DNA from: Sugiyamaella lignohabitans
Taxonomy: Eukaryota > Ascomycota > Dipodascomycetes > Dipodascales > Trichomonascaceae
Length of the DNA stretch: 64,000 bases
Direction of reading: 5' to 3'
Assembly: GCF_001640025.1 (NCBI RefSeq)
Contig: NC_031673.1
Coordinates: forward strand, 372,001-436,000
Shown here: positions 1 through 64,000 of the stretch, in pieces
Numbering within the stretch: position 1 is the first letter of the stretch
Layout: every line of letters begins with the position of its first letter
The notes under the pieces: generated by a model
Databases searched by the model: none
Seen by the model: the letters and a program-made list of their open reading frames with translations, nothing else
Told to the model about the DNA's origin: nothing
Position numbers and translations under genes: made by a program

Positions 1-134
1 CTCCGGCGGCTGGGGCTCCGCCCCAGACCCTGGTTGCTCCTGCTTCGCAGGAGATGGCGGGGACCCCGACGAAACGACTCGAGCGCAGCGGGAGGAGCAG
101 AGGGGTCTGGGGCCGAGCTCCAGCCGCAGGAGGC
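1..134. repeat. GHE full copy (A-B'), cut at left edge
   Basis: The first two bases of the GCCTCC tip lie outside the window. H1 and the type A hairpin are followed by a 21-bp spacer and a type B' right half. The right half is slightly decayed (GGCCGAGCTCCAG in place of the perfect H1 stem, and GCAGGAGGC at the tip). Confidence 0.85.
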
Positions 135-984
135 AAAAGGTCGGGATCTTGTGGTCCACGGAAAGTGGCAAATATGCTAAGTTTTGTGTGGCGAGTGGCA
201 CATGAGAGAGCCTGTCACGGGATTGAGCTTCGTTTGGGTCGTGGCCACAGCTGACTTGTGCTCCAGCCCCATAGCATTCCAGATTGCGTTTGGTTTATGG
301 GATGAACTATTCTGATTAATATATCCGCTGATGGGTTTAACTGGTATTTCCAGCCAACGTCGGCTAATCAACGGTTTTTACTCGAAGAATTCAAGTGTTC
401 AGACTTGAAATGTGCAGAGTGGATGGCATATGTAGAAGTTACTGATGTGTAAGAAAATTCACGGTTTCCTGAGAAACGCAGACCTGGATTAGTAATATTG
501 CAAATGAGTTGAAATGAACTGGCTCGTATCAGTAAGTGGATACAGTAGGCTCACAGGGTCGCAAGTGAATTTATTAGAAACAGCATCTCTAATATTTTCT
601 CACGGTAAAGGGCTGCACAGAGCGGTCTAGATTTGGAATAAGCACCTTGACAGTTAGAACTTTATAAAATATGAAACAGAAATCATTTTAGGCTGTGTTG
701 GATAACTGAGGAGTCTCGGATAAATATGCAGTATCTAAGTGCTAGTCAGATATGGTCCTCGGTAATTGAGGCTAACTCTAATTTCACGAAGATGCCTCTG
801 TTTCATATTCATGAGCAAAGTCTCAAAAATATCACGAACTTGGGCCCAGGAAAAATATAAATTGGGTCAAAAATGTCTTGTCAGGGGTCTTCTTTCTTTC
901 TTATCATATTCAACATCGATCTGATTCTCATTCGTTTTACAACATCTTTCCAACTACAAATCACTCTTTTTTACCAATCTAAAA
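135..984. promoter_or_regulatory. Upstream region of the secreted protein gene
   Basis: About 850 bp without a supportable gene. A TATAAAT motif at 856-862 lies about 125 nt before the start codon, followed by a CT-rich leader, as in strongly expressed yeast genes. Nothing else is recognised here. Confidence 0.5.
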
Positions 985-1971
985 ATGGTCGCTTCTAAGT
1001 TTATCATCTCTGTTTTCCTTGCTCTTGGCGCTGCCAATGCTGCTGCTTCTGAAGGCACTATTGCTGCTCGTCAATTCGCTCTTTTGGACGGTGTTCAAAG
1101 TGGTGTCACCAACTACCGTCAAACTGTCGATACTCTTATCAGACAGCTTGAGTCTGGTAATGGTCATGCAGCTGCTGACTCCATTGCTGCTGCTATCACT
1201 GGTCTCGATTCGCAAATCGATAATGCCATTGGAACTGTATCTGATGCTTTGGCTCCTTTCACTCTTGGCGTTTCCAAGGCTATTGGCAATGTCTTGCTTG
1301 GACCTTTCGTCCAATCCGTCACCAACGGTGCTGAGGTTGTTCTTTCCAACATCATCGGTGGTGCCGTCGATGGTATCTCTGCTCCTATTGTTGCCAGCTT
1401 GACTGGAAATATCAACAACTTGGTTCAACAGGGTCAACACTACAACATTGACACCTCGAAGTTGGCTGATCTCAACTCTCAGCTTCAAGAGCACCTTCCT
1501 CAAATGCAGCAAAGAAGCCTTGTCACTCGTCAAAACGCTTTGCTTGATGGTGTTGAGAGCGGTGTTACTAACTACCGTCAAACTGTCGACACTCTTACCA
1601 GACAGCTTGAATCTGGTAATGGTCACGCAGCTGCTGACTCCATTGCTGCTGCTATCACTGGTCTCGATTCGCAAATCGATAATGCCATTGGAACTGTATC
1701 TGATGCTTTGGCTCCTTTCACTCTTGGCGTTTCCAAGGCTATTGGCAATGTCTTGCTTGGACCATTTGTTCAATCAGTCACCAACGGTGCTGAGGTTCTC
1801 CTCTCCAACCTTGTTGGTGGTGCCATTGATGGTGTCTCTGCTCCCATCGTCGCCAGCTTGACTGGTAACATCAACAACTTGGTCCAGCAGGGTCAACATT
1901 ACAATATCGACACCTCCAAGCTCGCCAACCTCAACACCGAGCTCCAAAACCACTTGCCTGCTATGAACTGA
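985..1971 (+). CDS. Secreted two-repeat protein of unknown function
   Basis: A 328-residue protein with an N-terminal hydrophobic signal peptide (about residues 1-22, ending near ANAAAS), so export through the secretory pathway is predicted. The mature part is two tandem copies of a roughly 150-residue, Cys-free, Ala/Ser/Leu-rich helical module. Each module begins near (R)QxALLDGV and ends with LQxHLP. The DNA period is 459 bp. Positions 1158-1304 and 1617-1763 differ at a single base, indicating recent duplication or gene conversion. The helical, Ala-rich, Cys-free character loosely resembles fungal HsbA-type cell-wall proteins, but I do not recognise the family. No GPI signal or C-terminal membrane segment is visible. 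The ATG at 985 is in an AAAA context and follows a TATA box. A decayed GHE follows the stop codon. Confidence 0.85.
   Translation: MVASKFIISVFLALGAANAAASEGTIAARQFALLDGVQSGVTNYRQTVDTLIRQLESGNGHAAADSIAAAITGLDSQIDNAIGTVSDALAPFTLGVSKAIGNVLLGPFVQSVTNGAEVVLSNIIGGAVDGISAPIVASLTGNINNLVQQGQHYNIDTSKLADLNSQLQEHLPQMQQRSLVTRQNALLDGVESGVTNYRQTVDTLTRQLESGNGHAAADSIAAAITGLDSQIDNAIGTVSDALAPFTLGVSKAIGNVLLGPFVQSVTNGAEVLLSNLVGGAIDGVSAPIVASLTGNINNLVQQGQHYNIDTSKLANLNTELQNHLPAMN
1158..1763 (+). repeat. 459-bp intragenic tandem duplication (best-conserved segment)
   Basis: Bases 1158-1304 recur at 1617-1763 with one mismatch (CATGC versus CACGC). The repeat is in frame and encodes the two protein modules. The outer ends of the modules are more diverged than this core. 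Confidence 0.9.
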
Positions 1972-2863
1972 ACTGTCTGGCTGATTAGCGACTTCTTATA
2001 TCTCAAATACTACAATACAGTACTATCATTTTAGTTGACTTCTTGCCTCTGGCGGCTGGGGCGCTGCTACTGCCACATACCCCGTTACTCCCGCGAAGCG
2101 GGAGTTGCTTGGTCATTAGACACATAATGAACAATTTTTCTCTAAAAAATAGAAAATAGAACGGCCTATGGAGAGGACTCTCCAAAGATCAAAGTCTTCC
2201 TTTTTTCCTAGCAAAACCATAAACCACTTCACCTAATCTACTAGTATCTTAGAAAAACCACCTGGAAACAATTAATCAAAGACATTTCAACCGAATTGTA
2301 ACAAAAGCTAGATCAAACAACTCCTGAAGAATGCAGATCAACGCAGGACATGCTGCATAATCGACGCAGGGTCCAAACTCCATGCGACTACTAATTTCGC
2401 ATATCGATTTAATAAAATAGCAAGCTGGCTCTTCCAATCTTCCTAAGATATCGTCTAAAATAATCTACTGGTATTTTTAATGCTGACAGTTGGCTCCTCG
2501 TAACTACTATCAAATGCACCCTAACCCAGATGAAATCTCGGACTATATATAAGCGGTCGATTTTGAGTTGCATTGAATTTGAGAAATGAAGTTCGAAACC
2601 GGAACATAGACTGCAATTGATAACAGCCATCGCGGTATCTGTGGATTATTTCCAAGAGTTTTGTGGTTTCAAGTGGTTTCCCGTGGATTTAAAAGAAACG
2701 CTGTCATTGTATAAAGTCCGCTTCAGAATAACAAGAACAGATTGCATTGTGTGAGTTTTTGAAGTTGTGACTTCTTGAATCAGTGAATTGGTGAATCAGT
2801 CTTGTGATATTTTCCCGTAAACCTGGCAATTGAATTTCTGGAGGAACTGATTTTTCAGAAAAA
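1972..2863. promoter_or_regulatory. Intergenic region and TAF12 promoter
   Basis: Contains the decayed GHE at 2045-2104. The rest is AT-rich with no convincing gene. No clear TATA box close to the TAF12 start is seen. Confidence 0.4.
2045..2104 (+). repeat. Decayed GHE left half, 73 nt past the stop
   Basis: GCCTCTGGCGGC is followed by a disrupted H1 and then CTCCCGC-GAA-GCGGGAG at 2088-2104. Relative to the usual CTCCTGC/GCAGGAG stem, both strands of one base pair have changed (T-A to C-G), so pairing is kept. Confidence 0.7.
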
Positions 2864-3837
2864 ATGAACAACGGGAATAATCGCGCTGGCGCGAGTGGAG
2901 GTGGCGGAATGCCTAATATTCCAAACCAATCCCCTGCAAATCAGGCTCAGGCTGTGAGAGAACGGTTGGTCAATTTACAACCTCAGCAGCTGAATGCTCT
3001 TATTCAGCAGTATCAACAAGCAATGCAAGGTGTGATCCAAGCCGGACCGCAGTCGCAAGAGGGCCAAGAACACTTTTTACGCGCTCAGAGGATCAAACAA
3101 GTGTTACAACAGTATCAGGGTCAGATGCAGGCTCAAGCTCAGCAGCGTGGTCAAAGACCTCCTGTAGCCAACCAAGCTCAAACAGCAGCTCACGCCCAAG
3201 CACAAGCTATGAATGCTCGTGCTCAACAACAAGCTATGAATGCTGCTGCTGCTAATGGAGCCATTCCTCAGAACCAACAGGCCATGGCCCAGCTACAACA
3301 ACAACAACTTCTCCTTCAACAACAACAACAACAACAACAACAACAGCAGCAGCAACAACAGCAACAACAGCAGCAGCAACAGCAGCAACAACAACAGCAG
3401 CAGCAGCAGCAGCAACAACAACAGGCAGCGGTAGCAGCAGCGGCAGCAGCGAATCCAAATGCTAACCATGCTAGGTTGGCTTCACAACAACAGCAACAAC
3501 AACAGCAACAACAACAGCAACAACAACAACAGCAACAGCAGCAACAACAACAGCAACAGCGTCAACGACAGTTTCAAAGTATGACCCCTCAACAACAGTT
3601 TGCATACCGAACTAGTCAATTAGAGCAATTTAGAAACACACAGAGAACTCTTCAAGAGCAGCTTGACCGGTTAGAACGGGCTTTACGAGAGCAGCCTAAT
3701 CTTGATGAAGAAATGAAGGCCAAAATTCGTCAACAAGAACAGTCACTTCGTGACCGAAAAGACAGTTACAAGAGTCTGGAATTGCAAGTAATGCAACAGA
3801 TTCGGGTCGCTGCTGGACAACAACAGCTCCAACAGCA

Positions 3838-3871
<34 letters not shown>

Positions 3872-4864
3872 AATCCAGGAGCTCAAGCCCAAGTTCAAGC
3901 TCAACAATCACAAGCACAAACTCCAGCAGCTCAGGCACAGTTTCAGCAACAACAACAACAACAAGCAGCAGCTGCTGCTGTTAGACAGTCGCCAGCACTT
4001 CAAAACCAGCTTCCACAGGGTTCACCAATTGGAGTTCCTATTTCGTCGCCTATGAATGCAGCATCCACTCCAATTCAAAGACCCGGTAGTGTAGCTAGTA
4101 ATTCATCTGCAGGAAGGCCCATTTCTCCAGCTGTAGGTGCTGGTGCTGGAGGTCCTGGTACACCTGGAGCTCCAGGAACCCCATCAGTTAACATGGCAAG
4201 AATGGCTAATGGTTTAGCACCATCGACTCGAGTAGCTATGCAACTCAGTGCAAATAATATTCCCGGAGGAACTCCTCCAACAGGGCCGTCTGCTCGACCT
4301 AATCCACCTAACCATCTAGCGGCCAGTCAAGCCATGTCCTCACCCACTCGTGCCAGTGTTCCTTCTTTGCCAATTCCTCAGAACCTGACTGTCAAACAAC
4401 CAGTTCCTGTTACTATGAAGCCAGGAAGACCTTCATTATCAGGAGGAAATGCCATTCCTGCTGCTGCATTGACCACTCCAGCACTTACCAAACCACCTCA
4501 ATTTGAAGTAACTGGAGATCGAGTGTTGTCGAAACGTAAACTTAGCGAGCTTGTTAGCAGTGTTGTTGGCGACGATAAAGAAGCCATGATCGATGGCGAT
4601 GTTGAAGAACTGCTGTTGGACCTTGCTGACGAGTTTGTGACGAGCGTGACGTCGTTCGCATGCCGACTGGCCAAACACCGCAAGTCCGACACCCTGGAAG
4701 TCAAAGACTTGCAATTGCACCTCGAACGCAACTGGAACATCCGCATCCCAGGCTACTCGGCCGACGAAATCCGCTCTGTCCGCAAAATTGCTCCCACCCA
4801 GAGCTACATCCAAAAAATCGCCGGTGTCAACATGAGCCGTTCTGTCGGCGGCAAAGGAATCTAA
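2864..4864 (+). CDS. TAF12: TFIID/SAGA subunit TAF12
   Basis: A 666-residue nuclear protein. The C-terminal domain (about residues 555-625, LSKRKLSELV through LERNWNIRIPGYS) is the TAF12 histone fold. In yeast this pairs with TAF4 in TFIID and with ADA1 in SAGA. The end (YIQKIAGVN) fits TAF12 tails. The N-terminal two thirds are low complexity. Three polyglutamine blocks of mixed CAA/CAG codons lie near residues 147-187, 208-232 and 318-335, with Ala/Pro-rich linkers. A charged helical segment (about 240-310) separates the second and third blocks. The ATG at 2864 (AAAAAATGAAC) is the first in frame. The gene converges on the MMtag gene, with GHE copies between them. The family call is firm. 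PolyQ length is likely to vary between strains. Confidence 0.95.
3320..3560 (+). repeat. CAA/CAG microsatellite (polyQ) in TAF12
   Basis: Two long runs of mixed CAA and CAG codons separated by an Ala-rich linker. A third, shorter run lies near 3830-3872. Interrupted codon use limits, but does not exclude, slippage. Confidence 0.9.
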
Positions 4865-4912
4865 CTCAACTGTAATACAATCCCTATTCAACTTCACTGC
4901 TGGGAACCTTGT

Positions 4913-4972
4913 GCCTCCGTCGGCTGGGGCTCTGCCCCAGACCCCGTGACTCCTCTCGCTCCGCTCCAGTCG
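4913..4972 (+). repeat. GHE left half (type B), 48 nt past TAF12 stop
   Basis: Tip GCCTCCGTCGGC, H1 with loop TCT, then a type B inner hairpin. It lies in the same sense as TAF12 and directly precedes a full copy. Confidence 0.85.
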
Positions 4973-4996
4973 TTTTTACGTCGACGGGTTGCTGCT

Positions 4997-5135
4997 GCCT
5001 CCGGCGGCTGGGGCTACGCCCCAGACCCCGTGGCTCCTCTCGCTCCGCTCGAGTCGTTTTCGTTGACAGTCCCAGCAAAATCTCCTGCGAAGCAGGAGCT
5101 ACGGGGTCTGGGGCAGAGCCCCAGCCGCCGGAGGC
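4997..5135. repeat. GHE full copy (B-A') between TAF12 and MMtag gene
   Basis: Left H1 has loop TAC with an intact stem. The inner hairpins are B on the left and A' on the right. It ends 66 nt from the stop of the convergent MMtag gene. Confidence 0.9.
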
Positions 5136-5201
5136 AGCGTCTCACGAACACATATGAAAATTAAATAAATAAATAAATAGGACTGGATCTCAGTGAGCGA
5201 C

Positions 5202-5861
5202 CTAGCGACGGTCACGACTTCGGTCTCTCTGATCTCTGTTTCTCTCTCTGCTCCTGTCGCGATGTCTGTGAGAATGTCGTTTTCGACTGTCTCTGCTTCG
5301 TGGCCTGGATTCTCTGTGAGAAGGTTCACGGGTTCTGGACCGTGATCTGGACCGTGATCGCGATCGGTGTCTATCTCTGGGTTCATGCGAACGAGTGGAT
5401 TTATTACTATCGCGATCATTCGACCGATCACGCCGTCTATGGCTGTGATGGTTTCTATGTCGTTCTCGACTGGAATCTCGGTCACTAGACCGATGATGAT
5501 GCGACCGCTGCGACCGGTGTGAACTGCCTTCACAGTTTGATCTGTCGTCTTTTTTCTTCTCGAGTTTTTCCATATCAGCAGGATCATAACCCAGTAACTC
5601 TGCCAGGGCTTTTCTTTCCATATCTTTCATCATCTCGAGCTCCGACTGCTCGCCTTCATTCTTCTGTTCTCCACCACCACCACCGCCATCTTTCTCTTTC
5701 GAGTACCAAATGGGGTCTTTACTGCCTCCTCTTCCCTGATGAGGCGCCATAAGCGAGTGGCCAAGATAGTTGGTTTTGTACTTGTCATTCTTCACGTTCT
5801 CCCAGTCAAACGACGCCCTTCCACCCCTCACCGAAGCCTCTTTAAACGTTCTCAGATCCAT
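5202..5861 (-). CDS. MMtag-family RS-rich protein (MMTAG2/C1orf35-like)
   Basis: A 219-residue protein. Residues of about 8-95 carry the MMtag signature: SVRGG, FDWENVKNDKYKTNYLGHSLMAP and a WYSKEK motif, then a helix ending in ALAELLGYDP. This matches human multiple-myeloma tumour-associated protein 2. The last 90 residues are an Arg/Ser/His/Asp-rich tail with RSRSRSRSRS repeats, typical of spliceosome-associated proteins, so a nuclear RNA-processing role is inferred. No biochemical function of the family is known to me. The start is ATG at 5861; an in-frame ATG at 5873 would add four residues. A TATAAAT on the minus strand lies about 45 nt upstream. There is no Saccharomyces cerevisiae equivalent that I recall. 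Confidence 0.85.
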   Translation of the reverse strand: MDLRTFKEASVRGGRASFDWENVKNDKYKTNYLGHSLMAPHQGRGGSKDPIWYSKEKDGGGGGGEQKNEGEQSELEMMKDMERKALAELLGYDPADMEKLEKKKDDRSNCEGSSHRSQRSHHHRSSDRDSSRERHRNHHSHRRRDRSNDRDSNKSTRSHEPRDRHRSRSRSRSRSRTREPSHRESRPRSRDSRKRHSHRHRDRSRERNRDQRDRSRDRR

Positions 5862-5943
5862 CTTCACCAGCATGAAACTTTCCAACCCGTGAACCTCGCG
5901 CACGGCTGCATTTATACTCGCAGATCGCTCAGGGGGGCCTGGT

Positions 5944-6094
5944 GCCTCCGGCGGCTGGGGCTCCGCCCCAGACCCTGGTTGCTCCTGCTTCGCAGGAGTT
6001 TTTCCCCCTGGCGTTGCTGGGGACCGTTTTGCCCGACTCGAGCGCAGCGAGAGGAGCAACCAGGGTCTGGGGCGGAGCCCCAGCCGCCGGAGGC
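5944..6094. repeat. GHE full copy (A-B') between SPF27 and MMtag gene
   Basis: Complete element with a 36-bp spacer. It lies 227 nt past the SPF27 stop and about 80 nt upstream of the MMtag start. No CTAAC or acceptor flanks it on the minus strand, so it does not look intronic. Confidence 0.9.
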
Positions 6095-6235
6095 AGGCCC
6101 CATCCCCCCTCGAAAATAAATAGAAAATAAACAGAAAATAAATAAATAAGCAGCCAATTGGCACAAAATATGGTGTCGGTTCGAGTGAACCTGTTTTAGA
6201 GGCGGTAGCCAGTGCTGAGAGCGGGGATGTTGTAT

Positions 6236-6254
6236 GCAGGGTCCAGGACCCTGC
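6236..6254. repeat. Short perfect inverted repeat
   Basis: GCAGGGTCC, one A, then GGACCCTGC: a 9-bp perfect inverted repeat downstream of SPF27. It may be a 3'-end structure. The sequence is unrelated to GHE stems. Confidence 0.5.
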
Positions 6255-6321
6255 GTCACGGCTGCCTCGGCAGTCGACGGTTTGAAGGGGTTTTTGGGGG
6301 GAAAAAAGTTGGTGAAGAGGT

Positions 6322-7152
6322 TTATTCACGGCGGAGGTGTTTGATTTCGCGTTCGAGTTTGAGGTTGGCGACATTGACGTCGACGAGGCCTTTGAGGGTA
6401 TCTTTCCAGCGGGTCTCGAGGTATCTGAGGGTGGGCTCGATTTCGAGCTGTTTACGTTTTCGTTCGTTGTTGATGGATTCGATAAGTTGTTTGTGGTTCT
6501 GAAGACTCTGTTCGTATGAAGTGAGTGTTTTCTCGAGCTGGTCGTTGCCAATGAGCCACTGGTTCTTGCCGAACTCGCTCAATAGCGACAGGTTCTCCTG
6601 CCGGATATGCGAATGGGCCAATGCTATATAAACTTCCGGCACCTTCAATTCGCCGGTTTCGGGGTCCTGAAGGTCTGTATACTTGCGAACATCCACCCCA
6701 CCCGCCATCTTCGTCTGCTCACCCGACTCTAACTTCCCAATCTCCTGCTGTAACCCGCCAGTCAAAAAACTCCTCGTCACAGGCAACTGTTCCTCCACCA
6801 GCGGATGCAACCCATTCTTCACTCGATTCCTGGCCTGCTCGTCCGCAGCGGCCTTCTGAATGGCGGCCCTCGCCGTCTCTAACGACCCCTCGTCCGCGGT
6901 CTCAATATCTGCAATTCCGTTAGTTTCTCATTCTTTACGGGGTGGGGGGTCTGCCTCCGGCGGCTGGGGCTCCGCCCCAGACCCTGGTTGCTCCTCTCGC
7001 TTCGCTCGAGTCGTTTCGTCGACGGTGCCAGCCAATCTCCTGCGAAGCAGGAGCAACCAGGGTCTGGGGCGGAGCCCCAGCCGCCGGAGGCACGTGTCCT
7101 CCGCCAGGGAAAACGTACAGGGAAGTGAGTCGAATGGAGACTGTGCCAGCAT
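6322..7152 (-). CDS. Pre-mRNA splicing factor SPF27/BCAS2 (Cwf7), NTC complex
   Basis: Exons are 7152-7119 and 6908-6322, giving 206 residues. Joining them creates DSLPYIETAD, the conserved family start (DSLPY-I/V-D). The body (HPLVEEQLP, LLSEFGKNQWLIGNDQLE, then a C-terminal coiled coil ending in LEREIKHLR) matches BCAS2/SPF27. This is the NineTeen-complex (Prp19) subunit that corresponds to Snt309 in S. cerevisiae. It acts in the nucleus in spliceosome activation. The intron (6909-7118) has a GTACGT donor, an ACTAAC branch and a CAG acceptor, and carries a full GHE. The start ATG at 7152 leaves an 11-residue first exon. The splice model rests on the reconstructed DSLPYIE motif and is strong. 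Confidence 0.9.
6909..7118 (-). other. SPF27 intron with GHE
   Basis: 210 nt. Donor GTACGT, branch ACTAAC, acceptor TTGCAG. The GHE occupies 139 nt; the rest is 27 nt on the donor side and 44 nt on the acceptor side. Confidence 0.9.
6953..7091. repeat. GHE full copy in SPF27 intron
   Basis: B-A' on the plus strand, A-B' in the sense of the gene. All hairpin stems are perfect. Confidence 0.95.
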
Positions 7153-7853
7153 TGGATGTTTTAGGTTGTGTGTGACCAGGGGGAGTTGTGGTCGGAGGTG
7201 GGTTTTGGACATGAATTATCAGGTTCGCAGGTTTGAACGTGTAGCCGCGGAACCGAGGCGCGGTGGATGGCGCGGCCGCGGCAGGGGCGGCAGCACCAGG
7301 ATAGGAGCAGGTCGCCGTCGTCTTTTGTTGTTAGACATCAACCCCAACTTCCAGCTACCGTCAGTTCGAACGCCATCTGACTTGCTTTTTATACTTTTCA
7401 AGAGTGTTTGTCGTGTGCTGTTGTACTCGGTCAGACGAAACAGACACTGAAATTCCGTTATCAGACAACGACCTCGGAGGAGTGATCTTATCAGACGGCT
7501 CGAGCGCCTGCGAGATCGAGTCCCGTTATTAGGTAGTTTCCATAATAATTTGGCAGTGTCAACACTAACAGATAAAGAATTTGGGATCGATTTAAGGTTT
7601 CAGATCCAGTAATTTATTTGTTTTCTTCTTACGTTTTTTAGTACACACGTCGGAGGTGAACTGAAACTGCTATTATCTGAATCATCATAGTAGTCATCGT
7701 ATATCGGCTAACTGGTGCAGAGTCAAGAAACAGATTCACGAACAGAGCCAGTAATAAACTCAAGGAACAGAGTCAAAGAACAGAATCAGTTCAAACAAAC
7801 ATAACAGCGCTTTCAAACCAAGTCATTATTAACACAATATACATATAGACACC
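7153..7853. promoter_or_regulatory. Divergent promoter region SPF27/SNF7
   Basis: About 700 bp between divergent genes. The SPF27-proximal third is GC-rich (near 7250-7320); the SNF7-proximal part is AT-rich. No element or gene can be supported. Confidence 0.5.
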
Positions 7854-8492
7854 ATGTGGGGATACCTGTTTGGATCAGGAGCCAAGAAAGATCAGGCCAA
7901 GAACTCGATTATCTCGTTACGAGAACAGATAGATACTCTATCGAAGCGAGAGAAACATTTCCAGAAGCAGATTGAAGAGCTCGAAGCCACTGCCAGAAAG
8001 AATGTCACGACCAATAAAGCGGCTGCTCGTACCGCATTGAAACGGAAGAAGGAGCGAGAGGCCGATTTGGACAAGACCCAGGCGCAAATCGACTCGCTCC
8101 AGCAACAACTGCATGCTATTGAAAATGCCAAACTCAACTACGAGACTATGAAGATCATGTCTCAAGGAGCTCAAGCCATGAAACACATTCACGGCAACAT
8201 GAACATTGACAAGGTCGATGCCACTATGGACGATATTCGCGACCAAGTGGCACTCGGAGAAGAAATCTCCGACGCCATTTCACGACCACTGGGCCAAGAA
8301 GTGGACGAAGACGATCTCAACGAAGAACTCGAGGCTCTGGAGCAAGAAGCCCTCGATGCCAAGATGGTCAACGCCGGCAAAGCACCAGTGCACAACCTCC
8401 CCACACAGCAATTACACGAGCCGGAACCAGCCGTCGAAGAAGACGACGAGGAAGAAGAGCTGCGCAAACTGCAAGCCGAAATGGCCCTATAA
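7854..8492 (+). CDS. SNF7: ESCRT-III subunit SNF7 (VPS32)
   Basis: A 212-residue protein acting at endosomal membranes in multivesicular-body sorting. It starts MWGYLFG, as in Snf7/CHMP4 proteins, with the basic N-terminal helices of the ESCRT-III core (SKREKHFQKQIEELE, ALKRKKEREADL). The signature METMKIMSQGAQAMKxIH-like segment, NIDKVDATMDDIRDQ and GEEISDAISRP follow. The acidic C-terminus ends in EEELRKLQAEMAL, a MIM1-type helix that binds the Vps4 MIT domain. Length and end match the family exactly. No intron is needed. It converges on SED5 with a shared GHE between. Confidence 0.96.
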   Translation: MWGYLFGSGAKKDQAKNSIISLREQIDTLSKREKHFQKQIEELEATARKNVTTNKAAARTALKRKKEREADLDKTQAQIDSLQQQLHAIENAKLNYETMKIMSQGAQAMKHIHGNMNIDKVDATMDDIRDQVALGEEISDAISRPLGQEVDEDDLNEELEALEQEALDAKMVNAGKAPVHNLPTQQLHEPEPAVEEDDEEEELRKLQAEMAL

Positions 8493-8559
8493 ACTAATCA
8501 CCCACCCGGCCCGCTGCATTCGATATATGAGTACATGAAATAATTCTGACGGACAGACT

Positions 8560-8699
8560 GCCTCCGGCGGCTGGGGCTCCGCCCCAGACCCTGGTTGCTC
8601 CTCTCGCTTCGCTCGAGTCGTTGCGTCGAGGGACCCGGGACAAACTCCTGCGAAGCAGGAGCAACCAGGGTCTGGGGCGGAGCCCCAGCCGCCGGAGGC
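8560..8699. repeat. GHE full copy between convergent SNF7 and SED5
   Basis: B-A'. It lies 67 nt past the SNF7 stop and 54 nt past the SED5 stop, nearly symmetric between the two 3' ends. Confidence 0.95.
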
Positions 8700-8753
8700 A
8701 CGAGGGGACCGACAAGTGTTAGAGGAATGCTATTAGTGAGAGAGTGAGGGAGT

Positions 8754-10045
8754 CTACGAGACGAGGACCCAGATGAAGAAGAAGAACTGGTAACAGCGGT
8801 TAGTAGACGTGCCGACTCGAGCGCAGCGAGAGGAGCCACGGGGTCAGGGGCAGAGCCCCAGCCGCCGGAGGCAGTAGCCCCCGTATAACTTACGATGATG
8901 ATGCCGAACATTTTGACCATGAGCCAGCGGTTCGACGAGATTCGCGAGTAATATTTCAGCAGTTCACGCTGTGCTCCGGATACGTTGAGGGCGATGTCTT
9001 CGGTGTTGGCGTCGATTCGTTGCACGGTTTCGCGCTGTTCGGCCACCATTGTCGCCAGTTGTGAGAAGATGCCGCCCAGTTCTTGAATAGTCGACTCAAT
9101 AGCTTCAACAGCCGAACTTCGTTGACTCAAATACGAATCCTGCTGCTCTTCTAATAACGCCATGGTCTGTTCTTGTTGTGGTAAGACCAGGAAATCGTCT
9201 TGTCCCGACCCGGGTTTATCGTGATCCGGTAACAGAGATTGTGCTGTAGAAGACGACAACGGTCGGCCATAGGGGTTTTCTCCATACGACTCATCACCAC
9301 CAGCACCACCAGTAGCAGCAGATCCGGCAGGTGAACTGTTTCCTCGTCGATTGGCTGCTGCCGCGTATAATGGCGATTCACTGGATGTATGATCACGTAC
9401 GGACGAGGATGCTGACGAAATGAACTGTTCAGTACGCGAGCGAGTGGCCTGAGTGTTCTTAGTTCGTGTTTCAAGCACTTCTGTAAACCCCGTAGTCACA
9501 TCTGTCAGTTTTCCTTGTAAAAGAACTACCACGTTTCTAGAATGTTCATTTAATTGAGTTTCGGATTTATTAGTGCCCCAAGCAGACGCTGCTTTGCCTC
9601 CTCCTTGCGTCTTAACAAACGCCTGTAACGACGCTATACTGTCGTTGATTTTCGATAATTTCTGTTTGATTACAAATGACAGCTCACCAATCTCGACAGG
9701 TCGGTCGTCAAATAACGTCTTGCGTTTAGCCAGCAACGCCAATCGTTGTAACATGGCCGTTGTTTCACTGATTTCTTGTGCGATTCCTGACGCTCGCAAC
9801 GCGAACTGGCTCTTAGGACTTTTATTTTCTAATCCCGTTCCTGATCCGCTACTGGCCCCTGGCCCTCCAAACGCGGATTCTGGTCCGTTTATGATTCCAC
9901 TGCCACCGTAACTACCGGTCTGGCCTGACGACGAACTCCCGGGTCGACCTACAACCGTGCCATTAATTTTGGCTATCGAAGTCACACACGCCCGGAACTC
10001 CTGAGTCCGGTCCTGCACCGACGGCAACAAAACCGCGCTCGCCAT
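8754..10045 (-). CDS. SED5: Golgi Qa-SNARE syntaxin SED5
   Basis: Exons are 10045-8894 and 8786-8754, giving 394 residues. The N-terminal VQDRTQEFRACV resembles the short Sed5 peptide that binds the SM protein Sly1. A Habc-like region follows. The SNARE helix (IQELGGIFSQLATMVAEQRETVQRI) has the Qa zero-layer Gln in FSQLA. The second exon completes the C-terminal anchor as FGIII-FFFFIWVLVS, like the yeast Sed5 tail. The protein should be a tail-anchored cis-Golgi t-SNARE for ER-Golgi and intra-Golgi fusion. Without splicing, the frame stays open through the half-GHE for about 130 more codons and replaces the membrane anchor. The last coding exon is only 33 nt. Confidence 0.95.
8787..8893 (-). 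other. SED5 intron with half GHE
   Basis: 107 nt. Donor GTAAGT, branch TACTAAC, acceptor TACCAG. It contains one 60-nt half-element and splits the codons of the membrane anchor from the rest of the protein. Confidence 0.92.
8813..8872. repeat. GHE right half (B') in SED5 intron
   Basis: A left half in gene sense. H1 in the right half reads GGGGC-AGA-GCCCC with one outer mismatch (GTCAGGGG). Confidence 0.9.
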
Positions 10046-11000
10046 TTTCTGCTACCCTGGTTTCACAAAAAAAAAATGATTTCACTTTTTTCCAAATTTT
10101 AAAAACCTTCACTCCGAAAACCAACCTCGCCAGTCTCTGCTGTCCATCTCTCAACCTCTTATCACCCGCTGCTCGTGGCGATATAGCCCCTTCACGGCCG
10201 GGTAACCGCCGTGCAGCGGCCCCCCCTGAAACTGCCTGTCTGGGGACACAGGGTCCGGGGTCTGCCTCCGGCGGCTGGGGCTCCGCCCCAGACCCTGGTT
10301 GCTCCTCTCGCTTCGCTCGAGTCGGGCGTGGGGGTGTTCTCCGTGCGTTGGGAGGTGTTTGGAACGTTTTCGTGAGCGGGAACGGGCGATTGGGCCGGTC
10401 GCGGGTGGGTGGTGGATGTGGGTTTTCCGGACGATTTCTGTTCGGATTCCGTTCGAAAAAGGGCTGAGGGTCATTTCTCAGCGCCAATGTTCCTGTGGCC
10501 ACCGTCTCAACCAGTTCCGGATTTTTTTACTGCTATTTTTCACTTTAATTTCACCGCTGCCGGCACCCTTATCCCCCACCAACGCCCTGCTGGCACCCCC
10601 ACGCCCGACTCGAGCGAAGCGAGAGGAGCAACCAGGGTCTGGGGCGGAGCCCCAGCCGCCGGAGGCAGGACCCGACCCCCCAGAAACCCAGTCCAGGTCC
10701 AACGGAGCTCCGGTTGCCTGATCCGTCGGGACGGCCGATCGGTGCAGGGCAGTAATTAGACCTGCAGGAAGAAGGAAATTAGGGAGGTAAAGGGGGTGCA
10801 TCGAGAGTTTAATCTGGAGTTGTACTTGCTGCTATTGTGAGAAGTGACAGACCTGAGTTTTGCGATATATTATCAGGCAGGCAGGCAGGCTTGTTTTGAT
10901 CATGTGGATATTGATTGATTATTAAACCTTTTTTTTTGTTAGCGTGCAATTGTAATTTCTGGTTTGGTGTGTGGATGTCCAATGGACAGGAGCTGCAACA
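10046..11000. promoter_or_regulatory. Divergent region SED5 / PIP-kinase-like gene
   Basis: About 950 bp dominated by a widely spaced pair of GHE halves (10264-10666). A poly-T tract lies at 10929-10938. No gene is supported. Confidence 0.5.
10264..10666. repeat. Long GHE (B-B') with 280-bp interior
   Basis: Left half 10264-10324 and right half 10606-10666 face each other. The inverted arms extend inward beyond the usual limit (CGGGCGTGGGGGTG against CACCCCCACGCCCG). The 280-bp interior shows no coding potential. Only the two long copies in this window are B-B'. Confidence 0.8.
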
Positions 11001-12938
11001 ATGGTTAATAAACCCTCTTTGTCTCAGTCGGCACCTCGAGTGATTGATTTTGTTTATTTCGCTGCTCAAAAACTCATATGGCTTGGTTTTGATACGTATT
11101 TTATTTGGAATTATTTCATTCCCGACTGGATCCATTCTCATATTCTCAATCTACCGCTGGTGGTGCGTTTGTCCCCCTTATTTACAGCCATGTCACAGCA
11201 AATATCTCAGTCGGTGCCGTTTCGTTATATCAATGCTATAATTCTTACTCCGATTAGATCCATTGTCAACAACCTAAATCCTGCTTTACAACGGCTGGCT
11301 TGCTATGGTTTGACGGTTTATATTGGATTATACTATTGGGCCCCTGAACTGCTCGAGTCTGTTGTCCGATCGACTGTAGCGTCGGATCTGTTTATTCGTA
11401 TTCTTCTGCCATTAGGACTGTTTGCTGCGGAAATAACGTGTCCGACTACTGCTGGAGTGAAGTCTTTGAGGGGGGGAGTTGGTGACAATCCAGGTGCTTA
11501 TAGTGGAGTCGCAAGTGGAGCTGTTAGTAGCGGTGGTGCTGGTGATGCTGGTGGTGCTGAACATGACGATGAGAGTAAAAGCTCGCTAAACAGTGCTATT
11601 TATCGTGAGTACAGTGCTAATGACAATGACTTTACAGGTAAGAAAGATGAAAATAAAAAAGGGCATAATGACGAGGACAGTGTACATGCTGCTTCTTCAG
11701 TCGTTGCTAGTAGAGGTATCAATGAGGGAAAAGAGAGTGCAACGAGTGTTGGGTCTATCGACTACTCTGGTCGCAATAATCAAACCTCTAGTTCGTGGGT
11801 CGGTAAGACGATTCCCGAGGTCGACGAAGAAGAGTCATTCAATATCAACGAACGAGACATCTCTGAAAGAGACATTGCTGAAATGAGTGTGAATACAAGC
11901 ACCTCTGGATTCGACGTTCCAGGACTGCCAAATCCACCTGCTGCTTCTGGAACAACATCAGCTGTCAGCGAACCGGCAAAAGACAAGTCTCCAGATGCAG
12001 ATGTTCCTTCTGATGCTTCTCCTGCTGGCACTGTTGGTGCTGCTGCTGCTGCTCAGTCTAATGACTCGGTTCACTCTTCCAACACTACCCCCGAGTCACA
12101 GACCCTTCCTGTCGAACAATCAATCTCACTATCATCATCGCAAGCCACGAAGTTCAGCCCTTCTTCCGACTGTCCCAATTCTAAAGACCAGAAGACAACT
12201 GACGACCCAACATCCCGACACCACCCTCTGCCCTCACTAATCTCTACCTCGCTCATATCCGACGATACTAAACCACAATCACCAACTCAGCCACCTCCTT
12301 CACCACCCAAATTCATTTTTGGAAACAATCCAGGCGACTTTACTCGCACCAACGTCACTGAAGACGACCTTTCCATCATGAACAATCTGTCTGAAGGAAT
12401 TGAAAAGTCGATCGAGTCACTCTACAAAGTAATCACTCCAGTCGATGCCAACCATAATGACTTCACTGTTCAAGACTACAATTTCTCGCAAACATGGAAA
12501 ATAGGAGCCCCGAAAAAACTCATCTGGCGAGACGTCAAGTTCAAAGAATACTCACCCAAAGTTTTGAAACGAATCCGACAGCTTAACCACATCGACGACC
12601 TGGCATATTCCAGCTCGTTCGAGCATATCCTGCTAACCAAAACACCCGCCGGATACACCTACTACAGTCGAGACAAGCAATACATCATCAAACCGTTCAC
12701 CAACGACGAATTCCGCACCTTGCGAGCCAGTCTACCTCTCTACTACCAGCACCTGCTGGCCCACCCGGACAGCTCTGCACCCCGATACTGCGGACTCTAC
12801 AAAATGGGCAACACCAACTTCGTCGCATCCACGAACACACGAACATCCCCTCCACCCGCCTCCACTCTCGCCCAAGACGCACGACTGCCACCCGTCATCT
12901 GGGCCCACCAGGGACTACAAAACCAGGCCGAATACTAA
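11001..12938 (+). CDS. Membrane protein with a truncated PIP-kinase-like C-terminus
   Basis: A 645-residue protein. The ATG at 11001 (CAACAATGG) is the first in frame. The N-terminal 150 residues have three or four hydrophobic segments (LIWLGFDTYFIWNYFIP, ACYGLTVYIGLYYW, FIRILLPLGLFAAEI). A long Ser/Asp/Glu-rich disordered stretch follows. The last 140 residues (FKEYSPKVLKRIRQL, YYSRDKQYIIKPF, LRASLPLYYQHLLAHPDS, YCGLYKM) resemble the N-lobe of phosphatidylinositol-phosphate kinases, including the strand with the ATP-binding Lys (YIIKPF). The C-lobe with catalytic and metal-binding residues is absent. The frame ends after a Thr/Pro-rich tail, 56 bp from the stop of the convergent gene. The function is unknown. 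It is either a pseudokinase or adaptor, or the family match is spurious. Confidence 0.75.
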   Translation: MVNKPSLSQSAPRVIDFVYFAAQKLIWLGFDTYFIWNYFIPDWIHSHILNLPLVVRLSPLFTAMSQQISQSVPFRYINAIILTPIRSIVNNLNPALQRLACYGLTVYIGLYYWAPELLESVVRSTVASDLFIRILLPLGLFAAEITCPTTAGVKSLRGGVGDNPGAYSGVASGAVSSGGAGDAGGAEHDDESKSSLNSAIYREYSANDNDFTGKKDENKKGHNDEDSVHAASSVVASRGINEGKESATSVGSIDYSGRNNQTSSSWVGKTIPEVDEEESFNINERDISERDIAEMSVNTSTSGFDVPGLPNPPAASGTTSAVSEPAKDKSPDADVPSDASPAGTVGAAAAAQSNDSVHSSNTTPESQTLPVEQSISLSSSQATKFSPSSDCPNSKDQKTTDDPTSRHHPLPSLISTSLISDDTKPQSPTQPPPSPPKFIFGNNPGDFTRTNVTEDDLSIMNNLSEGIEKSIESLYKVITPVDANHNDFTVQDYNFSQTWKIGAPKKLIWRDVKFKEYSPKVLKRIRQLNHIDDLAYSSSFEHILLTKTPAGYTYYSRDKQYIIKPFTNDEFRTLRASLPLYYQHLLAHPDSSAPRYCGLYKMGNTNFVASTNTRTSPPPASTLAQDARLPPVIWAHQGLQNQAEY

Positions 12939-12994
12939 CCTCTTTCTTGTCTCTCTGTACACGTAAAATCTAATTTCTAATCTACACAGTCTAC

Positions 12995-14456
12995 CTACTC
13001 ATCGGCCTCTCGCTCATAAAACTCCTTCACAATACTAATAAACTCCTGGGGTTTCTCGGAAATCACTAAACTGTTAGAACTGGGGGTCAGGGACCTGCCT
13101 CCGGCGGCTGGGGCTCCGCCCCAGACCCTGGTTGCTCCTGCTTCGCAGGAGATTGGCCTGGGACTGTGGCAAAACGACTCGAGCGCAGCGAGAGGAGCTA
13201 CCAGGGTCTGGGGCGGAGCCCCAGCCGCCGGAGGCACAGCGGAAGTAGTACGTACACCAGTGGCCAGCGTCTACATCGCGGATGACGAATTTCGGGAAGA
13301 ACTCGCCGATGGCGGGGAAGGCCTCGTCGGCCACGTAAGTCGAGTATTTGCCGCGGACGAAGAGGGTGGGTTTGGTGAAGCGGGTTTGCGATGGGTGGAA
13401 CGGGAAGTCGCCCATGTTGTTGAGGGCTTTGCCGAGGATGTCGAGGGGAATGCGGAATTTCAGGTGGTTGGAGTCGTCACGTTTGAGGTTGGCGAGGAGG
13501 AAATGTTGTACGGGAACCGACTTTTCGTACTGAGCCATGATAGCGTATGCTTCTCGTTGATGGGTGATGGGTGATTGGGCAATTCGTTCCATTCCCTGGA
13601 CGTATCTGTGAAATGAGGAGGATAACCTGGTATCAACTGGAGCATTATCCACGGAGATCAGAGAAGAAACCAGTTGAGGGTTTCTCAGAGCTACAGCCAT
13701 TGCGGTCTTGGCACCCCTGGAACATGAGTTAGTTTCATGAGAGTTTGGTCAGTCTGAGTGAGTTGTCAGAGGAAACTTACATAGAGTGGCCAATTAAACC
13801 AACAGGACCGAGTTTGTGTTTTTGAATGAAAGATTCGACATCAGCAGCCATTGAAGGGTAGTCATGGCGCTTGATGTGAGGACTGTCTCCATGATTACGC
13901 AAGTCCTTGACAGCTTAGTTAGAAATCAACTCATCTTTAGCTCTTAAAAATGGGCTCCTGAAACTTAATTGGAACAACGACTTACCAGACAATAAACAGT
14001 TTTCTTGAGATCACGGGCAAAGACCCTGTAGCGCATGTTAGTATCAGTCTGAGCCTGGCAATAGAGACGAAGGATTGAATCCACTAAAAGAGTCACAAAT
14101 CAAGATGCTGTTTAACACCCCCCATCCCGACTCGAGCGAAGCGAGAGGAGCCACGGGGTCTGGGGCAGAGCCCCAGCCGCCGGAGGCATCACACCGACCC
14201 AAGAAACGTACTTGCTGACGGTCCGATTATTGACTTTAGATCCGAAGAGGCCATGCAAAAATACAATTGGTTCGCCGACAGGAGTCACGTCCTTTGGAGG
14301 ATCGAATTTGTCGAATGCCAGGTCCACAGTTTCAATGTCTTTAGAAAGTGGATCCTCGTAATAAGACCGGGAGAGCACTCTTGCGGTGATGCGAGACCCA
14401 GCAGCAGCCGGTCGGGTGAACAGACCAGGAGCTCTCCGAAGACCCAGGAAAACCAT
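12995..14456 (-). CDS. Mitochondrial alpha/beta hydrolase, IMO32/EAT1 family
   Basis: Five exons: 14456-14212, 14025-13986, 13905-13781, 13716-13256, 13065-12995, giving 313 residues. The Arg/Ser-rich start (residues 1-33) looks like a mitochondrial presequence. FLHGLFGSK (oxyanion-hole region) is at about 66-74, and DLRNHGDSPH at about 96-105. The nucleophile elbow GHSMG is at 134-138 (Ser136), and the catalytic His is in AGHW (about 289). VDNAPVDT and YVQGMERI match S. cerevisiae Imo32 (YGR031W). The family includes Eat1 ethanol acetyltransferase, so an ester-forming or hydrolysing activity is possible; the substrate is unknown. Intron 3 splits the Met codon of GHSMG and intron 4 falls just after HW. 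Introns 1 and 4 carry GHEs; introns 2 and 3 are minimal. All joins restore family motifs. Confidence 0.92.
13066..13255 (-). other. Hydrolase intron 4 with GHE
   Basis: 190 nt. Donor GTACGT, branch CTAAC, acceptor TTTAG only 7 nt later. The join gives AGHWLISEKP. The alternative CAG directly after CTAAC breaks the motif. Confidence 0.85.
13097..13235. repeat. GHE full copy in hydrolase intron 4
   Basis: A-B' on the plus strand, B-A' in gene sense. Complete and well conserved. Confidence 0.95.
13717..13780 (-). other. Hydrolase intron 3 (no GHE)
   Basis: 64 nt. GTAAGT donor, ACTAAC branch, TTCCAG acceptor. It shows the basal intron size of this genome. Confidence 0.9.
13906..13985 (-). other. 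Hydrolase intron 2 (no GHE)
   Basis: 80 nt. GTAAGT donor, CTAAC branch, TCAAG acceptor. The join gives VYCL-DLRNHGD. Confidence 0.88.
14026..14211 (-). other. Hydrolase intron 1 with half GHE
   Basis: 186 nt. GTACGT donor, TACTAAC branch, CTACAG acceptor. The half-element lies near the donor. The join gives NNRTVSK-VFARDLKKTVYCL. Confidence 0.9.
14128..14187. repeat. GHE right half (B') in hydrolase intron 1
   Basis: A left half in gene sense. Right-half H1 has loop AGA with an intact stem. Confidence 0.9.
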
Positions 14457-14914
14457 ATTCAAAAAAGCCGGGAGCTGTTAACCGGATACACCAGTGTCAA
14501 CAGAGCAGAAAAAAAGAACCAAAACCCACTCCAAAAAAAAAGGCGTGAAGTGCAGAAATGAACACTCGAGATCCGGCAGTCGAGATTATCACAAACCAGA
14601 TTTTTCAGGATCTCATGCACTTCTTAATTTCCACTCGCAATCTCAGTAAAAATCACCTCAATTACTTGTCTCCATTCAACCAAAATTTTAAGTTTTTAAC
14701 TAACAGTTCTACTTAATTTACTCGGTACCCACTCCCCGTCCTCGACCCGCCAGTCACTCTACAACCACGAGTAAATTCACCCCCTGAGACTGAGACTGAC
14801 AGGGGTCATTCACCCCTGCAGCAGACCCTGCATCGCCGACCAGACGGCTGACACCTGACTCAGATCGCACTTCACAGACCCTAGATCACGACCCGAGCCA
14901 ATACCGCACCACCG
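14457..14914. promoter_or_regulatory. Divergent promoter hydrolase/PSY4
   Basis: About 460 bp with no GHE and no gene. AT-rich centre; no specific site recognised. Confidence 0.4.
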
Positions 14915-15689
14915 ATGGCGACACCCGAGCAGCTGAACAAGACCGAGCGGGGTAAGTACTCGGGACATGCCTCCGGCGGCTGGGGCTCCGCCCCAGACCC
15001 TGGTTGCTCCTGCTTCGCAGGAGATTTTTCGCGTGGGGACCGTGTCGCAACGACTCGAGCGAAGCGAGAGGAGCAACCCGGGTCTGGGGCGGAGCCCCAG
15101 CCGCCGGAGGCAGACCCCTGTTCCCGGAGAATCACCACTAACCAGAGTCACAGTGAACCGTACGAGGGCCATTCTGGGGGAGATAGCGGGCGATGGCAGT
15201 TTTGAGGCCCATGCTAAGGGCGTTTCGTGGCCCGAGTTCGTGGATTTGGTAGTGGAGCTGTTGGATGCCAATGTTTCAGGGTTGTACGACCGGCCTGAAA
15301 AGAGTTATATCGATCCGTTGACGGGTCAAGAGTCGAGTGAGTCTGAAATGACGGACCAGGTTAAGAGTTTGTTGAGAACCGAGTTTGCGGCAGGTCCGCC
15401 GTTCACCGTGCAACGACTGGCCGAGCTGCTCGGTTCACCTCTGGATTTCTACCCGGCTCCGTTCGTGTATAAATACCTGACAGCGTTGAAACGGGTTCTG
15501 TCAGTCGCATCGCTGAGCACGGACTACCCCGCCGTCGATTTACAAGCCGAGATAGCCCAGTCGAAAACCGACACCAGCAGCGCCAACTACGGCGAACCGG
15601 GCGTGGTCATGACCGAGATCCCCTGGGTCCTCGACACGGGTCTCCCTGAAAACACCCCCACTGCAGCCCCCGCTGACGACCCTTTTTAA
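14915..15689 (+). CDS. PSY4: Protein phosphatase 4 regulatory subunit 2 (PPP4R2/PSY4)
   Basis: Exons 14915-14951 and 15154-15689, giving 190 residues. The body (SWPEFVDLVVELLD, PPFTVQRLAELL, FVYKYLTALKRVLSVAS) matches the PPP4R2 domain of the nuclear PP4 complex, which dephosphorylates gamma-H2A in checkpoint recovery. The acidic C-terminal tail of some homologues is short here. The intron (GTAAGT, CACTAAC, TCACAG) follows codon 12. The join TER-VNRTRAIL keeps the frame. An earlier CAG after CTAAC is out of frame. It converges on RSM24 with a shared GHE. Confidence 0.88.
14952..15153 (+). other. PSY4 intron with GHE
   Basis: 202 nt: 17 nt from donor to GHE, then 42 nt from GHE to acceptor. 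Confidence 0.88.
14969..15111. repeat. GHE full copy in PSY4 intron
   Basis: A-B' in gene sense. All stems perfect, spacer 27 bp. Confidence 0.95.
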
Positions 15690-15742
15690 TTCCGGGGGAG
15701 TTCTATTTATATTGATTGCATCTTTCTTTCTCTGGGGGACAT

Positions 15743-15880
15743 GCCTCCGGCGGCTGGGGCTCCGCCCCAGACCCTGGTTGCTCCTGCTTCGCAGGAGATG
15801 GAAGGGTCCGTAGGGGAAACGACTCGAGCGCAGCGAGAGGAGCAGCCAGGGTCTGGGGCGGAGCCCCAGCCGCCGGAGGC
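15743..15880. repeat. GHE full copy between convergent PSY4 and RSM24
   Basis: A-B'. It is 53 nt past the PSY4 stop and 55 nt past the RSM24 stop, almost exactly central. Confidence 0.95.
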
Positions 15881-15935
15881 ACAGTTACAGGTCATGATTT
15901 TTATTCGGATTATGTACAGAGAACAAGCAGATGCT

Positions 15936-17147
15936 CTAGAGAGGCAGTCTGTGGATGACGGAGACGATATCGTCTTTGGGTTTAGGAGCGTCTTGGGGTC
16001 TGTTCCATGCCTCGGGGAACTCGACTCGTGGTCTCACGGGCTTGTTACGACGTCGCTTGGCTACCATGTGCCGGGTCTCAAGAGGCACATCTGCAAATGT
16101 ATCCGACTCGTCTCTAGCAGCCTCGAGCAGACTCTTAAGAATATCACCGAGGAATCTCTTATTTTGAGCCTGTTGAGGGAACTTAGACGAACTGATTGTG
16201 ACCACATCAGTATCACTATTGTATCGAGCACCGGCCAAAAGACACAGTTTATGTTTCTGGGCGGCAGTCAGCCCCAGTTCCGACGGTGAAAACTGCACCG
16301 TCACCTTCTTTCCGGCGGGATGGTCCTCGCCCAAAAAGGTGTTGTATTTAAACGTTAACACGGACTCGTCCGACGGAGGTCTGTACGGAGACGCCAATTC
16401 TACACGGGTTAGTTTCATCCTCTATGGTGCGTGCCTCCGGCGGCTGGGGCTCCGCCCCAGACCCTGGCTGCTCCTGCTTCGCAGGAGATTTTGCTGGCAC
16501 CGTCGACGAAACGACTCGAGCGAAGCGAGAGGAGCAACCAAGGTCTGGGGCGGAGCCCCAGCCGCCGAAGGCAGTCCCCCCAGCAGGTACTTACTTGACA
16601 GTTGGGGGAGGTCGTAGGCCGCTATACGGTTGTACTCTCTTTGGACACGGTGCTCGCGCATTTGCAGGTGTCCGAGACTGGGCAGGTCATCGTATTCAAA
16701 GGGTCGATGTGCTTCGGTGATGGGTGGAACTGAGAATGTCTCGATATCGGCCCGGTCGACTTGCATTCGTTCTTCGGGCGAAAGTCTTTCATAAGGCACT
16801 GATCCTACTTGTACGGCATCATAAACTTCTCGGAGCTTGGTTTCAGAAATTCCCAGCTGTTTTCCGGCCTGGAGAAGTGGTTTCAGCTCCTCTTCCGACT
16901 TCTGATACCCCCGTTTCGACTCCATTTTCTTGAACCCTTCTTCCAGAATCTCTTTCGCAGATTTGCCTTCGTACTCAGAAGTTCCTTTTCCTGCCGAATC
17001 TCTCTTCACTGTCGACGACGACAGGTTTCTAAATGCCATTTTATTCGTGCCAACTCTGTTGCTGTTGTTGTTACTGATTCTCAGTCCAGTCTGAACTGCC
17101 GCCCGTAACGGGGCGCCAGCGCTGCGAACCACTCTAATTCCCGACAT
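15936..17147 (-). CDS. RSM24: Mitochondrial small-subunit ribosomal protein mS35 (RSM24)
   Basis: Exons 17147-16595 and 16399-15936, giving 338 residues. The N-terminus (MSGIRVVRSAGAPLRAAV) is a basic amphipathic presequence for the mitochondrial matrix. Residues after about 110 carry the MRP-S28/Rsm24 domain: FEYDDLPSLGHLQMREHRVQREYNRIAAYDLPQL, then LTFKYNTFLGEDHPAGKKV, QKHKLCLLAGARYN and VTISSSKFP. The intron (GTAAGT, ACTAAC, GTGTAG) falls at the join LPQLSSK-LASPYRPP. The ATG at 17147 (ACAATGTCG) is the first usable start. It diverges from RSM7, another mitoribosomal protein gene, across about 790 bp. The sharing is suggestive but may be chance. Confidence 0.92.
16400..16594 (-). other. 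RSM24 intron with GHE
   Basis: 195 nt. The donor-side flank begins GTAAGTACC and continues as TGCTGGGGGGACT up to the GHE tip, closely matching the flank in the SCH9 leader intron. Confidence 0.9.
16433..16572. repeat. GHE full copy in RSM24 intron
   Basis: A-B' on the plus strand. The outer tip has GCCGAAGGC in place of GCCGGAGGC. Confidence 0.95.
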
Positions 17148-17935
17148 TGTCAAACCTGATCTTCAATCTCCCGGTCCCAATCAATCGATTCCACACCTGA
17201 GATCCAAAAAATCAACTGACTTCTGTGCCAAATATCTCTGGTCCAAAAACTAGATCTGCACCAACATCAGCTGTCGCTGAATTTTTCAGTCAAATTTCAT
17301 CTGCATCTGCTTCACCACTCCGGGTCACGTGACTACTGCGGCTCTGGACCCTGAAGGGTCCAAGGAGGGTCTTTTCTGGGGGGAAGTGGGTCTGCCTCCG
17401 GCGGCTGGGGCTCCGCCCCAGACCCTGGTTGCTCCTCTCGCTTCGCTCGAGTCGTTGCGTCGACGGTCCCCGCCAAAATCTCCTGCGAAGCAGGAGCAAC
17501 CAGGGTCTGGGGCGGAGCCCCAGCCGCCGGAGGCAAGCCCCCCTCTCGAAGGGTCCTCCAGGGGACCGGAAGAGGAGGAAAGGGAGCAAAAAGAGGTGGA
17601 AATGGGAGAGAGAGGGGTGGGAGAGAGGAGGAGATGGGGGGAGATGAAGGAGAGATGCGGGTTTGGAACCCTAACATCCGAACTGAAAAATGAAAATCAG
17701 ATGTGATCCGGTTTGACTGTGAACAGTGAGCGTTGTTGCGAGCCGAGTTTGCGAGTTCAGGAAAAGCTTTTTTCTGTCAGTTGCTGAGTTTTTTCTCGTT
17801 TGAATTGAGTTCTGACGCTGGACTGTTTACAGAAGAGCAGTGTGCATTTTAGTTAAGTTCGATTCAGCGACATAGAGTTTATTCGGACGTGCGTGAAACA
17901 GAGTCGGTCAGTGAATATATAAAACAAACTCAACC
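17148..17935. promoter_or_regulatory. Divergent promoter region RSM24/RSM7
   Basis: Contains a full GHE (17394-17534) followed by a GA-rich purine tract (about 17560-17655). No gene is supported. Confidence 0.5.
17394..17534. repeat. GHE full copy (B-A') upstream of RSM7
   Basis: Complete. One of few full copies located between divergent genes, not at a 3' end or in an intron. Confidence 0.95.
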
Positions 17936-18820
17936 ATGTCGTGGGTCGCCAAATCATCGTCGGTCCTGGCCAAGAGCTTTGGTCAGAGACTGTTTCAGAG
18001 CGGGAGCCCTTCGCTGCTTGCTTTGAGATACAATTCTACCGCGGCTTCACCCAAACCATCTTCTGCATCTACAACCCCGTCTACAGCGTCGAACCAGCCG
18101 TCGACTGCCAAATATCTCGTATCATTAACAGAAAAAGAACTCGGTGAAGAGGGCATTACTCGTGAGAGTGCCGATAAAGAAGCTCAACAGTGGATCGATG
18201 CGCTCAATGAGGTCCGTAACGAATTCTATGCCGAGGGTGGGTTCAGTCCTAATAAAACATTTGCTCCTCCCGGATCGACTGATTTCCAGTTTTTCCGCGA
18301 TGTTCCTCGTGAAACCCCTCGTTCGTTTGAACTGACTGCCGAACAAATGGAACAGTATGAACGAATCAAGGAAAAGGCCATTCCTGTTAGAAACGACCCT
18401 ACTATCGAGTATCTCACTAAACTCATCATGCGCCATGGTCTTAAGGCCCGCGCTCAAAAATACATGTCACAGGCTCTTTACCTTGTCCATCTAAGGACTC
18501 GTCAGGACCCTGTTGCCCTGCTTAAAGACACTCTTGAGAAAATGGCTCCTCTTGTCAAACTAAAAAGATATACTGACGGAGGTGCCCGTGCAGAGATGAT
18601 TCCCGTGCCATTATCAGAACGTCATAGATTACGTCAGTCGTGGCTCTGGCTTTTAGAGTCGTCTCGCAAGCGACCCAGTAAAGACTTCTCTGTACGATTA
18701 TCCGAGGAGATCCTGTCTGCCATCCAAGGCAAGTCTCCCGGTTTCGAAAAGCGAACCCAACAGCACAAACTCGCCATCGTCAACAGATCTTATGTTTCTC
18801 TCATGACCAGAAAGCGCTAA
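17936..18820 (+). CDS. RSM7: Mitochondrial small-subunit ribosomal protein uS7m (RSM7)
   Basis: A 294-residue protein. The N-terminal 60 residues (MSWVAKSSSVLAKSFGQRLF, then Ser/Thr-rich) act as a presequence and linker. The uS7 fold occupies about residues 150-290: RNDPTIEYLTKLIMRHGLKARAQKYMS near its start, then the LLKDTLEKMAPLVKLK and RHRLRQSWLWLLESSRKRPSK segments, and a C-terminal basic VNRSYVSLMTRKR. Between lies a fungal-type extension. It binds the 3' domain of 15S rRNA in the mitochondrial ribosome head. ATG at 17936 (CAACCATGTC). Intronless. Confidence 0.95.
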   Translation: MSWVAKSSSVLAKSFGQRLFQSGSPSLLALRYNSTAASPKPSSASTTPSTASNQPSTAKYLVSLTEKELGEEGITRESADKEAQQWIDALNEVRNEFYAEGGFSPNKTFAPPGSTDFQFFRDVPRETPRSFELTAEQMEQYERIKEKAIPVRNDPTIEYLTKLIMRHGLKARAQKYMSQALYLVHLRTRQDPVALLKDTLEKMAPLVKLKRYTDGGARAEMIPVPLSERHRLRQSWLWLLESSRKRPSKDFSVRLSEEILSAIQGKSPGFEKRTQQHKLAIVNRSYVSLMTRKR

Positions 18821-18878
18821 CCCGCCCTCCTCCTGTAAATAATACTATCATCTACCTTGAACGCTCCGTGCCCTCGCT

Positions 18879-18933
18879 GCCTCCGGCGGCTGGGGCTCCG
18901 CCCCAGACCCTGGTTGCTCCTGCTTCGCAGGAG
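18879..18933 (+). repeat. GHE left half (A), 58 nt past RSM7 stop
   Basis: A perfect left half with no matching right half nearby, in the same sense as RSM7. Confidence 0.92.
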
Positions 18934-19560
18934 TTACAGCGGGCCCGATTGGCTTGTTTTGAGTGGTACTGGCTTATTTCAGCTCCTGCTTGCCAAGCTG
19001 TGATATTCAGGCATATTCTGAACTGGTCGGTCCACAAGTGAGAATCGTCTGCCAGGCGACGGTGGGAAAACGGTTATTAAATTGGCAGTCCAGCTTCCCT
19101 CTTGAACCCATAACTCAACTGGCAGTTCTTCCCACGAGATTTAAGTTATACACAGCATCGACATCCACCGCTTATATCACGAGTAATGGCCACAACAAAC
19201 CCTCTTGACCTAACCTGACTCTCTACCAATGTCATTCCTCAGTTGCATCCATTACTCACAAAAATTCCCAAAATAAGGAAATATCACAAATGCAACAGTG
19301 AAACCTCAACTGCCAAAAACATAATTCAAATTTGCTTAGTTACTTGTTATAAAATTGCCTCTTGTCAGAATTTGCCATCGTCCAGTTACTCTACGTAAAG
19401 TTCACGTTAGCACAGCAAGCGGGCTTGTTTGCTCAACACACACTTTTCAAGTTCTACACAAGAGCTTCTCTCCTCTTACTGTAAAGCCAAAAATAATTGT
19501 ATCACTCAAAATCTCGTCCCTGAGAAGTCAATGGCCCTGGTACCCTCATCAGGGGGCCAA

Positions 19561-19610
19561 GCCTCCGGCGGCTGGGGCGCTGCCCCAGACCCCGTTGGGT
19601 TCGCTTCGCG
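19561..19610 (+). repeat. GHE left half with variant inner hairpin
   Basis: H1 has loop GCT with an intact stem. The inner hairpin is GTTCGC-TTC-GCGAAC, a third type: the stem sequence differs but stem and TTC loop are kept. Confidence 0.8.
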
Positions 19611-20111
19611 AACGAAGTACTTTCCCAGAAACTTGAAACCTACGGAACCGAGTCAGAAGAAGAAACCCACTTCACAGTAATTGTTAGCCCATCTGGTGGT
19701 ACCAAACAGACAGACGGTATTTTCAGGGGTACGTTTTTGCCGTTAAGGTAATAAATGGCGCTATTCGGGAGGTGCGTGGATCGCCCTTGGAACGTGCGAT
19801 AAGCTTGCATGCATATTCGAGCTAGACTCGGTCGGTCCATGCCAGTTAGACAACAAAGTCCGAGCCAGGCCCTGACTATCAGCATTCCATCCGAGACGCG
19901 TTCCCTGCAAGTCTCAATTATCAAACAAACAAACACAGCCTGCAGCTGACCCGGGGAGCCCCTGACCTCGTCACCCCACACCCGCTCACCCAAACTCGAC
20001 TCGGTCCAAACTCCATCGCGACCCACTCGTCCACTCCCAACTGAGCAATTCCCCCTCCCCTCCCCCTCACCCAACCCCGAAAGTCCCAATCCCAGTGGGA
20101 CCGCCCACGCC

Positions 20112-20171
20112 CGACTCGAGCGAAGCGAGAGGAGCCATGGGGTCTGGGGCAGAGCCCCAGCCGCCGGAGGC
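20112..20171. repeat. GHE right half (B')
   Basis: Isolated right half preceded by CCCACGCC, the inner extension also found in the two long copies. Confidence 0.88.
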
Positions 20172-20543
20172 AGACCCCCACCACCCGTGAACCCCACGAT
20201 AACCGGGATCCCAGACACGGTCCAGAGCGCCTCTTGGCCGGACAGGTGAGTCCAGGCAGTGCATGAGGGGTTCGGGCGACAGAGAGGTAAAGTCCTGGTT
20301 ATACGCTGACCGTTCTCAGAAGTACGTATGTATTGCCATGACAACGTGATCCTTGCCCTGACCCAAAACACGCCGACAGAGGAAAAAAGTGGTTCGCTGA
20401 CAGGGAAACAAGGTCAAAGCCACCCCCCGGCCAGGGCGACGAACGCGACCAGAATATATCTACCACCAAGCGACCGACCTACTTTTAACCCACCTAGCGA
20501 CCGACCGACCTACAGCCCAGGTCTCCAAACAACACTGAAAGAC

Positions 20544-22708
20544 ATGACTGAGCCCAACGCAGCGTTGCTGAAAATAAAGAAGGATGCGGTAAGTAACAGA
20601 GAGGGATTAATTTGCCATTTGACCCAAGGATTAAATGATTGAAATGGCAGATATAAACAGGCCAAGTTGCAATTGCAATAGCAGTTGGTTTTGCAGTTTT
20701 TGAACTGGACCAGAAAAAAAATTATTTTTTGAAACCGTGAACCTGAGGTTGACCTGGGTCTCTTTACTCTTATCCCCGTTTGCGGTTACCGACGCGATAT
20801 GCCATTGCCGGGGTAGCCAGGGGATGTTTTCCGAAGGCATGAATTGGATTATGAATAAACAGTGAATAAATAATGACCATGATTTAAGATCATGGGGATT
20901 ATATGTGGAGAGTCACGAAATGGGATAAATCACGTCTCAGTCGGATATGAAAGTCAGACTGAAATAAATATTCAGCCCGTAACGAGTTTGTTCTCGTGAG
21001 CTTATTGAGTCGAGTCATTTGAGTTTGTTTACTGGTGTAATATCACTCATTGATCAGTCACATCTAATGTTGTTTTTGACGTGAAGCTCGCGTGGTCTGA
21101 GAATTATTCAAGCCATTAAACCAGTACCTCGTATAAGTCGCGTCTTTAATTATGGTGTGATATGATTTTAGTCTAGATTATACTGGCTGGAGAATTGACT
21201 CTGAATTGACTTGACTTGAATGTGAATGAACGATGAAATATATCTGTTTGACTTCTGACTTTTGACTTTAACTTTTCGGCTGAGATGTGATCGTGGTCGG
21301 ATATGATTACAAGTGAATGTGGATGCTGATGCTGAATAGTGTCAATGCCAGTGATTACTGGTTACTATTCGTTAGTATAGCTTTACCTGTTTTCGGTTTC
21401 CGTTTCCTGGTTCGTGTTTCATGTTTTGATTTTATTTCGTGTTTTGTGTCTGTTCATTATGTTTTGTTTGCTGTTTCGCGATACGGATTCATGATTCATG
21501 TCTACTGAAAGAACTAGAGGAGAGGGCACTGCTGCTATCATTGAAGTCAATTGGTCCTGAGTCAAGATGTTCTATAATAGTTTCTGATGTCTGTCTCAGA
21601 CCCGTTGATCCAATGCTATCGCTGGATTGCTAGGCCATTTGCTGAAATACTCAACAGGATCCTAGCAATCTCCTGCGAAGCAGGAGCAACCAGGGTCTGG
21701 GGCGGAGCCCCAGCCGCCGGAGGCAGACCCACCCCCCTGCGGTTCCAGATCTAACGAGTTTTACAGCTGATCAGTGCACTTTTCACTCTGTCCAAAGCCG
21801 CTCAAGAGGCGTCTGGAGCGACAATTGATTTCTATAACCAGCTGTCCGGCACGTCGAGCGGATTCCCCTCATCGTTGTCGGATTTGTCGTCGATTCTCGC
21901 GTCGTCCGCTACTGATTTATCATTGGCCCACACGGATGCCGATTTCACTGCTGCCACCGCTGGTTTGGATGTGGGATCAGGCTCGGTAGTCGACCCTACT
22001 GGCCTTTCAACTCCAGCCAATGATGCTGATGAGGATGCTGAGGGCGGTAAGAAGAAGAAAGCTAAACGCCAGCGTGCTCCTGTCGACCCTAATGCTCCTA
22101 AGAAACCTGTGACGGCATTCTTTTTGTACGTGGCTGCCAACCGTAAACACGTACAAGCGGATCTCCAAGCAGCCAAGCCTGAGGGCGAGATTGTAGGAAA
22201 CCACGAATTGACTGCTGAGCTCGGTGTCAGATGGCACGCCCTGAGCGAGGCCGAGAGAGCATCGTGGAAGAACCAGTATAAAGAGCTCATGGACATTTAT
22301 AATGTAGAGAAGCAGGCTTATGACAGCAAGAAAGCTTTGACTGGCGATGTTAATGGCGTCAACGGAATTGGCAACCTCGTGGTCCCTGGCAAGGCTACTC
22401 CTGTTAAGAAGCAGGCCAACCCTGTTAAGAAGCAGCGAAAAGACGGATTGCCTGGACCAAATGTAGTTCCTGGACCTGGGATTCCTTTGGGAAACGAACT
22501 ACCAGGCTCGCTAGTCCACCCTCAACACCACCAGGTGCAACACCAGGTGCAACACCCGGGGCAGCACCCGGGGCAGCACCCGGGACCACTCCATACCCCG
22601 GGCCAGTTGCAATCTCCCCTCTCGGGCGACAAAGCCAAGCGCGACAAGAAGAAGGAGAAGAAGCGCCGCAAGCCTGAGCTGCCCACAGATGCCCCTCCTA
22701 CTATTTAA
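20544..22708 (+). CDS. HMO1: HMG-box protein HMO1
   Basis: Exons 20544-20588 and 21767-22708, giving 328 residues. The joined N-terminus (MTEPNAALLKIKKDALISALFTLSKAAQEA...IDFYN) matches the box-A-like start of S. cerevisiae Hmo1, which supports the 15-codon first exon. The HMG box is about 122-200 (DPNAPKKPVTAFFLYV, LGVRWHALSEAERASWKNQYKELM, IYNVEKQAY). A Pro/Gln/His-rich linker with QHPGQHPG repeats precedes a Lys-rich tail (DKKKEKKRRK). Hmo1 is a chromatin architectural protein on rDNA and ribosomal-protein promoters. The 1,178-nt intron (GTAAGT, TCTAAC, TTACAG) is the longest here by far. The second exon alone lacks the conserved start, so the join is well supported. Confidence 0.92.
20589..21766 (+). 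other. HMO1 long intron with half GHE
   Basis: 1,178 nt. The half GHE sits only 42 nt before the acceptor. The upstream 1.08 kb is AT-rich and shows no gene. Inverted copies GATTGCTAGG (about 21625) and CCTAGCAATC (21661-21670) flank the approach to the half-element. Confidence 0.85.
21670..21724. repeat. GHE right half (A') in HMO1 intron
   Basis: Perfect right half in gene sense, abutted on its left by CCTAGCAAT. Confidence 0.92.
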
Positions 22709-22770
22709 TTTTGTATACTATTGTAATCTGTAATTTTGTTGTTTGTTTCTTTTCTTGGAAGGGTGTCGCT

Positions 22771-22824
22771 GCCTCCGGCGGCTGGGGCTCCGCCCCAGAC
22801 CCCGTTGCTCCTGCTTCGCAGGAG
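22771..22824 (+). repeat. GHE left half (A), 62 nt past HMO1 stop
   Basis: Perfect left half in the sense of the gene. Linker ACCCCGTTG. Confidence 0.92.
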
Positions 22825-23957
22825 ATGGCTTGAAATCGTGTGGAGTTGGTTTTATGGGTATAAAAGCTCCGCATGTGCTCTCCTGTTATAAATTGTATTT
22901 CGCCGATATGCGATTTCTCAGCATTCGATGTCTGTAATATCGAAATTCGAAGCTATACGCTGATTAGAAATTCTTAAACAATTCTGACCTGCTTTCTATT
23001 GTCGTCATAGACGAAGAGCGATATGATTGGGCAAAATTAGTGCATAGCTTATCTCTCTCACTTGGGAAATTGTGGTAGTATGCCAATGGCCGTTAACCAC
23101 CTTGAAACTTTCTACAAACGGCAGTGACATAATTGATAGCTATCAATTTAGGACTGAACTAAAGATAGCTAACGTAGCTCAGGGTCTTTTCTGTCCTGTG
23201 GCTAATTGCCTTTGTCACTCATAGCTAGCTTTCGTGCTAGCCTAGCATAGCCTAGTTTGAACTTAAAACATCCGGAACAGACTCCTCACTATTTACCTCG
23301 AGGGAATTATTCACTTCAGTGACATTCTGTGTGACTAGTGAGTCCAAAGCTAACCTAACAATATTGCAAGATGTACTAAGGTGGTAGGTTGAAGGGGTGG
23401 AATGTATCATGTCCCCAATTTGGTATACGCAATGCTCAATTCGCTTATCCTAAACCGGGTTCATAATTACATGGACTAGTTCAGACCGATGTCATGACCA
23501 TTTCCCTGGGCTTACGGCTATAGCTCACCCGTATAATCATATCTCTGCGATTGCAATTTGAGCTAGCAGTTAATAACAGCAGGAATAGTAGAAGTGGTGA
23601 CATCAATTGCCCACTTTCTGACAGGATATTAAGAAAATGCCCTGTCAACTCCAATTATATTTTAATTTTTAAACTTGTAATAATGGATCAATTGACGCAA
23701 GTGACCAGCAATTCAGTTGAGAGGGCCATTTGCTGGCAATAAGAACACAGATTATCATCTGTGCATTAGCTGAACACTATTTGTCTCATATATACGATTG
23801 ATACGCAAGAAGAAGACTATAAAAAAATGATTTCAGAGTAATAATAATGATAATAATAATTATTAGATGGATTAATCCATTGTATTCAAATTAGGATGGT
23901 ATTTCTCAACCGTTTATTGTATAGTACACAATTTATGGAAGAAACTGAAGGACATTT

Positions 23958-24072
23958 TATTGCATATACCAAGGTTGCATTTCAGGTACCTCCTACATAA
24001 TCTTGTTGCATTTTATGTACCACAAATTGCATTTTTATTTCGTAAACCCAAGATTGCATTTTACGCACCAAA
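23958..24072. repeat. Degenerate short repeats of TTGCATTTTAYGTACC
   Basis: Four or five diverged copies of this motif at irregular 15-30 nt spacing. Origin unknown. Confidence 0.5.
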
Positions 24073-24455
24073 AATTCCACTCTCTATCCTTGATAATTTA
24101 TTACAATAATTCATTCAATAGTAAAAATTATTTCCTCGAGTAAAACTAAACGCATTTAAAAACATTGTTTAGAGGATTTGTCTGCTAGTTTCACTTTCTG
24201 TCCCAAAAAAGTGGCCCCAATGCTGTTAACTGTATATTGTGCTCTGGATAGCTTATCGTTACATAATTTGTTGCAGGTAAATCGAGCTAGAGCCGTTGTT
24301 ATGTAGTTTTAATTTTGGCCTATACCGAAGCAGTTAATAATCTCTACCTTAATGAAGTAAATTGAAAGAAAATCGCTGGTGTGGTTGTCGATTCTCAACT
24401 CCTGCCACGGCAATAGTTGCCATATTGTGACGCTCTCATACTACCATCATCATCT

Positions 24456-24474
24456 GGGTCCGGCAGTCGGACCC
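24456..24474. repeat. Hairpin GGGTCCG-GCAGT-CGGACCC
   Basis: A perfect 7-bp stem with a 5-nt loop in an otherwise AT-rich gene-free stretch. It is not part of a recognisable tRNA. Confidence 0.5.
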
Positions 24475-25018
24475 GAGCCTTGTTCCTAAGCATAAACATA
24501 ACCATACCAGTTTATTTAAGATGCCATGTACTATTATTGGACTATTCATTAATTGTTCACTTTAGTTCGAAAGTCAATTCCTTGTGTCAGCGCCGTCCAT
24601 CGCAATTGACCATGGCAGGTGGGTTACCCATTACCACTACCATCCTGAGCGAGCAATATTTGAATTAAGTCACTGATAAGTCCTCTTGGAGAGCTATGAT
24701 TATCTGTATACCCTGAATTCAGCGCAGGCAGACTCATTCAACTCCAACAATGGTACTGGAGAAATCTGGGTCTAGTACGACTGTTCACACAACATAAAAA
24801 ATCCTCCTGAGTAAAAACTTCAGACACATTTTTCCCACATTTTTTTTGTTCTTTCTTATCTCACGCTATCTCCGGGGGATAAAGCTGACGATGAACTCAT
24901 CACCACCCCCTGGGCCGCCATGCAACCACTGGTCCTTATCTGCAGATCGACCTGCATGTAGATTTATGCTTAACTATAATTCATCCGAGACGTGCGGCTC
25001 ACGCAGCGGGGCTCCTCA

Positions 25019-25169
25019 GCCTCCGGCGGCTGGGGCTCCGCCCCAGACCCTGATAGCTCCTCTCGCTGCGCTCGAGTCGAGCGACACAGTCCCCAGCAAC
25101 CCCACGGAAAAAAACTCCTGCGAAGCAGGAGCAACCAGGGTCTGGGGCGGAGCCCCAGCCGCCGGAGGC
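25019..25169. repeat. GHE full copy (B-A'), isolated
   Basis: Complete copy in the gene-poor region. Linker ACCCTGATAG on the left, about 45-bp spacer. Confidence 0.93.
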
Positions 25170-25460
25170 AGACCCCCCACCCCCGGTAACCCGGTCCCCG
25201 ATGAAACGGGTTAGGCCACGCATTTCACGGGTCGCTCTGTAACTGGGTGGCCAGATTGGAAAATGTGTGCTTGGCGCCGCGAGAAACGTGCGAGAGTGGT
25301 CCGGTCGTCGATCGACGTCGTTGTCGTGGGCACAGGTCGGGTTAATTCTCGCGGGTCTAGCTGTATTGGGCCAGCATGTATACCCCGCACTGTGCAGCAC
25401 CAAATCCCCTCGCGCACGATCCGACTGTGCCCGAGAGAGGAGTTAGGTGGAGGGGGGTGT

Positions 25461-25516
25461 GCCTCTGGCAGCTGGGACTCCGCCCCAGACCCTGGTTGCT
25501 CTCGCTTCGCCCGAGT
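25461..25516 (+). repeat. Decayed GHE left half
   Basis: GCCTCTGGCAGC tip. The H1 stem carries a mismatch (CTGGGACTCCGCCCCAG). Type B inner part shortened. Confidence 0.75.
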
Positions 25517-25819
25517 CGGGCGAGGAGGTGGGACCGGGTTCAGGGGGTGGGGTGCTGCCGTTTGTGGGTTAGAGAGAGGGGGAGGGGGGAGGGCGGAAGG
25601 GGGTGGCTGGTGGGGGGATGACCGTTGTCGATTGTGTCAGCCAAGAAATTAGGTCTATGACAGGTGGGACCAAGAATGGTCGAGGAGGTCGAGGAAAGAT
25701 CTGATCTGCTCGAGGGGTTTTATTTTCTCACAAAGAAACAAAAGTTGAGCTATCCGTAGTTGGAACGACTGGAAGGTGCAGTCGGTTTCGATCTAGCAGC
25801 CCTTGGCAGATCTCTGGTA

Positions 25820-25844
25820 GCAGCAGCAGCAGCAGCAGCAGCAG
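25820..25844 (+). repeat. GCA trinucleotide microsatellite
   Basis: Eight perfect GCA units outside any gene I can support. Confidence 0.9.
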
Positions 25845-26356
25845 TAGGGGCAGTTCTGAAACAGTTGCTATTACCGCTGCTGATACTACTGCTTCTGATG
25901 TTTCTGATGCTGGTGGTGGTCATTTCTCAGCTGCCAGATGCAACCAGAGTGGTTAGATCTGATTTGATGTGACTGATAGAGTGGAATTGCGCCGACTTTG
26001 ACGTCAAGTTTGACCACCTTACGAGCGATAGCGCTAGTCAGCCAGCGATCTGAGATATGATGACATTCGTCTGATAGACAACAAACACAGACGCACAAAC
26101 ACAGACAGCCAGACAGATATCAGAACAGCAGCTTGGCATCTGCCGTCAGTTGCTGCTGTCATCAGCGACCCACAGATAAGGGAACGGTTACTGCAGCAGC
26201 ACCACCGGTGGCAGCATCGTCTCTTGTCGCACCAGTCCGAGCCAGGAACTGACAATCGCTACGATCCTTTCAGAAGGAGGGGCACTCTGCGTTCAATCTC
26301 AGGCACAAAGAACTGTTATCTGACGGCGCTGGTGCCTGGTACCTGTCGGTCGTCCT

Positions 26357-26512
26357 GCCTCCGGCGGCTGGGGCTCCGCCCCAGACCCTGGTTGCTCCTG
26401 CTTCGCAGGAGTTTTTCCGGCATTGGTGGTGTTGCTGGGGACCGTGTCGTCCGACTCGAGCGCAGCGAGAGGAGCAACCAGGGTCTGGGGCGGAGCCCCA
26501 GCCGCCGGAGGC
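26357..26512. repeat. GHE full copy (A-B'), isolated
   Basis: Complete copy with a spacer of about 40 bp in the gene-poor region. Confidence 0.93.
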
Positions 26513-26988
26513 AGACCCCCATCCACCGAGACCTGTCAGGCCCTGGATGGACGAGAAATTGCTTTTAGTGGGGTATGCAGACATGGGTTCGGTCTGTACG
26601 ATAAGGGTATGGCAGACTAACCGCAGTTGCCATGCGTAGGCCCTGCCACCGCTGCCTGCTCGGGTTAGCTGCGGGCGAGCGAGGGGGAGCCCGTGCAGGG
26701 GACGCACAGCACGGTGGGCAGGTTGCGAGGCCAGGGTGGGCCGGGCTGCGGGCTGGCTATTGCATATCTTGTTTATTTATCTGGATTTGTATGATGTTTG
26801 ACGTGGGTGTGTGAGGTGTGTGCTTGAGGGTGTGTGAATGGATACATAAATAAGAGGTGCTGCCAGTTGGTTTGCTGGTTTGATCGTTTTGACACTCGCT
26901 CGTTCGCTCTTGATACGTTTTACCATATCTCGCTAGAATAACAGACTAGGTATTAGTCGCTATTGCCATTTGATTATTAGGTAACTGG

Positions 26989-27012
26989 TTCGACTTCGAC
27001 TTCGACTTCGAC
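26989..27012 (+). repeat. TTCGAC hexanucleotide repeat
   Basis: Four perfect tandem TTCGAC units, then a decayed unit. Confidence 0.85.
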
Positions 27013-27121
27013 TCCAACTGCTAATATTATTTATTATTATTAATATCGTGCTAATTGTTACACAGTCATAGCAGAGGTACTTCTGCTGTGGTGATCTTGA
27101 ACTCGTAAGTAGCGGGTGGTA

Positions 27122-27190
27122 TAGTTTAGCTCGTTTGGCTCGTTTGGCGAGTTGGTTGAATAGTTTGGCTCGTTTGGTGAGTTGGTTGAC
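27122..27190 (+). repeat. Two-copy repeat of a GTTTGGCTCG-rich unit
   Basis: Adjacent copies of TAGTTTGGCTCGTTTGG-YGAGTTGGTTGA, the first with a small internal duplication. Confidence 0.75.
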
Positions 27191-27438
27191 TGGTGGGTAA
27201 CTAAGTTGTGAGTGTGATTAATGTGGTAAGCCAGACCAGGTAGATCGGGCGGAAGGTGGTTATCACAAATTCCGAGATTGCGGTTGGGTGGGTGGTTATC
27301 GCGGTATTTGTGAAAGTTTAAACTTGCTGCAGGTCCACGTTTTCTTGCCTCATCTGTTTTGCTACAGTTGTGAACTGTTCTGTTTATAGATCAGTTCAGT
27401 CTTCTGTTTCCCTCAGTTCGCACTTCGGCTGTATCGAC

Positions 27439-27488
27439 ATTCGGTGGTATTCGGTGATATTCGGTGATATTCGGTGATAATCGGTGAC
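27439..27488 (+). repeat. 10-bp tandem repeat ATTCGGTGAT
   Basis: Five consecutive 10-bp units, the outer ones slightly diverged. A further single copy lies at about 27528. Confidence 0.88.
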
Positions 27489-28510
27489 ACAGGTGGGGCA
27501 ATAGTGGGCAAGCTCGATGGTTAGTCTTCGGTGATACTCGGTTCTCGATTTTCGATTCTCGATTGTTCGATTAAAATTCTGATCCGTGTCGGCACCTTAA
27601 GATCCCGGTAGCTACTACCGCTTCGGCCCTGCTGCTTCTCTGCTGCTTCTGCTCTGCTCTGCTGCTGTCTGCTATTGCTATTTTCGCTATAGCCCCTGCT
27701 GCATTGCTGTGCCCCTCCAAGTTACTGCATTCTGCATCCTCTATTTTAAGCCGGAAGCACATCATGAATAAATTATCGTTGCCTGAGGTTGATGCAGCTA
27801 CCCCTCTATCTGCAGCAGCATTTACGTTATCGACGGATCATTTCTCGGTGCGTGCATGTGATATATCACAGGCTGAAAAAAAAATTCAAAGTATAAAATC
27901 ACCAGGCGGTACCACAGGTCACTTGGAAAACAAAATAAATCCAGCTTTTTTCTACAAAACTGAACTTCAAACTTGTCATACGAGCCTCGAACTTTGTCTG
28001 AATTCAACTTTTCATGGCTAGTTTTGACTAACTCAGTCCTTTTAGTATAGTTAAATTTGTTAGCCGTTTCTTCTTATCAGGGAGCTCCACTGTCCGAGTT
28101 AGGTTGCTAAATTAAACACTCGTCATTCTCATTTTCAATTTTCATTAGTGATTTGTCTGTTATTTATTGTGATTTGATAGTCGGATTAAACGGTTATCAA
28201 CACTGATTGAATACTTTTTTACTTTGCGATAGCTGTTATCAGCAACCGAACAGGTATCTTATACATCCGAAACCGATTGGAAGTTCGACCTGAACTGGAT
28301 AGAGTTTTCCTAATCTGGAACGAACTTGAATTTATACACCAGACGGATAAATCGGATACCAGATTAACTGCTAATCTGATTCACTGTATCACTATTCGAC
28401 AAGACCTAGAACCCAGTATCTGTATTGACGGTTTAGCAATTGCCCAATTTCTTACCGTCACCTGATAGATACATTTACAAGTCATATTTCCCAGCTAAGC
28501 TGGTCTTACA

Positions 28511-30397
28511 ATGGAACAAGGCTCTACATCTACAATGTCGTCTTTGGTATACCTACCAAGGCAGAAACCTTTTCACCGGAAACTAACTCCCACTACATCT
28601 CCTTTGGCAATGTCGCCAAACCTGCATGGTATCTCCACAGGCACCTCATACGGCAAACAGCTGGGTGGTAAATTGGCAGATAAAGATAAATTGTCATCTT
28701 CACATTACAATTCGAATCCAAATTCCAGTCCGAACTCTAATTCTAACTCATATTCATATACTGACAGTGAAGTTCTGTCACCAGCGCAGATTCACAGTCA
28801 GACTCAGACTCAAATACTGGAGCCACCAAGGTTTCATACACACAGTCCTCATTCCCGTGCACACACTCATGCTTCTGGTTTGTCCCACAAATCTAATACT
28901 GGATTGACGAGAAAGAAATCCAATTCTTCAACATCGGGATATCTACCACATTACAAACCAATCCATACAAAGTCATCAGCTTCAATTCTATCTCTCAGTA
29001 AGCATAGTCCGACTTCTTCATACACTGGATTCCGCCATCTTGCTATGATTGTCCTGACGCTAGGTAATCTCCGACTCATGATTCACGATTACCAGACCTA
29101 TGGGTTCATAATGACCCTGTACAGACTCGGAATCTCACAAAGTGACTTGAATGTCGCCGGTCTGTTACTACTAAGTACACCAATTCACCTTTTCATCGCC
29201 CTACTGATCGAACTTGGTGCATCTAAAACAGTCTCTAATGCCAACCACACAACCTCTGAAGCTGACAACGCTCACCAGGTTGATAGCACCTCTGGTATCA
29301 CCACTGGTAGTCGACTTGGCAGTAAAGAAAACAGCAGCGTCGATGTCCCCACCAGTACAACCAAGAACAGCAAAGCCAGCAGCAACCCTACGGAACCTAA
29401 TAAACCACATAAGAAATACCTTTGGAAGCTGTTTGCAGCCCTCCACACCATTAATGCCACTCTTGTCCTCATCATCTCAAGCTACACCGTATACACTTCT
29501 ATCTGGCATCCGTTGATCGGAACTGTCATTGAGTGTCACTCTATTATACTGTGCCTCAAGGTATCATCGTACGCACTGACCAATCGTGACCTAAGAGATG
29601 CCTATCTTGAAGATGCTCCTGTTCCAGAACTCTACGGACCCTCGAAATACCCTCACAATCTGACGATAGGTAACCTTGTCTACTTCTGGTGGGCTCCAAC
29701 GCTCGTATATCAACCAGAATATCCCCGTGCTCCTAAAGTCAGATATGGATTCCTTGTCAACCGGGTGCTTGAAATGGTCGGAACCATAGTTTTAATCTGG
29801 TTCTTATCCGGTCAATACGCAGTTCCCATTCTCGAGAGTAGTTTAGTGCATTTCCAGAACGCCGACCTTGGCCAGATTTGCGAAACAATCATGAGATTAT
29901 CAACAGTCAGCATAGTCGTATGGCTACTTGGATTCTTCTTTATTTTCCAGAGCTATCTCAACTTCCTAGCTGAACTGCTCCGTTTTGGCGACCGAGATTT
30001 CTATCAAGACTGGTGGAATGCCGGTTCTGTAGGAACTTATTGGAGACTATGGAACAAGCCAGTGTCGAACTATTTCCGTCGACATTTCTATGCCCCACTT
30101 CTGAAACGAGGTTGGACGCCCATGAGCTCGTCACTCGTGGTATTCTTCATCTCTGCTGTCCTCCACGAACTAGTAGTAGGCATCCCTACTCGCAACGTCA
30201 TCGGAGTGGCATTTGTGTGCATGATGCTCCAAGTCCCTCTGATCATGGTCACTGCGCCTCTCGAGAAAATGAGAGGCCCGGCCACCACCGTCGGCAACTG
30301 CATCTTTTGGCTCTCCTTCTTTCTCGGCCAGCCCGTGGCCGTCCTAATGTACTATTTCGCATGGAACGTCAAGAACGGCACCCACATCAAAATATAG
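28511..30397 (+). CDS. DGA2: Diacylglycerol O-acyltransferase, DGAT1 type (MBOAT)
   Basis: A 628-residue ER membrane protein that would make triacylglycerol from diacylglycerol and acyl-CoA. The N-terminal 170 residues are Ser/His/Thr-rich and disordered. Then come multiple membrane segments and DGAT1 landmarks: NLTIGNLVYFWWAPTLVYQ, PRAPKVRYGFLVNRVLEM, AELLRFGDRDFYQDWWN (FYxDWWN near residue 497), the catalytic MBOAT His in SAVLHELVVG (near 552) and a C-terminal GQPVAVLMYYF. The APTLxYxxxxPR and GDRxFY-DWWN context matches DGAT1 and Yarrowia Dga2 better than sterol acyltransferases Are1/Are2, though they are paralogous. S. cerevisiae lacks DGAT1. ATG at 28511 (TTACAATGG). Intronless, with a family-2 GHE half 54 nt past the stop. 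Confidence 0.9.
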   Translation: MEQGSTSTMSSLVYLPRQKPFHRKLTPTTSPLAMSPNLHGISTGTSYGKQLGGKLADKDKLSSSHYNSNPNSSPNSNSNSYSYTDSEVLSPAQIHSQTQTQILEPPRFHTHSPHSRAHTHASGLSHKSNTGLTRKKSNSSTSGYLPHYKPIHTKSSASILSLSKHSPTSSYTGFRHLAMIVLTLGNLRLMIHDYQTYGFIMTLYRLGISQSDLNVAGLLLLSTPIHLFIALLIELGASKTVSNANHTTSEADNAHQVDSTSGITTGSRLGSKENSSVDVPTSTTKNSKASSNPTEPNKPHKKYLWKLFAALHTINATLVLIISSYTVYTSIWHPLIGTVIECHSIILCLKVSSYALTNRDLRDAYLEDAPVPELYGPSKYPHNLTIGNLVYFWWAPTLVYQPEYPRAPKVRYGFLVNRVLEMVGTIVLIWFLSGQYAVPILESSLVHFQNADLGQICETIMRLSTVSIVVWLLGFFFIFQSYLNFLAELLRFGDRDFYQDWWNAGSVGTYWRLWNKPVSNYFRRHFYAPLLKRGWTPMSSSLVVFFISAVLHELVVGIPTRNVIGVAFVCMMLQVPLIMVTAPLEKMRGPATTVGNCIFWLSFFLGQPVAVLMYYFAWNVKNGTHIKI

Positions 30398-30451
30398 ACA
30401 CGATTCGTTAATACATCTCTGTTCCTTTGTCTCTACTCTCCGGGTGGGCGT

Positions 30452-30502
30452 GCCTCCGGCAGCCGGGCTCCGCCCGGACCTGGTTGTGCTCGCTTCGCGA
30501 GC
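30452..30502 (+). repeat. Family-2 GHE left half, 54 nt past DGAT1 stop
   Basis: Tip GCCTCCGGCAGC, H1 CCGGGC-TCC-GCCCGG, linker ACCTGGTTGT, inner hairpin GCTCGC-TTC-GCGAGC. Same plan as GHE with different stems. Confidence 0.88.
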
Positions 30503-30868
30503 TTCTCTGAGTTTGTACCTGATTCGAAGATGGCGATGGTGCGCTCGGAAGGCAGGTATCGAGAAATATAACTATAAACATGTTAAAATATGAGGGACAA
30601 CATCACGCAAGTTGTGCCTCTAACCAACACCAGAAGAGCAGAATCACTCGTAGAACTACGTGAGGAGATGTTGTGGATCGGTGATGTGGTCTCTTCAATA
30701 CAGACAGCCATTGGACTTCTCGAGGATGGATCCAAGCGTGTTGAAATACCATCCTCGTGAGCAGAAGTACCTGATGAGATATCTGCTTTCTTGAATACAA
30801 AACAGCCATGGTTGGACTTTCAGTAGGTGGATCCAAGGATGTCAAAACACCCTGTCCATGAGCTGAAA

Positions 30869-30919
30869 GCTCGCGAAGCGAGCACAACCAGGTCCGGGCG
30901 GAGCCCGGCCGCCGGAGGC
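30869..30919. repeat. Family-2 GHE right half
   Basis: Faces the 30452 half across about 366 bp, and is followed 80 bp later by a second right half. Confidence 0.88.
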
Positions 30920-30948
30920 AGACCCGGAAAGTAGAGACCCCCAGACAA

Positions 30949-30999
30949 GCTCGCGAAGCGAGCACAACCCCGTCCGGGCGGAGCCCGGCCGCCGGAGGC
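30949..30999. repeat. Family-2 GHE right half, 65 nt past lectin stop
   Basis: Tandem copy of the preceding half at an 80-bp period. In the lectin gene's sense it is a left half. Confidence 0.88.
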
Positions 31000-31064
31000 A
31001 TGTTACCGGAGAGAGTGCGAGAAGAAAAGAACGAGTTATGTATAGTACAGAGGAAACAGAACTT

Positions 31065-32108
31065 TTAGAGATAGAAAGCGTCACGTTCGCGACGTTGTTT
31101 AGCGCGGTAGAGAGTGAAGCCGACGTAGCCTCCGGCAACGACGAGGATGAAGAGGAAGGTCTTGAGGAAGAAACTGCCCCAGCCAGAGGATGAGGAAGAT
31201 GAAGAGGAGGATGACGATGACGAGTGTGAAGAGTATGACTCGTGGATGGGTGCATTCTTGTTACCGTTGAGATAGTAGTCGACCTCGGCGTAGCTGGCAG
31301 GTGGGTTGTCCAGAGAGTACACCTTTATACTGTAGATATCGTGGTATTCTGAGAGCTCGCCGGTCTGAGCAGAGAATCCCAGAAATGCAGGTTTGTTAAT
31401 AGTGACTTGGTTAGTCTCAAAACACTTTTCCCATTTATGTTTTCCTCTGTAATCCGTCTCAAGAGACAGGAATTTACCCTGGACATAGGTGATTCGAATC
31501 CGGTTGCCTTCCCGGCCGTTATGAAGTCCTCGCACACTACAACCAGCAATCTCATTAGCCAATCCGTCATGAGCCTGGTCATAACTAGTCTGACCGTCTC
31601 CATGCATAATCATGGCATATGGAAACACCTTTCCAGGACCATTGTTCTTATAAGTATCAAGGAAAATAGCAGTTCCTTTAAAATTATCACGCAGACCGAA
31701 AACAGGCCCTTCTTGAGTGACTCGTTCGTTTAACAGCCAAATGGCCATTCCGTCTCCATAAATCGAAGTTCCCTGACCATCGATGCCAAACTCCACTTCA
31801 ATCTGGAAATTATCAGGCATGGAAGGAATCTTGGACATGAGCCAACCTCTTTGATCAGGCAGATCAGGTGTCAGTCGGATATATTTATCACCGCGAATAA
31901 AAGTACTACCACCATAGTCGTAGTATCGACTCTGGAAGTTCTTATCAAGATACGGCTTCTCCATGCTATGAGCCAGCGACTCGGTTCTCGAAAACGGGTT
32001 CTCTGTATTCGGGAATCTCGACACATCCACAGTCTGAGGTCTTCTACGAGCTTCTACAGACCCCGCAACCAGCGACAAAACCGCCACTAGCAGCGTAACT
32101 GGATTCAT
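31065..32108 (-). CDS. ER/Golgi L-type (legume-like) lectin, VIP36/Uip5-like
   Basis: A 347-residue type I membrane protein. It has a signal peptide (residues 1-20, ending SVEA), then an L-type lectin domain (about 40-265) with YYDYGGSTFIRGDKYIRLTPDLPDQRGWLMSK, DGMAIWLL, GTAIFLDTYKNN and LGFSAQTGELSEYHDIYSI, which match ERGIC-53/VIP36 lectins. A Ser-only linker (about 292-306), one membrane segment (about 312-333) and a basic cytosolic tail (RAKQRRERDAFYL) follow. It probably binds high-mannose N-glycans during ER-Golgi traffic. The tail lacks a KKxx motif. S. cerevisiae Uip5 is a distant relative. ATG at 32108. Intronless. Confidence 0.88.
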   Translation of the reverse strand: MNPVTLLVAVLSLVAGSVEARRRPQTVDVSRFPNTENPFSRTESLAHSMEKPYLDKNFQSRYYDYGGSTFIRGDKYIRLTPDLPDQRGWLMSKIPSMPDNFQIEVEFGIDGQGTSIYGDGMAIWLLNERVTQEGPVFGLRDNFKGTAIFLDTYKNNGPGKVFPYAMIMHGDGQTSYDQAHDGLANEIAGCSVRGLHNGREGNRIRITYVQGKFLSLETDYRGKHKWEKCFETNQVTINKPAFLGFSAQTGELSEYHDIYSIKVYSLDNPPASYAEVDYYLNGNKNAPIHESYSSHSSSSSSSSSSSSSGWGSFFLKTFLFILVVAGGYVGFTLYRAKQRRERDAFYL

Positions 32109-32680
32109 TATTGAAACTAACGTCCACCAAAAACTTCAGAAATCCGAACTTGAAAACTTCACACAGAATTGTTTCTCACACGAGTACAAAAACAACCCTA
32201 AATCCTACCAAGAAAAAACCTGATCCAAAACCAAAAGCAAATGACGAACCAACACTGTTCCTGAGCAAACAGTAGATTCACGAACCAAGTCCTCTAGCAA
32301 CCAATTGCAGTCTATAACCCGAGTGGTAGAAGGCAGCTGGCAACATGCATACATACCCTTCAGTGACACGGCAGAAATATTCACCTGCACCGCGGCACGT
32401 GAGCACGAACTTCACCAGGGACGGGGGCCGGCCTCCGGCGGCTGGGGCTCCGCCCCAGACCCTGGTTGCTCCTGCTTCGCAGGAGTTTTTTGGCTGGCAA
32501 ACCCCACGGAACGACTCGAGCGGAGCGAGAGGAGCAGGGGGGTCTGGGGCGCAGCCCCAGCCGCCGGAGGCAGACCCCCAGCCCGTCGAAGATGTAAAAG
32601 AGAAGAATAAATATTAGATACAGAACTTGAGCAATAAATATATAGGTACATAAAAAGAGACGGGAAGGAGATATGGGAGA
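32109..32680. other. Tandem intergenic region SKN7-lectin
   Basis: Holds a full GHE 109 nt past the SKN7 stop and the lectin promoter. No further gene. Confidence 0.5.
32431..32571. repeat. GHE full copy (A-B') downstream of SKN7
   Basis: Right-half H1 has loop GCA with an intact stem. The right half reads CGGAGCGAG in its B' hairpin. Confidence 0.93.
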
Positions 32681-34552
32681 TTAGTAGCGGTGTTTTTTGG
32701 TTTGTGAGCCCAGTGAGTCGGTAGTGGGGTCTCGTAATCGCGCGGATGGTGCCATGTATCCGAGTCTGTCAGGCTGTCCGGGGTGATGGGTAGTGGTGGA
32801 GACTGGTTTGAGGAAGATGGATAGGGTGCTGTAGAGAACAGATTTCGAGAACGGTTTGGGCAGGATCATAGTCACGCCTTTACTTCGGTACTTTTCGACA
32901 GTTCGTGAGTCCAATTGGCCGTCAGAGTCGGTCGTCGACATCATGGCGATGATGGGTGTCGTTTGGTCCGAATGGCGGATGAGTTCAGTTGCACTCATAC
33001 CGTCGAGCTGGGGAAGGATCATGTCCATGAGAATCAAGTCATATTGTGTCGACTCGGCTCGTTGAACAGCTGCTAGTCCGTCGTTGGCCACATCCACTTC
33101 ACAACCATACTGGAGCAGCATTCGTCGACATATCAGCACACTGTTGTCATCTTCGTCAGCAAGGAGAACGTGGAATTGACTGTTACTTTCACTGGTGGTT
33201 CCCACTTGATTAATGCGATTGGAGTTGGGGATGGATGGTGATAAGGATGTAGAAGTGGCTGATGAAGGCAGGGCAGATGGCATGTTGGATTGTTGTGTTG
33301 GTTGCTGCTGTTGTTGAGATGGTTGCTGTTGCTGCTGTTGTTGAGGTGGCAGTTGGTGTGGAGGTTGAGGTTGTTGTTGAGGTGGTGGGACTCGTATTTG
33401 TGGAAGTTGATGTGTAAGTTGTGGTGGCTGTTGCTGTTGGGTTTGCTGCTGCTGCTGTTGGAGATGCTGATTTTGGAGATGTTGGTGTTGTTGTTTCTGC
33501 TGCTGGAGTTGTAGTTCATGGCTAACTGAAGAGCTGATGCCTGAATATCCTCCGTCTTTTGAAAGAGAGTCTAACAACTCAGAGAACTGGCCATTAGGGT
33601 CATTCATAGCGAGCAGAGACAGCATTCTTTGTAAGTACGAGGTTTGCATGAGAAACGCATCATGGATGAGAGACAGGTTCTTTGACATAGTCCTGCTATC
33701 ATCTTCGAGTTGTTCGACTCTGGCTGCCAGGAACCCATTAAGTTTACGAGCGTTTTCGAGTTCATACGAAATGCTGTCCACTTTCTCCTGACCAATTGAC
33801 ACCAGTCCATGACCATTAACATCGGTAAGAGACGGGGTGTTGCTATTACCAGACCCACCTACCCCACCGGCAGGATGAACTTTCTTGCCAGGAACCTTTC
33901 GCTTGATTTTATCGAGCTGGTCTTTGTTTTTGGGGTTAAAGTCGGGATGATGGAACTCCCAAGAATTGTCTGGATAATTGTCACCACCAGAGGATTTCGA
34001 CACATTAGCTCTGATCTTATGAAAGTCGTATTTATTCAGTTGACGAACAAAACTCGCGAAATTTGAGTGTTTAAAATGGCGAGGCAACACTTCTTTTGTA
34101 AACTCGCTGGCATCTAGAACAACAAAACTGTCTTCGCTATTAGACCACCGAACTATGTGACGATGAGTAGGGTCTTCTAACATTGTGAACAGTTTCTTGA
34201 CGAAGTCTTTAGATTCTCTTGAAGGTTCGTTGGGTCCAGCTGGTCCTGTACCGGTGTTGGGATTGACCTGATGCCGTGTATAGTCTAATTCGGATTTCAT
34301 GTTCATATTATTTGGATGTGTGTCTTGGATTGGAACTTGAATGTTCCTAGCATGCTGTTGAGTAGGGGAAATGTTGCGAACTGGTTGGCCATGGCTCGTG
34401 CCATGACCAGCATCTTGGCCCTGGGACAAGTCCATAGGATCAGTATGGTCGTGATCTTGGTCTTGACCTGGCGGTGGTGGCTGACCCATGGACATGTGCA
34501 TATCTAACCAAGAGCCGGAAGCATTGGGACTGTCCCATCTTCCGCTCGACAT
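32681..34552 (-). CDS. SKN7: Response-regulator transcription factor SKN7
   Basis: A 623-residue nuclear protein. An HSF-type DNA-binding domain (about 115-220) has DFVKKLFTMLEDP, IVRWSNSEDSFVV, LPRHFKHSNFASFVRQLNKYDFHKI and the basic KIKRKVPGKK. A short coiled coil (about 254-290) and Gln/Pro-rich stretches (about 355-430) follow. The receiver domain (about 468-585) has the acidic pair (LLADEDD), the phospho-accepting Asp in LILMDMILPQLDG (near 509) and the Lys in ILPKPFSK. It is the HOG-branch phosphorelay output activated via Ypd1 and also acts in oxidative stress with Yap1. The 5' region is long (over 1.5 kb) and AT-rich. ATG at 34552. Confidence 0.96.
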   Translation of the reverse strand: MSSGRWDSPNASGSWLDMHMSMGQPPPPGQDQDHDHTDPMDLSQGQDAGHGTSHGQPVRNISPTQQHARNIQVPIQDTHPNNMNMKSELDYTRHQVNPNTGTGPAGPNEPSRESKDFVKKLFTMLEDPTHRHIVRWSNSEDSFVVLDASEFTKEVLPRHFKHSNFASFVRQLNKYDFHKIRANVSKSSGGDNYPDNSWEFHHPDFNPKNKDQLDKIKRKVPGKKVHPAGGVGGSGNSNTPSLTDVNGHGLVSIGQEKVDSISYELENARKLNGFLAARVEQLEDDSRTMSKNLSLIHDAFLMQTSYLQRMLSLLAMNDPNGQFSELLDSLSKDGGYSGISSSVSHELQLQQQKQQHQHLQNQHLQQQQQQTQQQQPPQLTHQLPQIRVPPPQQQPQPPHQLPPQQQQQQQPSQQQQQPTQQSNMPSALPSSATSTSLSPSIPNSNRINQVGTTSESNSQFHVLLADEDDNSVLICRRMLLQYGCEVDVANDGLAAVQRAESTQYDLILMDMILPQLDGMSATELIRHSDQTTPIIAMMSTTDSDGQLDSRTVEKYRSKGVTMILPKPFSKSVLYSTLSIFLKPVSTTTHHPGQPDRLGYMAPSARLRDPTTDSLGSQTKKHRY

Positions 34553-36745
34553 GGTATTTGTCGTAGATTTGTTGTGTTGGTGAACTAGTCTGCTATTCTA
34601 AGTAGTCGACTGATTCTCTCTGTTGTTATCAACTGATAAAGCAATTGAAAAGCTAAAACGTAATTACAGTTGAGAGTGGTAGTTGATAGTTTATCGTGTC
34701 AAAAAGGTCATACTTGTCGAGCAAGGCAAAAGAATTAAAAACAATAATTTAGCGTCAACAACACAATTGCCATTCTATAAACAAATCGAACGCGACTTCC
34801 CGTCCAATGTATGACTCTAAAATGCGGACACGAGCCTACTGCCAAAGGTTATTACACTCTTTGAGGATATACGTGTTAGCACAGAGCTGTATGTGAGATG
34901 AAGCAATTGGCAACCGGTATTTGTCAGAAATATGAAACAGATGCGATGCAAAAGATTAAACAGTCTACCGTGGACTGTGTAGTACTATCAAGCGAATGCT
35001 AGAAACGGAAACTTGTACTCGCAACTGAACACAAATCAAACAATTAACAAATAACCGAATAAACAACCGAATAAAGAGCCGAAAAAGACAACCGGAAAAA
35101 GGATAACCGAATAAAAAAAAGAATAAACAACTGACTAAACAAGATACAAAGCAACAAGTGACAACAAAAATACCAGCAGCTACGAAAGTCAATGACAATA
35201 TTATCAACAGCTGTATCAACCGTCTAGCTGGTTTCTTGATTTCAGGGGTGTTGATCAGAGTATCGAAATGTCTCAGTTTATGTTCGGTTAGTGAACTGTC
35301 ACAGACGGATGCTTGGCTTTTTTCGTTAAGGACCTGCGGGTTTGTACAATCTAGCTTTTATATACAGGTCGAAATAATCGGCAGAAGAAACTGCACTTGG
35401 CAACTGGACTTTCGTTCTTGGCGTTGGAACACCCTGCGTTCGGTGGGTTCGATGCTTATCGAAATATGGGCCCAGTGCCACGCACAGCCAAAATAAATGT
35501 CGAATCACAAAAAAAAATAAAAAATTAAAAACAAAAAATTACGACTGACAACGAGTTAGTTCAACGAATTTCTTGGATTATGATACCGAGTGACACTGAC
35601 TGACACCGACTAATACCAAGACTGACACTAACACTGACACCTCGACGTTTCAATTTTAAAGACACTCAAAAAACTAGTATATCACCGGCAGATCTTCGAC
35701 CCGAATCAAATCAAGAAAATGACAAAAACAACCCCCCAAGAAATTCAAATCAAGATCAAAATGCAAACTAGTCAAACGAATAAACTAAATCAATCGATAG
35801 CCCAGGTGTAATCGCCAATCGCCGAACAAACAACTCACGGATCAATCAATCAATCAACCAGTAGGATAGATATTGACGTTAAAGTAGCTGCCAGACTGGA
35901 CGACAGCGGCACCTTAAGCAGTAACGGAACGCAATAACCAGATGTGAAAAATTCCAAGCACAAGAAAAGAGTCTAGACTTCGGAAATCAAAGCACTGTTC
36001 CGACACAAAACAAACCCCAAATGCGGATCGAAGATGTTGCACTCCAGTCGGTCCTTGTGAGTAAATCAGATAAATTAAAAACAATAAAACCAAAAACTCC
36101 AGAAACAGAGATTAATATATCGAGAGGTCAAATAGCAAAATTATTGAATCAAGACCAACCAATTAATTAACAAAATGAAATGATAATTAACATGGAGATT
36201 TTTTTTTCCAATATCATACAATTTACCCACACTCGATATATATTGGGACATATATAAATACTTTTTCCGTATGGTTAATTTATTTTTTCCCGTTTCTTTG
36301 CTTTTCCTGGCAGGTTTGCCTTTTAGTTCCTCGACCCTTCTCGGCACTGCACGCAGTGTAATTCCTGTAAGTGTGTATTAGATTTTGTTTATTCACTTTC
36401 TGGCACCATTCGATTGGAATAGAACAAAATATCCATGCGGTCTAGACCCTCATCATCACCACCACTGCTTCTTCGTAAGCAGATCTCTATCTAATGCACA
36501 TGCAATTCCAGACGTCAGCACGGCTGGCGGCGGCGGGCTCTCATCCCAGAGTTGCAGGCCGCTGTACGTTTCCTGCATGGCTACTACTGCCGTGCTCACT
36601 AACTGACTAAGAGGCTAAGTCCGGCCGCTGTTAATAAGCATAACCTACTCTCTGGAGTAAGCAAGTTTTGCACTGCCGTACCGCGCGTGACCGCCTTCTG
36701 CGGGCCCCGCGGCGGCCGGAGTCTGGGGTTGCAGGGGGTCGGGGG

Positions 36746-36895
36746 GCCTCCGGGGCTGGGGCTCCGCCCCTGACCTTGGTTGCTCTTCTCGCTTCGCTGG
36801 AGTCGTTTTTTGGTTCTTCTTCCCAGACGGTCCAGACCGTCTCCTGCAAAGCAGGAGCAACCAGGGTCTGGGGCGGAGCCCCAGCCGCCGGAGGC
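36746..36895. repeat. GHE full copy (B-A'), partly decayed left arm
   Basis: The left tip lacks CGG (GCCTCCGGGGCTGG) and the H1 stem has a change. The right half is intact apart from loop AAA in the A' hairpin. Confidence 0.85.
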
Positions 36896-37161
36896 AGAGC
36901 CCCAAGAACGGGTTCGGTGACTCGGCTCCCAAACACAGGTCTACTCCTCCCCCGGTATCGCCATTAGCTGCGGACCGACCGGTCAAGATGCTGCATATGC
37001 CAGCCTCACCCTGCCGGGGTCTAGACCAGGATAAGCTAGCTTCGGTCCGTACTCCCGAGACCCTTTTCGACACTTGCTAACCCCGACGTCACCTGTTCGC
37101 CAGCAAAAAAAAAAAAACCCGACAATGCCACCCCGAGACCCGCTCCTCTCCTCCCGCCAAA

Positions 37162-37213
37162 CCCGAGCGAAGCGAGCTACGGGGTCTGGGGCAGCGCCCC
37201 AGCCGCCGGAGGC
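37162..37213. repeat. GHE right half, variant inner hairpin
   Basis: Inner part CCCGAGCGAAGCGAG. H1 has loop AGC with an intact stem. Confidence 0.8.
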
Positions 37214-37468
37214 AACACCCTCATCCCCCTTCTCTCGCTCCTCACGGAGAAGTACAACTAATTATATATGTACATATATGTATATGCCCCACTAGCTCCG
37301 ATTCCATGCTGCCGAAAGCGCTTCGGGAGTGCGTTCCGAGCATGGCGGATGCAGGCAGCCGCCGTATGTCCAGTATCTCCGGGCTCGGAGTTACTGTTAC
37401 ACCTGCCTGGTGAATGCTTTCGTCGAACCAGCCCGGAGATCTGTTGGGGCACGAGACGAGAGGGTGCT

Positions 37469-37601
37469 GCCTCCGGCGGCTGGGGCTCAGCCCCAGACCT
37501 GGGTTGCTCCTCGAGCTCCGCTCGAGGAGTGTTGCTACGGGTCCAGCTGGCTCCTGCTTAGGTGACAAGGGGTCTGGCGCAGGGCCCCAGCCGTCGGAGA
37601 C
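37469..37601. repeat. Decayed GHE with long inner hairpin
   Basis: Left half has H1 loop TCA and a 10-bp inner stem (CTCCTCGAGC / GCTCGAGGAG, loop TCC). The right half is strongly decayed (GTCTGGCGCAGGGCCCCAG). Confidence 0.75.
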
Positions 37602-38163
37602 TGTCCGAGACTCCCCAGTAAATCCGGTAACTCCTGATGTGGAGAGGTGAGACCTTCGTGTCTTAGAGGGGATGGCATGTAGTGACATAGGATGTCATGT
37701 CATGCCATGCTAGTGGCTGCTGCCGTATCAAGCTGTTGAGGATGCACCTCCGGACACCTGTTGAGGTGTCGCAAAAAAAAGTTCATGACTTTTGATAAAG
37801 ACCAACTGCTAATACAAGGTCTCTTATAGGCTGAGAAGGCGGTGATAGTGCAATGCACAACTGAGATGATGGCTCTCAAACCAACTCTAAACATCTTCTC
37901 TCCATATATATATTACTCCCTGCCATATCCGGCCACATTGCATCAGAACGACCCATTCCCCCCATATAATTCTCACACCCGCGTATAGTGGGCTGCCTAG
38001 TTCGGCCGTTGAATTGCATGTCTACGTCCTCCCCCTCCCCCAGTCCCAGTGGGCCACCTGTGCGCCAACCTTAACTTTGGGCCTCGACCTCACGCCCACC
38101 TGCCTACACCGGTCCAGACCCCAGAGTGCCTGGCCTGGTTCCTGAGGGGTTCTGGGGTCGATG

Positions 38164-38214
38164 TGCCTCCAGCGTCGGGCTCCGCCCGAACCTGGTTGTG
38201 CTCGTTTCGCGAGC
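38164..38214 (+). repeat. Family-2 GHE left half, decayed
   Basis: GCCTCCAGCG tip, H1 TCGGGC-TCC-GCCCGA: both ends of the outer pair changed together relative to CCGGGC/GCCCGG. Confidence 0.78.
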
Positions 38215-39590
38215 TTTCTTGTTGTGTTCTATAAAGGTTTTCTTCGAATTTTGTTTTCTGGAATGATGTGTTTTAAAGAGTGTTTCGTTGTTTGACTCCT
38301 GGGTATACGTAGAAAATTTACAATAATTTACAATATATTTACGGCTACTAACTGATATTGTGGTGGAATGGATCTTCAAACGAAGCCGGCTAGTCTACGT
38401 AACAGTCTAGACGTTTTATATTCTTTTTCTTTCTCTAGAAGGAATAGTATCTATGGATAATCTTCGCCTTTAACCTCTTCAGTAGTCGAATGCTTCGAAT
38501 AGCATGCTGCCTTCATCTCGTCATCTCGGTACTTTCCGTTAAATTTGAACTCTAACATTGGGGCTATTCCTATTGTAGAACATTCCAAGATATCGATCTT
38601 TTCCTTCACCGAAATTAAATGTGTTCTTCTTGGTCATCATTATAAACAAAGAGGTTCTCGGGTTTCTTCGACGACTAATGATTCTTCAACTACTACTGTT
38701 TGACTCTAGCTCCTACGTCTTTCCAATTTTGTATATACGACATTGAGTCTCTTTATTTTAGTTCTCCGCTAAGTAATCTTGGATATATTGAGTGAAGAAT
38801 ATGGAACGCTTTTGAATATCGAGAAGATCGAATCACTTCAGATAAAAATAATTATTTTTGTTAAAATTATAAGCAATCGTGATTTATTAAAAAAAGAAAA
38901 AATTCTTATTGCATTATGAAAATGCCGTGAAGAACTGGCAGTAATGTTATCTGATTGGTACAGCGTGATATAATTAATTTAGGAAAAAGAAATTGAGAAT
39001 TTTTAGTGGCGTCTTGAAGGCATCACAATTTTAGGAATTATCATGAGAAATGCTCACATGTTTTAAAGATAAACTAGCATCTTTCCATTAGCCTGGTTTT
39101 ATGGATAAGATCTCTATTAGTTATGGAAAGAACACTGCACCTGTTTTATTTTCACGTGTGATCAACTCGGGTCAGAATTAGCTATGACCAAATATGGACC
39201 TGATATGTTCATCCTTGGTACAAATAAGTTTAGAATATTCGGCAGAAGCAGCCTGTATTTATCTTATGGGAATACAATTACGGCTAATTTGTTCAACAGT
39301 CCTGTTTTAATAATTGCCCTGTATTTTCCCGGAATCGAGCATGCTCCGCGTTTTGTGGTTCAGAATATGCTCATGAACCTCGGTCTTGTCCATTAATTCT
39401 AGACCATTTCAAAACGTAGAAGAATTTTGACTTTACCTTCAGATGGCCATGTCGCTCTCTCTCATTTTTCTTACACGGGTCACATAGTCAACGGATCCAG
39501 CTAACACTTTGATATATTATATTGGACGGTATCCGAATTAACATTTCACTTCTTTCAAGTTCAGATTCGCATGTGTTGAAGTAACATCGT

Positions 39591-39840
39591 TCCGAGTCAA
39601 ATTGACCAGAGGCTGAATTAAATTCACACTGTTCAGAGCCCCAAGTTCAATGAAACTGGAATAAAGTGTTCACATTGTCCAGAGTCAGACTAGGAAGCTG
39701 TCGTGCACTTCAAATTATTTAGAGTCAGATTTGACAGAGACAGAATCAACATTCACAGTGTTAAGAGTGGGATTAGTATCTTAGTTGATATTTCACAATA
39801 TTCAGAGTCAGAGTAGACTGAGACTAAAATTAACAATTAT
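39591..39840 (+). repeat. Degenerate minisatellite, about 42-bp unit
   Basis: Six units begin with TTCAGAGTCAGA-like sequence at 39591, 39632, 39678, 39718, 39761 and 39801 (periods 40-46 bp), each ending near TTCACANTR. Divergence suggests age. Confidence 0.75.
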
Positions 39841-40310
39841 TCATTATGTTCTGTTGACCGTCACGTATGTCTAAAAAAAAACAACATATATTGGACTTTC
39901 TAAATGCTGCTTCTAGTCATCTGAAGTTATATTGCTGAAACATAGTTCTTCAACGATATCTTATTACACGTACTCCAGTCCAATCAAACCTTCGAATCCA
40001 TGGCCGCTAGTAATAGTTGTTATAAAATAATTTTGAATACCTATTCCATCCTTCTGCTCCCCAACCTAACAGCTCTAGATAGCCTGAGATGCTTCTCTTC
40101 ACGTATACTCTAGGGACATCTATGGGAAATTTGTATCCAATGCAAGGCAAGTCTCATTGTATCTAAAGTACTCCTGTAAAGATAGGGGTGAAATAGCTTC
40201 CCCCCGTCTGATTTCTCATGACCTGGTGAATATTATAAATATAGTTTATATATGAATTGGTAATTCATATTTCTCTTTTGTTAACCTCAGCAGCTGGTTT
40301 TGGACAACCA

Positions 40311-40447
40311 GCCTCCGGCGGCTGGGGCTCTGCCCCAGACCCCGTGGCTCCTGCTTCGCAGGAGATGGTAGGGACCGTAGACGGAACCGACTCGAGCGAA
40401 GCGAGAGGAGCAGCGGGGTCTGGGGCGGAGCCCCAGCCGCCGGAGGC
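40311..40447. repeat. GHE full copy (A-B'), 179 nt past SCH9 stop
   Basis: Left H1 loop TCT. Both halves intact. Confidence 0.93.
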
Positions 40448-40626
40448 AGATCCAGGATCCCGCGTCATGTGAATGGTGGGTTTATTAGATAAATAGTTAG
40501 TAGTTACAGGAAACAAGACAATAAAATAGGGCGGTAATAAAATAATAATAAACATGTATAGTAAAGGCGCGGCATAAAGATTAGACTGGGTGGGGATGCG
40601 GGAGTGAATGTGCAGTGAGTGAGGGA

Positions 40627-42981
40627 TCACATTTCAAAGCCCTGGCCATTGACAAAGTCGTGCTCGTCGTCTTCCATCATGATATCAACGTCGGCATCGT
40701 AGTCGCCGTCATTATTGTGCCCCTGGTTGTGTCCTTGAGAATGGCCTTGAGCGCTATGGCCGGGAGGTTTCAAGCCGGAGGAGCCGTGAGGGCCAAGTCC
40801 TGATAGGGGTCCAGTGCGCTTGATGGAACGGGCCATCAGGTCAGACTCGTTATAATAGGATTCGGAGATCTTGATATCCTTGTCGTCGTAAAGGTCAATG
40901 TCATCGTCGTGCTGAATGTGTGACTTGGGTCGCACACTAGTGCCGAGTCGAGATCGGAAATTCTCGTCCAATGACGAGTCGTCGACGTACGTGAATCCTT
41001 GGAAATTGGCCTGGATTCCTGGCGAAAGAGGAGTGGATGACACAGGCATAAATGCTCTGTGAAGAACACTGGTGGATGCTTGAGTGAATTCGGGATCAAA
41101 GTTTGATGTGTCGGTCTCAGAAGATACTTGTGGCTTAAACGGAGGAGGAATCTTCTTGGCAATTAGCAAATCCCAGTTGATGTCTGAGAAAAAAGGATGC
41201 GCTCTCAACTCTCTAGCATCGTCAGTAGCACCAAGACGATGTTTAGGATTTCTATTGAGCAGACCCTTCACAAAATTGCGTCCATCAGGAGAAAGTGCGT
41301 CCTTGGGAAATCGAACTTTGCCAAATGCAATGTTCTTGTACATCTGTTGATTATCCTCGGCATAGAAAGGAGACCAGCCACAGCACATTTCAAACACAAG
41401 AACGCCCAACGACCAGAAATCCACCATCTTAGTATATCCCTGGTCGTCCAACAGCACCTCGGGTGCAAGATATTCGGTGGTTCCACAGAATGTGTTGGTG
41501 GTACCGTTGTCATTCAAATTGGCTTTGGAAAGTCCGAAATCACATAAAGCAATGTGTCCATTAGCGTCCAAAAGAATGTTCTCAGGTTTCAAGTCGCGAT
41601 ATACAATATCGTTATCGTGCAAATGTTCTAGAGCCACAATCAGCTCAGCAATATAGAATTTGGCTCGTTGTTCGCTGAATCGTCCTTCTTTCTGAAGATG
41701 CCAAAACAGTTCTCCTCCTGACATGTAATCAGTTACTAGATACAAATCGGTAGGGGTCTGAAACGACATCTTCAGACCAACAATAAATGCTGAATTGGCC
41801 GAACTGGTGCGTACAAGGATATTCCGCTCGCCAATAGTATGAGCAATCTCCTTCTTCTGAACAATGGCTTTCTTAGAAAGGACTTTCATAGCATAAATAC
41901 GTTGAGTATCCTTCTTTCGCACCTGGTAAACCTGACCAAAAGTACCTTTACCAACGAGACGAAGCACTTCAAAATCCTGAGGTCCATATTGTCGTTTCGA
42001 CACCTTTTCGTAAAAGATGCCCACTCGGACTTCTCCAGATACACGTTCACCCTGAATCCGAGGTTCTAAAGTGAGCCATTTCTCAATAACACGAGACGTC
42101 AAATCAGGTTTTAATCGAGCATGGCCCAGGAAAAGATCGTTATTTTTGGCATCATAAATGGATACTTCCAATTCGCCGTCGTTCGAAGTGACATCGAATT
42201 GAGCCTCATCTTTCCACATGGGATTAGTATTAGATCCAGCGCCTCGATGGGCGCCATTATTCAGTTTCGACAGAGTCAGACTCGACGATTGTCTGCTCTT
42301 GGGGATTGCAATGCCAATTGGTTGTGTCGAGTTGGCCCCAGCACCTGCTGATACTGAAGGATCACCTCCTGAACCGGTGCCAGTAGGGCCATGAGAAATG
42401 AATTCGGAAGTGCCATACGTGCAAACGACGTACGGAATAGACCCTTCAGGCTGGGCCACTAACCCACGAGCTTCAATAATTCTCACTCGCAGTTTACCCA
42501 TAGGTCTAACGCTACTAAGACCGGCTTCGGGCACAGTAGTCACTGCACCCAATCCATTTGCCTGAGTATCGTTACCCAAAATGGTCACTACTGCATTACT
42601 ATTAGCCGAATCAGACCCACCAACGTCCACAGTCGAAGGCCGGGCAGTAGCCAGTCCGCTATTCGCGGCTCCAGCACCACCAGCCCCTCCTGAGGCGGAC
42701 CCATTATCCTCGTCACTGAGAACCATCTGGTCCTCTGAACCGCCACTACCGCTTCCTCCACTGCGACCAAACCCCAAACTCAGAGCAGTCGCAGCCGACG
42801 AAGTGCTTGATCTGAACGTAGGAGCGGCATTGCTCTGCGTCACAGCGCTAATCGGCTTATCCTTCAGCGGATGCAATCCGGGTGACACGTTCGCTGACCC
42901 GGTCGGCGACGAGTTCTGGCTGCTGTTGCTGCTCTTACTAAACCCGCCAAATGAAAACAGCGACTTGGCGAAATCGGGCAT
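40627..42981 (-). CDS. SCH9: AGC-family protein kinase SCH9
   Basis: A 784-residue kinase: a nutrient-signalling effector of TORC1, counterpart of mammalian S6K. The N-terminal 160 residues are Ser/Gly-rich. A C2-like domain (about 163-330, LRVRIIEARGL through YDAKNNDLFLG) is diagnostic for Sch9. The kinase domain (about 338-598) has the GKGTFG P-loop, AMKVL Lys, YRDLKPEN, DFGLSK and activation-loop NTFCGTTEYLAPE (PDK1-site Thr). The C-terminal AGC tail has FQGFTYVDDSS, the hydrophobic motif that TORC1 phosphorylates. The ATG at 42981 is the first codon after an intron acceptor. The upstream leader exon has an in-frame stop, so translation starts exactly at the exon boundary. Confidence 0.95.
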   Translation of the reverse strand: MPDFAKSLFSFGGFSKSSNSSQNSSPTGSANVSPGLHPLKDKPISAVTQSNAAPTFRSSTSSAATALSLGFGRSGGSGSGGSEDQMVLSDEDNGSASGGAGGAGAANSGLATARPSTVDVGGSDSANSNAVVTILGNDTQANGLGAVTTVPEAGLSSVRPMGKLRVRIIEARGLVAQPEGSIPYVVCTYGTSEFISHGPTGTGSGGDPSVSAGAGANSTQPIGIAIPKSRQSSSLTLSKLNNGAHRGAGSNTNPMWKDEAQFDVTSNDGELEVSIYDAKNNDLFLGHARLKPDLTSRVIEKWLTLEPRIQGERVSGEVRVGIFYEKVSKRQYGPQDFEVLRLVGKGTFGQVYQVRKKDTQRIYAMKVLSKKAIVQKKEIAHTIGERNILVRTSSANSAFIVGLKMSFQTPTDLYLVTDYMSGGELFWHLQKEGRFSEQRAKFYIAELIVALEHLHDNDIVYRDLKPENILLDANGHIALCDFGLSKANLNDNGTTNTFCGTTEYLAPEVLLDDQGYTKMVDFWSLGVLVFEMCCGWSPFYAEDNQQMYKNIAFGKVRFPKDALSPDGRNFVKGLLNRNPKHRLGATDDARELRAHPFFSDINWDLLIAKKIPPPFKPQVSSETDTSNFDPEFTQASTSVLHRAFMPVSSTPLSPGIQANFQGFTYVDDSSLDENFRSRLGTSVRPKSHIQHDDDIDLYDDKDIKISESYYNESDLMARSIKRTGPLSGLGPHGSSGLKPPGHSAQGHSQGHNQGHNNDGDYDADVDIMMEDDEHDFVNGQGFEM

Positions 42982-43190
42982 CTGTGGTCCCCTGTTAGTA
43001 CTCTGTGGGTGGTCGACGCCCGGGCTCCGCCCGGACCCGCTGGGGCTTCGCCCCAGACCCCGTAGCTCCTGCTTCGCAGGAGTTTGCTGGGATCGTGGAC
43101 GCAACCGACTCGAGCGAAGCGAGAGGAGCCACGGGGTCTGGGGCAGAGCCCCAGCCGCCGGAGGCATGTCCGCCCCCCAGCGGTACTTAC
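42982..43190 (-). other. SCH9 leader intron with GHE
   Basis: 209 nt. Donor GTAAGT, branch TACTAAC, acceptor CACAG immediately followed by the start ATG. The 5' exon is non-coding and has a poly-T tract (11 T on the minus strand). Confidence 0.82.
43020..43165. repeat. Hybrid GHE in SCH9 leader intron
   Basis: On the plus strand the left tip is replaced by a family-2 H1 (CCGGGC-TCC-GCCCGG). A family-1 H1 with loop TTC, an A hairpin and a standard B' right half follow. Confidence 0.88.
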
Positions 43191-44469
43191 CTTGTGAAAG
43201 TCAAAAAAAAAAAGTTACCTGGACTGGGTGGGATGTGAGGGTGTTAGAGTGTTGAGGAGGTTGTGTGAGTGGGAACTGTGTTCCATATGCGAATGCCAGG
43301 TCGGGCCTGTTTGCGGTTGGGTGGCTATGCGGTGTTGAGAAACCCCGGAATCAGGCAGGCGGTGGACGTAGCACCTGGTGTGTGTTTGGCGTTAGATTCG
43401 TGAATCCAATTTCTGGTCCGTGTAGCGTGTATTCAGTGGCACCTGCTCCAGTTAGTTCGGATGGTGTGTCGGAGGGTCACTACTGATCAGTCAGTACGCT
43501 TCACCCGTCGAGTTCACTCAGTCCGATTCAGTTCAGCCAATTCAGTTGAATTTGGAATTCAGATCTATGAATTCGATTCAGTTGAGTTCACGTCAAATGA
43601 ATTCACCAGTCAATCGAGTTGACTTGTTGAATTCAATCAAGACAATTATGCTGCGACAAACAACTGTACTTCTGTTGTTGACTAAAGTCAGACAGACCAG
43701 ACGGAGTCGATTCGATTGGATTCAAATACGATTTGAATCGATTCAAAAAAATTCAAGTCGGATCGATTCTATTCTTTTCTACTGGCCGGAGTTCGTGGCA
43801 ATTCAATAACTACCAGCCTCGGTCAGGATCCAGATGTACTGTACAGTCACTGTACTATCAGGCCGTGGATGATCAAAAAAACAAACTGGAATCTCAGTTT
43901 GCGGATTCAAAAATGATCTCAAGGATTGAACCAAAAAAGGATTAAAATTGATACCCACTGGTCAAACCCTATCAACACAAGTCCAAAAAAAGTGTGTTTG
44001 AAAAGCGCTTTTCTGTGATATTAGCGATGATGTATCAAAGCAGTCTGGTTTGGATGGTGTAAGCGAGAAAAAAAGGGAACCTCAGAATGGCCTGCTGGTC
44101 TGCTTAGTCTCTGCACCGATCGACAGAAAAAAGTCATCGTTGGCCAGCCGCACGATCCATATATCCCCAGGCCCTTCTTCGGGCCCCCGCCTTTTCCCGT
44201 TCCACCGGTCCCAATTTCCCCTTTCCACCCTCCTGGGCCTCATCTCAGACCTCCTCTGTCCATATCCCGGAATTTTTTAATTGACTTTTCCGTTCTCACG
44301 GCCCAGATCCCTTATCACCAGCACCCGCCGCGGCGTTTGCCCGTTATCAAGCGAGCCAATTGCATCCACTCCTTCCAGCCGTCCCCTCACGATAACCAGC
44401 CGCACCGCGATCTGCTGGCCCCGGCTCCTTATCTCTTATCAGCGCGGGTATCTGTTGGGGGAGGGGACT

Positions 44470-44608
44470 GCCTCCGGCGGCTGGGGCTCCGCCCCAGACC
44501 CTGGTTGCTCCTCTCGCTGCGCTCGAGTCGATTCGAGGGGTGGTCAGGGCCATCTCCTGCGAAGCAGGAGCAACCAGGGTCTGGGGCGGAGCCCCAGCCG
44601 CCGGAGGC
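44470..44608. repeat. GHE full copy (B-A')
   Basis: Both halves perfect. The inverted arms extend outward by GGGGACT/AGTCCCC. Confidence 0.95.
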
Positions 44609-45022
44609 AGTCCCCACCCCCCAGAAACGGTCCGATTCGCGGCCGCCGGTGTCGGTCAGGGGAGTGTTCAAACGCGAATTGCGTCATCGGCTGCAGGGCG
44701 ACGCAAGCGACCCGTGCTTGATTGCTTGCGACGAAGTCCGTTTTTCGTTGAAAAAAACGTTCTTCGGAATCCAGGACTGAATCCACAAACCACCACCCAA
44801 AACCACCCTCACCCGCCAGCACCGTGCAGACTCCGCGGACTCGACTCCTGCTGCCGGTCCCAGGACACTCTTCCCCCACAACAGCCGGCTCCTCCTCACA
44901 CTCCTCTACGAACTTTTGTATTATATTTTCTGTAAATAAACTCAATTGCACGCCTGCCCAGTCTGACGTCACCGCGCATGGAATCCTGCACAGATCGCCA
45001 GGGTGGACAATCCCTGCGTCTG

Positions 45023-45158
45023 CCTCCGGCGGCTGGGGCTCCGCCCCAGACCCCGCTGCTCCTCTCGCTGCGCTCGAGTCGTTACGTGAGAGCGCCGCAG
45101 CAACTCCTGCGAAGCAGGAGCAACCAGGGTCTGGGGCGGAGCCCCAGCCGCCGGAGGC
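45023..45158. repeat. GHE full copy (B-A'), 14 nt past ALG1 stop
   Basis: The GHE nearest to a stop codon in the window, in the 3' UTR of ALG1 at the latest. Confidence 0.95.
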
Positions 45159-45172
45159 ACGAGGGGAGGCCC

Positions 45173-46663
45173 CTAGTCGTCGTCCGAGGAGCTCGAGTCG
45201 TCTTCGCCGGGGGCCGGTTCGCGGTATTGGCCGACGCCGAAGAGCGGGCCGAGTTTTTCGGTCCAGTTGGTGTCCCATTTGATGCGGGATTCGCGAACAG
45301 CGCCGCGTTTGAGGTTGTTGAGGGTGGCAGGGTTCGTGAAGAGTTTGGCCAGTTGTTTGGCCATGTCGGTTGAGGTGTCGACAATGAGCCCGTTTTCCGA
45401 GTGTTTGACGAGCTCCGAGATGGCTGGAAATGAGAGTGAGATCACTGGTACTCCGCAGCCAAACATATCGACGATTTTCATGGGCAGGTCCCAGCCGGAC
45501 GACGACTGGTGAAGTGAGATGCCGAGGTCTGCGGCTCCTAGAACTTTCGGGTAGTCTTCAATTGGCAGCCACGTCGTATGTATCGAGATATTATGAAGTG
45601 TAGGTTGTAGAGCATCGATTTTAGCTCGTGTCTCTTTGAACATAGGCCCTTTACCAGTGATAATCACTCGCAACGGCGGTAATTGAGTTGATGCTGATGA
45701 TCTGGTTAGAATCTGTGATTTTTTGGATTCTGATTTATTGTCGTCAGATGTGGGTTTTTCTTCGGTAGTTTGTGAAGATGGGTTGCTGGCTAGTGAGTAC
45801 TTTTCAAGAGCCTCGAGTAGGATTGTGAGATCTTCATCAGGGGTATAACTGGTCGAAGTGACGAGAATTTTCTCTGTTTTGGCATCGAAATCTTTAAACA
45901 GGGTTGTCTGGTACTTGCTAATGATTTCTTTTCGTTGTGATTCTGATAACAGACTGAATTGACTGGCCGGTCGGTCATACAGAGGGATAATCCGTTTAGC
46001 GTTCATAGCGAACTCGGTACGAAGAAACTGGCCAAGTGCCACGGTCACTGTTAAATGAACAAACGATCTGTATCCAAACCAGTTTTCGTACCATTTGTAG
46101 ATTTTCACAAACGGATGATTAGGATTGTCGGGGAATTTCAGTGCCAGAATCGAGTATCCTAGGTTATGCCAGTCGATAATAACTTTAGTTCGCGGTGACA
46201 TAAACAGCGAAAAAAACCGCACCATCCCCAAAACCGGGATAGAAGGAGGGTTTTGAACTAGCAGAAAGTCTGCTCGTTTCAATTGTTTAAGAAGATCATA
46301 TAAAATCCAGTGTTGTTTGACCACTTTATATGGAGCAAACAGCACAAACGGTAGTTTATAGGCGTTTTTGACGACCGGGATTTCTCGAACCGTGATTAAT
46401 GGGTTCTCAATGACCTCGTCCATGAGTTTCGACTCTTTATAACCACACAAATCGACCTCATACCCACACTTGGCGATACTCAGCGCATGATAATTCATTC
46501 GTGGCGAGTGGCCCAGATCTCCTACCACCAGTACCACCGCTCTCTTTTTCCGCTGTAATTGCGACACATCACCTTCACCCCTACGACTCAGCAAATACAG
46601 CACTACTGGAATCGTCACATAAACAACCACCAGCGCTATTAACGCCCACCCAACTGCCTGCAT
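45173..46663 (-). CDS. ALG1: Chitobiosyldiphosphodolichol beta-mannosyltransferase ALG1
   Basis: A 496-residue ER enzyme adding the first mannose from GDP-Man to GlcNAc2-PP-dolichol in N-glycan precursor synthesis. It has an N-terminal membrane anchor (WALIALVVVYVTIPVVLYLL, about 5-26). A GT-B fold follows with VVLVVGDLGHSPRMNYHALS, FLLVQNPPSIP, IDWHNLGYSIL and KWYENWFG in the N-domain, and a C-domain with VTSTSYTPDEDL, VIITGKGP, DLGISLHQSSSGWDLPMKIVDMFGCGVPV (nucleotide-sugar binding) and ENGLIV. The Ser-rich segment around 300-325 is an insertion. ATG at 46663. The acidic tail ends SSSSDDD. Confidence 0.95.
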   Translation of the reverse strand: MQAVGWALIALVVVYVTIPVVLYLLSRRGEGDVSQLQRKKRAVVLVVGDLGHSPRMNYHALSIAKCGYEVDLCGYKESKLMDEVIENPLITVREIPVVKNAYKLPFVLFAPYKVVKQHWILYDLLKQLKRADFLLVQNPPSIPVLGMVRFFSLFMSPRTKVIIDWHNLGYSILALKFPDNPNHPFVKIYKWYENWFGYRSFVHLTVTVALGQFLRTEFAMNAKRIIPLYDRPASQFSLLSESQRKEIISKYQTTLFKDFDAKTEKILVTSTSYTPDEDLTILLEALEKYSLASNPSSQTTEEKPTSDDNKSESKKSQILTRSSASTQLPPLRVIITGKGPMFKETRAKIDALQPTLHNISIHTTWLPIEDYPKVLGAADLGISLHQSSSGWDLPMKIVDMFGCGVPVISLSFPAISELVKHSENGLIVDTSTDMAKQLAKLFTNPATLNNLKRGAVRESRIKWDTNWTEKLGPLFGVGQYREPAPGEDDSSSSDDD

Positions 46664-46768
46664 TTCTCTCTATAAACACACACTCTCTCACCAACTCCTG
46701 ATCCAACATCGACCCTGCTGATCACATCTCTTTACTTCGCTTACCCGGCCTTGCACGGCGGGGGGCCT

Positions 46769-46824
46769 GCCTCCGGCGGCTGGGGCTCCGCCCCAGACCC
46801 TGGTTGCTCCTGCTCCGCAGGAGG
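46769..46824 (+). repeat. GHE left half (A)
   Basis: A hairpin with loop TCC in place of TTC; stem intact. Confidence 0.9.
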
Positions 46825-46860
46825 GACTATTACCCTGCCGGGAGCGGCTGAGGGGGTACT

Positions 46861-46920
46861 GCCTCGGGCAGCTGGGGCTCCGCCCCAGACCCTGGTTGCT
46901 CCTCTCGCTCCGCTCGAGTC
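46861..46920 (+). repeat. GHE left half (B)
   Basis: Tip GCCTCGGGCAGC (changed), H1 perfect, type B with loop TCC. Confidence 0.88.
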
Positions 46921-47013
46921 GTTTCGTCGGCGGTTTCTAGCCAAGGAAGTGTGAATATTTCAGCCGTGCTCGGTAGGGTAAGTGCACCAGTCTTTTCTCA
47001 CCACAAACCGGGT

Positions 47014-47068
47014 CTCCTGCTTCGCAGGAGCAACCAGGGTCTGGGGCGGAGCCCCAGCCGCCGGAGGC
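47014..47068. repeat. GHE right half with flipped inner hairpin
   Basis: The inner hairpin reads CTCCTGC-TTC-GCAGGAG although the outer parts are in right-half orientation, which elsewhere has loop GAA. Only the small hairpin is inverted. Confidence 0.88.
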
Positions 47069-47134
47069 AGACCCCCAGCCATTCACAGTAGGGCAACCCC
47101 ATGGTGCCCGTGTGATCGCATGGCCGGAAGGGGT

Positions 47135-47189
47135 CTCCTGCGAAGCAGGAGCTACCGGGGTCTGGGGCGGAGCCCCAGCCGCCGGAAGC
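47135..47189. repeat. GHE right half (A')
   Basis: Normal orientation with GAA loop; tip GCCGGAAGC. Confidence 0.9.
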
Positions 47190-47374
47190 ACGGCGTTTGG
47201 CATTTCCCCCTGAACCGTCACAGCCTCGCCGACCCTTACCCCATGGTTATTTGCCGCTAGGATCAGTCGCGAACGGGAAGTGTATCACAAACAACACAAC
47301 ACGACAACTGTTGCTGCACCGTGCACTTCTTGACACTTGAAATTCCCCCGGAATTGTAACAGGCACATCTGAAA

Positions 47375-48163
47375 ATGGTAGGTGTGAGGCCATTGCAAGG
47401 CTGCTGGCCCGTTTGAGCTCGTATTCACAGGGTTTTGAGTCCCGTGACTGGTGAGATAACGGATCGGGACATGGGAGATAGGGGCTGTGTGATCAGACTT
47501 GAAACCGGTACTAACAAACCAAACAGGCTGACCAACTGACCGAACAACAAATCTCCGCGTTTAAAGAGGCATTTTCTCTGTTCGATAAGGACAACGATGG
47601 TACGTTCCCCTCGTGCCTCCGGCGGCTGGGGCTGCGCCCCAGACCCCGCTGCTCCTCTCGCTTCGCTCGAGTCGTTACCCCCGGAATCCCCGCCATCTCC
47701 TGCGAAGCAGGAGCAACCAGGGTCTGGGGCGGAGCCCCAGCCGCCGAAGGCAACACCCCACCCCCGAGAAAATCTAACACAGCCAGGCAAGATCACTACT
47801 AAGGAGCTCGGTACGGTCATGAGAAGTTTGGCATTGAACCCCTCGGAGAGCGAGTTATCGGATATGATCCACGAGGTCGATGTGGATAACGACGGCACTA
47901 TTGATTTCCCCGAGTTTCTGACCATGATGGCCCGGAAGATGAAGGACACCGACTCGGAGGAGGAGATTCGCGAGGCGTTTAAAGTGTTTGACCGTGACGG
48001 CAACGGGTTTATTTCAGCTGCCGAATTGCGCCACGTCATGACCACTATTGGCGAGCGTTTGACTGAAGAAGAGGTCGACGAAATGATCAGAGAAGCTGAT
48101 GCTAACGGCGATGGCCACATCGACTATAACGAGTTCGTCAACCTGCTGCAAAACACCAAATAG
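47375..48163 (+). CDS. CMD1: Calmodulin
   Basis: Exons 47375-47377 (ATG only), 47527-47599 and 47787-48163, giving 150 residues. The joined start [37 protein letters not shown] is textbook calmodulin. The four EF loops are [36 protein letters not shown] and [12 protein letters not shown]. All have acidic residues at positions 1, 3 or 5 and 12, so four functional Ca2+ sites are expected, unlike the degenerate fourth loop of S. cerevisiae. The intron after the ATG is a fungal calmodulin hallmark. Intron 2 (GTACGT, TCTAAC, GCCAG) splits loop I between DG and K. CTG encodes conserved Leu in the N-terminal segment. Confidence 0.97.
47378..47526 (+). other. CMD1 intron 1 (no GHE)
   Basis: 149 nt. 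Donor GTAGGT directly after the ATG, branch TACTAAC, acceptor AAACAG. Confidence 0.92.
47600..47786 (+). other. CMD1 intron 2 with GHE
   Basis: 187 nt. Only 14 nt separate donor GTACGT from the GHE tip; 35 nt from GHE to acceptor. Confidence 0.95.
47614..47751. repeat. GHE full copy (B-A') in CMD1 intron 2
   Basis: Left H1 loop TGC with an intact stem. Right tip GCCGAAGGC, the same variant as in the RSM24 intron. Confidence 0.95.
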
Positions 48164-48212
48164 AGATAGCTGGAATTTTCATGAGGTTGTTTTTCCGCGT
48201 GGATGGGGACCT

Positions 48213-48349
48213 GCCTCCGGCGGCTGGGGCTCCGCCCCAGACCCTGGTTGCTCCTGCTTCGCAGGAGATGGCGGGGATCCCGGGGGTCACGACTCGAGCG
48301 AAACGAGAGGAGCAGTGGGGTCTGGGGCGCAGCCCCAGCCGCCGGAGGC
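48213..48349. repeat. GHE full copy (A-B'), 49 nt past CMD1 stop
   Basis: Right-half H1 loop GCA. B' has GAAACGAG (one change). Confidence 0.93.
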
Positions 48350-48597
48350 ACGAGAGCCCCTGTGTGGGTTCAGTGGTGCAATTTGGGATGCGGGGATGTG
48401 CATTGGACCCTGCATCAGGGACCAAGCACCGGTGGTTCCTGCGTCTGCACCTGAATTGGCAATTCGGGCTGGGTTTCCTCAGAAACACCACAAATTGCCA
48501 CTCTAGGACTCCTGTTACCGGTTTGTGGCTGACTGGGATGTGGATAGCAGGTAAAGGGGCTGACTGAGGTGTCTTCTCATGCCGACGGGGTGGGTCT

Positions 48598-48657
48598 GCC
48601 TCCGGCGGCTGGGGCTCTGCCCCAGACCCCGTGGCTCCTCTCGCTGCGCTCGAGTCG
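48598..48657 (+). repeat. GHE left half (B), isolated
   Basis: H1 loop TCT, type B loop TGC, no partner nearby. Confidence 0.9.
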
Positions 48658-49099
48658 TTTACGTGGGATTCCTAAGAGGACTTTCCGTAAAGCTGAGGTC
48701 ACGAGAATTTATAACCTCCAGAAGTTTGTCCGGACTTCTGAGAGTTGAGTCTCAGGTGCCGTTTGGTTCCAATCTTCTCTAGAGATTTCACGTCCTTCCT
48801 AGCAAATGTTTTAAAGCATTTTTTCTTTCGTCAGAGGTATTCTACAGTTTTGCGATGAAGAAAGCATTGAAATTAATCCCAAAGTATTAAAGAAAATTTA
48901 TTATACTGAATATTTGCGGGAAGAAGTATATCGCTCGTATATGGCCCTTATCCGGTGCCAAAACTGGCGACAACCTGATTCCTTAGATCGCTGAGTATGA
49001 TAATCGAGCGAAAACGAAAATAGTTTTGCTTTCTTTCTATTTAACTATTCCTTCAAATAGCAGAAACACTGGGTATGAGGAGGAATATCTCACACTGTA

Positions 49100-49203
49100 C
49101 TCTTACATCAGAACTCTTACATCAGATCCCTTGCATCAGATCTCTTACATCAGATCTCTTGCATCAGATCTCTTGCATCAGATCTCTTGCGTCAGTTCTC
49201 TTG
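49100..49203 (+). repeat. 14-bp minisatellite TCTTGCATCAGATC
   Basis: About seven consecutive 14-bp units, alternating TCTTAC and TCTTGC at one position, outer units diverged. Confidence 0.9.
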
Positions 49204-49840
49204 AACCCCTGAGCCCGATTCCATGAGACGGACGGAAATAGTACCTGAACAAAATCAGTTAGAAACTTTGGTTTGATGTACTGGGCCTGGAAATAATGGT
49301 TTGAATTTGTCGTCCGGAGGTACTACCGAAACCTCATCCGCCCGCAACCAACGCTCTTGGGAGCTATAGCATATTTGACCCGACAAAATATCATTTGGGG
49401 GCAGCTGGACCTATTACCCTAGATATTCATCATAGACAGTTGAGTTAATGATCCAACCCATGTCGTGAGCTAAAGGGCCAATATTAACCCCCGGCCCTGG
49501 ACCCTCATATTTCACCGAAGTTTATTCAGCCACCATCCTGCGAATGCTCGCAACTGTGCTGTGCCTCCTTATTATATTCACTTTTAACTGTTTGTATGTC
49601 TCTATCTGAGTTCCAGTTAATGTCTTATACTAACTAGTCCTCTCTTTTTTCAGTATCACGATAATTTCCATGCTTGAAACATATTGTGTTACCCGGCGCT
49701 GACAATTCTAAGTGCCTCTGGGCCAGAGCACACGGGACTGGGCGAGTTCCAGTTGAACACAAAAAAGTTGAGGACTATAGCTTTCTTTTTATTCCAGAAA
49801 GACCATTTCATGACTTTAGCCTTGAACTACGTACCCGGAT

Positions 49841-49895
49841 CTCCTGCGAAGCATGAGAAACAAGGGTCTGGGGCGGAGTCCCAGCCGCCGGAGGC
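49841..49895. repeat. Decayed GHE right half (A')
   Basis: The A' stem has a mismatch (GCATGAG) and H1 has one too (GAGTCCCAG). Immediately preceded by TACCCGGAT. Confidence 0.82.
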
Positions 49896-50843
49896 AACAA
49901 CCCCATCATTCGGAAAAAGCTCATTCTCTTACTCGGCTATATGAGCTAAATCCTTGTGATCAGGCGCGTCAGTGCGATTGGCTAGCCTATAGTTTCATTC
50001 TGCATAGTTTACTCCTTGGTCCAGGCCAATCTGGAATATAAACAATTTTGAACTAGGATACACAACTTCTTACCCGGCGTTCATGTCACCCAGCTTGAAT
50101 TTTTAAAGCATCCATTTCTTTACATGTCGTGGACATTGCATTTCCGTCAAAAGTGACCCATGACCATTTCAGGTGCTAAATCAGCAAGCATTAATGGATT
50201 GATTGATTGATACTCACTTATTGTACTTAACAATACGAGGCCCATCGTTGATATGATCTTTAATTTGAAATTTTAACTGAGCTCTACGTTGTGATATCCC
50301 TAGCCCACCCTTGAGTTGTAAAAATGTGAACTAGTAGATAGTTGCTTCTCTAAGTGATTCGATAGCTTTTTATCCTTCCGTTATTGAGCTTTTATTTTAA
50401 TCCAACGCAATACGTCGTGAGTCCCAAAACAGAGCATCCTCCAAAAAGGCTCATTCGATTTTTTTCTAGATTCCAATAATTAAGTTTACCCGGCTTTGTT
50501 TACTAAACCCTAGCCCTCGATGCTACTTATATTGCGTTAGCCTAAAGGTAACAATTGTCTCCTTTACATCCATGGGCCTGAGAGCCCACACGACAAAACG
50601 AATAAGGGTCAAAGGAGGTAAGTTGGAGACTCTTGTCAGTAGGTTTATCCTAGGACAATTTTTCTATGATTTAAGCGTTAAATACGACTTGAGTTCGTCT
50701 CGAGATATCATCCGGGAAATCTCATTCTACTCACATGGCTACATGAGCCAACCTCACACGACCATAAGGAAACATTCTTTTGCAGTCATCTGTAAATATT
50801 GGTTTAAACATTTATCTGGATAATTTGTTGCATACCCGACGCT

Positions 50844-50904
50844 CGACTTGAGCGAAGCGAGAGGAGCAACCGGGGTCTGGGGCGGAGCCCCAGCCGCCGG
50901 AGGC
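50844..50904. repeat. GHE right half (B')
   Basis: CGACTTGAGCGAAGCGAG inner hairpin, then intact H1 and tip. Confidence 0.9.
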
Positions 50905-51599
50905 ATGGTCCCATACCCCAAAGAGCCGCCCACTTCCAGGGCCAATTAAGGTGTGTGACTCATGTTCGACTCCGGAGCCTGACCTGAGAAGTTTAGGAAA
51001 CAAGAATACAACCCATGCTGTCACCTGGCTAATATTTAACATGTAAACTGGAAAACAGGTGTGTTACCCGGCTTCGAATTCAATGACATCAAACTCTCCA
51101 CACAAAAACAACGTGAAACCATGGGCTCAATTAAGTGACCTATGGCCATTTCAGGTCCACTAGTGTTCTGCTCTGCTTTTTCGATTTAAGTGTATATAAC
51201 TAGCTCTATCCTCGTGCTCGCAATACAGACAAGGGATATTAGAAATTCGCGGACGATTCGCTTCATTGATGGTACGACTTCTTTTCTCCTCAGCGTGTTT
51301 CGTCCGGTACTAGCAAACCGACGCTTGCTGGCTGATACTTGATATAAATACCTTCCCGCGAGCTCAGTTTTTTTCTTTGATCTCTAACTCTCCAATGCCC
51401 TTATTTGACAAGTACCCGCTTCATCCCTTCATTGAATCCGTATCAATGCCACCCCAGCCACCTTACTTGTAGAATCATCAATTGAACACCCTCAAACCCC
51501 CACGGGTAAACCATCTCCCTGGGCGATGCGTTCAACCGCGCGACACCTGAAAAACTCCAAACCCCCCTGATCGGCGATGCATATCTAGGGTCCGCTCGT

Positions 51600-51737
51600 G
51601 CCTCCGGCGGTTGGGGCTCCGCCCCAGACCCTGGTTGCTCCTGCTCCGCAGGAGATTCTCCGGAGATCCCCCGCATCCTCCTCGAGCGGAGCTCGAGGAG
51701 CCACGGGGTCTGGGGCAGCGCCCCAGCCGCCGGAGGC
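51600..51737. repeat. GHE full copy with 10-bp inner stem
   Basis: Left A hairpin has loop TCC. The right inner hairpin is a perfect 10-bp stem, CTCCTCGAGC / GCTCGAGGAG, loop GGA. Left unit of a tandem pair. Confidence 0.92.
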
Positions 51738-51779
51738 ACACCCACCCCTGATCGACGATGCATATTCAGGGTCCACGGT

Positions 51780-51913
51780 GCCTCCGGCGGCTGGAGCGCT
51801 GCCCAGACCCCGTAGCTCCTGCTCCGCAGGAGATTCTCGGGAGGACCTCCCAGTCCCGACTCGAACGGAGCGTAAGGAGCCACGGCGTCTGGGGCAAAGC
51901 CCCCGCCGGAGGC
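51780..51913. repeat. GHE full copy, decayed, second tandem unit
   Basis: Shares about 40 bp of left-flanking sequence (CTGATCGRCGATGCATAT, then AGGGTCC) with the copy at 51600. H1 on both sides has lost bases. Confidence 0.85.
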
Positions 51914-52056
51914 AGTGCGCCTTTCCCCAGGTGCGGCGGGGGATCTGCTGTTCATATGCACGGGGACGATATTAACCGGAGAAGCAGCCAGGTTTGACAG
52001 TTGACACGCCAGCGACCGCCAGAAGAGAAAAAGACAGAGTCAATTGCGGAGAAAGA

Positions 52057-55000
52057 ATGTCGAGCTCGGGAATCGGGTCGTTTCTCAAAGAGAGCAGAGA
52101 CAAGCTCAATGACGTGTCTGCCAAGGGCAAACAGAAATACGACTCGGGCGACTGGAAAAAAGCCCCTAAATTCTCACTTCCCAGCTCGCGAATTGGTCGC
52201 CAGGGTACGTAAACGGGGTTTCGGAGTGGGGGTCAGATGCCTCCGGCAGCTGGGGCTCCGCCCCAGACCCTGGTTGCTCCTGCTTCGCAGGAGGTTTTTG
52301 TTCTAGGGTCAACGACGGAACGACTCGAGCGAAGCGAGAGGAGCAACCAGGGTCTGGGGCGGAGCCCCAGCCGCCGGAGGCAATCTGACACCCGTCGTAG
52401 AAGTGACTAACAGGACATCAGAAGAGAATGAGAGGGAGAGTATTCAGGCCCGTCCGCTGTCGGCTCTGACGGATCCCAGTTTGTTTCCCCCGCCTCCAAA
52501 ACACAGGGGGTACGAGAATGGAGCTCCAGTTCAGCCAGCTCAGCCTGTGGCTCCAGTTCAGCCAGTTCAGGCTGCTCATCCCGGCTATGGCCAGCAGCAG
52601 CAGCCTCAGACGGGATATGCTCCTTCGCCAGCGGCAGGGTATGGCCAGTTGCCGCCTCAAGCTCCTGCTCAGGTGCCTGGACAGGCTCCAGGAGTGGCTC
52701 CTGGTCAGACGTATCAAGCGTACGGACAGAATCAAGGTCAATTGCCTCCTCAGCAACAACAACAGCAACCACAAGTTCAGGGATATAATCCGAATCCAGC
52801 AGCTGGTTATGGCCAAGTTGCGAGTCCGGGTCAACCTGGGTCTTACCAGCAACAGCAGCAACTGTCTGGATACGGTCAGCCAGGTCAACTGGGTCAGCCA
52901 GGAGTGATTCCGGCTCCTTCTCCTCCAGTTCAACAGCCACCTCAACAGTACGGTCAACCACAGTCATTTCAACAGCCACCTCAACAGCAGTATGGTCAAC
53001 AACCAGCTCAACAGCAGTATGGCCAACAACCAGCTCAGCAGCAGTATGGCCAACAACCAGCCCAACAGCAGTATGGCCAACAACCAGCTCAACAGCAGCC
53101 GGCTCCACAGTATGGCCAGGAGTATGGTCAGCAGCAGCCAGCTCAACCGTATGCCCAGCAGTACGGCCAGCAAGCTCCACAACAGATTGTTCCACAGGCT
53201 GCTCCACAGCCAACTCCGGTTGAACAGCCTCCAAACTACCCTTCACAGAATGCTGCACCATCTCCTGCTCCAGCCTTGTCTCCAGCTCCTCCTGCGAGAC
53301 CCCCTTTGCCAGATCCAACCTCGTTTCCAAAACCTCCTGTGTTTGGCAACCCTGCTTCGGCTGCTATAAACAGTCCCAATTCCACCACTCGTGCTCCTGC
53401 TACTCCTGGAGTCGGGGCTCCTGAGGACGCACAATCGAAACCTGTAAAAGCGCCATTGCCTGATCCAGCTTCCTTTGCTCCTCCTCCGGTATTTGGTCGT
53501 CCTGGATCTGCTGCTTCTTCAGCTGTTGCTTCCCCTGGTGTAAACAGATCGAGTCCTTCTAAACCAGGTGCTGGAATGCCTCCTCCTCCACCTCCAAGAC
53601 AGAATCTGCCTGATCCTACCAGCTTTGCTCCTCCTCCTATTTACGGAAACCCTGCCAGTGCCAGTTACAAGGCTCCGGCACCTCAAGCAGCAGCTGCTAC
53701 GATTACTGCTACTCAACAGCCACAACATCAACAACAACAACAACTACCACCTCCTGTATCTCGACAGACTCCTACTCCTCCAGCATCGCGCGTAAGTCCT
53801 ACTCCACCTGCTACAAGAGCCACTCCTCCAGGATCGGCTACTCACAGTACGGGTCCAAGACAGGCTCCTCCTAAACCAGCTTCTCTCAAAGTTCAGCCCA
53901 CCCCTCCTCCTAAACCATCTGCTTTTTCAACTTCTGGAAATACCAACACAGTTCCTCACCCTCAACCAGCTCGAACATACCCTTCTCAACAGCAGCTACC
54001 CCAACCACTCCAGAGTCAATTCCAGGGTCAACCTCAAGGTCAACCTCCTGCGTATGCTTTAACTGATAGTTTGAACAACCTTTCAGTTAATGACAACCAA
54101 AACGAAGTTCAGGCTGTACCCAGTCCATCTGGCGATTCACAATCATCTGCTCCTCAACCGGCTGTTGCATTTGCTCAACCAGGAATTCCAAATTTTGCTG
54201 CTGAAATCGCTGCTAGAAAAACTCGTAACTCAGTATCTCATTCGTCTACCGCTTCAGCGTCTCCACCTCCCATTTCTCCAGCTTCAACTGGCGCCAGCAT
54301 AAACAAGAAAGCTCCTCCACCACCACCCAAGAAAAAACCCAGTCTGAGTACCGGGTCTTCTTTTTCTGCTGCTTCCACACCTGCTCCTGCTGCTCCGGGT
54401 ACTGGCTATGCTCATTCATCAGTCGCAAGCCCGCCTGTTATTGCTCCTAAACCAATTGTACCATCGGCACCAGCTCGTAACCATCCTCACACCGTTGGTG
54501 TCAACAGTTCACATGCTCCTTCCTTGCCACCACCAATCAACCATGCTACTCGACCATCTGTTGAAACCATTGCTAGAAGTGGTTCATTCTCTGACTCTCA
54601 AGTGCAACCTGAACCAAAAGAACCGAAACGATTTGATTTCCAGCTGGCAACTGCCTGGTTCGCAGTTCCAATGGGACAACCTCTTCACTTTCCTCCCGAC
54701 CTTTCTGGTACTGAATACACTTACTCCACATCATCCTCCGGCTCCACTAGGACATTGAAAATAGCACTTCGAATCACTGAAGATCTGTCAGTTGTTAGAT
54801 TTACCATGACCTGGGATGAAAGTGATCCTGTTCGCACCTGTCGAGTCACCCGAACCGACTCGGCAGTTCCACGACTTCTCACTGGACCCGAACTGGTCTA
54901 TTCACATTCTCAGTACGGCGAATTAGTAGCTTCATGGGCTGAGTCGAAGATGGGTCAACAGGTGGGTAACGGCGAGTGCTGGACTCTTGCCCAACAAGCC

Positions 55001-55372
55001 ATTGAACAGTCGACTCACGGCCAAGCCATGACGTCGAAAGGACTCGTCCACGGCATGCTCATCTACGGTACCAACCCTGCCATTTCACGAGAAGAGATCC
55101 GTCGCGGAGATATCATTCAATTCCGCGAAGCACGGTTCGAGAAACGTGATCCCACCACCGGTCGAGTCGTGTCTCAATCACTCTCAGGAGCACCGGACCA
55201 CACCTCAGTCGTAACCTCAGTCGACTCCAACACCATCCACGTGGTCCACCAGAACGTCTCCAACGTCCGCCGTGTCCAACCAGGCGAGTACGTCCTTTCG
55301 GACTTCGTCTCCGGCGATATCAAGATCTACCGTGTCGTCGCCAAAGACTGGGTCGAGGCCCTGTCCGTATAA
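52057..55372 (+). CDS. AIM3/BBC1-like cortical actin-patch protein
   Basis: Exons 52057-52204 and 52422-55372, giving 1,032 residues. The start (MSSSGIGSFLKESRDKLNDVSAKGKQKY) and ALTDPSLFPPPPKH fit the Aim3 N-terminus. Gln/Pro/Tyr-rich repeats (YGQQPAQQQ) come next, then PLPDPxSFxPPPVFG motifs repeated three or more times and several polyproline stretches, as in actin-patch SH3 ligands. The C-terminal 230 residues are the conserved Bbc1/Aim3 domain, with a Cys in GNGECWTLAQQ (near 902) and a His in APDHTSVV (near 975) that could form a papain-like dyad. It probably acts at endocytic actin patches. The intron is GTACGT, GACTAAC, CATCAG. The nearer CAG after CTAAC is out of frame. Confidence 0.82.
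52205..52421 (+). other. AIM3-like intron with GHE
   Basis: 217 nt. The flanks of the GHE are themselves inverted (GTCAGAT before, ATCTGAC after). Confidence 0.82.
52239..52381. repeat. GHE full copy (A-B') in AIM3-like intron
   Basis: Left tip GCCTCCGGCAGC, otherwise intact. Confidence 0.95.
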
Positions 55373-55411
55373 CCGCTATCTACGAATATTTTTGACCTGT
55401 TCCTGGGACCT

Positions 55412-55593
55412 GCCTCCGGCGGCTGGGGCTCCGCCCCAGACCCCGCAGCTCCTCTCGCTTCGCTCGAGTCGGGCGTGGGGTCCCCCTCGCTGGGATTATA
55501 GAGGTTCTCCAGTTTCGAGGGAGGCCCCACGCCCGACTCGAGCGATGCGAGAGGAGCAGCGGGGTCTGGGGCGGAGCCCCAGCCGCCGGAGGC
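55412..55593. repeat. Long GHE (B-B'), 39 nt past AIM3-like stop
   Basis: 182 bp. The inner arms extend with GGGCGTGGGG / CCCCACGCCC, as in the 10.3-kb copy. Interior about 40 bp. Confidence 0.9.
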
Positions 55594-56315
55594 AGGCCCC
55601 CGTCCCTCTGGCGGGGGTAAGAATAGTGGGCAAGGGGGATTTAAGGTGTCAACGGTCGTGCATGGCATGGCATGATTGACAGACTGCAGGGTTGCCGGAT
55701 TGCGCTGGCCGCCTGTGGATGGTGCATAGACGCATCTCGTATAGCTTTTGGATGCCGGTGGTGTGCGTGTCGAGGAGGGAGACAATGGAGCCCCACCGAG
55801 TCATTGATGGCAGCTTATTAAGAAACGCATGAAAATGAGTCGGTCGGCTTGCCGGGTCGTTCGTGCCCACTGTTTTTTGGGTCCGGAAGGGGGGCAGGTC
55901 GGAGAATTGGGCTTCCGTGTTGGGATTAAATGGGGACGTTGAAGAGGGGTTGAGTGGTTTGAGGGGCGAGTATGAGAAGTAGTTTTTCTGATGAAGTTTG
56001 AGAAGAACGTCTAAGATCCAAATTTAAAGTGCGATAGAGTCCCTGCCAGCCGGCACCCGTTGGCAGGGCTTATGCGGTTTCACCTGCCCCTCAACGGTAA
56101 ATTTCTATGCCGCAAATCTTGATTGCGGCAAGGGCTCCGGAGAGACTCTTCTACCGAGGCGCCGCCTCCCCTCCTTCCTAATGGAGCAGGATCGACCTTG
56201 GCTTGGATCTGGGCTGGCTTGAATATATAAGTACTTGTATCTCTGAAGAGGTTCAACGTTGTAATTTTTTTTTAATTTCAATTACCATTGAATTATTACA
56301 GTATAAAAAGCCAGA
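55594..56315. promoter_or_regulatory. Promoter region of the YML131W-like gene
   Basis: Two inverted repeats lie here: CCTGCCA/TGGCAGG (about 56043-56068) and GCCGCAA/TTGCGGC (56109-56129). A TATATAAG at 56224-56231 is about 85 nt before the start codon. Zinc-cluster factor sites (CGG-containing) are possible. Confidence 0.5.
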
Positions 56316-57392
56316 ATGTCTCTACAAATCAAAGAACTTGTTCTTGAGAACCCTCCTGTCACCGAGACCAATCTTGTATTGGGTCAAGAGACTTCCACAT
56401 TCAAAGAGGTCACCTCGACTTTGGACCCCGAGTCGCTCAAGACCGGTGATATCGTCGTTCAGCCATTGATCTTTTCTAATGATCCTACTCAAAGAGCCTG
56501 GATTCAAAAGGGGTTGGATCCTAAGAGAATGTACGTTCCTCCTGTTCTGAAAGGAGAAGCCATGAGATCGCTTGGTGCTGGTAAAGTCATTGTTTCCAAG
56601 TCGGACAAATACAAGGTCGGTGATATTGTCATTGGCCTATTAAGCTGGTCGAATTATTCTCTTGTTAATGAATTGAGAATCTCTACTAAAGTTTCTGACC
56701 CCAATGCCGACCTTCCTACCTACCTCTCGCTTGTTGGAGCATCTGGTCTTGCTGCCTATTATGGTCTGACTGAGGTTGGCAGAGTCAAGCCCGAGCACAC
56801 TGTGGTCGTTTCTGCTGCTTCTGGAGCTACTGGTATCATTGCTGTTCAATATGCCAAGCACGTTATTGGCTGTAAAAAGGTCATTGGTATCACCGGATCC
56901 GACGACAAAATCGACCATGTGAAGAAAGTGGGTGCTGATGTTGCTGTCAACTACAAAGACCCCGAGTTCAAGAAGCAATTGTCCGACGCCATTGGTCCTG
57001 ATTTCGCTGATGTCTACTTTGACAACGTCGGCGGCGAGATCCTCGATTTCATGCTCAGTAAAGTCAAGCCATTCGGCGTGGTTATTGCCTGCGGAGCCAT
57101 TGCCGGCTATAACGACCACTCCAAGGGTTTCATCCGAAACTGGGGCCAAATCATCACCAACCGTCTGCGAGTCGAGGGATTCATTGTCACCGATTTCAAA
57201 GACAAGCACGCCGAGACCTTTGTCAAGCTGTTCACAGCCCTCCAACAAGGCAAAATCTCGCTCTCCGACAGCATCAACCTCGTCGACCTCTCATCCGAGT
57301 CCAACTCGCTCGCCAAGATCCCCGAGGTCTGGGGCCAGCTCTTCTCGGGTAACAAAGTCGGCAAACTCCTGACCCGTGTCTCTAAGATCTAA
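56316..57392 (+). CDS. NADP-dependent MDR oxidoreductase, YML131W/LTB4-dehydrogenase type
   Basis: A 358-residue medium-chain reductase of the alkenal double-bond reductase group. Landmarks are NDPTQRAWI near the start, KVGDIVIGLLSWSNYSL, LVGASGLAAYYGL, the Rossmann motif VVSAASGATGIIAVQYAK, FDNVGGEILDFML, CGAIAGYN and RVEGFIVTDF. Zinc ligands are absent, as expected for this group. It probably uses NADPH to reduce C=C bonds of reactive alkenals and enones, in the cytosol. S. cerevisiae YML131W is the closest named relative. It has a TATA box and a hairpin-rich promoter, suggesting inducible expression. ATG at 56316. Confidence 0.9.
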   Translation: MSLQIKELVLENPPVTETNLVLGQETSTFKEVTSTLDPESLKTGDIVVQPLIFSNDPTQRAWIQKGLDPKRMYVPPVLKGEAMRSLGAGKVIVSKSDKYKVGDIVIGLLSWSNYSLVNELRISTKVSDPNADLPTYLSLVGASGLAAYYGLTEVGRVKPEHTVVVSAASGATGIIAVQYAKHVIGCKKVIGITGSDDKIDHVKKVGADVAVNYKDPEFKKQLSDAIGPDFADVYFDNVGGEILDFMLSKVKPFGVVIACGAIAGYNDHSKGFIRNWGQIITNRLRVEGFIVTDFKDKHAETFVKLFTALQQGKISLSDSINLVDLSSESNSLAKIPEVWGQLFSGNKVGKLLTRVSKI

Positions 57393-57427
57393 TAAACCGT
57401 GTCCACTGCCTTCTGGGGGCGGGTTCT

Positions 57428-57657
57428 GCCTCCGGCGGCTGGGGCTCCGCCCCAGACCCCGTGGCTCCTCTCGCTCCGCTCGAGTCGTTACTTCGGAGCG
57501 CCAGCCAACTCCTGCGGAGCAAGTGCCTCCGGCGGCTGGGGCTTTTCCAGACCCCGTGGCTCCTTTCACTCCGCTAGAGTCATTACGTCGGGATGCCAGC
57601 CAACTCCTGCGAAGCAGGAGCAACCAGGTCTGGGGCGGAGCCCCAGCCGCCGGAGGC
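57428..57657. repeat. Compound GHE with duplicated left part
   Basis: A left B half plus spacer (57428-57523) is repeated as a diverged 96-bp copy (57524-57619), then one right half ends the element. It lies 35 nt past the reductase stop and 26 nt past the HRT3-like stop. Confidence 0.9.
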
Positions 57658-57683
57658 AGTTATGGGTGGGAGATAAAGTGGTT

Positions 57684-59108
57684 TTATGTGGTAAGAGCGG
57701 CCGGATGGCGTTTGAGGAAGAAGAAGGCTTTGTCGTGGCGAAGGGAAAACTCGCCGTAGGTGTCGGAGAGGTTGTTGATGCTCCAGAATTTGACCCATTT
57801 GAGTTTGTTGTGTCGGTTGTGGCCGCTGGACCGGATTTGCAGTTGCATGTAGAATGTGTACCGTTCGACCGAGCCCTCGGACTCGATGAGGACGGTGCCA
57901 TCTAGTCCGTTGATTTTCCAGGTCCCGCTCATGATTCCTTTAGGACGAGAAAGGACTGTGCCGTCTTCTTTGGTGTAGATGACGGCGGGCTGTTTTTTCG
58001 ACGGTCGGGTAGGTCCTGTGCCATGGGCAGTGCCAGTGATGTTTCGAGTGAATACAGGGACAACGTCTGATGGTTCGGAGGTGGTGAGAAGATTTATACA
58101 GGTGCCGTCTTCGTAGAATTTACAGTATCGGTAGTATGTGACCATGTGGATGGGTGCGTTCCATGTATCTCCTACACCAGGACGTAGATAGTTACAGGTG
58201 CTGATATAGACTCCGTCAAACCTGATCCGGGGTCTTTCGAGATACATTCTACGAAACGAGTTGCCCCAATACTTTTTGACAGCTTCCAGTTCGTTTCCAT
58301 TGCATAGCTCTTCCACCGCGTCCTCTGTATAATGTTGTTTACTGTATGCCTGTTGACAGAGGGCCATCCAGATGCTTTTGGTGGTATATCCAATATGTGC
58401 AAATGATTTACACGAGTATGTACACTTTGTAAACGACGACAGATCGTCTAATGCTAGGTATCGGAATATTTCAGATAGAATCTCTACCGGGACTTGAAGG
58501 ATAGGACATGGCAGTTCTTCGTCTTCTGCAGTCAGACTAAGCTCTGCAAGATTTTTACTCAGCTCCGACACTGATCCCGTTCCATCTCCAAGTAGAACTT
58601 TTTGGCTTTTCTTGGTACTAGTCTTTGTCGAACTTTCGGCTCCGCCACTAGATTTGGTGCTGGGTTTTTTGTGAGTTGGTTTGATAGAATAGTACTTTTC
58701 TCTGTACAGTTTGTCCACTCTCTCGTTGAGTCGAAATGCATCTCTATAATGACGAACAGCGTCTGACAACTTTCCAGTATGTTCACTGTCAACAGCCCGT
58801 TCAAAAGCCTCTAGAGCATCGAGATCTGTTCGTGATAAATCTTTATTGTAATAGACATGTTCCGGTCGTTCTGCCCGAAATGCACTATCTGGTGTGATTA
58901 CTCTTGTAGGAGACAGAGCTCTCTCAGTTGAAATGTCATCAGTTGTGTCTCGATTAATAGCTGCCTCTCCAGCGTTATTAGAAGCTGCTGTTCTTCCATT
59001 GGTAGCAGTAGATGAAGTAGCAGATGGTGCTGTTGAGTTCTGTCCGTCTGAATGTCGATGTTGAACTTCAGACCTCCAGGCCTGTCTAAATCTATCTAAT
59101 TCAGACAT
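57684..59108 (-). CDS. HRT3: F-box protein HRT3/FBXO9/Pof7 family
   Basis: A 474-residue putative SCF substrate adaptor. The N-terminus has a Ser/Thr/Asn-rich stretch, then a TPR-like helical hairpin (ALEAFERAVDSEHTGKLSDAVRHYRDAFRLNERVDKLYRE, about 85-130). The F-box is about 199-240 (PCPILQVPVEILSEIFRYLALDDLSSF). The conserved C-terminal domain has WNAPIHMVTYYRYCKFYEDG, the LLTTSEPSDVV segment, GIMSGTWKING and LKWVKFWSIN, as in FBXO9 and Hrt3. It binds Skp1 through the F-box; substrates are unknown. ATG at 59108. Converges on the reductase gene. Confidence 0.9.
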   Translation of the reverse strand: MSELDRFRQAWRSEVQHRHSDGQNSTAPSATSSTATNGRTAASNNAGEAAINRDTTDDISTERALSPTRVITPDSAFRAERPEHVYYNKDLSRTDLDALEAFERAVDSEHTGKLSDAVRHYRDAFRLNERVDKLYREKYYSIKPTHKKPSTKSSGGAESSTKTSTKKSQKVLLGDGTGSVSELSKNLAELSLTAEDEELPCPILQVPVEILSEIFRYLALDDLSSFTKCTYSCKSFAHIGYTTKSIWMALCQQAYSKQHYTEDAVEELCNGNELEAVKKYWGNSFRRMYLERPRIRFDGVYISTCNYLRPGVGDTWNAPIHMVTYYRYCKFYEDGTCINLLTTSEPSDVVPVFTRNITGTAHGTGPTRPSKKQPAVIYTKEDGTVLSRPKGIMSGTWKINGLDGTVLIESEGSVERYTFYMQLQIRSSGHNRHNKLKWVKFWSINNLSDTYGEFSLRHDKAFFFLKRHPAALTT

Positions 59109-62095
59109 CGAGGAATAATAATTTCAAATAGAGTCTCCTTTGAACGGGTTCTGATTCAATATATATGTGGCCAAATATTTTCAGACCAATTATTTTCCCA
59201 TTGACATAACCTGATTCTTGGCTGATTTTCCCACAAATAATCAATACCCAGAACTAGCCTAGCGCCTCCAAAATCGATTCGTTGCAGTTTCAAAAGAGTG
59301 TCCAATATAGTTCCAAGTTGACCTTTGGTTCCTGATTTAACTGAATAGTACTCCAGCAATAAGTCTGCTGATATGACGGATTATAAATCTATCTTCGACG
59401 CTTATCTTGCATCGTGCATGGCTGATTGCACCATATCTAGTACTATAACGAGAGAGAAAGGTGAGGTCTAATGACCCACTTTCAGACCAGATCCATTCTT
59501 ATCCTTTGCCAGTTTCATAGCCTTTTGCTGTTTTCTATAGCTGTTCCCGGTTATTCGTGTCTGTAGCCGAAATTGCTCCTTTGCTGGTGCTGTCTATTCG
59601 TTCTATTCGTGCTGATTGCAGCAGTCCTAAGCCAAAGCATGTACATAGTACTAGATTCGGATGATTATTTCAATTCCGTCTTCAATTGACAATTCTATAG
59701 CTAGTTGAGCTGGATTTCCACTGTTTTTTACCTTGAAAACCAATCGATCTTACGCATTTCAAGAGGATAAGCAGTTGGAACCTTGAGTAGCTAGTCTGTT
59801 GGCATTAATCTTCTGAAGCATTATGCAATGGAGTAGTACTGCTTAATATGATATCAAGTGTCATAGCATCAATAGCTAGTGTTTGGCACAAAAGTTCGGT
59901 AGGTTGTTTTCACATTTTTCCGCTTTAATTGAAAGGTGAAGCAATTAAAGAAAAAGTTGAAGTATGATAGCTATATAGGAGTTTCAGGTCCGCAAAGCAC
60001 AGAGGGCTCTTATTTCATCAAAATGGATGTTTAAATTTACTTGAAGACAAATTCTTATTGTCCGCCATTCAATACTAACACTGGATTCTTTTACTCATAT
60101 GAGGAAAAATCCACTATTTCAGGACTCCAATTAATGTAGTGGTTGTACTTTGAACTTCCCTGCAGGTATGTGCATTCAACTGGGCCACAGTAAGTAATCC
60201 AAACGAAATGCGACTGGAAACTTAATAAAATTATTCCAAGGCCAGTGAGAGGGAAGCATGGATTGCAAGAACTAGGAATTAGGTTGACGTCAGTTTTGCG
60301 TGTTTTCAGATGAGCTTTGCGCTTAGAAAACCATAAATACACTATCTGGATAGTTTTGATGGCGAACCCATGTGAAATTGTAAGTTGCAATAGAGAAACT
60401 GGCTATTCATTTAATTCATCCAACTGTAAAAAGAACTAAGTTATGTGCGTCTAATGTTTCTGAGAGCCGAGAAATAGCATATAACACGGAATGTGAGAGT
60501 GAGAACACACCTAAATTCTTGAACAGCCTGCATATGCAGCAGATTCTACTTTCAACTGAAAAAGGTGAACATTTTCACACGCGAACTAAAAAATATTGGT
60601 CTAAGAGCAGTAAACCTAGCTTCATACCCCATACTTACGTCATCCACACGCGATTATCCACCGCCGAGGTAACGACTCGAGCGCAGCGAGAGGAGCCACG
60701 GGGTCTGGGGCGGAGCCCCAGCCGCCGGAGGCAGAACCCCTCCCCCTCCAAGCTCAAGGACTACCCGTCAATATTTTCGAGCATGGCAATAGTCAGAGCA
60801 GACAGCAGTGATTAGCAAGGAAGAGGCACACAATTCCCGCTCAGCAGATGCAAAGCTCACATCTGGAACCCGGCGTCAAAGCGGGAAGACAGTAGATACC
60901 GGCCATCAGTAGCATGCACGAATGAATAGAGTTTAGAAATAAAAATATTATCCAATTCTCGGCCCATAGCAGCAACCACGTACATTTTATGTATTTATTG
61001 GTGGTTTTGCGATTGAAATAAGGTCTTCGTAGACTGGTGTAGAGAATAGCGGGGTGTGGATTTGTTGATTGATTTCCATATGCAGACTAATTGTACCCCT
61101 GAAATTCCAATTTTAGGTTGGCAGTCTAACTGCCGGAAAGACCTTACCCTGACCTAATACGGTTAATAGCGTGGGATTCGAATGCAGCAGGAAAGAGAGA
61201 CAAAATAGTCAAGACAAAACAGACTTTTGTGCCAAAGATAAACACAAATACGCTAATACTCGAAAAAAAGAGGTACACGAGGTGTGGAATTAAATCAGGT
61301 TGTGACGGTTTGTTCCGATTGTCGATTTGGTTTTCCAATAGCGAGACAATCGATTGCTAGCAAGATCGCGTAGACTTTTGAACACGCGTGGACAACGCGG
61401 TTGTATCCCGATATTTTTGTATCACAGCCGTCCCCCCTTTTTTTTTTTCGTTCGCCGATAAACCCAGCAGACCTATCTACATCATTGTCCATCCATCCGC
61501 TGTCAAACAACACGCGTACTATACATAATCAGGGTCAAGGGCGAGAATCCAAGCAGAAAAGCTGCTGTTCGTACTTTGCACTTTTGTGAAAGTGTTATAT
61601 GGGACAGGATTGACTGCGATCTGGTTGGTCAAGTTGGTAAGTGATGCTGATGTATGAAATGGTCATGGTTGGTGATGCTGACTATGGACCATTTGTGTTT
61701 GTGAAGTGAAGATAGGGGCCCATGAGTGTTGGTAAATAGTGATTTGTTGACTGTAGGAATTGTGGTTGTTGGCCATGTTATTGAACTTGGATTAGATGAA
61801 AGTGGCTCTAAAAGCGGAACTAGATGGATTATGCTAGCGATTACGATAGTTATTGTGACTGAGCATCGGTTTATGTTTATACGGTACACGAAGATATACT
61901 GGATTGTACCGTGTAAAGATATACTGATATTGAATTATATATTGGTTAGGCCTTTGGATTGTGTTTTGTATGATAATGATTCATTTGATGGATAGGGGTT
62001 TGAGGATGGTTCTTATGGGTAATTTTTGGGAGTATCTTAACGAAATAAAAGCAAAATTTAAACTAACGATGAATAGCAACAAAAAGTAACTTACG
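59109..62095. other. 3-kb gene-poor region upstream of SPA2
   Basis: AT-rich. It holds one isolated GHE right half (60673). No gene is supported. A GTAAGT at 61637 and a CTAAC...AG at 62063-62076 could bound a leader intron of SPA2. Confidence 0.45.
60673..60732. repeat. GHE right half (B'), isolated
   Basis: Intact right half with loop GCA in the B' hairpin. No gene within about 1.3 kb. Confidence 0.9.
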
Positions 62096-64000
62096 ATGAT
62101 GTCCTCAGTGAATTACAACCAGCCAATTCACAGTAGAGGTCCTTCTTTGGACAAGTATTCCGGGATGACCAACAGCCACAGCAATAGCAACCTATACGGT
62201 GCTAATGGCAATGGTAATCCCAATACTAGCCCGAATCCAACAGATGGGTCAATACATACTACACGATCGTCAACTGATGATGTGAGTATTGATGACACCA
62301 TTGCGAGTTATCATCACACTTTTTGTCAATTTACTGGACATTATAACGGTATCTGGGACGGATCTCGTGGCGATGGAAATGGTGGACCGAGTGCACCAGG
62401 ATCGAAGGCTCGTCAGAAGCTTGAAAAACTCTCTAAAGTACACTTTTCCGAGTTGTCTACAGATGTATATGATGAACTTGTGAGACGAGTTGATCCTCTT
62501 CCACATGAAACCGAGTTTTTGGCTCCACGAGATAATATTCATAGAAAAAGAAACCAAGCCCGTCAAAAACTAGCTATGCTGTCGCCATCTCGGTTTAACG
62601 ACTTAGCTTCTGATATTCTGTATGAGATTGAAAGAAGGTATCCCAACTTACGAGCCAACCCTCCTGCAGACAGACCATCAATTAGCGATCCAAACGATCC
62701 CAATAGTGCTAAAGAATCACCAGCATTGGGGTCGACTTCTCAATCGCCATATTTGACTACCCGTCGATTTAGTAATGCCTCAGCTGTCTCGAATGCCACC
62801 AGTCGATATACTTCTGAAGACTACCATCTCAGAGACTCTGTAATGCCACCAAGAAACTCGAGTCTGAATACCCTGGGTATTTCTAGTCCCGCTGCAACTC
62901 CACCTATGCCCTCAGAATCCGCTTTCACCCATCAACATAATGCATCAATTGTTCCTCCTCTCCAGGAAGAAGTATCGATTCCACCTTCTAACCGATCTGC
63001 CCCATTGGCTCAACCCATAAAATCTACCACGATTATCCCCACTAAATCAACTTTAGTGGAAGAAGACGATGATGACGACGAAGAAGGTTTTGAAGATACA
63101 ATTGATGCGGATGATGAGGCTGATGAGAGCGCTGGTATAGCTAACAACAGCACTTTCTCGTCAAACGGCTCGGTACGAAACAGTAAACGTCTTTCAATGC
63201 TGACGCCGTTAAGTGATATCGAGGAAGAAGCCGATGCTGCAAGACTAGCTGCTGTTGCAGCTGCTGCAAATGGTGGCGTAACTGGTGATAGAGGTGTTCA
63301 CGATGTTGCTGAAGACGAAATAACCCGGGGAGGATCTTATGGAAATGAACAAGATTCTGCCGGTGGAATAGAAGAAGGCGAAGAGTCTGATGACGAGTCT
63401 GTGTCAGCCAAGCTCAGAGATCGTGATGAGCAGATTCAAATGCTTGTTGCAGAAGGTTCACGAATGGATGAAACAATAAACAACCTCGAGTCACGACTTC
63501 AAGAATCTGAGACTGTGAAAACAACTCTCGAGGAAGAAAATAACCGACTTCACGATATGGTTGGTGAATTAGAAGAGCAACGACAGAAAGCGGTTGACGA
63601 AAAAGAGAGTATCCAAAAGCGGTTGGAGGCTCTTGAACAAGAAGTAGAGGAGTCGAAAGCCGCTATTGCTGCTCATGAAGCCACTATTAATTCACATAAA
63701 GAAACAATCGATAAACTGGGTGATGAGAAGAAACAGTCTGAGGACGAGCTGTCTCGTGCAACGGGCCTTCTCACTCAGTTACGTGAGGAGCATGCTAACG
63801 ATTCGGATTTGCAACAAGCCAATGCAAGACATGTCGAGACAATTGCCGGACATGAAACGACTATTGATAATCTTCAGCGTGAATTAGATTCCACCAAGGA
63901 GACCCATTCAAGAGAGATTGATGACCTAAAACAGCAACATGAAAGTCAAATTGCAGAACTTACCACCAGCCATTCGACTCTAAAAGATCAAGTTGACTCT
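62096..64000 (+). CDS. SPA2: Polarity scaffold SPA2, 5' part (runs off the window)
   Basis: The frame is open from ATG 62096 to the end (635 codons). Two tandem Spa2-homology repeats mark the family: KARQKLEKLSKVHFSELSTDVYDEL (about 104-128) and NQARQKLAMLSPSRFNDLASD (about 153-173, continuing ILYEIERRYP). A Ser/Pro/Asn-rich region, an acidic block (DDDDDEE near 325) and a long coiled coil (about 440 onward) follow. Spa2 is the polarisome scaffold that binds formin, Pea2 and MAPK-pathway kinases at growth tips. A second ATG follows immediately (MM start). The C-terminal domain lies beyond the window. Confidence 0.9.
   Translation, partial: MMSSVNYNQPIHSRGPSLDKYSGMTNSHSNSNLYGANGNGNPNTSPNPTDGSIHTTRSSTDDVSIDDTIASYHHTFCQFTGHYNGIWDGSRGDGNGGPSAPGSKARQKLEKLSKVHFSELSTDVYDELVRRVDPLPHETEFLAPRDNIHRKRNQARQKLAMLSPSRFNDLASDILYEIERRYPNLRANPPADRPSISDPNDPNSAKESPALGSTSQSPYLTTRRFSNASAVSNATSRYTSEDYHLRDSVMPPRNSSLNTLGISSPAATPPMPSESAFTHQHNASIVPPLQEEVSIPPSNRSAPLAQPIKSTTIIPTKSTLVEEDDDDDEEGFEDTIDADDEADESAGIANNSTFSSNGSVRNSKRLSMLTPLSDIEEEADAARLAAVAAAANGGVTGDRGVHDVAEDEITRGGSYGNEQDSAGGIEEGEESDDESVSAKLRDRDEQIQMLVAEGSRMDETINNLESRLQESETVKTTLEEENNRLHDMVGELEEQRQKAVDEKESIQKRLEALEQEVEESKAAIAAHEATINSHKETIDKLGDEKKQSEDELSRATGLLTQLREEHANDSDLQQANARHVETIAGHETTIDNLQRELDSTKETHSREIDDLKQQHESQIAELTTSHSTLKDQVDS

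Follow-up and report, generated by a model that had tools for sequence, protein, structure and literature searches.

The 64-kb window of Sugiyamaella lignohabitans DNA (i.e. the whole stretch covered by the earlier note) carries genes including those for calmodulin, SED5, an SNF7-like protein, a BCAS2-like protein, an alpha/beta hydrolase and RSM24. Copies of a repeat termed GHE lie just past the stop codons of many of these genes and inside several of their introns. The copies most relevant to placement are given below in window positions; strand is assigned only for the calmodulin intron, and + or - after a stop position gives the strand of the gene.

2044..2106, half GHE, 72 nt downstream of stop 1971+
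4912..4974, half GHE, 47 nt downstream of stop 4864+
4996..5136, full GHE, 65 nt past the stop of the minus gene at 5202
5943..6095, full GHE, 226 nt past the stop of the minus gene at 6322
6952..7092, full GHE in an intron (6909-7118) of the BCAS2-like gene on the minus strand, whose junction at aa 11 falls within BCAS2 match 7-206
8559..8700, full GHE common to the converging SNF7-like and SED5 genes, 66 nt and 53 nt past their respective stops
8811..8873, GHE half in SED5 intron 8787-8893 (the junction at aa 384 falls within SNARE match 339-391)
13096..13236, full GHE in intron 13066-13255 of the alpha/beta hydrolase minus gene
14126..14188, GHE half in predicted intron 13914-14194 of the same hydrolase gene (weak donor; may be mis-modelled)
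14968..15112, full GHE in an intron (14952-15147) of the plus-strand gene that ends at 15689 (PSY4 of the earlier note; sub-threshold PPP4R2 match)
15742..15881, full GHE common to two converging genes, 52 nt past stop 15689+ and 54 nt past stop 15936-
16432..16573, full GHE in an intron (16400-16594) of RSM24 (MRP-S28), a minus-strand gene
18878..18940, half GHE, 57 nt downstream of stop 18820+
21663..21725, GHE half in long intron 20589-21766, 41 nt before the 3' splice site
22770..22832, half GHE, 61 nt downstream of stop 22708+
30451..30500, arm of the sister subfamily, about 53 nt downstream of stop 30397+
30950..31000, arm of the sister subfamily, about 64 nt beyond the stop of the minus gene at 31065
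32430..32572, full GHE, 108 nt past the stop of the minus gene at 32681
36744..37602, three far-class GHEs (36744-36896, 37152-37214, 37468-37602), >2 kb from any predicted gene
40310..40448, full GHE, 178 nt past the stop of the minus gene at 40627
43028..43166, full GHE in what is probably a 5'UTR intron of minus gene 40627-42981 (GTAAGT ... CTAACAG ... CAG before ATG)
45021..45159, full GHE, 13 nt past the stop of the minus gene at 45173
47600..47786, plus strand, calmodulin intron, mostly GHE (47614-47752), with 14 nt on the donor side and 34 nt on the branch/acceptor side
48212..48350, full GHE, 48 nt downstream of the calmodulin stop (48163+)
52238..52382, full GHE in intron 52205-52421 of plus gene 52057-55372
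55411..55594, full GHE of B/B type, 38 nt past stop 55372+
57427..57489, half GHE, 34 nt downstream of stop 57392+
57524..57658, full GHE, 25 nt past the stop of the minus gene at 57684

Structure and abundance of GHE

GHE is a short and very stable DNA hairpin present in thousands of copies in this yeast nuclear genome. The unit of ~140 bp is an inverted pair of near-identical 33-44-bp hairpin arms, each able to fold by itself, which enclose two different mini-hairpins (i.e. A and B) and a spacer of low conservation; 40 of 47 full copies were typed as A/B or B/A. Alignment of 33 oriented copies showed conserved arms and a loose spacer. Terminal inverted repeats were present (arms of 30-85 nt, 89-100% complementary; pairs I1-I23, among the best 25 of 46 pairs), and computed RNA folds of GHE sequences reached -105.8 and -138.2 kcal/mol. 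The 16-Mb genome carries 6,356 arm cores (3133 + 3223), as compared to none with a reversed-pattern control. A sister subfamily of arms in the window (TGCCTCCGGCRGCCGGGCTCCGCCCGGACC) was excluded from the main counts.

Placement was examined in 284 kb, comprising the window (47 elements) and 220 kb from elsewhere in the genome (22 held-out stretches, 59 elements). The resulting 106 elements consisted of 47 doublets and 59 singlets. Gene models were our own predictions and not an RNA-based annotation; loci of <9 kb (L001-L008) and predicted genes of <300 coding bases, unless cut by the end of a stretch, were left out before counting. Doublet arms had fewer mismatches to the consensus than singlets (0.96, n = 94, versus 1.61, n = 59; P = 0.002). 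No arm-arm co-variation was observed, similarity being 94.6% within one element and 94.5% between elements; the 11-nt linker was slightly more alike within than between elements (P = 0.028). Complementarity between the G-rich and C-rich flank tips, suggested by single copies, was dropped when within-copy matches in 47 elements were not clearly above those of shuffled pairs (largest positive z of 2.1 among 40 positions). No known RNA family reached the Rfam gathering score within the window. In the open-licence literature, which leaves most subscription journals outside its coverage, the 28-nt GHE core was not found as letters, the 11-mer GCCTCCGGCGG gave only matches with unrelated-looking titles and no title describing the repeat was found.

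Placement past stop codons and in short introns

The earlier note had placed a GHE just past the stops of 17 of 21 complete genes in the window, and this count was reproduced for a limit of 120 nt. Fifteen came from the main search (distances of 13, 25, 34, 38, 47, 48, 52, 53, 54, 57, 61, 65, 66, 72 and 108 nt) and two, at 30397+ and 31065-, from the sister subfamily at about 53 and 64 nt. Two further genes, previously put at 179 and 227 nt, were re-measured at 178 and 226 nt, and the pair at 12938/12995 is a real exception. The sharing of one central copy by convergent genes was also seen again for SNF7-like/SED5 (66/53 nt) and 15689+/15936- (PSY4/RSM24; 52/54 nt). The proposed comparison with random non-coding positions, performed by placing the elements at random 200 times within the non-coding part of their own stretch, showed a clear excess past stops: 35 of 106 elements lay within 120 nt as compared to 8.9 +/- 2.6 expected (maximum 16), with 13/47 against 3.2 +/- 1.6 in the window and 22/59 against 5.2 +/- 2.1 in the held-out stretches. 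Among held-out genes, 25/65 stops but only 3/70 starts had a GHE within 120 nt, and at least one of those 25 (L024:298) is a copy inside a neighbour's intron.

Introns form the other half of the placement pattern, which the earlier note had missed. A GHE was present in 21 of 56 predicted introns, including 9 of the 47 window elements (plus 43028-43166 in the likely 5'UTR intron); 85 of the 106 elements lay outside predicted coding introns. Intronic copies were found within the calmodulin and SED5 genes and in CK2-beta, APS-kinase and 2-oxoacid-dehydrogenase genes identified by Pfam match. The spliced calmodulin protein aligned to calmodulin over 1-146 without gaps. Splice signals lay outside the repeat at varying distances, the donor being 6-33 nt away in 16 of 21 introns and farther in the other five, and flanks were not shared. 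After exclusion of 9 of the 106 elements (<=400 nt from a stretch end), a donor on one side and a CTAAC branch site on the other, both on the same strand and no more than 80 nt away, were found for 7 (plus) and 11 (minus) of 97 elements, whilst control flanks gave none on either strand. No bias relative to gene strand was observed in the few testable cases (7 versus 7 orientations in introns, 2/3 at tandem 3' ends).

Densities were similarly high in both site types. Across the 284 kb, introns of <=300 bp contained 18 elements in 4.88 kb (3.69/kb) and the 120-nt zone downstream of stops contained 35 in 9.04 kb (3.87/kb). The post-stop hot zone was over by about 120 nt, with 6 elements in 8.65 kb at 121-300 nt. 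Densities were low just upstream of starts (1-120 nt; 6 elements in 10.91 kb, 0.55/kb) and in far intergenic DNA (30 in 65.8 kb, 0.46/kb), and no element was found in 152.6 kb of predicted CDS. This zone pattern was repeated with the window excluded: the held-out 220 kb had 3.05/kb within 120 nt downstream of stops, 0.36/kb upstream of starts, 0.34/kb in far intergenic DNA, none in 123.6 kb of CDS and an intron density of 2.46/kb with a wide interval (1.18-4.52).

Total avoidance of CDS, the scarcity near starts and the short post-stop zone could all arise from selection only, with insertion at random and survival where copies are cut from the mature mRNA and leave promoters unharmed. We regard this as doubtful: far DNA carried as few copies per kb as the 120-nt zone upstream of starts, though little loss would be expected there, and no gradient away from starts was observed (0.55, 0.59 and 0.46 per kb), whereas plain selection against promoter damage would give one.

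Creation of new introns by insertion into exons, as for introner-like elements of other fungi, was also considered. Fifteen of 21 GHE introns have only 43-72 nt besides the element, whereas a total length of <=72 nt was found for 10 of the 35 introns that lack GHE (P = 0.0025), and inverted repeats without target duplications are likewise described for Hypoxylaceae (stw)introns in the available part of PMC8469720. The variable distances of splice signals outside the repeat count against this origin, as does an intron frequency that was no higher in GHE-rich stretches (0.52 per gene, 32 in 62 genes) than in GHE-free stretches (0.59, 13 in 22 genes), albeit in a small sample. In the same small sample GHE-less introns fell from 0.59 to 0.19 per gene, suggesting that existing introns were filled rather than added. 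We regard the intron-creating origin as highly improbable. For annotation, split genes made up 36 of 101 of our models, many through GHE-filled introns, as compared to only 5% for S. lignohabitans in the part of a review available (PMC5499181).

Termination, mobility and the favoured reading

The earlier interpretation combined an insertion preference at 3' ends, which is upheld by its replication outside the window, with bidirectional termination or a 3'-end structure, which fares poorly given the similar density in short introns. Functional terminators under selection at gene ends would fit the excess past stops, the densest intergenic occurrence between convergent genes (1.74/kb, n = 24 gaps; tandem gaps, 0.72/kb, n = 34; divergent gaps, 0.60/kb, n = 19) and the bacterial hairpins, described below, that share the outer 17 nt and lie directly past stops. 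They would also fit 3'-signal-like motifs at 2.76 per 100 bp before GHE (40 segments) versus 0.10 in the 75 nt after it (13 tandem cases), a difference due in part to the less AT-rich DNA there (0.49 versus 0.60). However, a terminator should lie where genes end rather than within transcription units, and GHEs are common inside genes that need read-through (e.g. calmodulin and SED5), making such a role unlikely. Furthermore, 40 of 65 held-out stops had no GHE within 120 nt, 7 of the 22 held-out stretches had none at all and copies near stops were no better conserved than distant copies (1.14 mismatches, n = 58, versus 1.40, n = 60; P = 0.37). GHE may still have a helper role at some convergent genes.

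GHE placement looks more like that of a mobile repeat in non-coding gene parts than that of a transcription stop signal. Our favoured reading, to which we assign a probability of roughly 0.55 on sequence evidence, is a high-copy, non-autonomous mobile hairpin family that settles in transcribed non-coding DNA beside CDS. Within short introns, copies would settle between the donor and the branch site; past stops, they would settle in the first roughly 120 nt, where 3'-end signals lie. We infer movement itself, and the preference would mainly reflect insertion or copying linked to transcription (e.g. at nascent RNA or R-loop DNA), with selection probably removing copies from CDS and 5'UTRs and any effect on 3'-end formation being a likely by-product. 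Such numbers in introns and past stops would impose an unusually heavy RNA-structure load on splicing and 3'-end formation. The similar density at two types of transcribed non-coding site makes it testable whether short mobile elements choose such sites or are spared there.

Introns of >300 bp, some of which may be miscalled, contained GHE at background density (3 in 7.9 kb), which does not fit a plain rule of all transcribed DNA and speaks against the favoured reading. In the window, 22 of 47 elements lay outside introns and more than 120 nt from any stop or start, and most far copies are not accounted for by this reading.

No target-site duplication was found for 47 full elements using 30 nt on each side (longest shared flank word, mean 4.43 versus a null of 4.38 for shuffled pairs), and no empty site was seen. 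Searches of the genome gave no match to Y1_Tnp (control positive in 5/14 genomes), MULE, hAT transposase (control silent as well) or Piwi (control, one archaeon); a role as RNAi substrate was dropped on the Piwi result. Two DDE_1 genes are present, and the one read was GHE-flanked, as are many genes. Mobilisation by a reverse-transcribing element was dropped after no GHE arm was found in 6 kb around one RT locus (1 of 13 matches read). Relatives were sought via one GHE-overlapping ORF; none of 12 candidates scored.

Comparison with known systems

MITEs and foldback DNA elements are short, non-autonomous, bear terminal inverted repeats and lie near genes. GHE is similarly short, with terminal inverted repeats and a location near genes, but differs from MITEs in having no target duplication and no partner transposon found in searches of the genome. 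Mitochondrial GC clusters are also short GC-rich palindromes that invade yeast DNA, whereas GHE lies on contigs bearing spliced nuclear genes (PMC5499181 and PMC4478555, as far as available). Fungal introner-like elements and symmetrical (stw)introns share intron copies without target duplication (available parts of PMC8469720 and PMC9860276) and, in Hypoxylaceae, long inverted repeats with a stable RNA fold (PMC8469720). Unlike these, the GHE repeat is not the intron including its splice sites, which lie outside it; GHE is about equally dense past stops and gave no sign of intron gain.

Parallels also exist with the REPIN/REP doublets of bacteria (PMC3116915, available part), which are likewise inverted doublets of palindromic arms with a loose spacer and many singlets, have doublets better conserved than singlets, and occur in high copy outside coding sequence. 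GHE has the same inverted doublets, singlets and spacer, with doublets better conserved than singlets and ends better conserved than the spacer. It differs in its eukaryotic nuclear genome, longer arms, presence in introns and lack of a Y1 transposase match.

The outer 17 nt of the GHE arm recur in post-stop hairpins of bacteria from the class to which a Desulfovibrionaceae genome belongs; these hairpins have the form GCCTCCGGCGGC(C/T)GGGG...CCCC(A/G)GACCC (i.e. the 17 nt followed by a G/C hairpin, with a GACC tail in most copies). Twelve of 20 sampled copies lay 0-10 nt past a stop; unlike GHE, their hairpin interior is variable and no A/B inner hairpins were seen. A REP transposase behind these hairpins was dropped, Y1_Tnp being unlinked to the 17-mer (5/10 genomes with many copies versus 6/12 without). 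Common descent of GHE arms and bacterial hairpins, suggested by this shared sequence, would have a convergent-terminator-type cassette enter the yeast nucleus, amplify to thousands of copies and home to introns and 3' ends via nascent transcripts. Such descent is very unlikely; if true, GHE would be a eukaryotic equivalent of REPINs whose insertion is guided by transcription.

Architecture and abundance of the GHE family

GHEs, short and very stable hairpin repeats, were examined in 284 kb of the yeast genome that holds the window (15,932,016 bases in four contigs). The sample comprised the window and 22 stretches of 10 kb each, of which 20 were spaced every 300 kb along contig C1 and the other two came from C2 and C3 (one each), and is thus biased to C1; held-out values refer to the 22 stretches without the window. 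Each arm is a self-foldable sequence, TGCCTCCGGCGGCTGGGGCTCCGCCCCAGACCC, and has on its inner side mini-hairpin A (CTCCTGCTTCGCAGGAG) or B (CTCTCGCTTCGCTCGAGTCG). The sample contained 47 full elements, composed of two facing arms (35 of them measuring 135–145 bp), and 59 single halves (32 right, 27 left). A was paired with B in 40 of the 47 (25 AB and 15 BA; the remainder being four BB, one AA and two unclear), indicating that the doublet is a single defined, oriented unit and not two chance neighbours. Mismatches to the consensus were significantly fewer in doublet arms than in singlets (0.96, n = 94, versus 1.61, n = 59; P = 0.002). Genome-wide, 3133 and 3223 arm cores were detected at up to 2 mismatches, while a reversed-pattern control detected 0. 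A sister subfamily carrying GCCGGGCTCCGCCCGGACC was present and was left out of the main counts.

Distribution was patchy, with 7 of the 22 held-out stretches lacking any GHE. Across all 23 stretches, GHE density tracked the regional GC content of the masked surroundings (rho 0.66) and GC3 (rho 0.62). At 51560–51920, a GHE and its flank (around GATGCATAT) were apparently duplicated in tandem.

Placement relative to predicted genes

Genes were predicted with our own two-strand model with introns, in which GHE sequence received a neutral score; genes were counted if their coding length was at least 300 bases or if cut by a stretch end. This yielded 101 genes, 36 of them split by introns and 19 of these 36 containing GHE introns. 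A review (PMC5499181) gives a figure of 5% split genes for Sugiyamaella lignohabitans, the presumed species, as against 36 of 101 here; annotation may have overlooked GHE-filled introns. Proteins were checked for 9 of the 19 genes. Spliced calmodulin aligned without gaps to solved calmodulins over residues 1–146, and Pfam matches spanned the GHE-intron junctions of BCAS2, alpha/beta hydrolase, APS kinase (whose modelled acceptor site is probably a few residues off) and SNARE proteins. CK2-beta, MRP-S28 and 2-oxoacid-dehydrogenase were less direct tests of the models, as the first Pfam match starts just after the junction. The protein of 14915–15689 gave only a sub-threshold match to PPP4R2, which fits the PSY4 assignment of the earlier note. 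By eye, the ORF at 985–1971 (328 aa) has halves resembling a near-repeat of each other and a signal-peptide-like start.

The earlier note had placed GHEs just past the stop codons of 17 of 21 window genes. A GHE was indeed located within 120 nt of 17 of the 21 complete stops when the sister subfamily was included, and of 15 without it. All 106 elements were compared with 200 random placements within non-coding DNA. The region 1–120 nt past stops held 35 elements (null 8.9 ± 2.6, maximum 16) and introns held 21 (null 7.2 ± 2.5, maximum 15), while 6 were found in the 120 nt before starts (null 10.9 ± 3.1) and 44 in the far class (null 79.0 ± 4.3). Held-out stretches alone gave 22 elements past stops (5.2 expected) and 12 in introns (4.7 expected); counted per gene, a GHE lay within 120 nt for 25 of their 65 stops and for 3 of their 70 starts. 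The earlier observation is correct, and broader than originally put.

GHE density by zone (elements per kb of element-free DNA; number of elements in parentheses)
Zone; all data; held-out
Introns <=300 bp; 3.69 (18); 2.46 (95% interval 1.18–4.52)
1–120 nt past stops; 3.87 (35); 3.05 (1.91–4.62)
121–300 nt past stops; 0.69 (6); 0.59
1–120 nt before starts; 0.55 (6); 0.36
121–300 nt before starts; 0.59 (8); 0.20
Far; 0.46 (30); 0.34
Introns >300 bp; 0.38 (3); 0.29
CDS; 0 in 152.6 kb; 0

These densities define two similar hot zones, both transcribed, non-coding and adjoining coding sequence, on a flat background. Base composition does not explain this pattern, as the post-stop zone has one of the lowest GC contents (0.38, held-out) whereas GHE-rich regions are GC-rich overall.

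The association with introns was also examined without recourse to the gene models, by searching for a 5' splice site and, on the opposite flank, a CTAAC branch site (within 80 nt each, same strand). Such pairs bracketed 7 of 97 elements when sought on the plus strand and 11 of 97 when sought on the minus strand, and none on either strand for control flanks 200–280 nt away. Three GHEs lie in likely introns outside predicted CDS:
window 43028–43166
L016:5584 (held-out stretch)
L018:7639 (held-out stretch)

GHEs were present inside 21 of 56 predicted introns. The non-GHE remainder was 43–72 nt in 15 of these 21, while 10 of 35 GHE-free introns were <=72 nt (Fisher P = 0.0025). Introners, in which insertion of the GHE itself would make a new intron, would raise the number of introns per gene. 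No such rise with GHE density was found among the 101 predicted genes, a small sample (13 introns in 22 genes without GHEs, 11 in 17 at low density and 32 in 62 at high density, where 20 of the 32 contained a GHE), and splice sites fall outside the repeat. Both points speak against introners; with introns per gene flat, GHEs seem to occupy introns already present.

Relation to transcript ends and possible mode of spread

A role in 3'-end formation, possibly bidirectional termination, had been suggested. Termination was not supported: GHEs this frequent inside genes are unlikely to end transcription, and proximity to a stop brought no gain in conservation (1.14 mismatches near stops and 1.40 in distant copies, P = 0.37; 1.00 for copies in introns, P = 0.52). 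Some relation to 3' ends was nonetheless favoured by the distribution of AT-rich, yeast-type 3' motifs. Their frequency per 100 bp was 2.76 between stop and GHE (40 segments), dropped to 0.10 over the first 75 nt after the GHE (13 tandem cases) and reached 0.92 over the following 75 nt, although AT content also differs (0.60, 0.49 and 0.54, respectively). In GHE-free genes, frequencies fell from 1.97 to 0.57 at 90–120 nt and then rose to 1.09 at 160–200. This motif pattern suggests that the GHE start is probably at or just beyond the poly(A) region.

Survival alone could in principle account for GHE placement. The flat background and the similar densities of the two hot zones favour instead an insertion or copying process that would be biased toward transcribed DNA. 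The low density in introns >300 bp is not what a plain preference for all transcribed DNA would predict. Neither target duplication nor gene-strand bias was found for the 47 full elements and testable gene cases, and Piwi, Y1 and MULE searches gave no match in the yeast genome; the control of the hAT search was silent. Two DDE_1 genes are present, and the one read has GHEs on its flanks, a feature it shares with many genes. Of 13 reverse-transcriptase matches, one locus was read and contained no GHE arms. A 14-bp tandem repeat, AGGACTGTGTTACT, adjoins a reverse-transcriptase locus (L031:2576–2687), and a diverged hairpin at L031:1784, ~80 nt past a predicted stop, has an TGCCTCCGGC box and a different stem (CTCGGGC...GCCCGA); it is perhaps a relic.

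Look-alike hairpins and related systems

In a prokaryote collection, the exact 31-mer CCTCCGGCGGCTGGGGCTCCGCCCCAGACCC occurred in a single record, a Desulfovibrionaceae MAG, where it lies immediately after a stop and is the sole copy even at up to 3 mismatches. Among 80 genomes of the MAG's class, the 17-nt start of this 31-mer, GCCTCCGGCGGCYGGGG, was repetitive in 36 (with as many as 198 copies, against 0–1 for the reversed control) and absent from the other 44. Four of the seven exact 17-mer copies in the MAG were 1–24 nt past a qualifying stop. Among 20 copies from three other genomes, 12 were at 0–10 nt, 6 were farther and 2 had no such stop found; these copies were chosen by the 17-mer, which is thus constant by construction, and their hairpin interiors were variable. 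The bacterial post-stop hairpins (L033–L040 and L053–L072) have the 17 outermost nucleotides of the yeast arm and, in many cases, its GACC tail. Seventeen stretches in a viral collection fitted the ends-plus-hairpin pattern, and inverted facing pairs on some GC-rich contigs (e.g. L076, L084 and L086) are similar to the yeast doublet. Plasmids (most often of Streptomyces) and phages matched parts of the arm only, with weak E-values. On the sober reading, these look-alikes would represent convergence on a good hairpin; a common origin with the yeast arm is a less likely alternative.

GHEs are a very abundant nuclear hairpin family preferring both introns and 3' ends, and are best seen as a novel variant among miniature hairpin repeats. 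REPINs are nearest to GHEs in anatomy.
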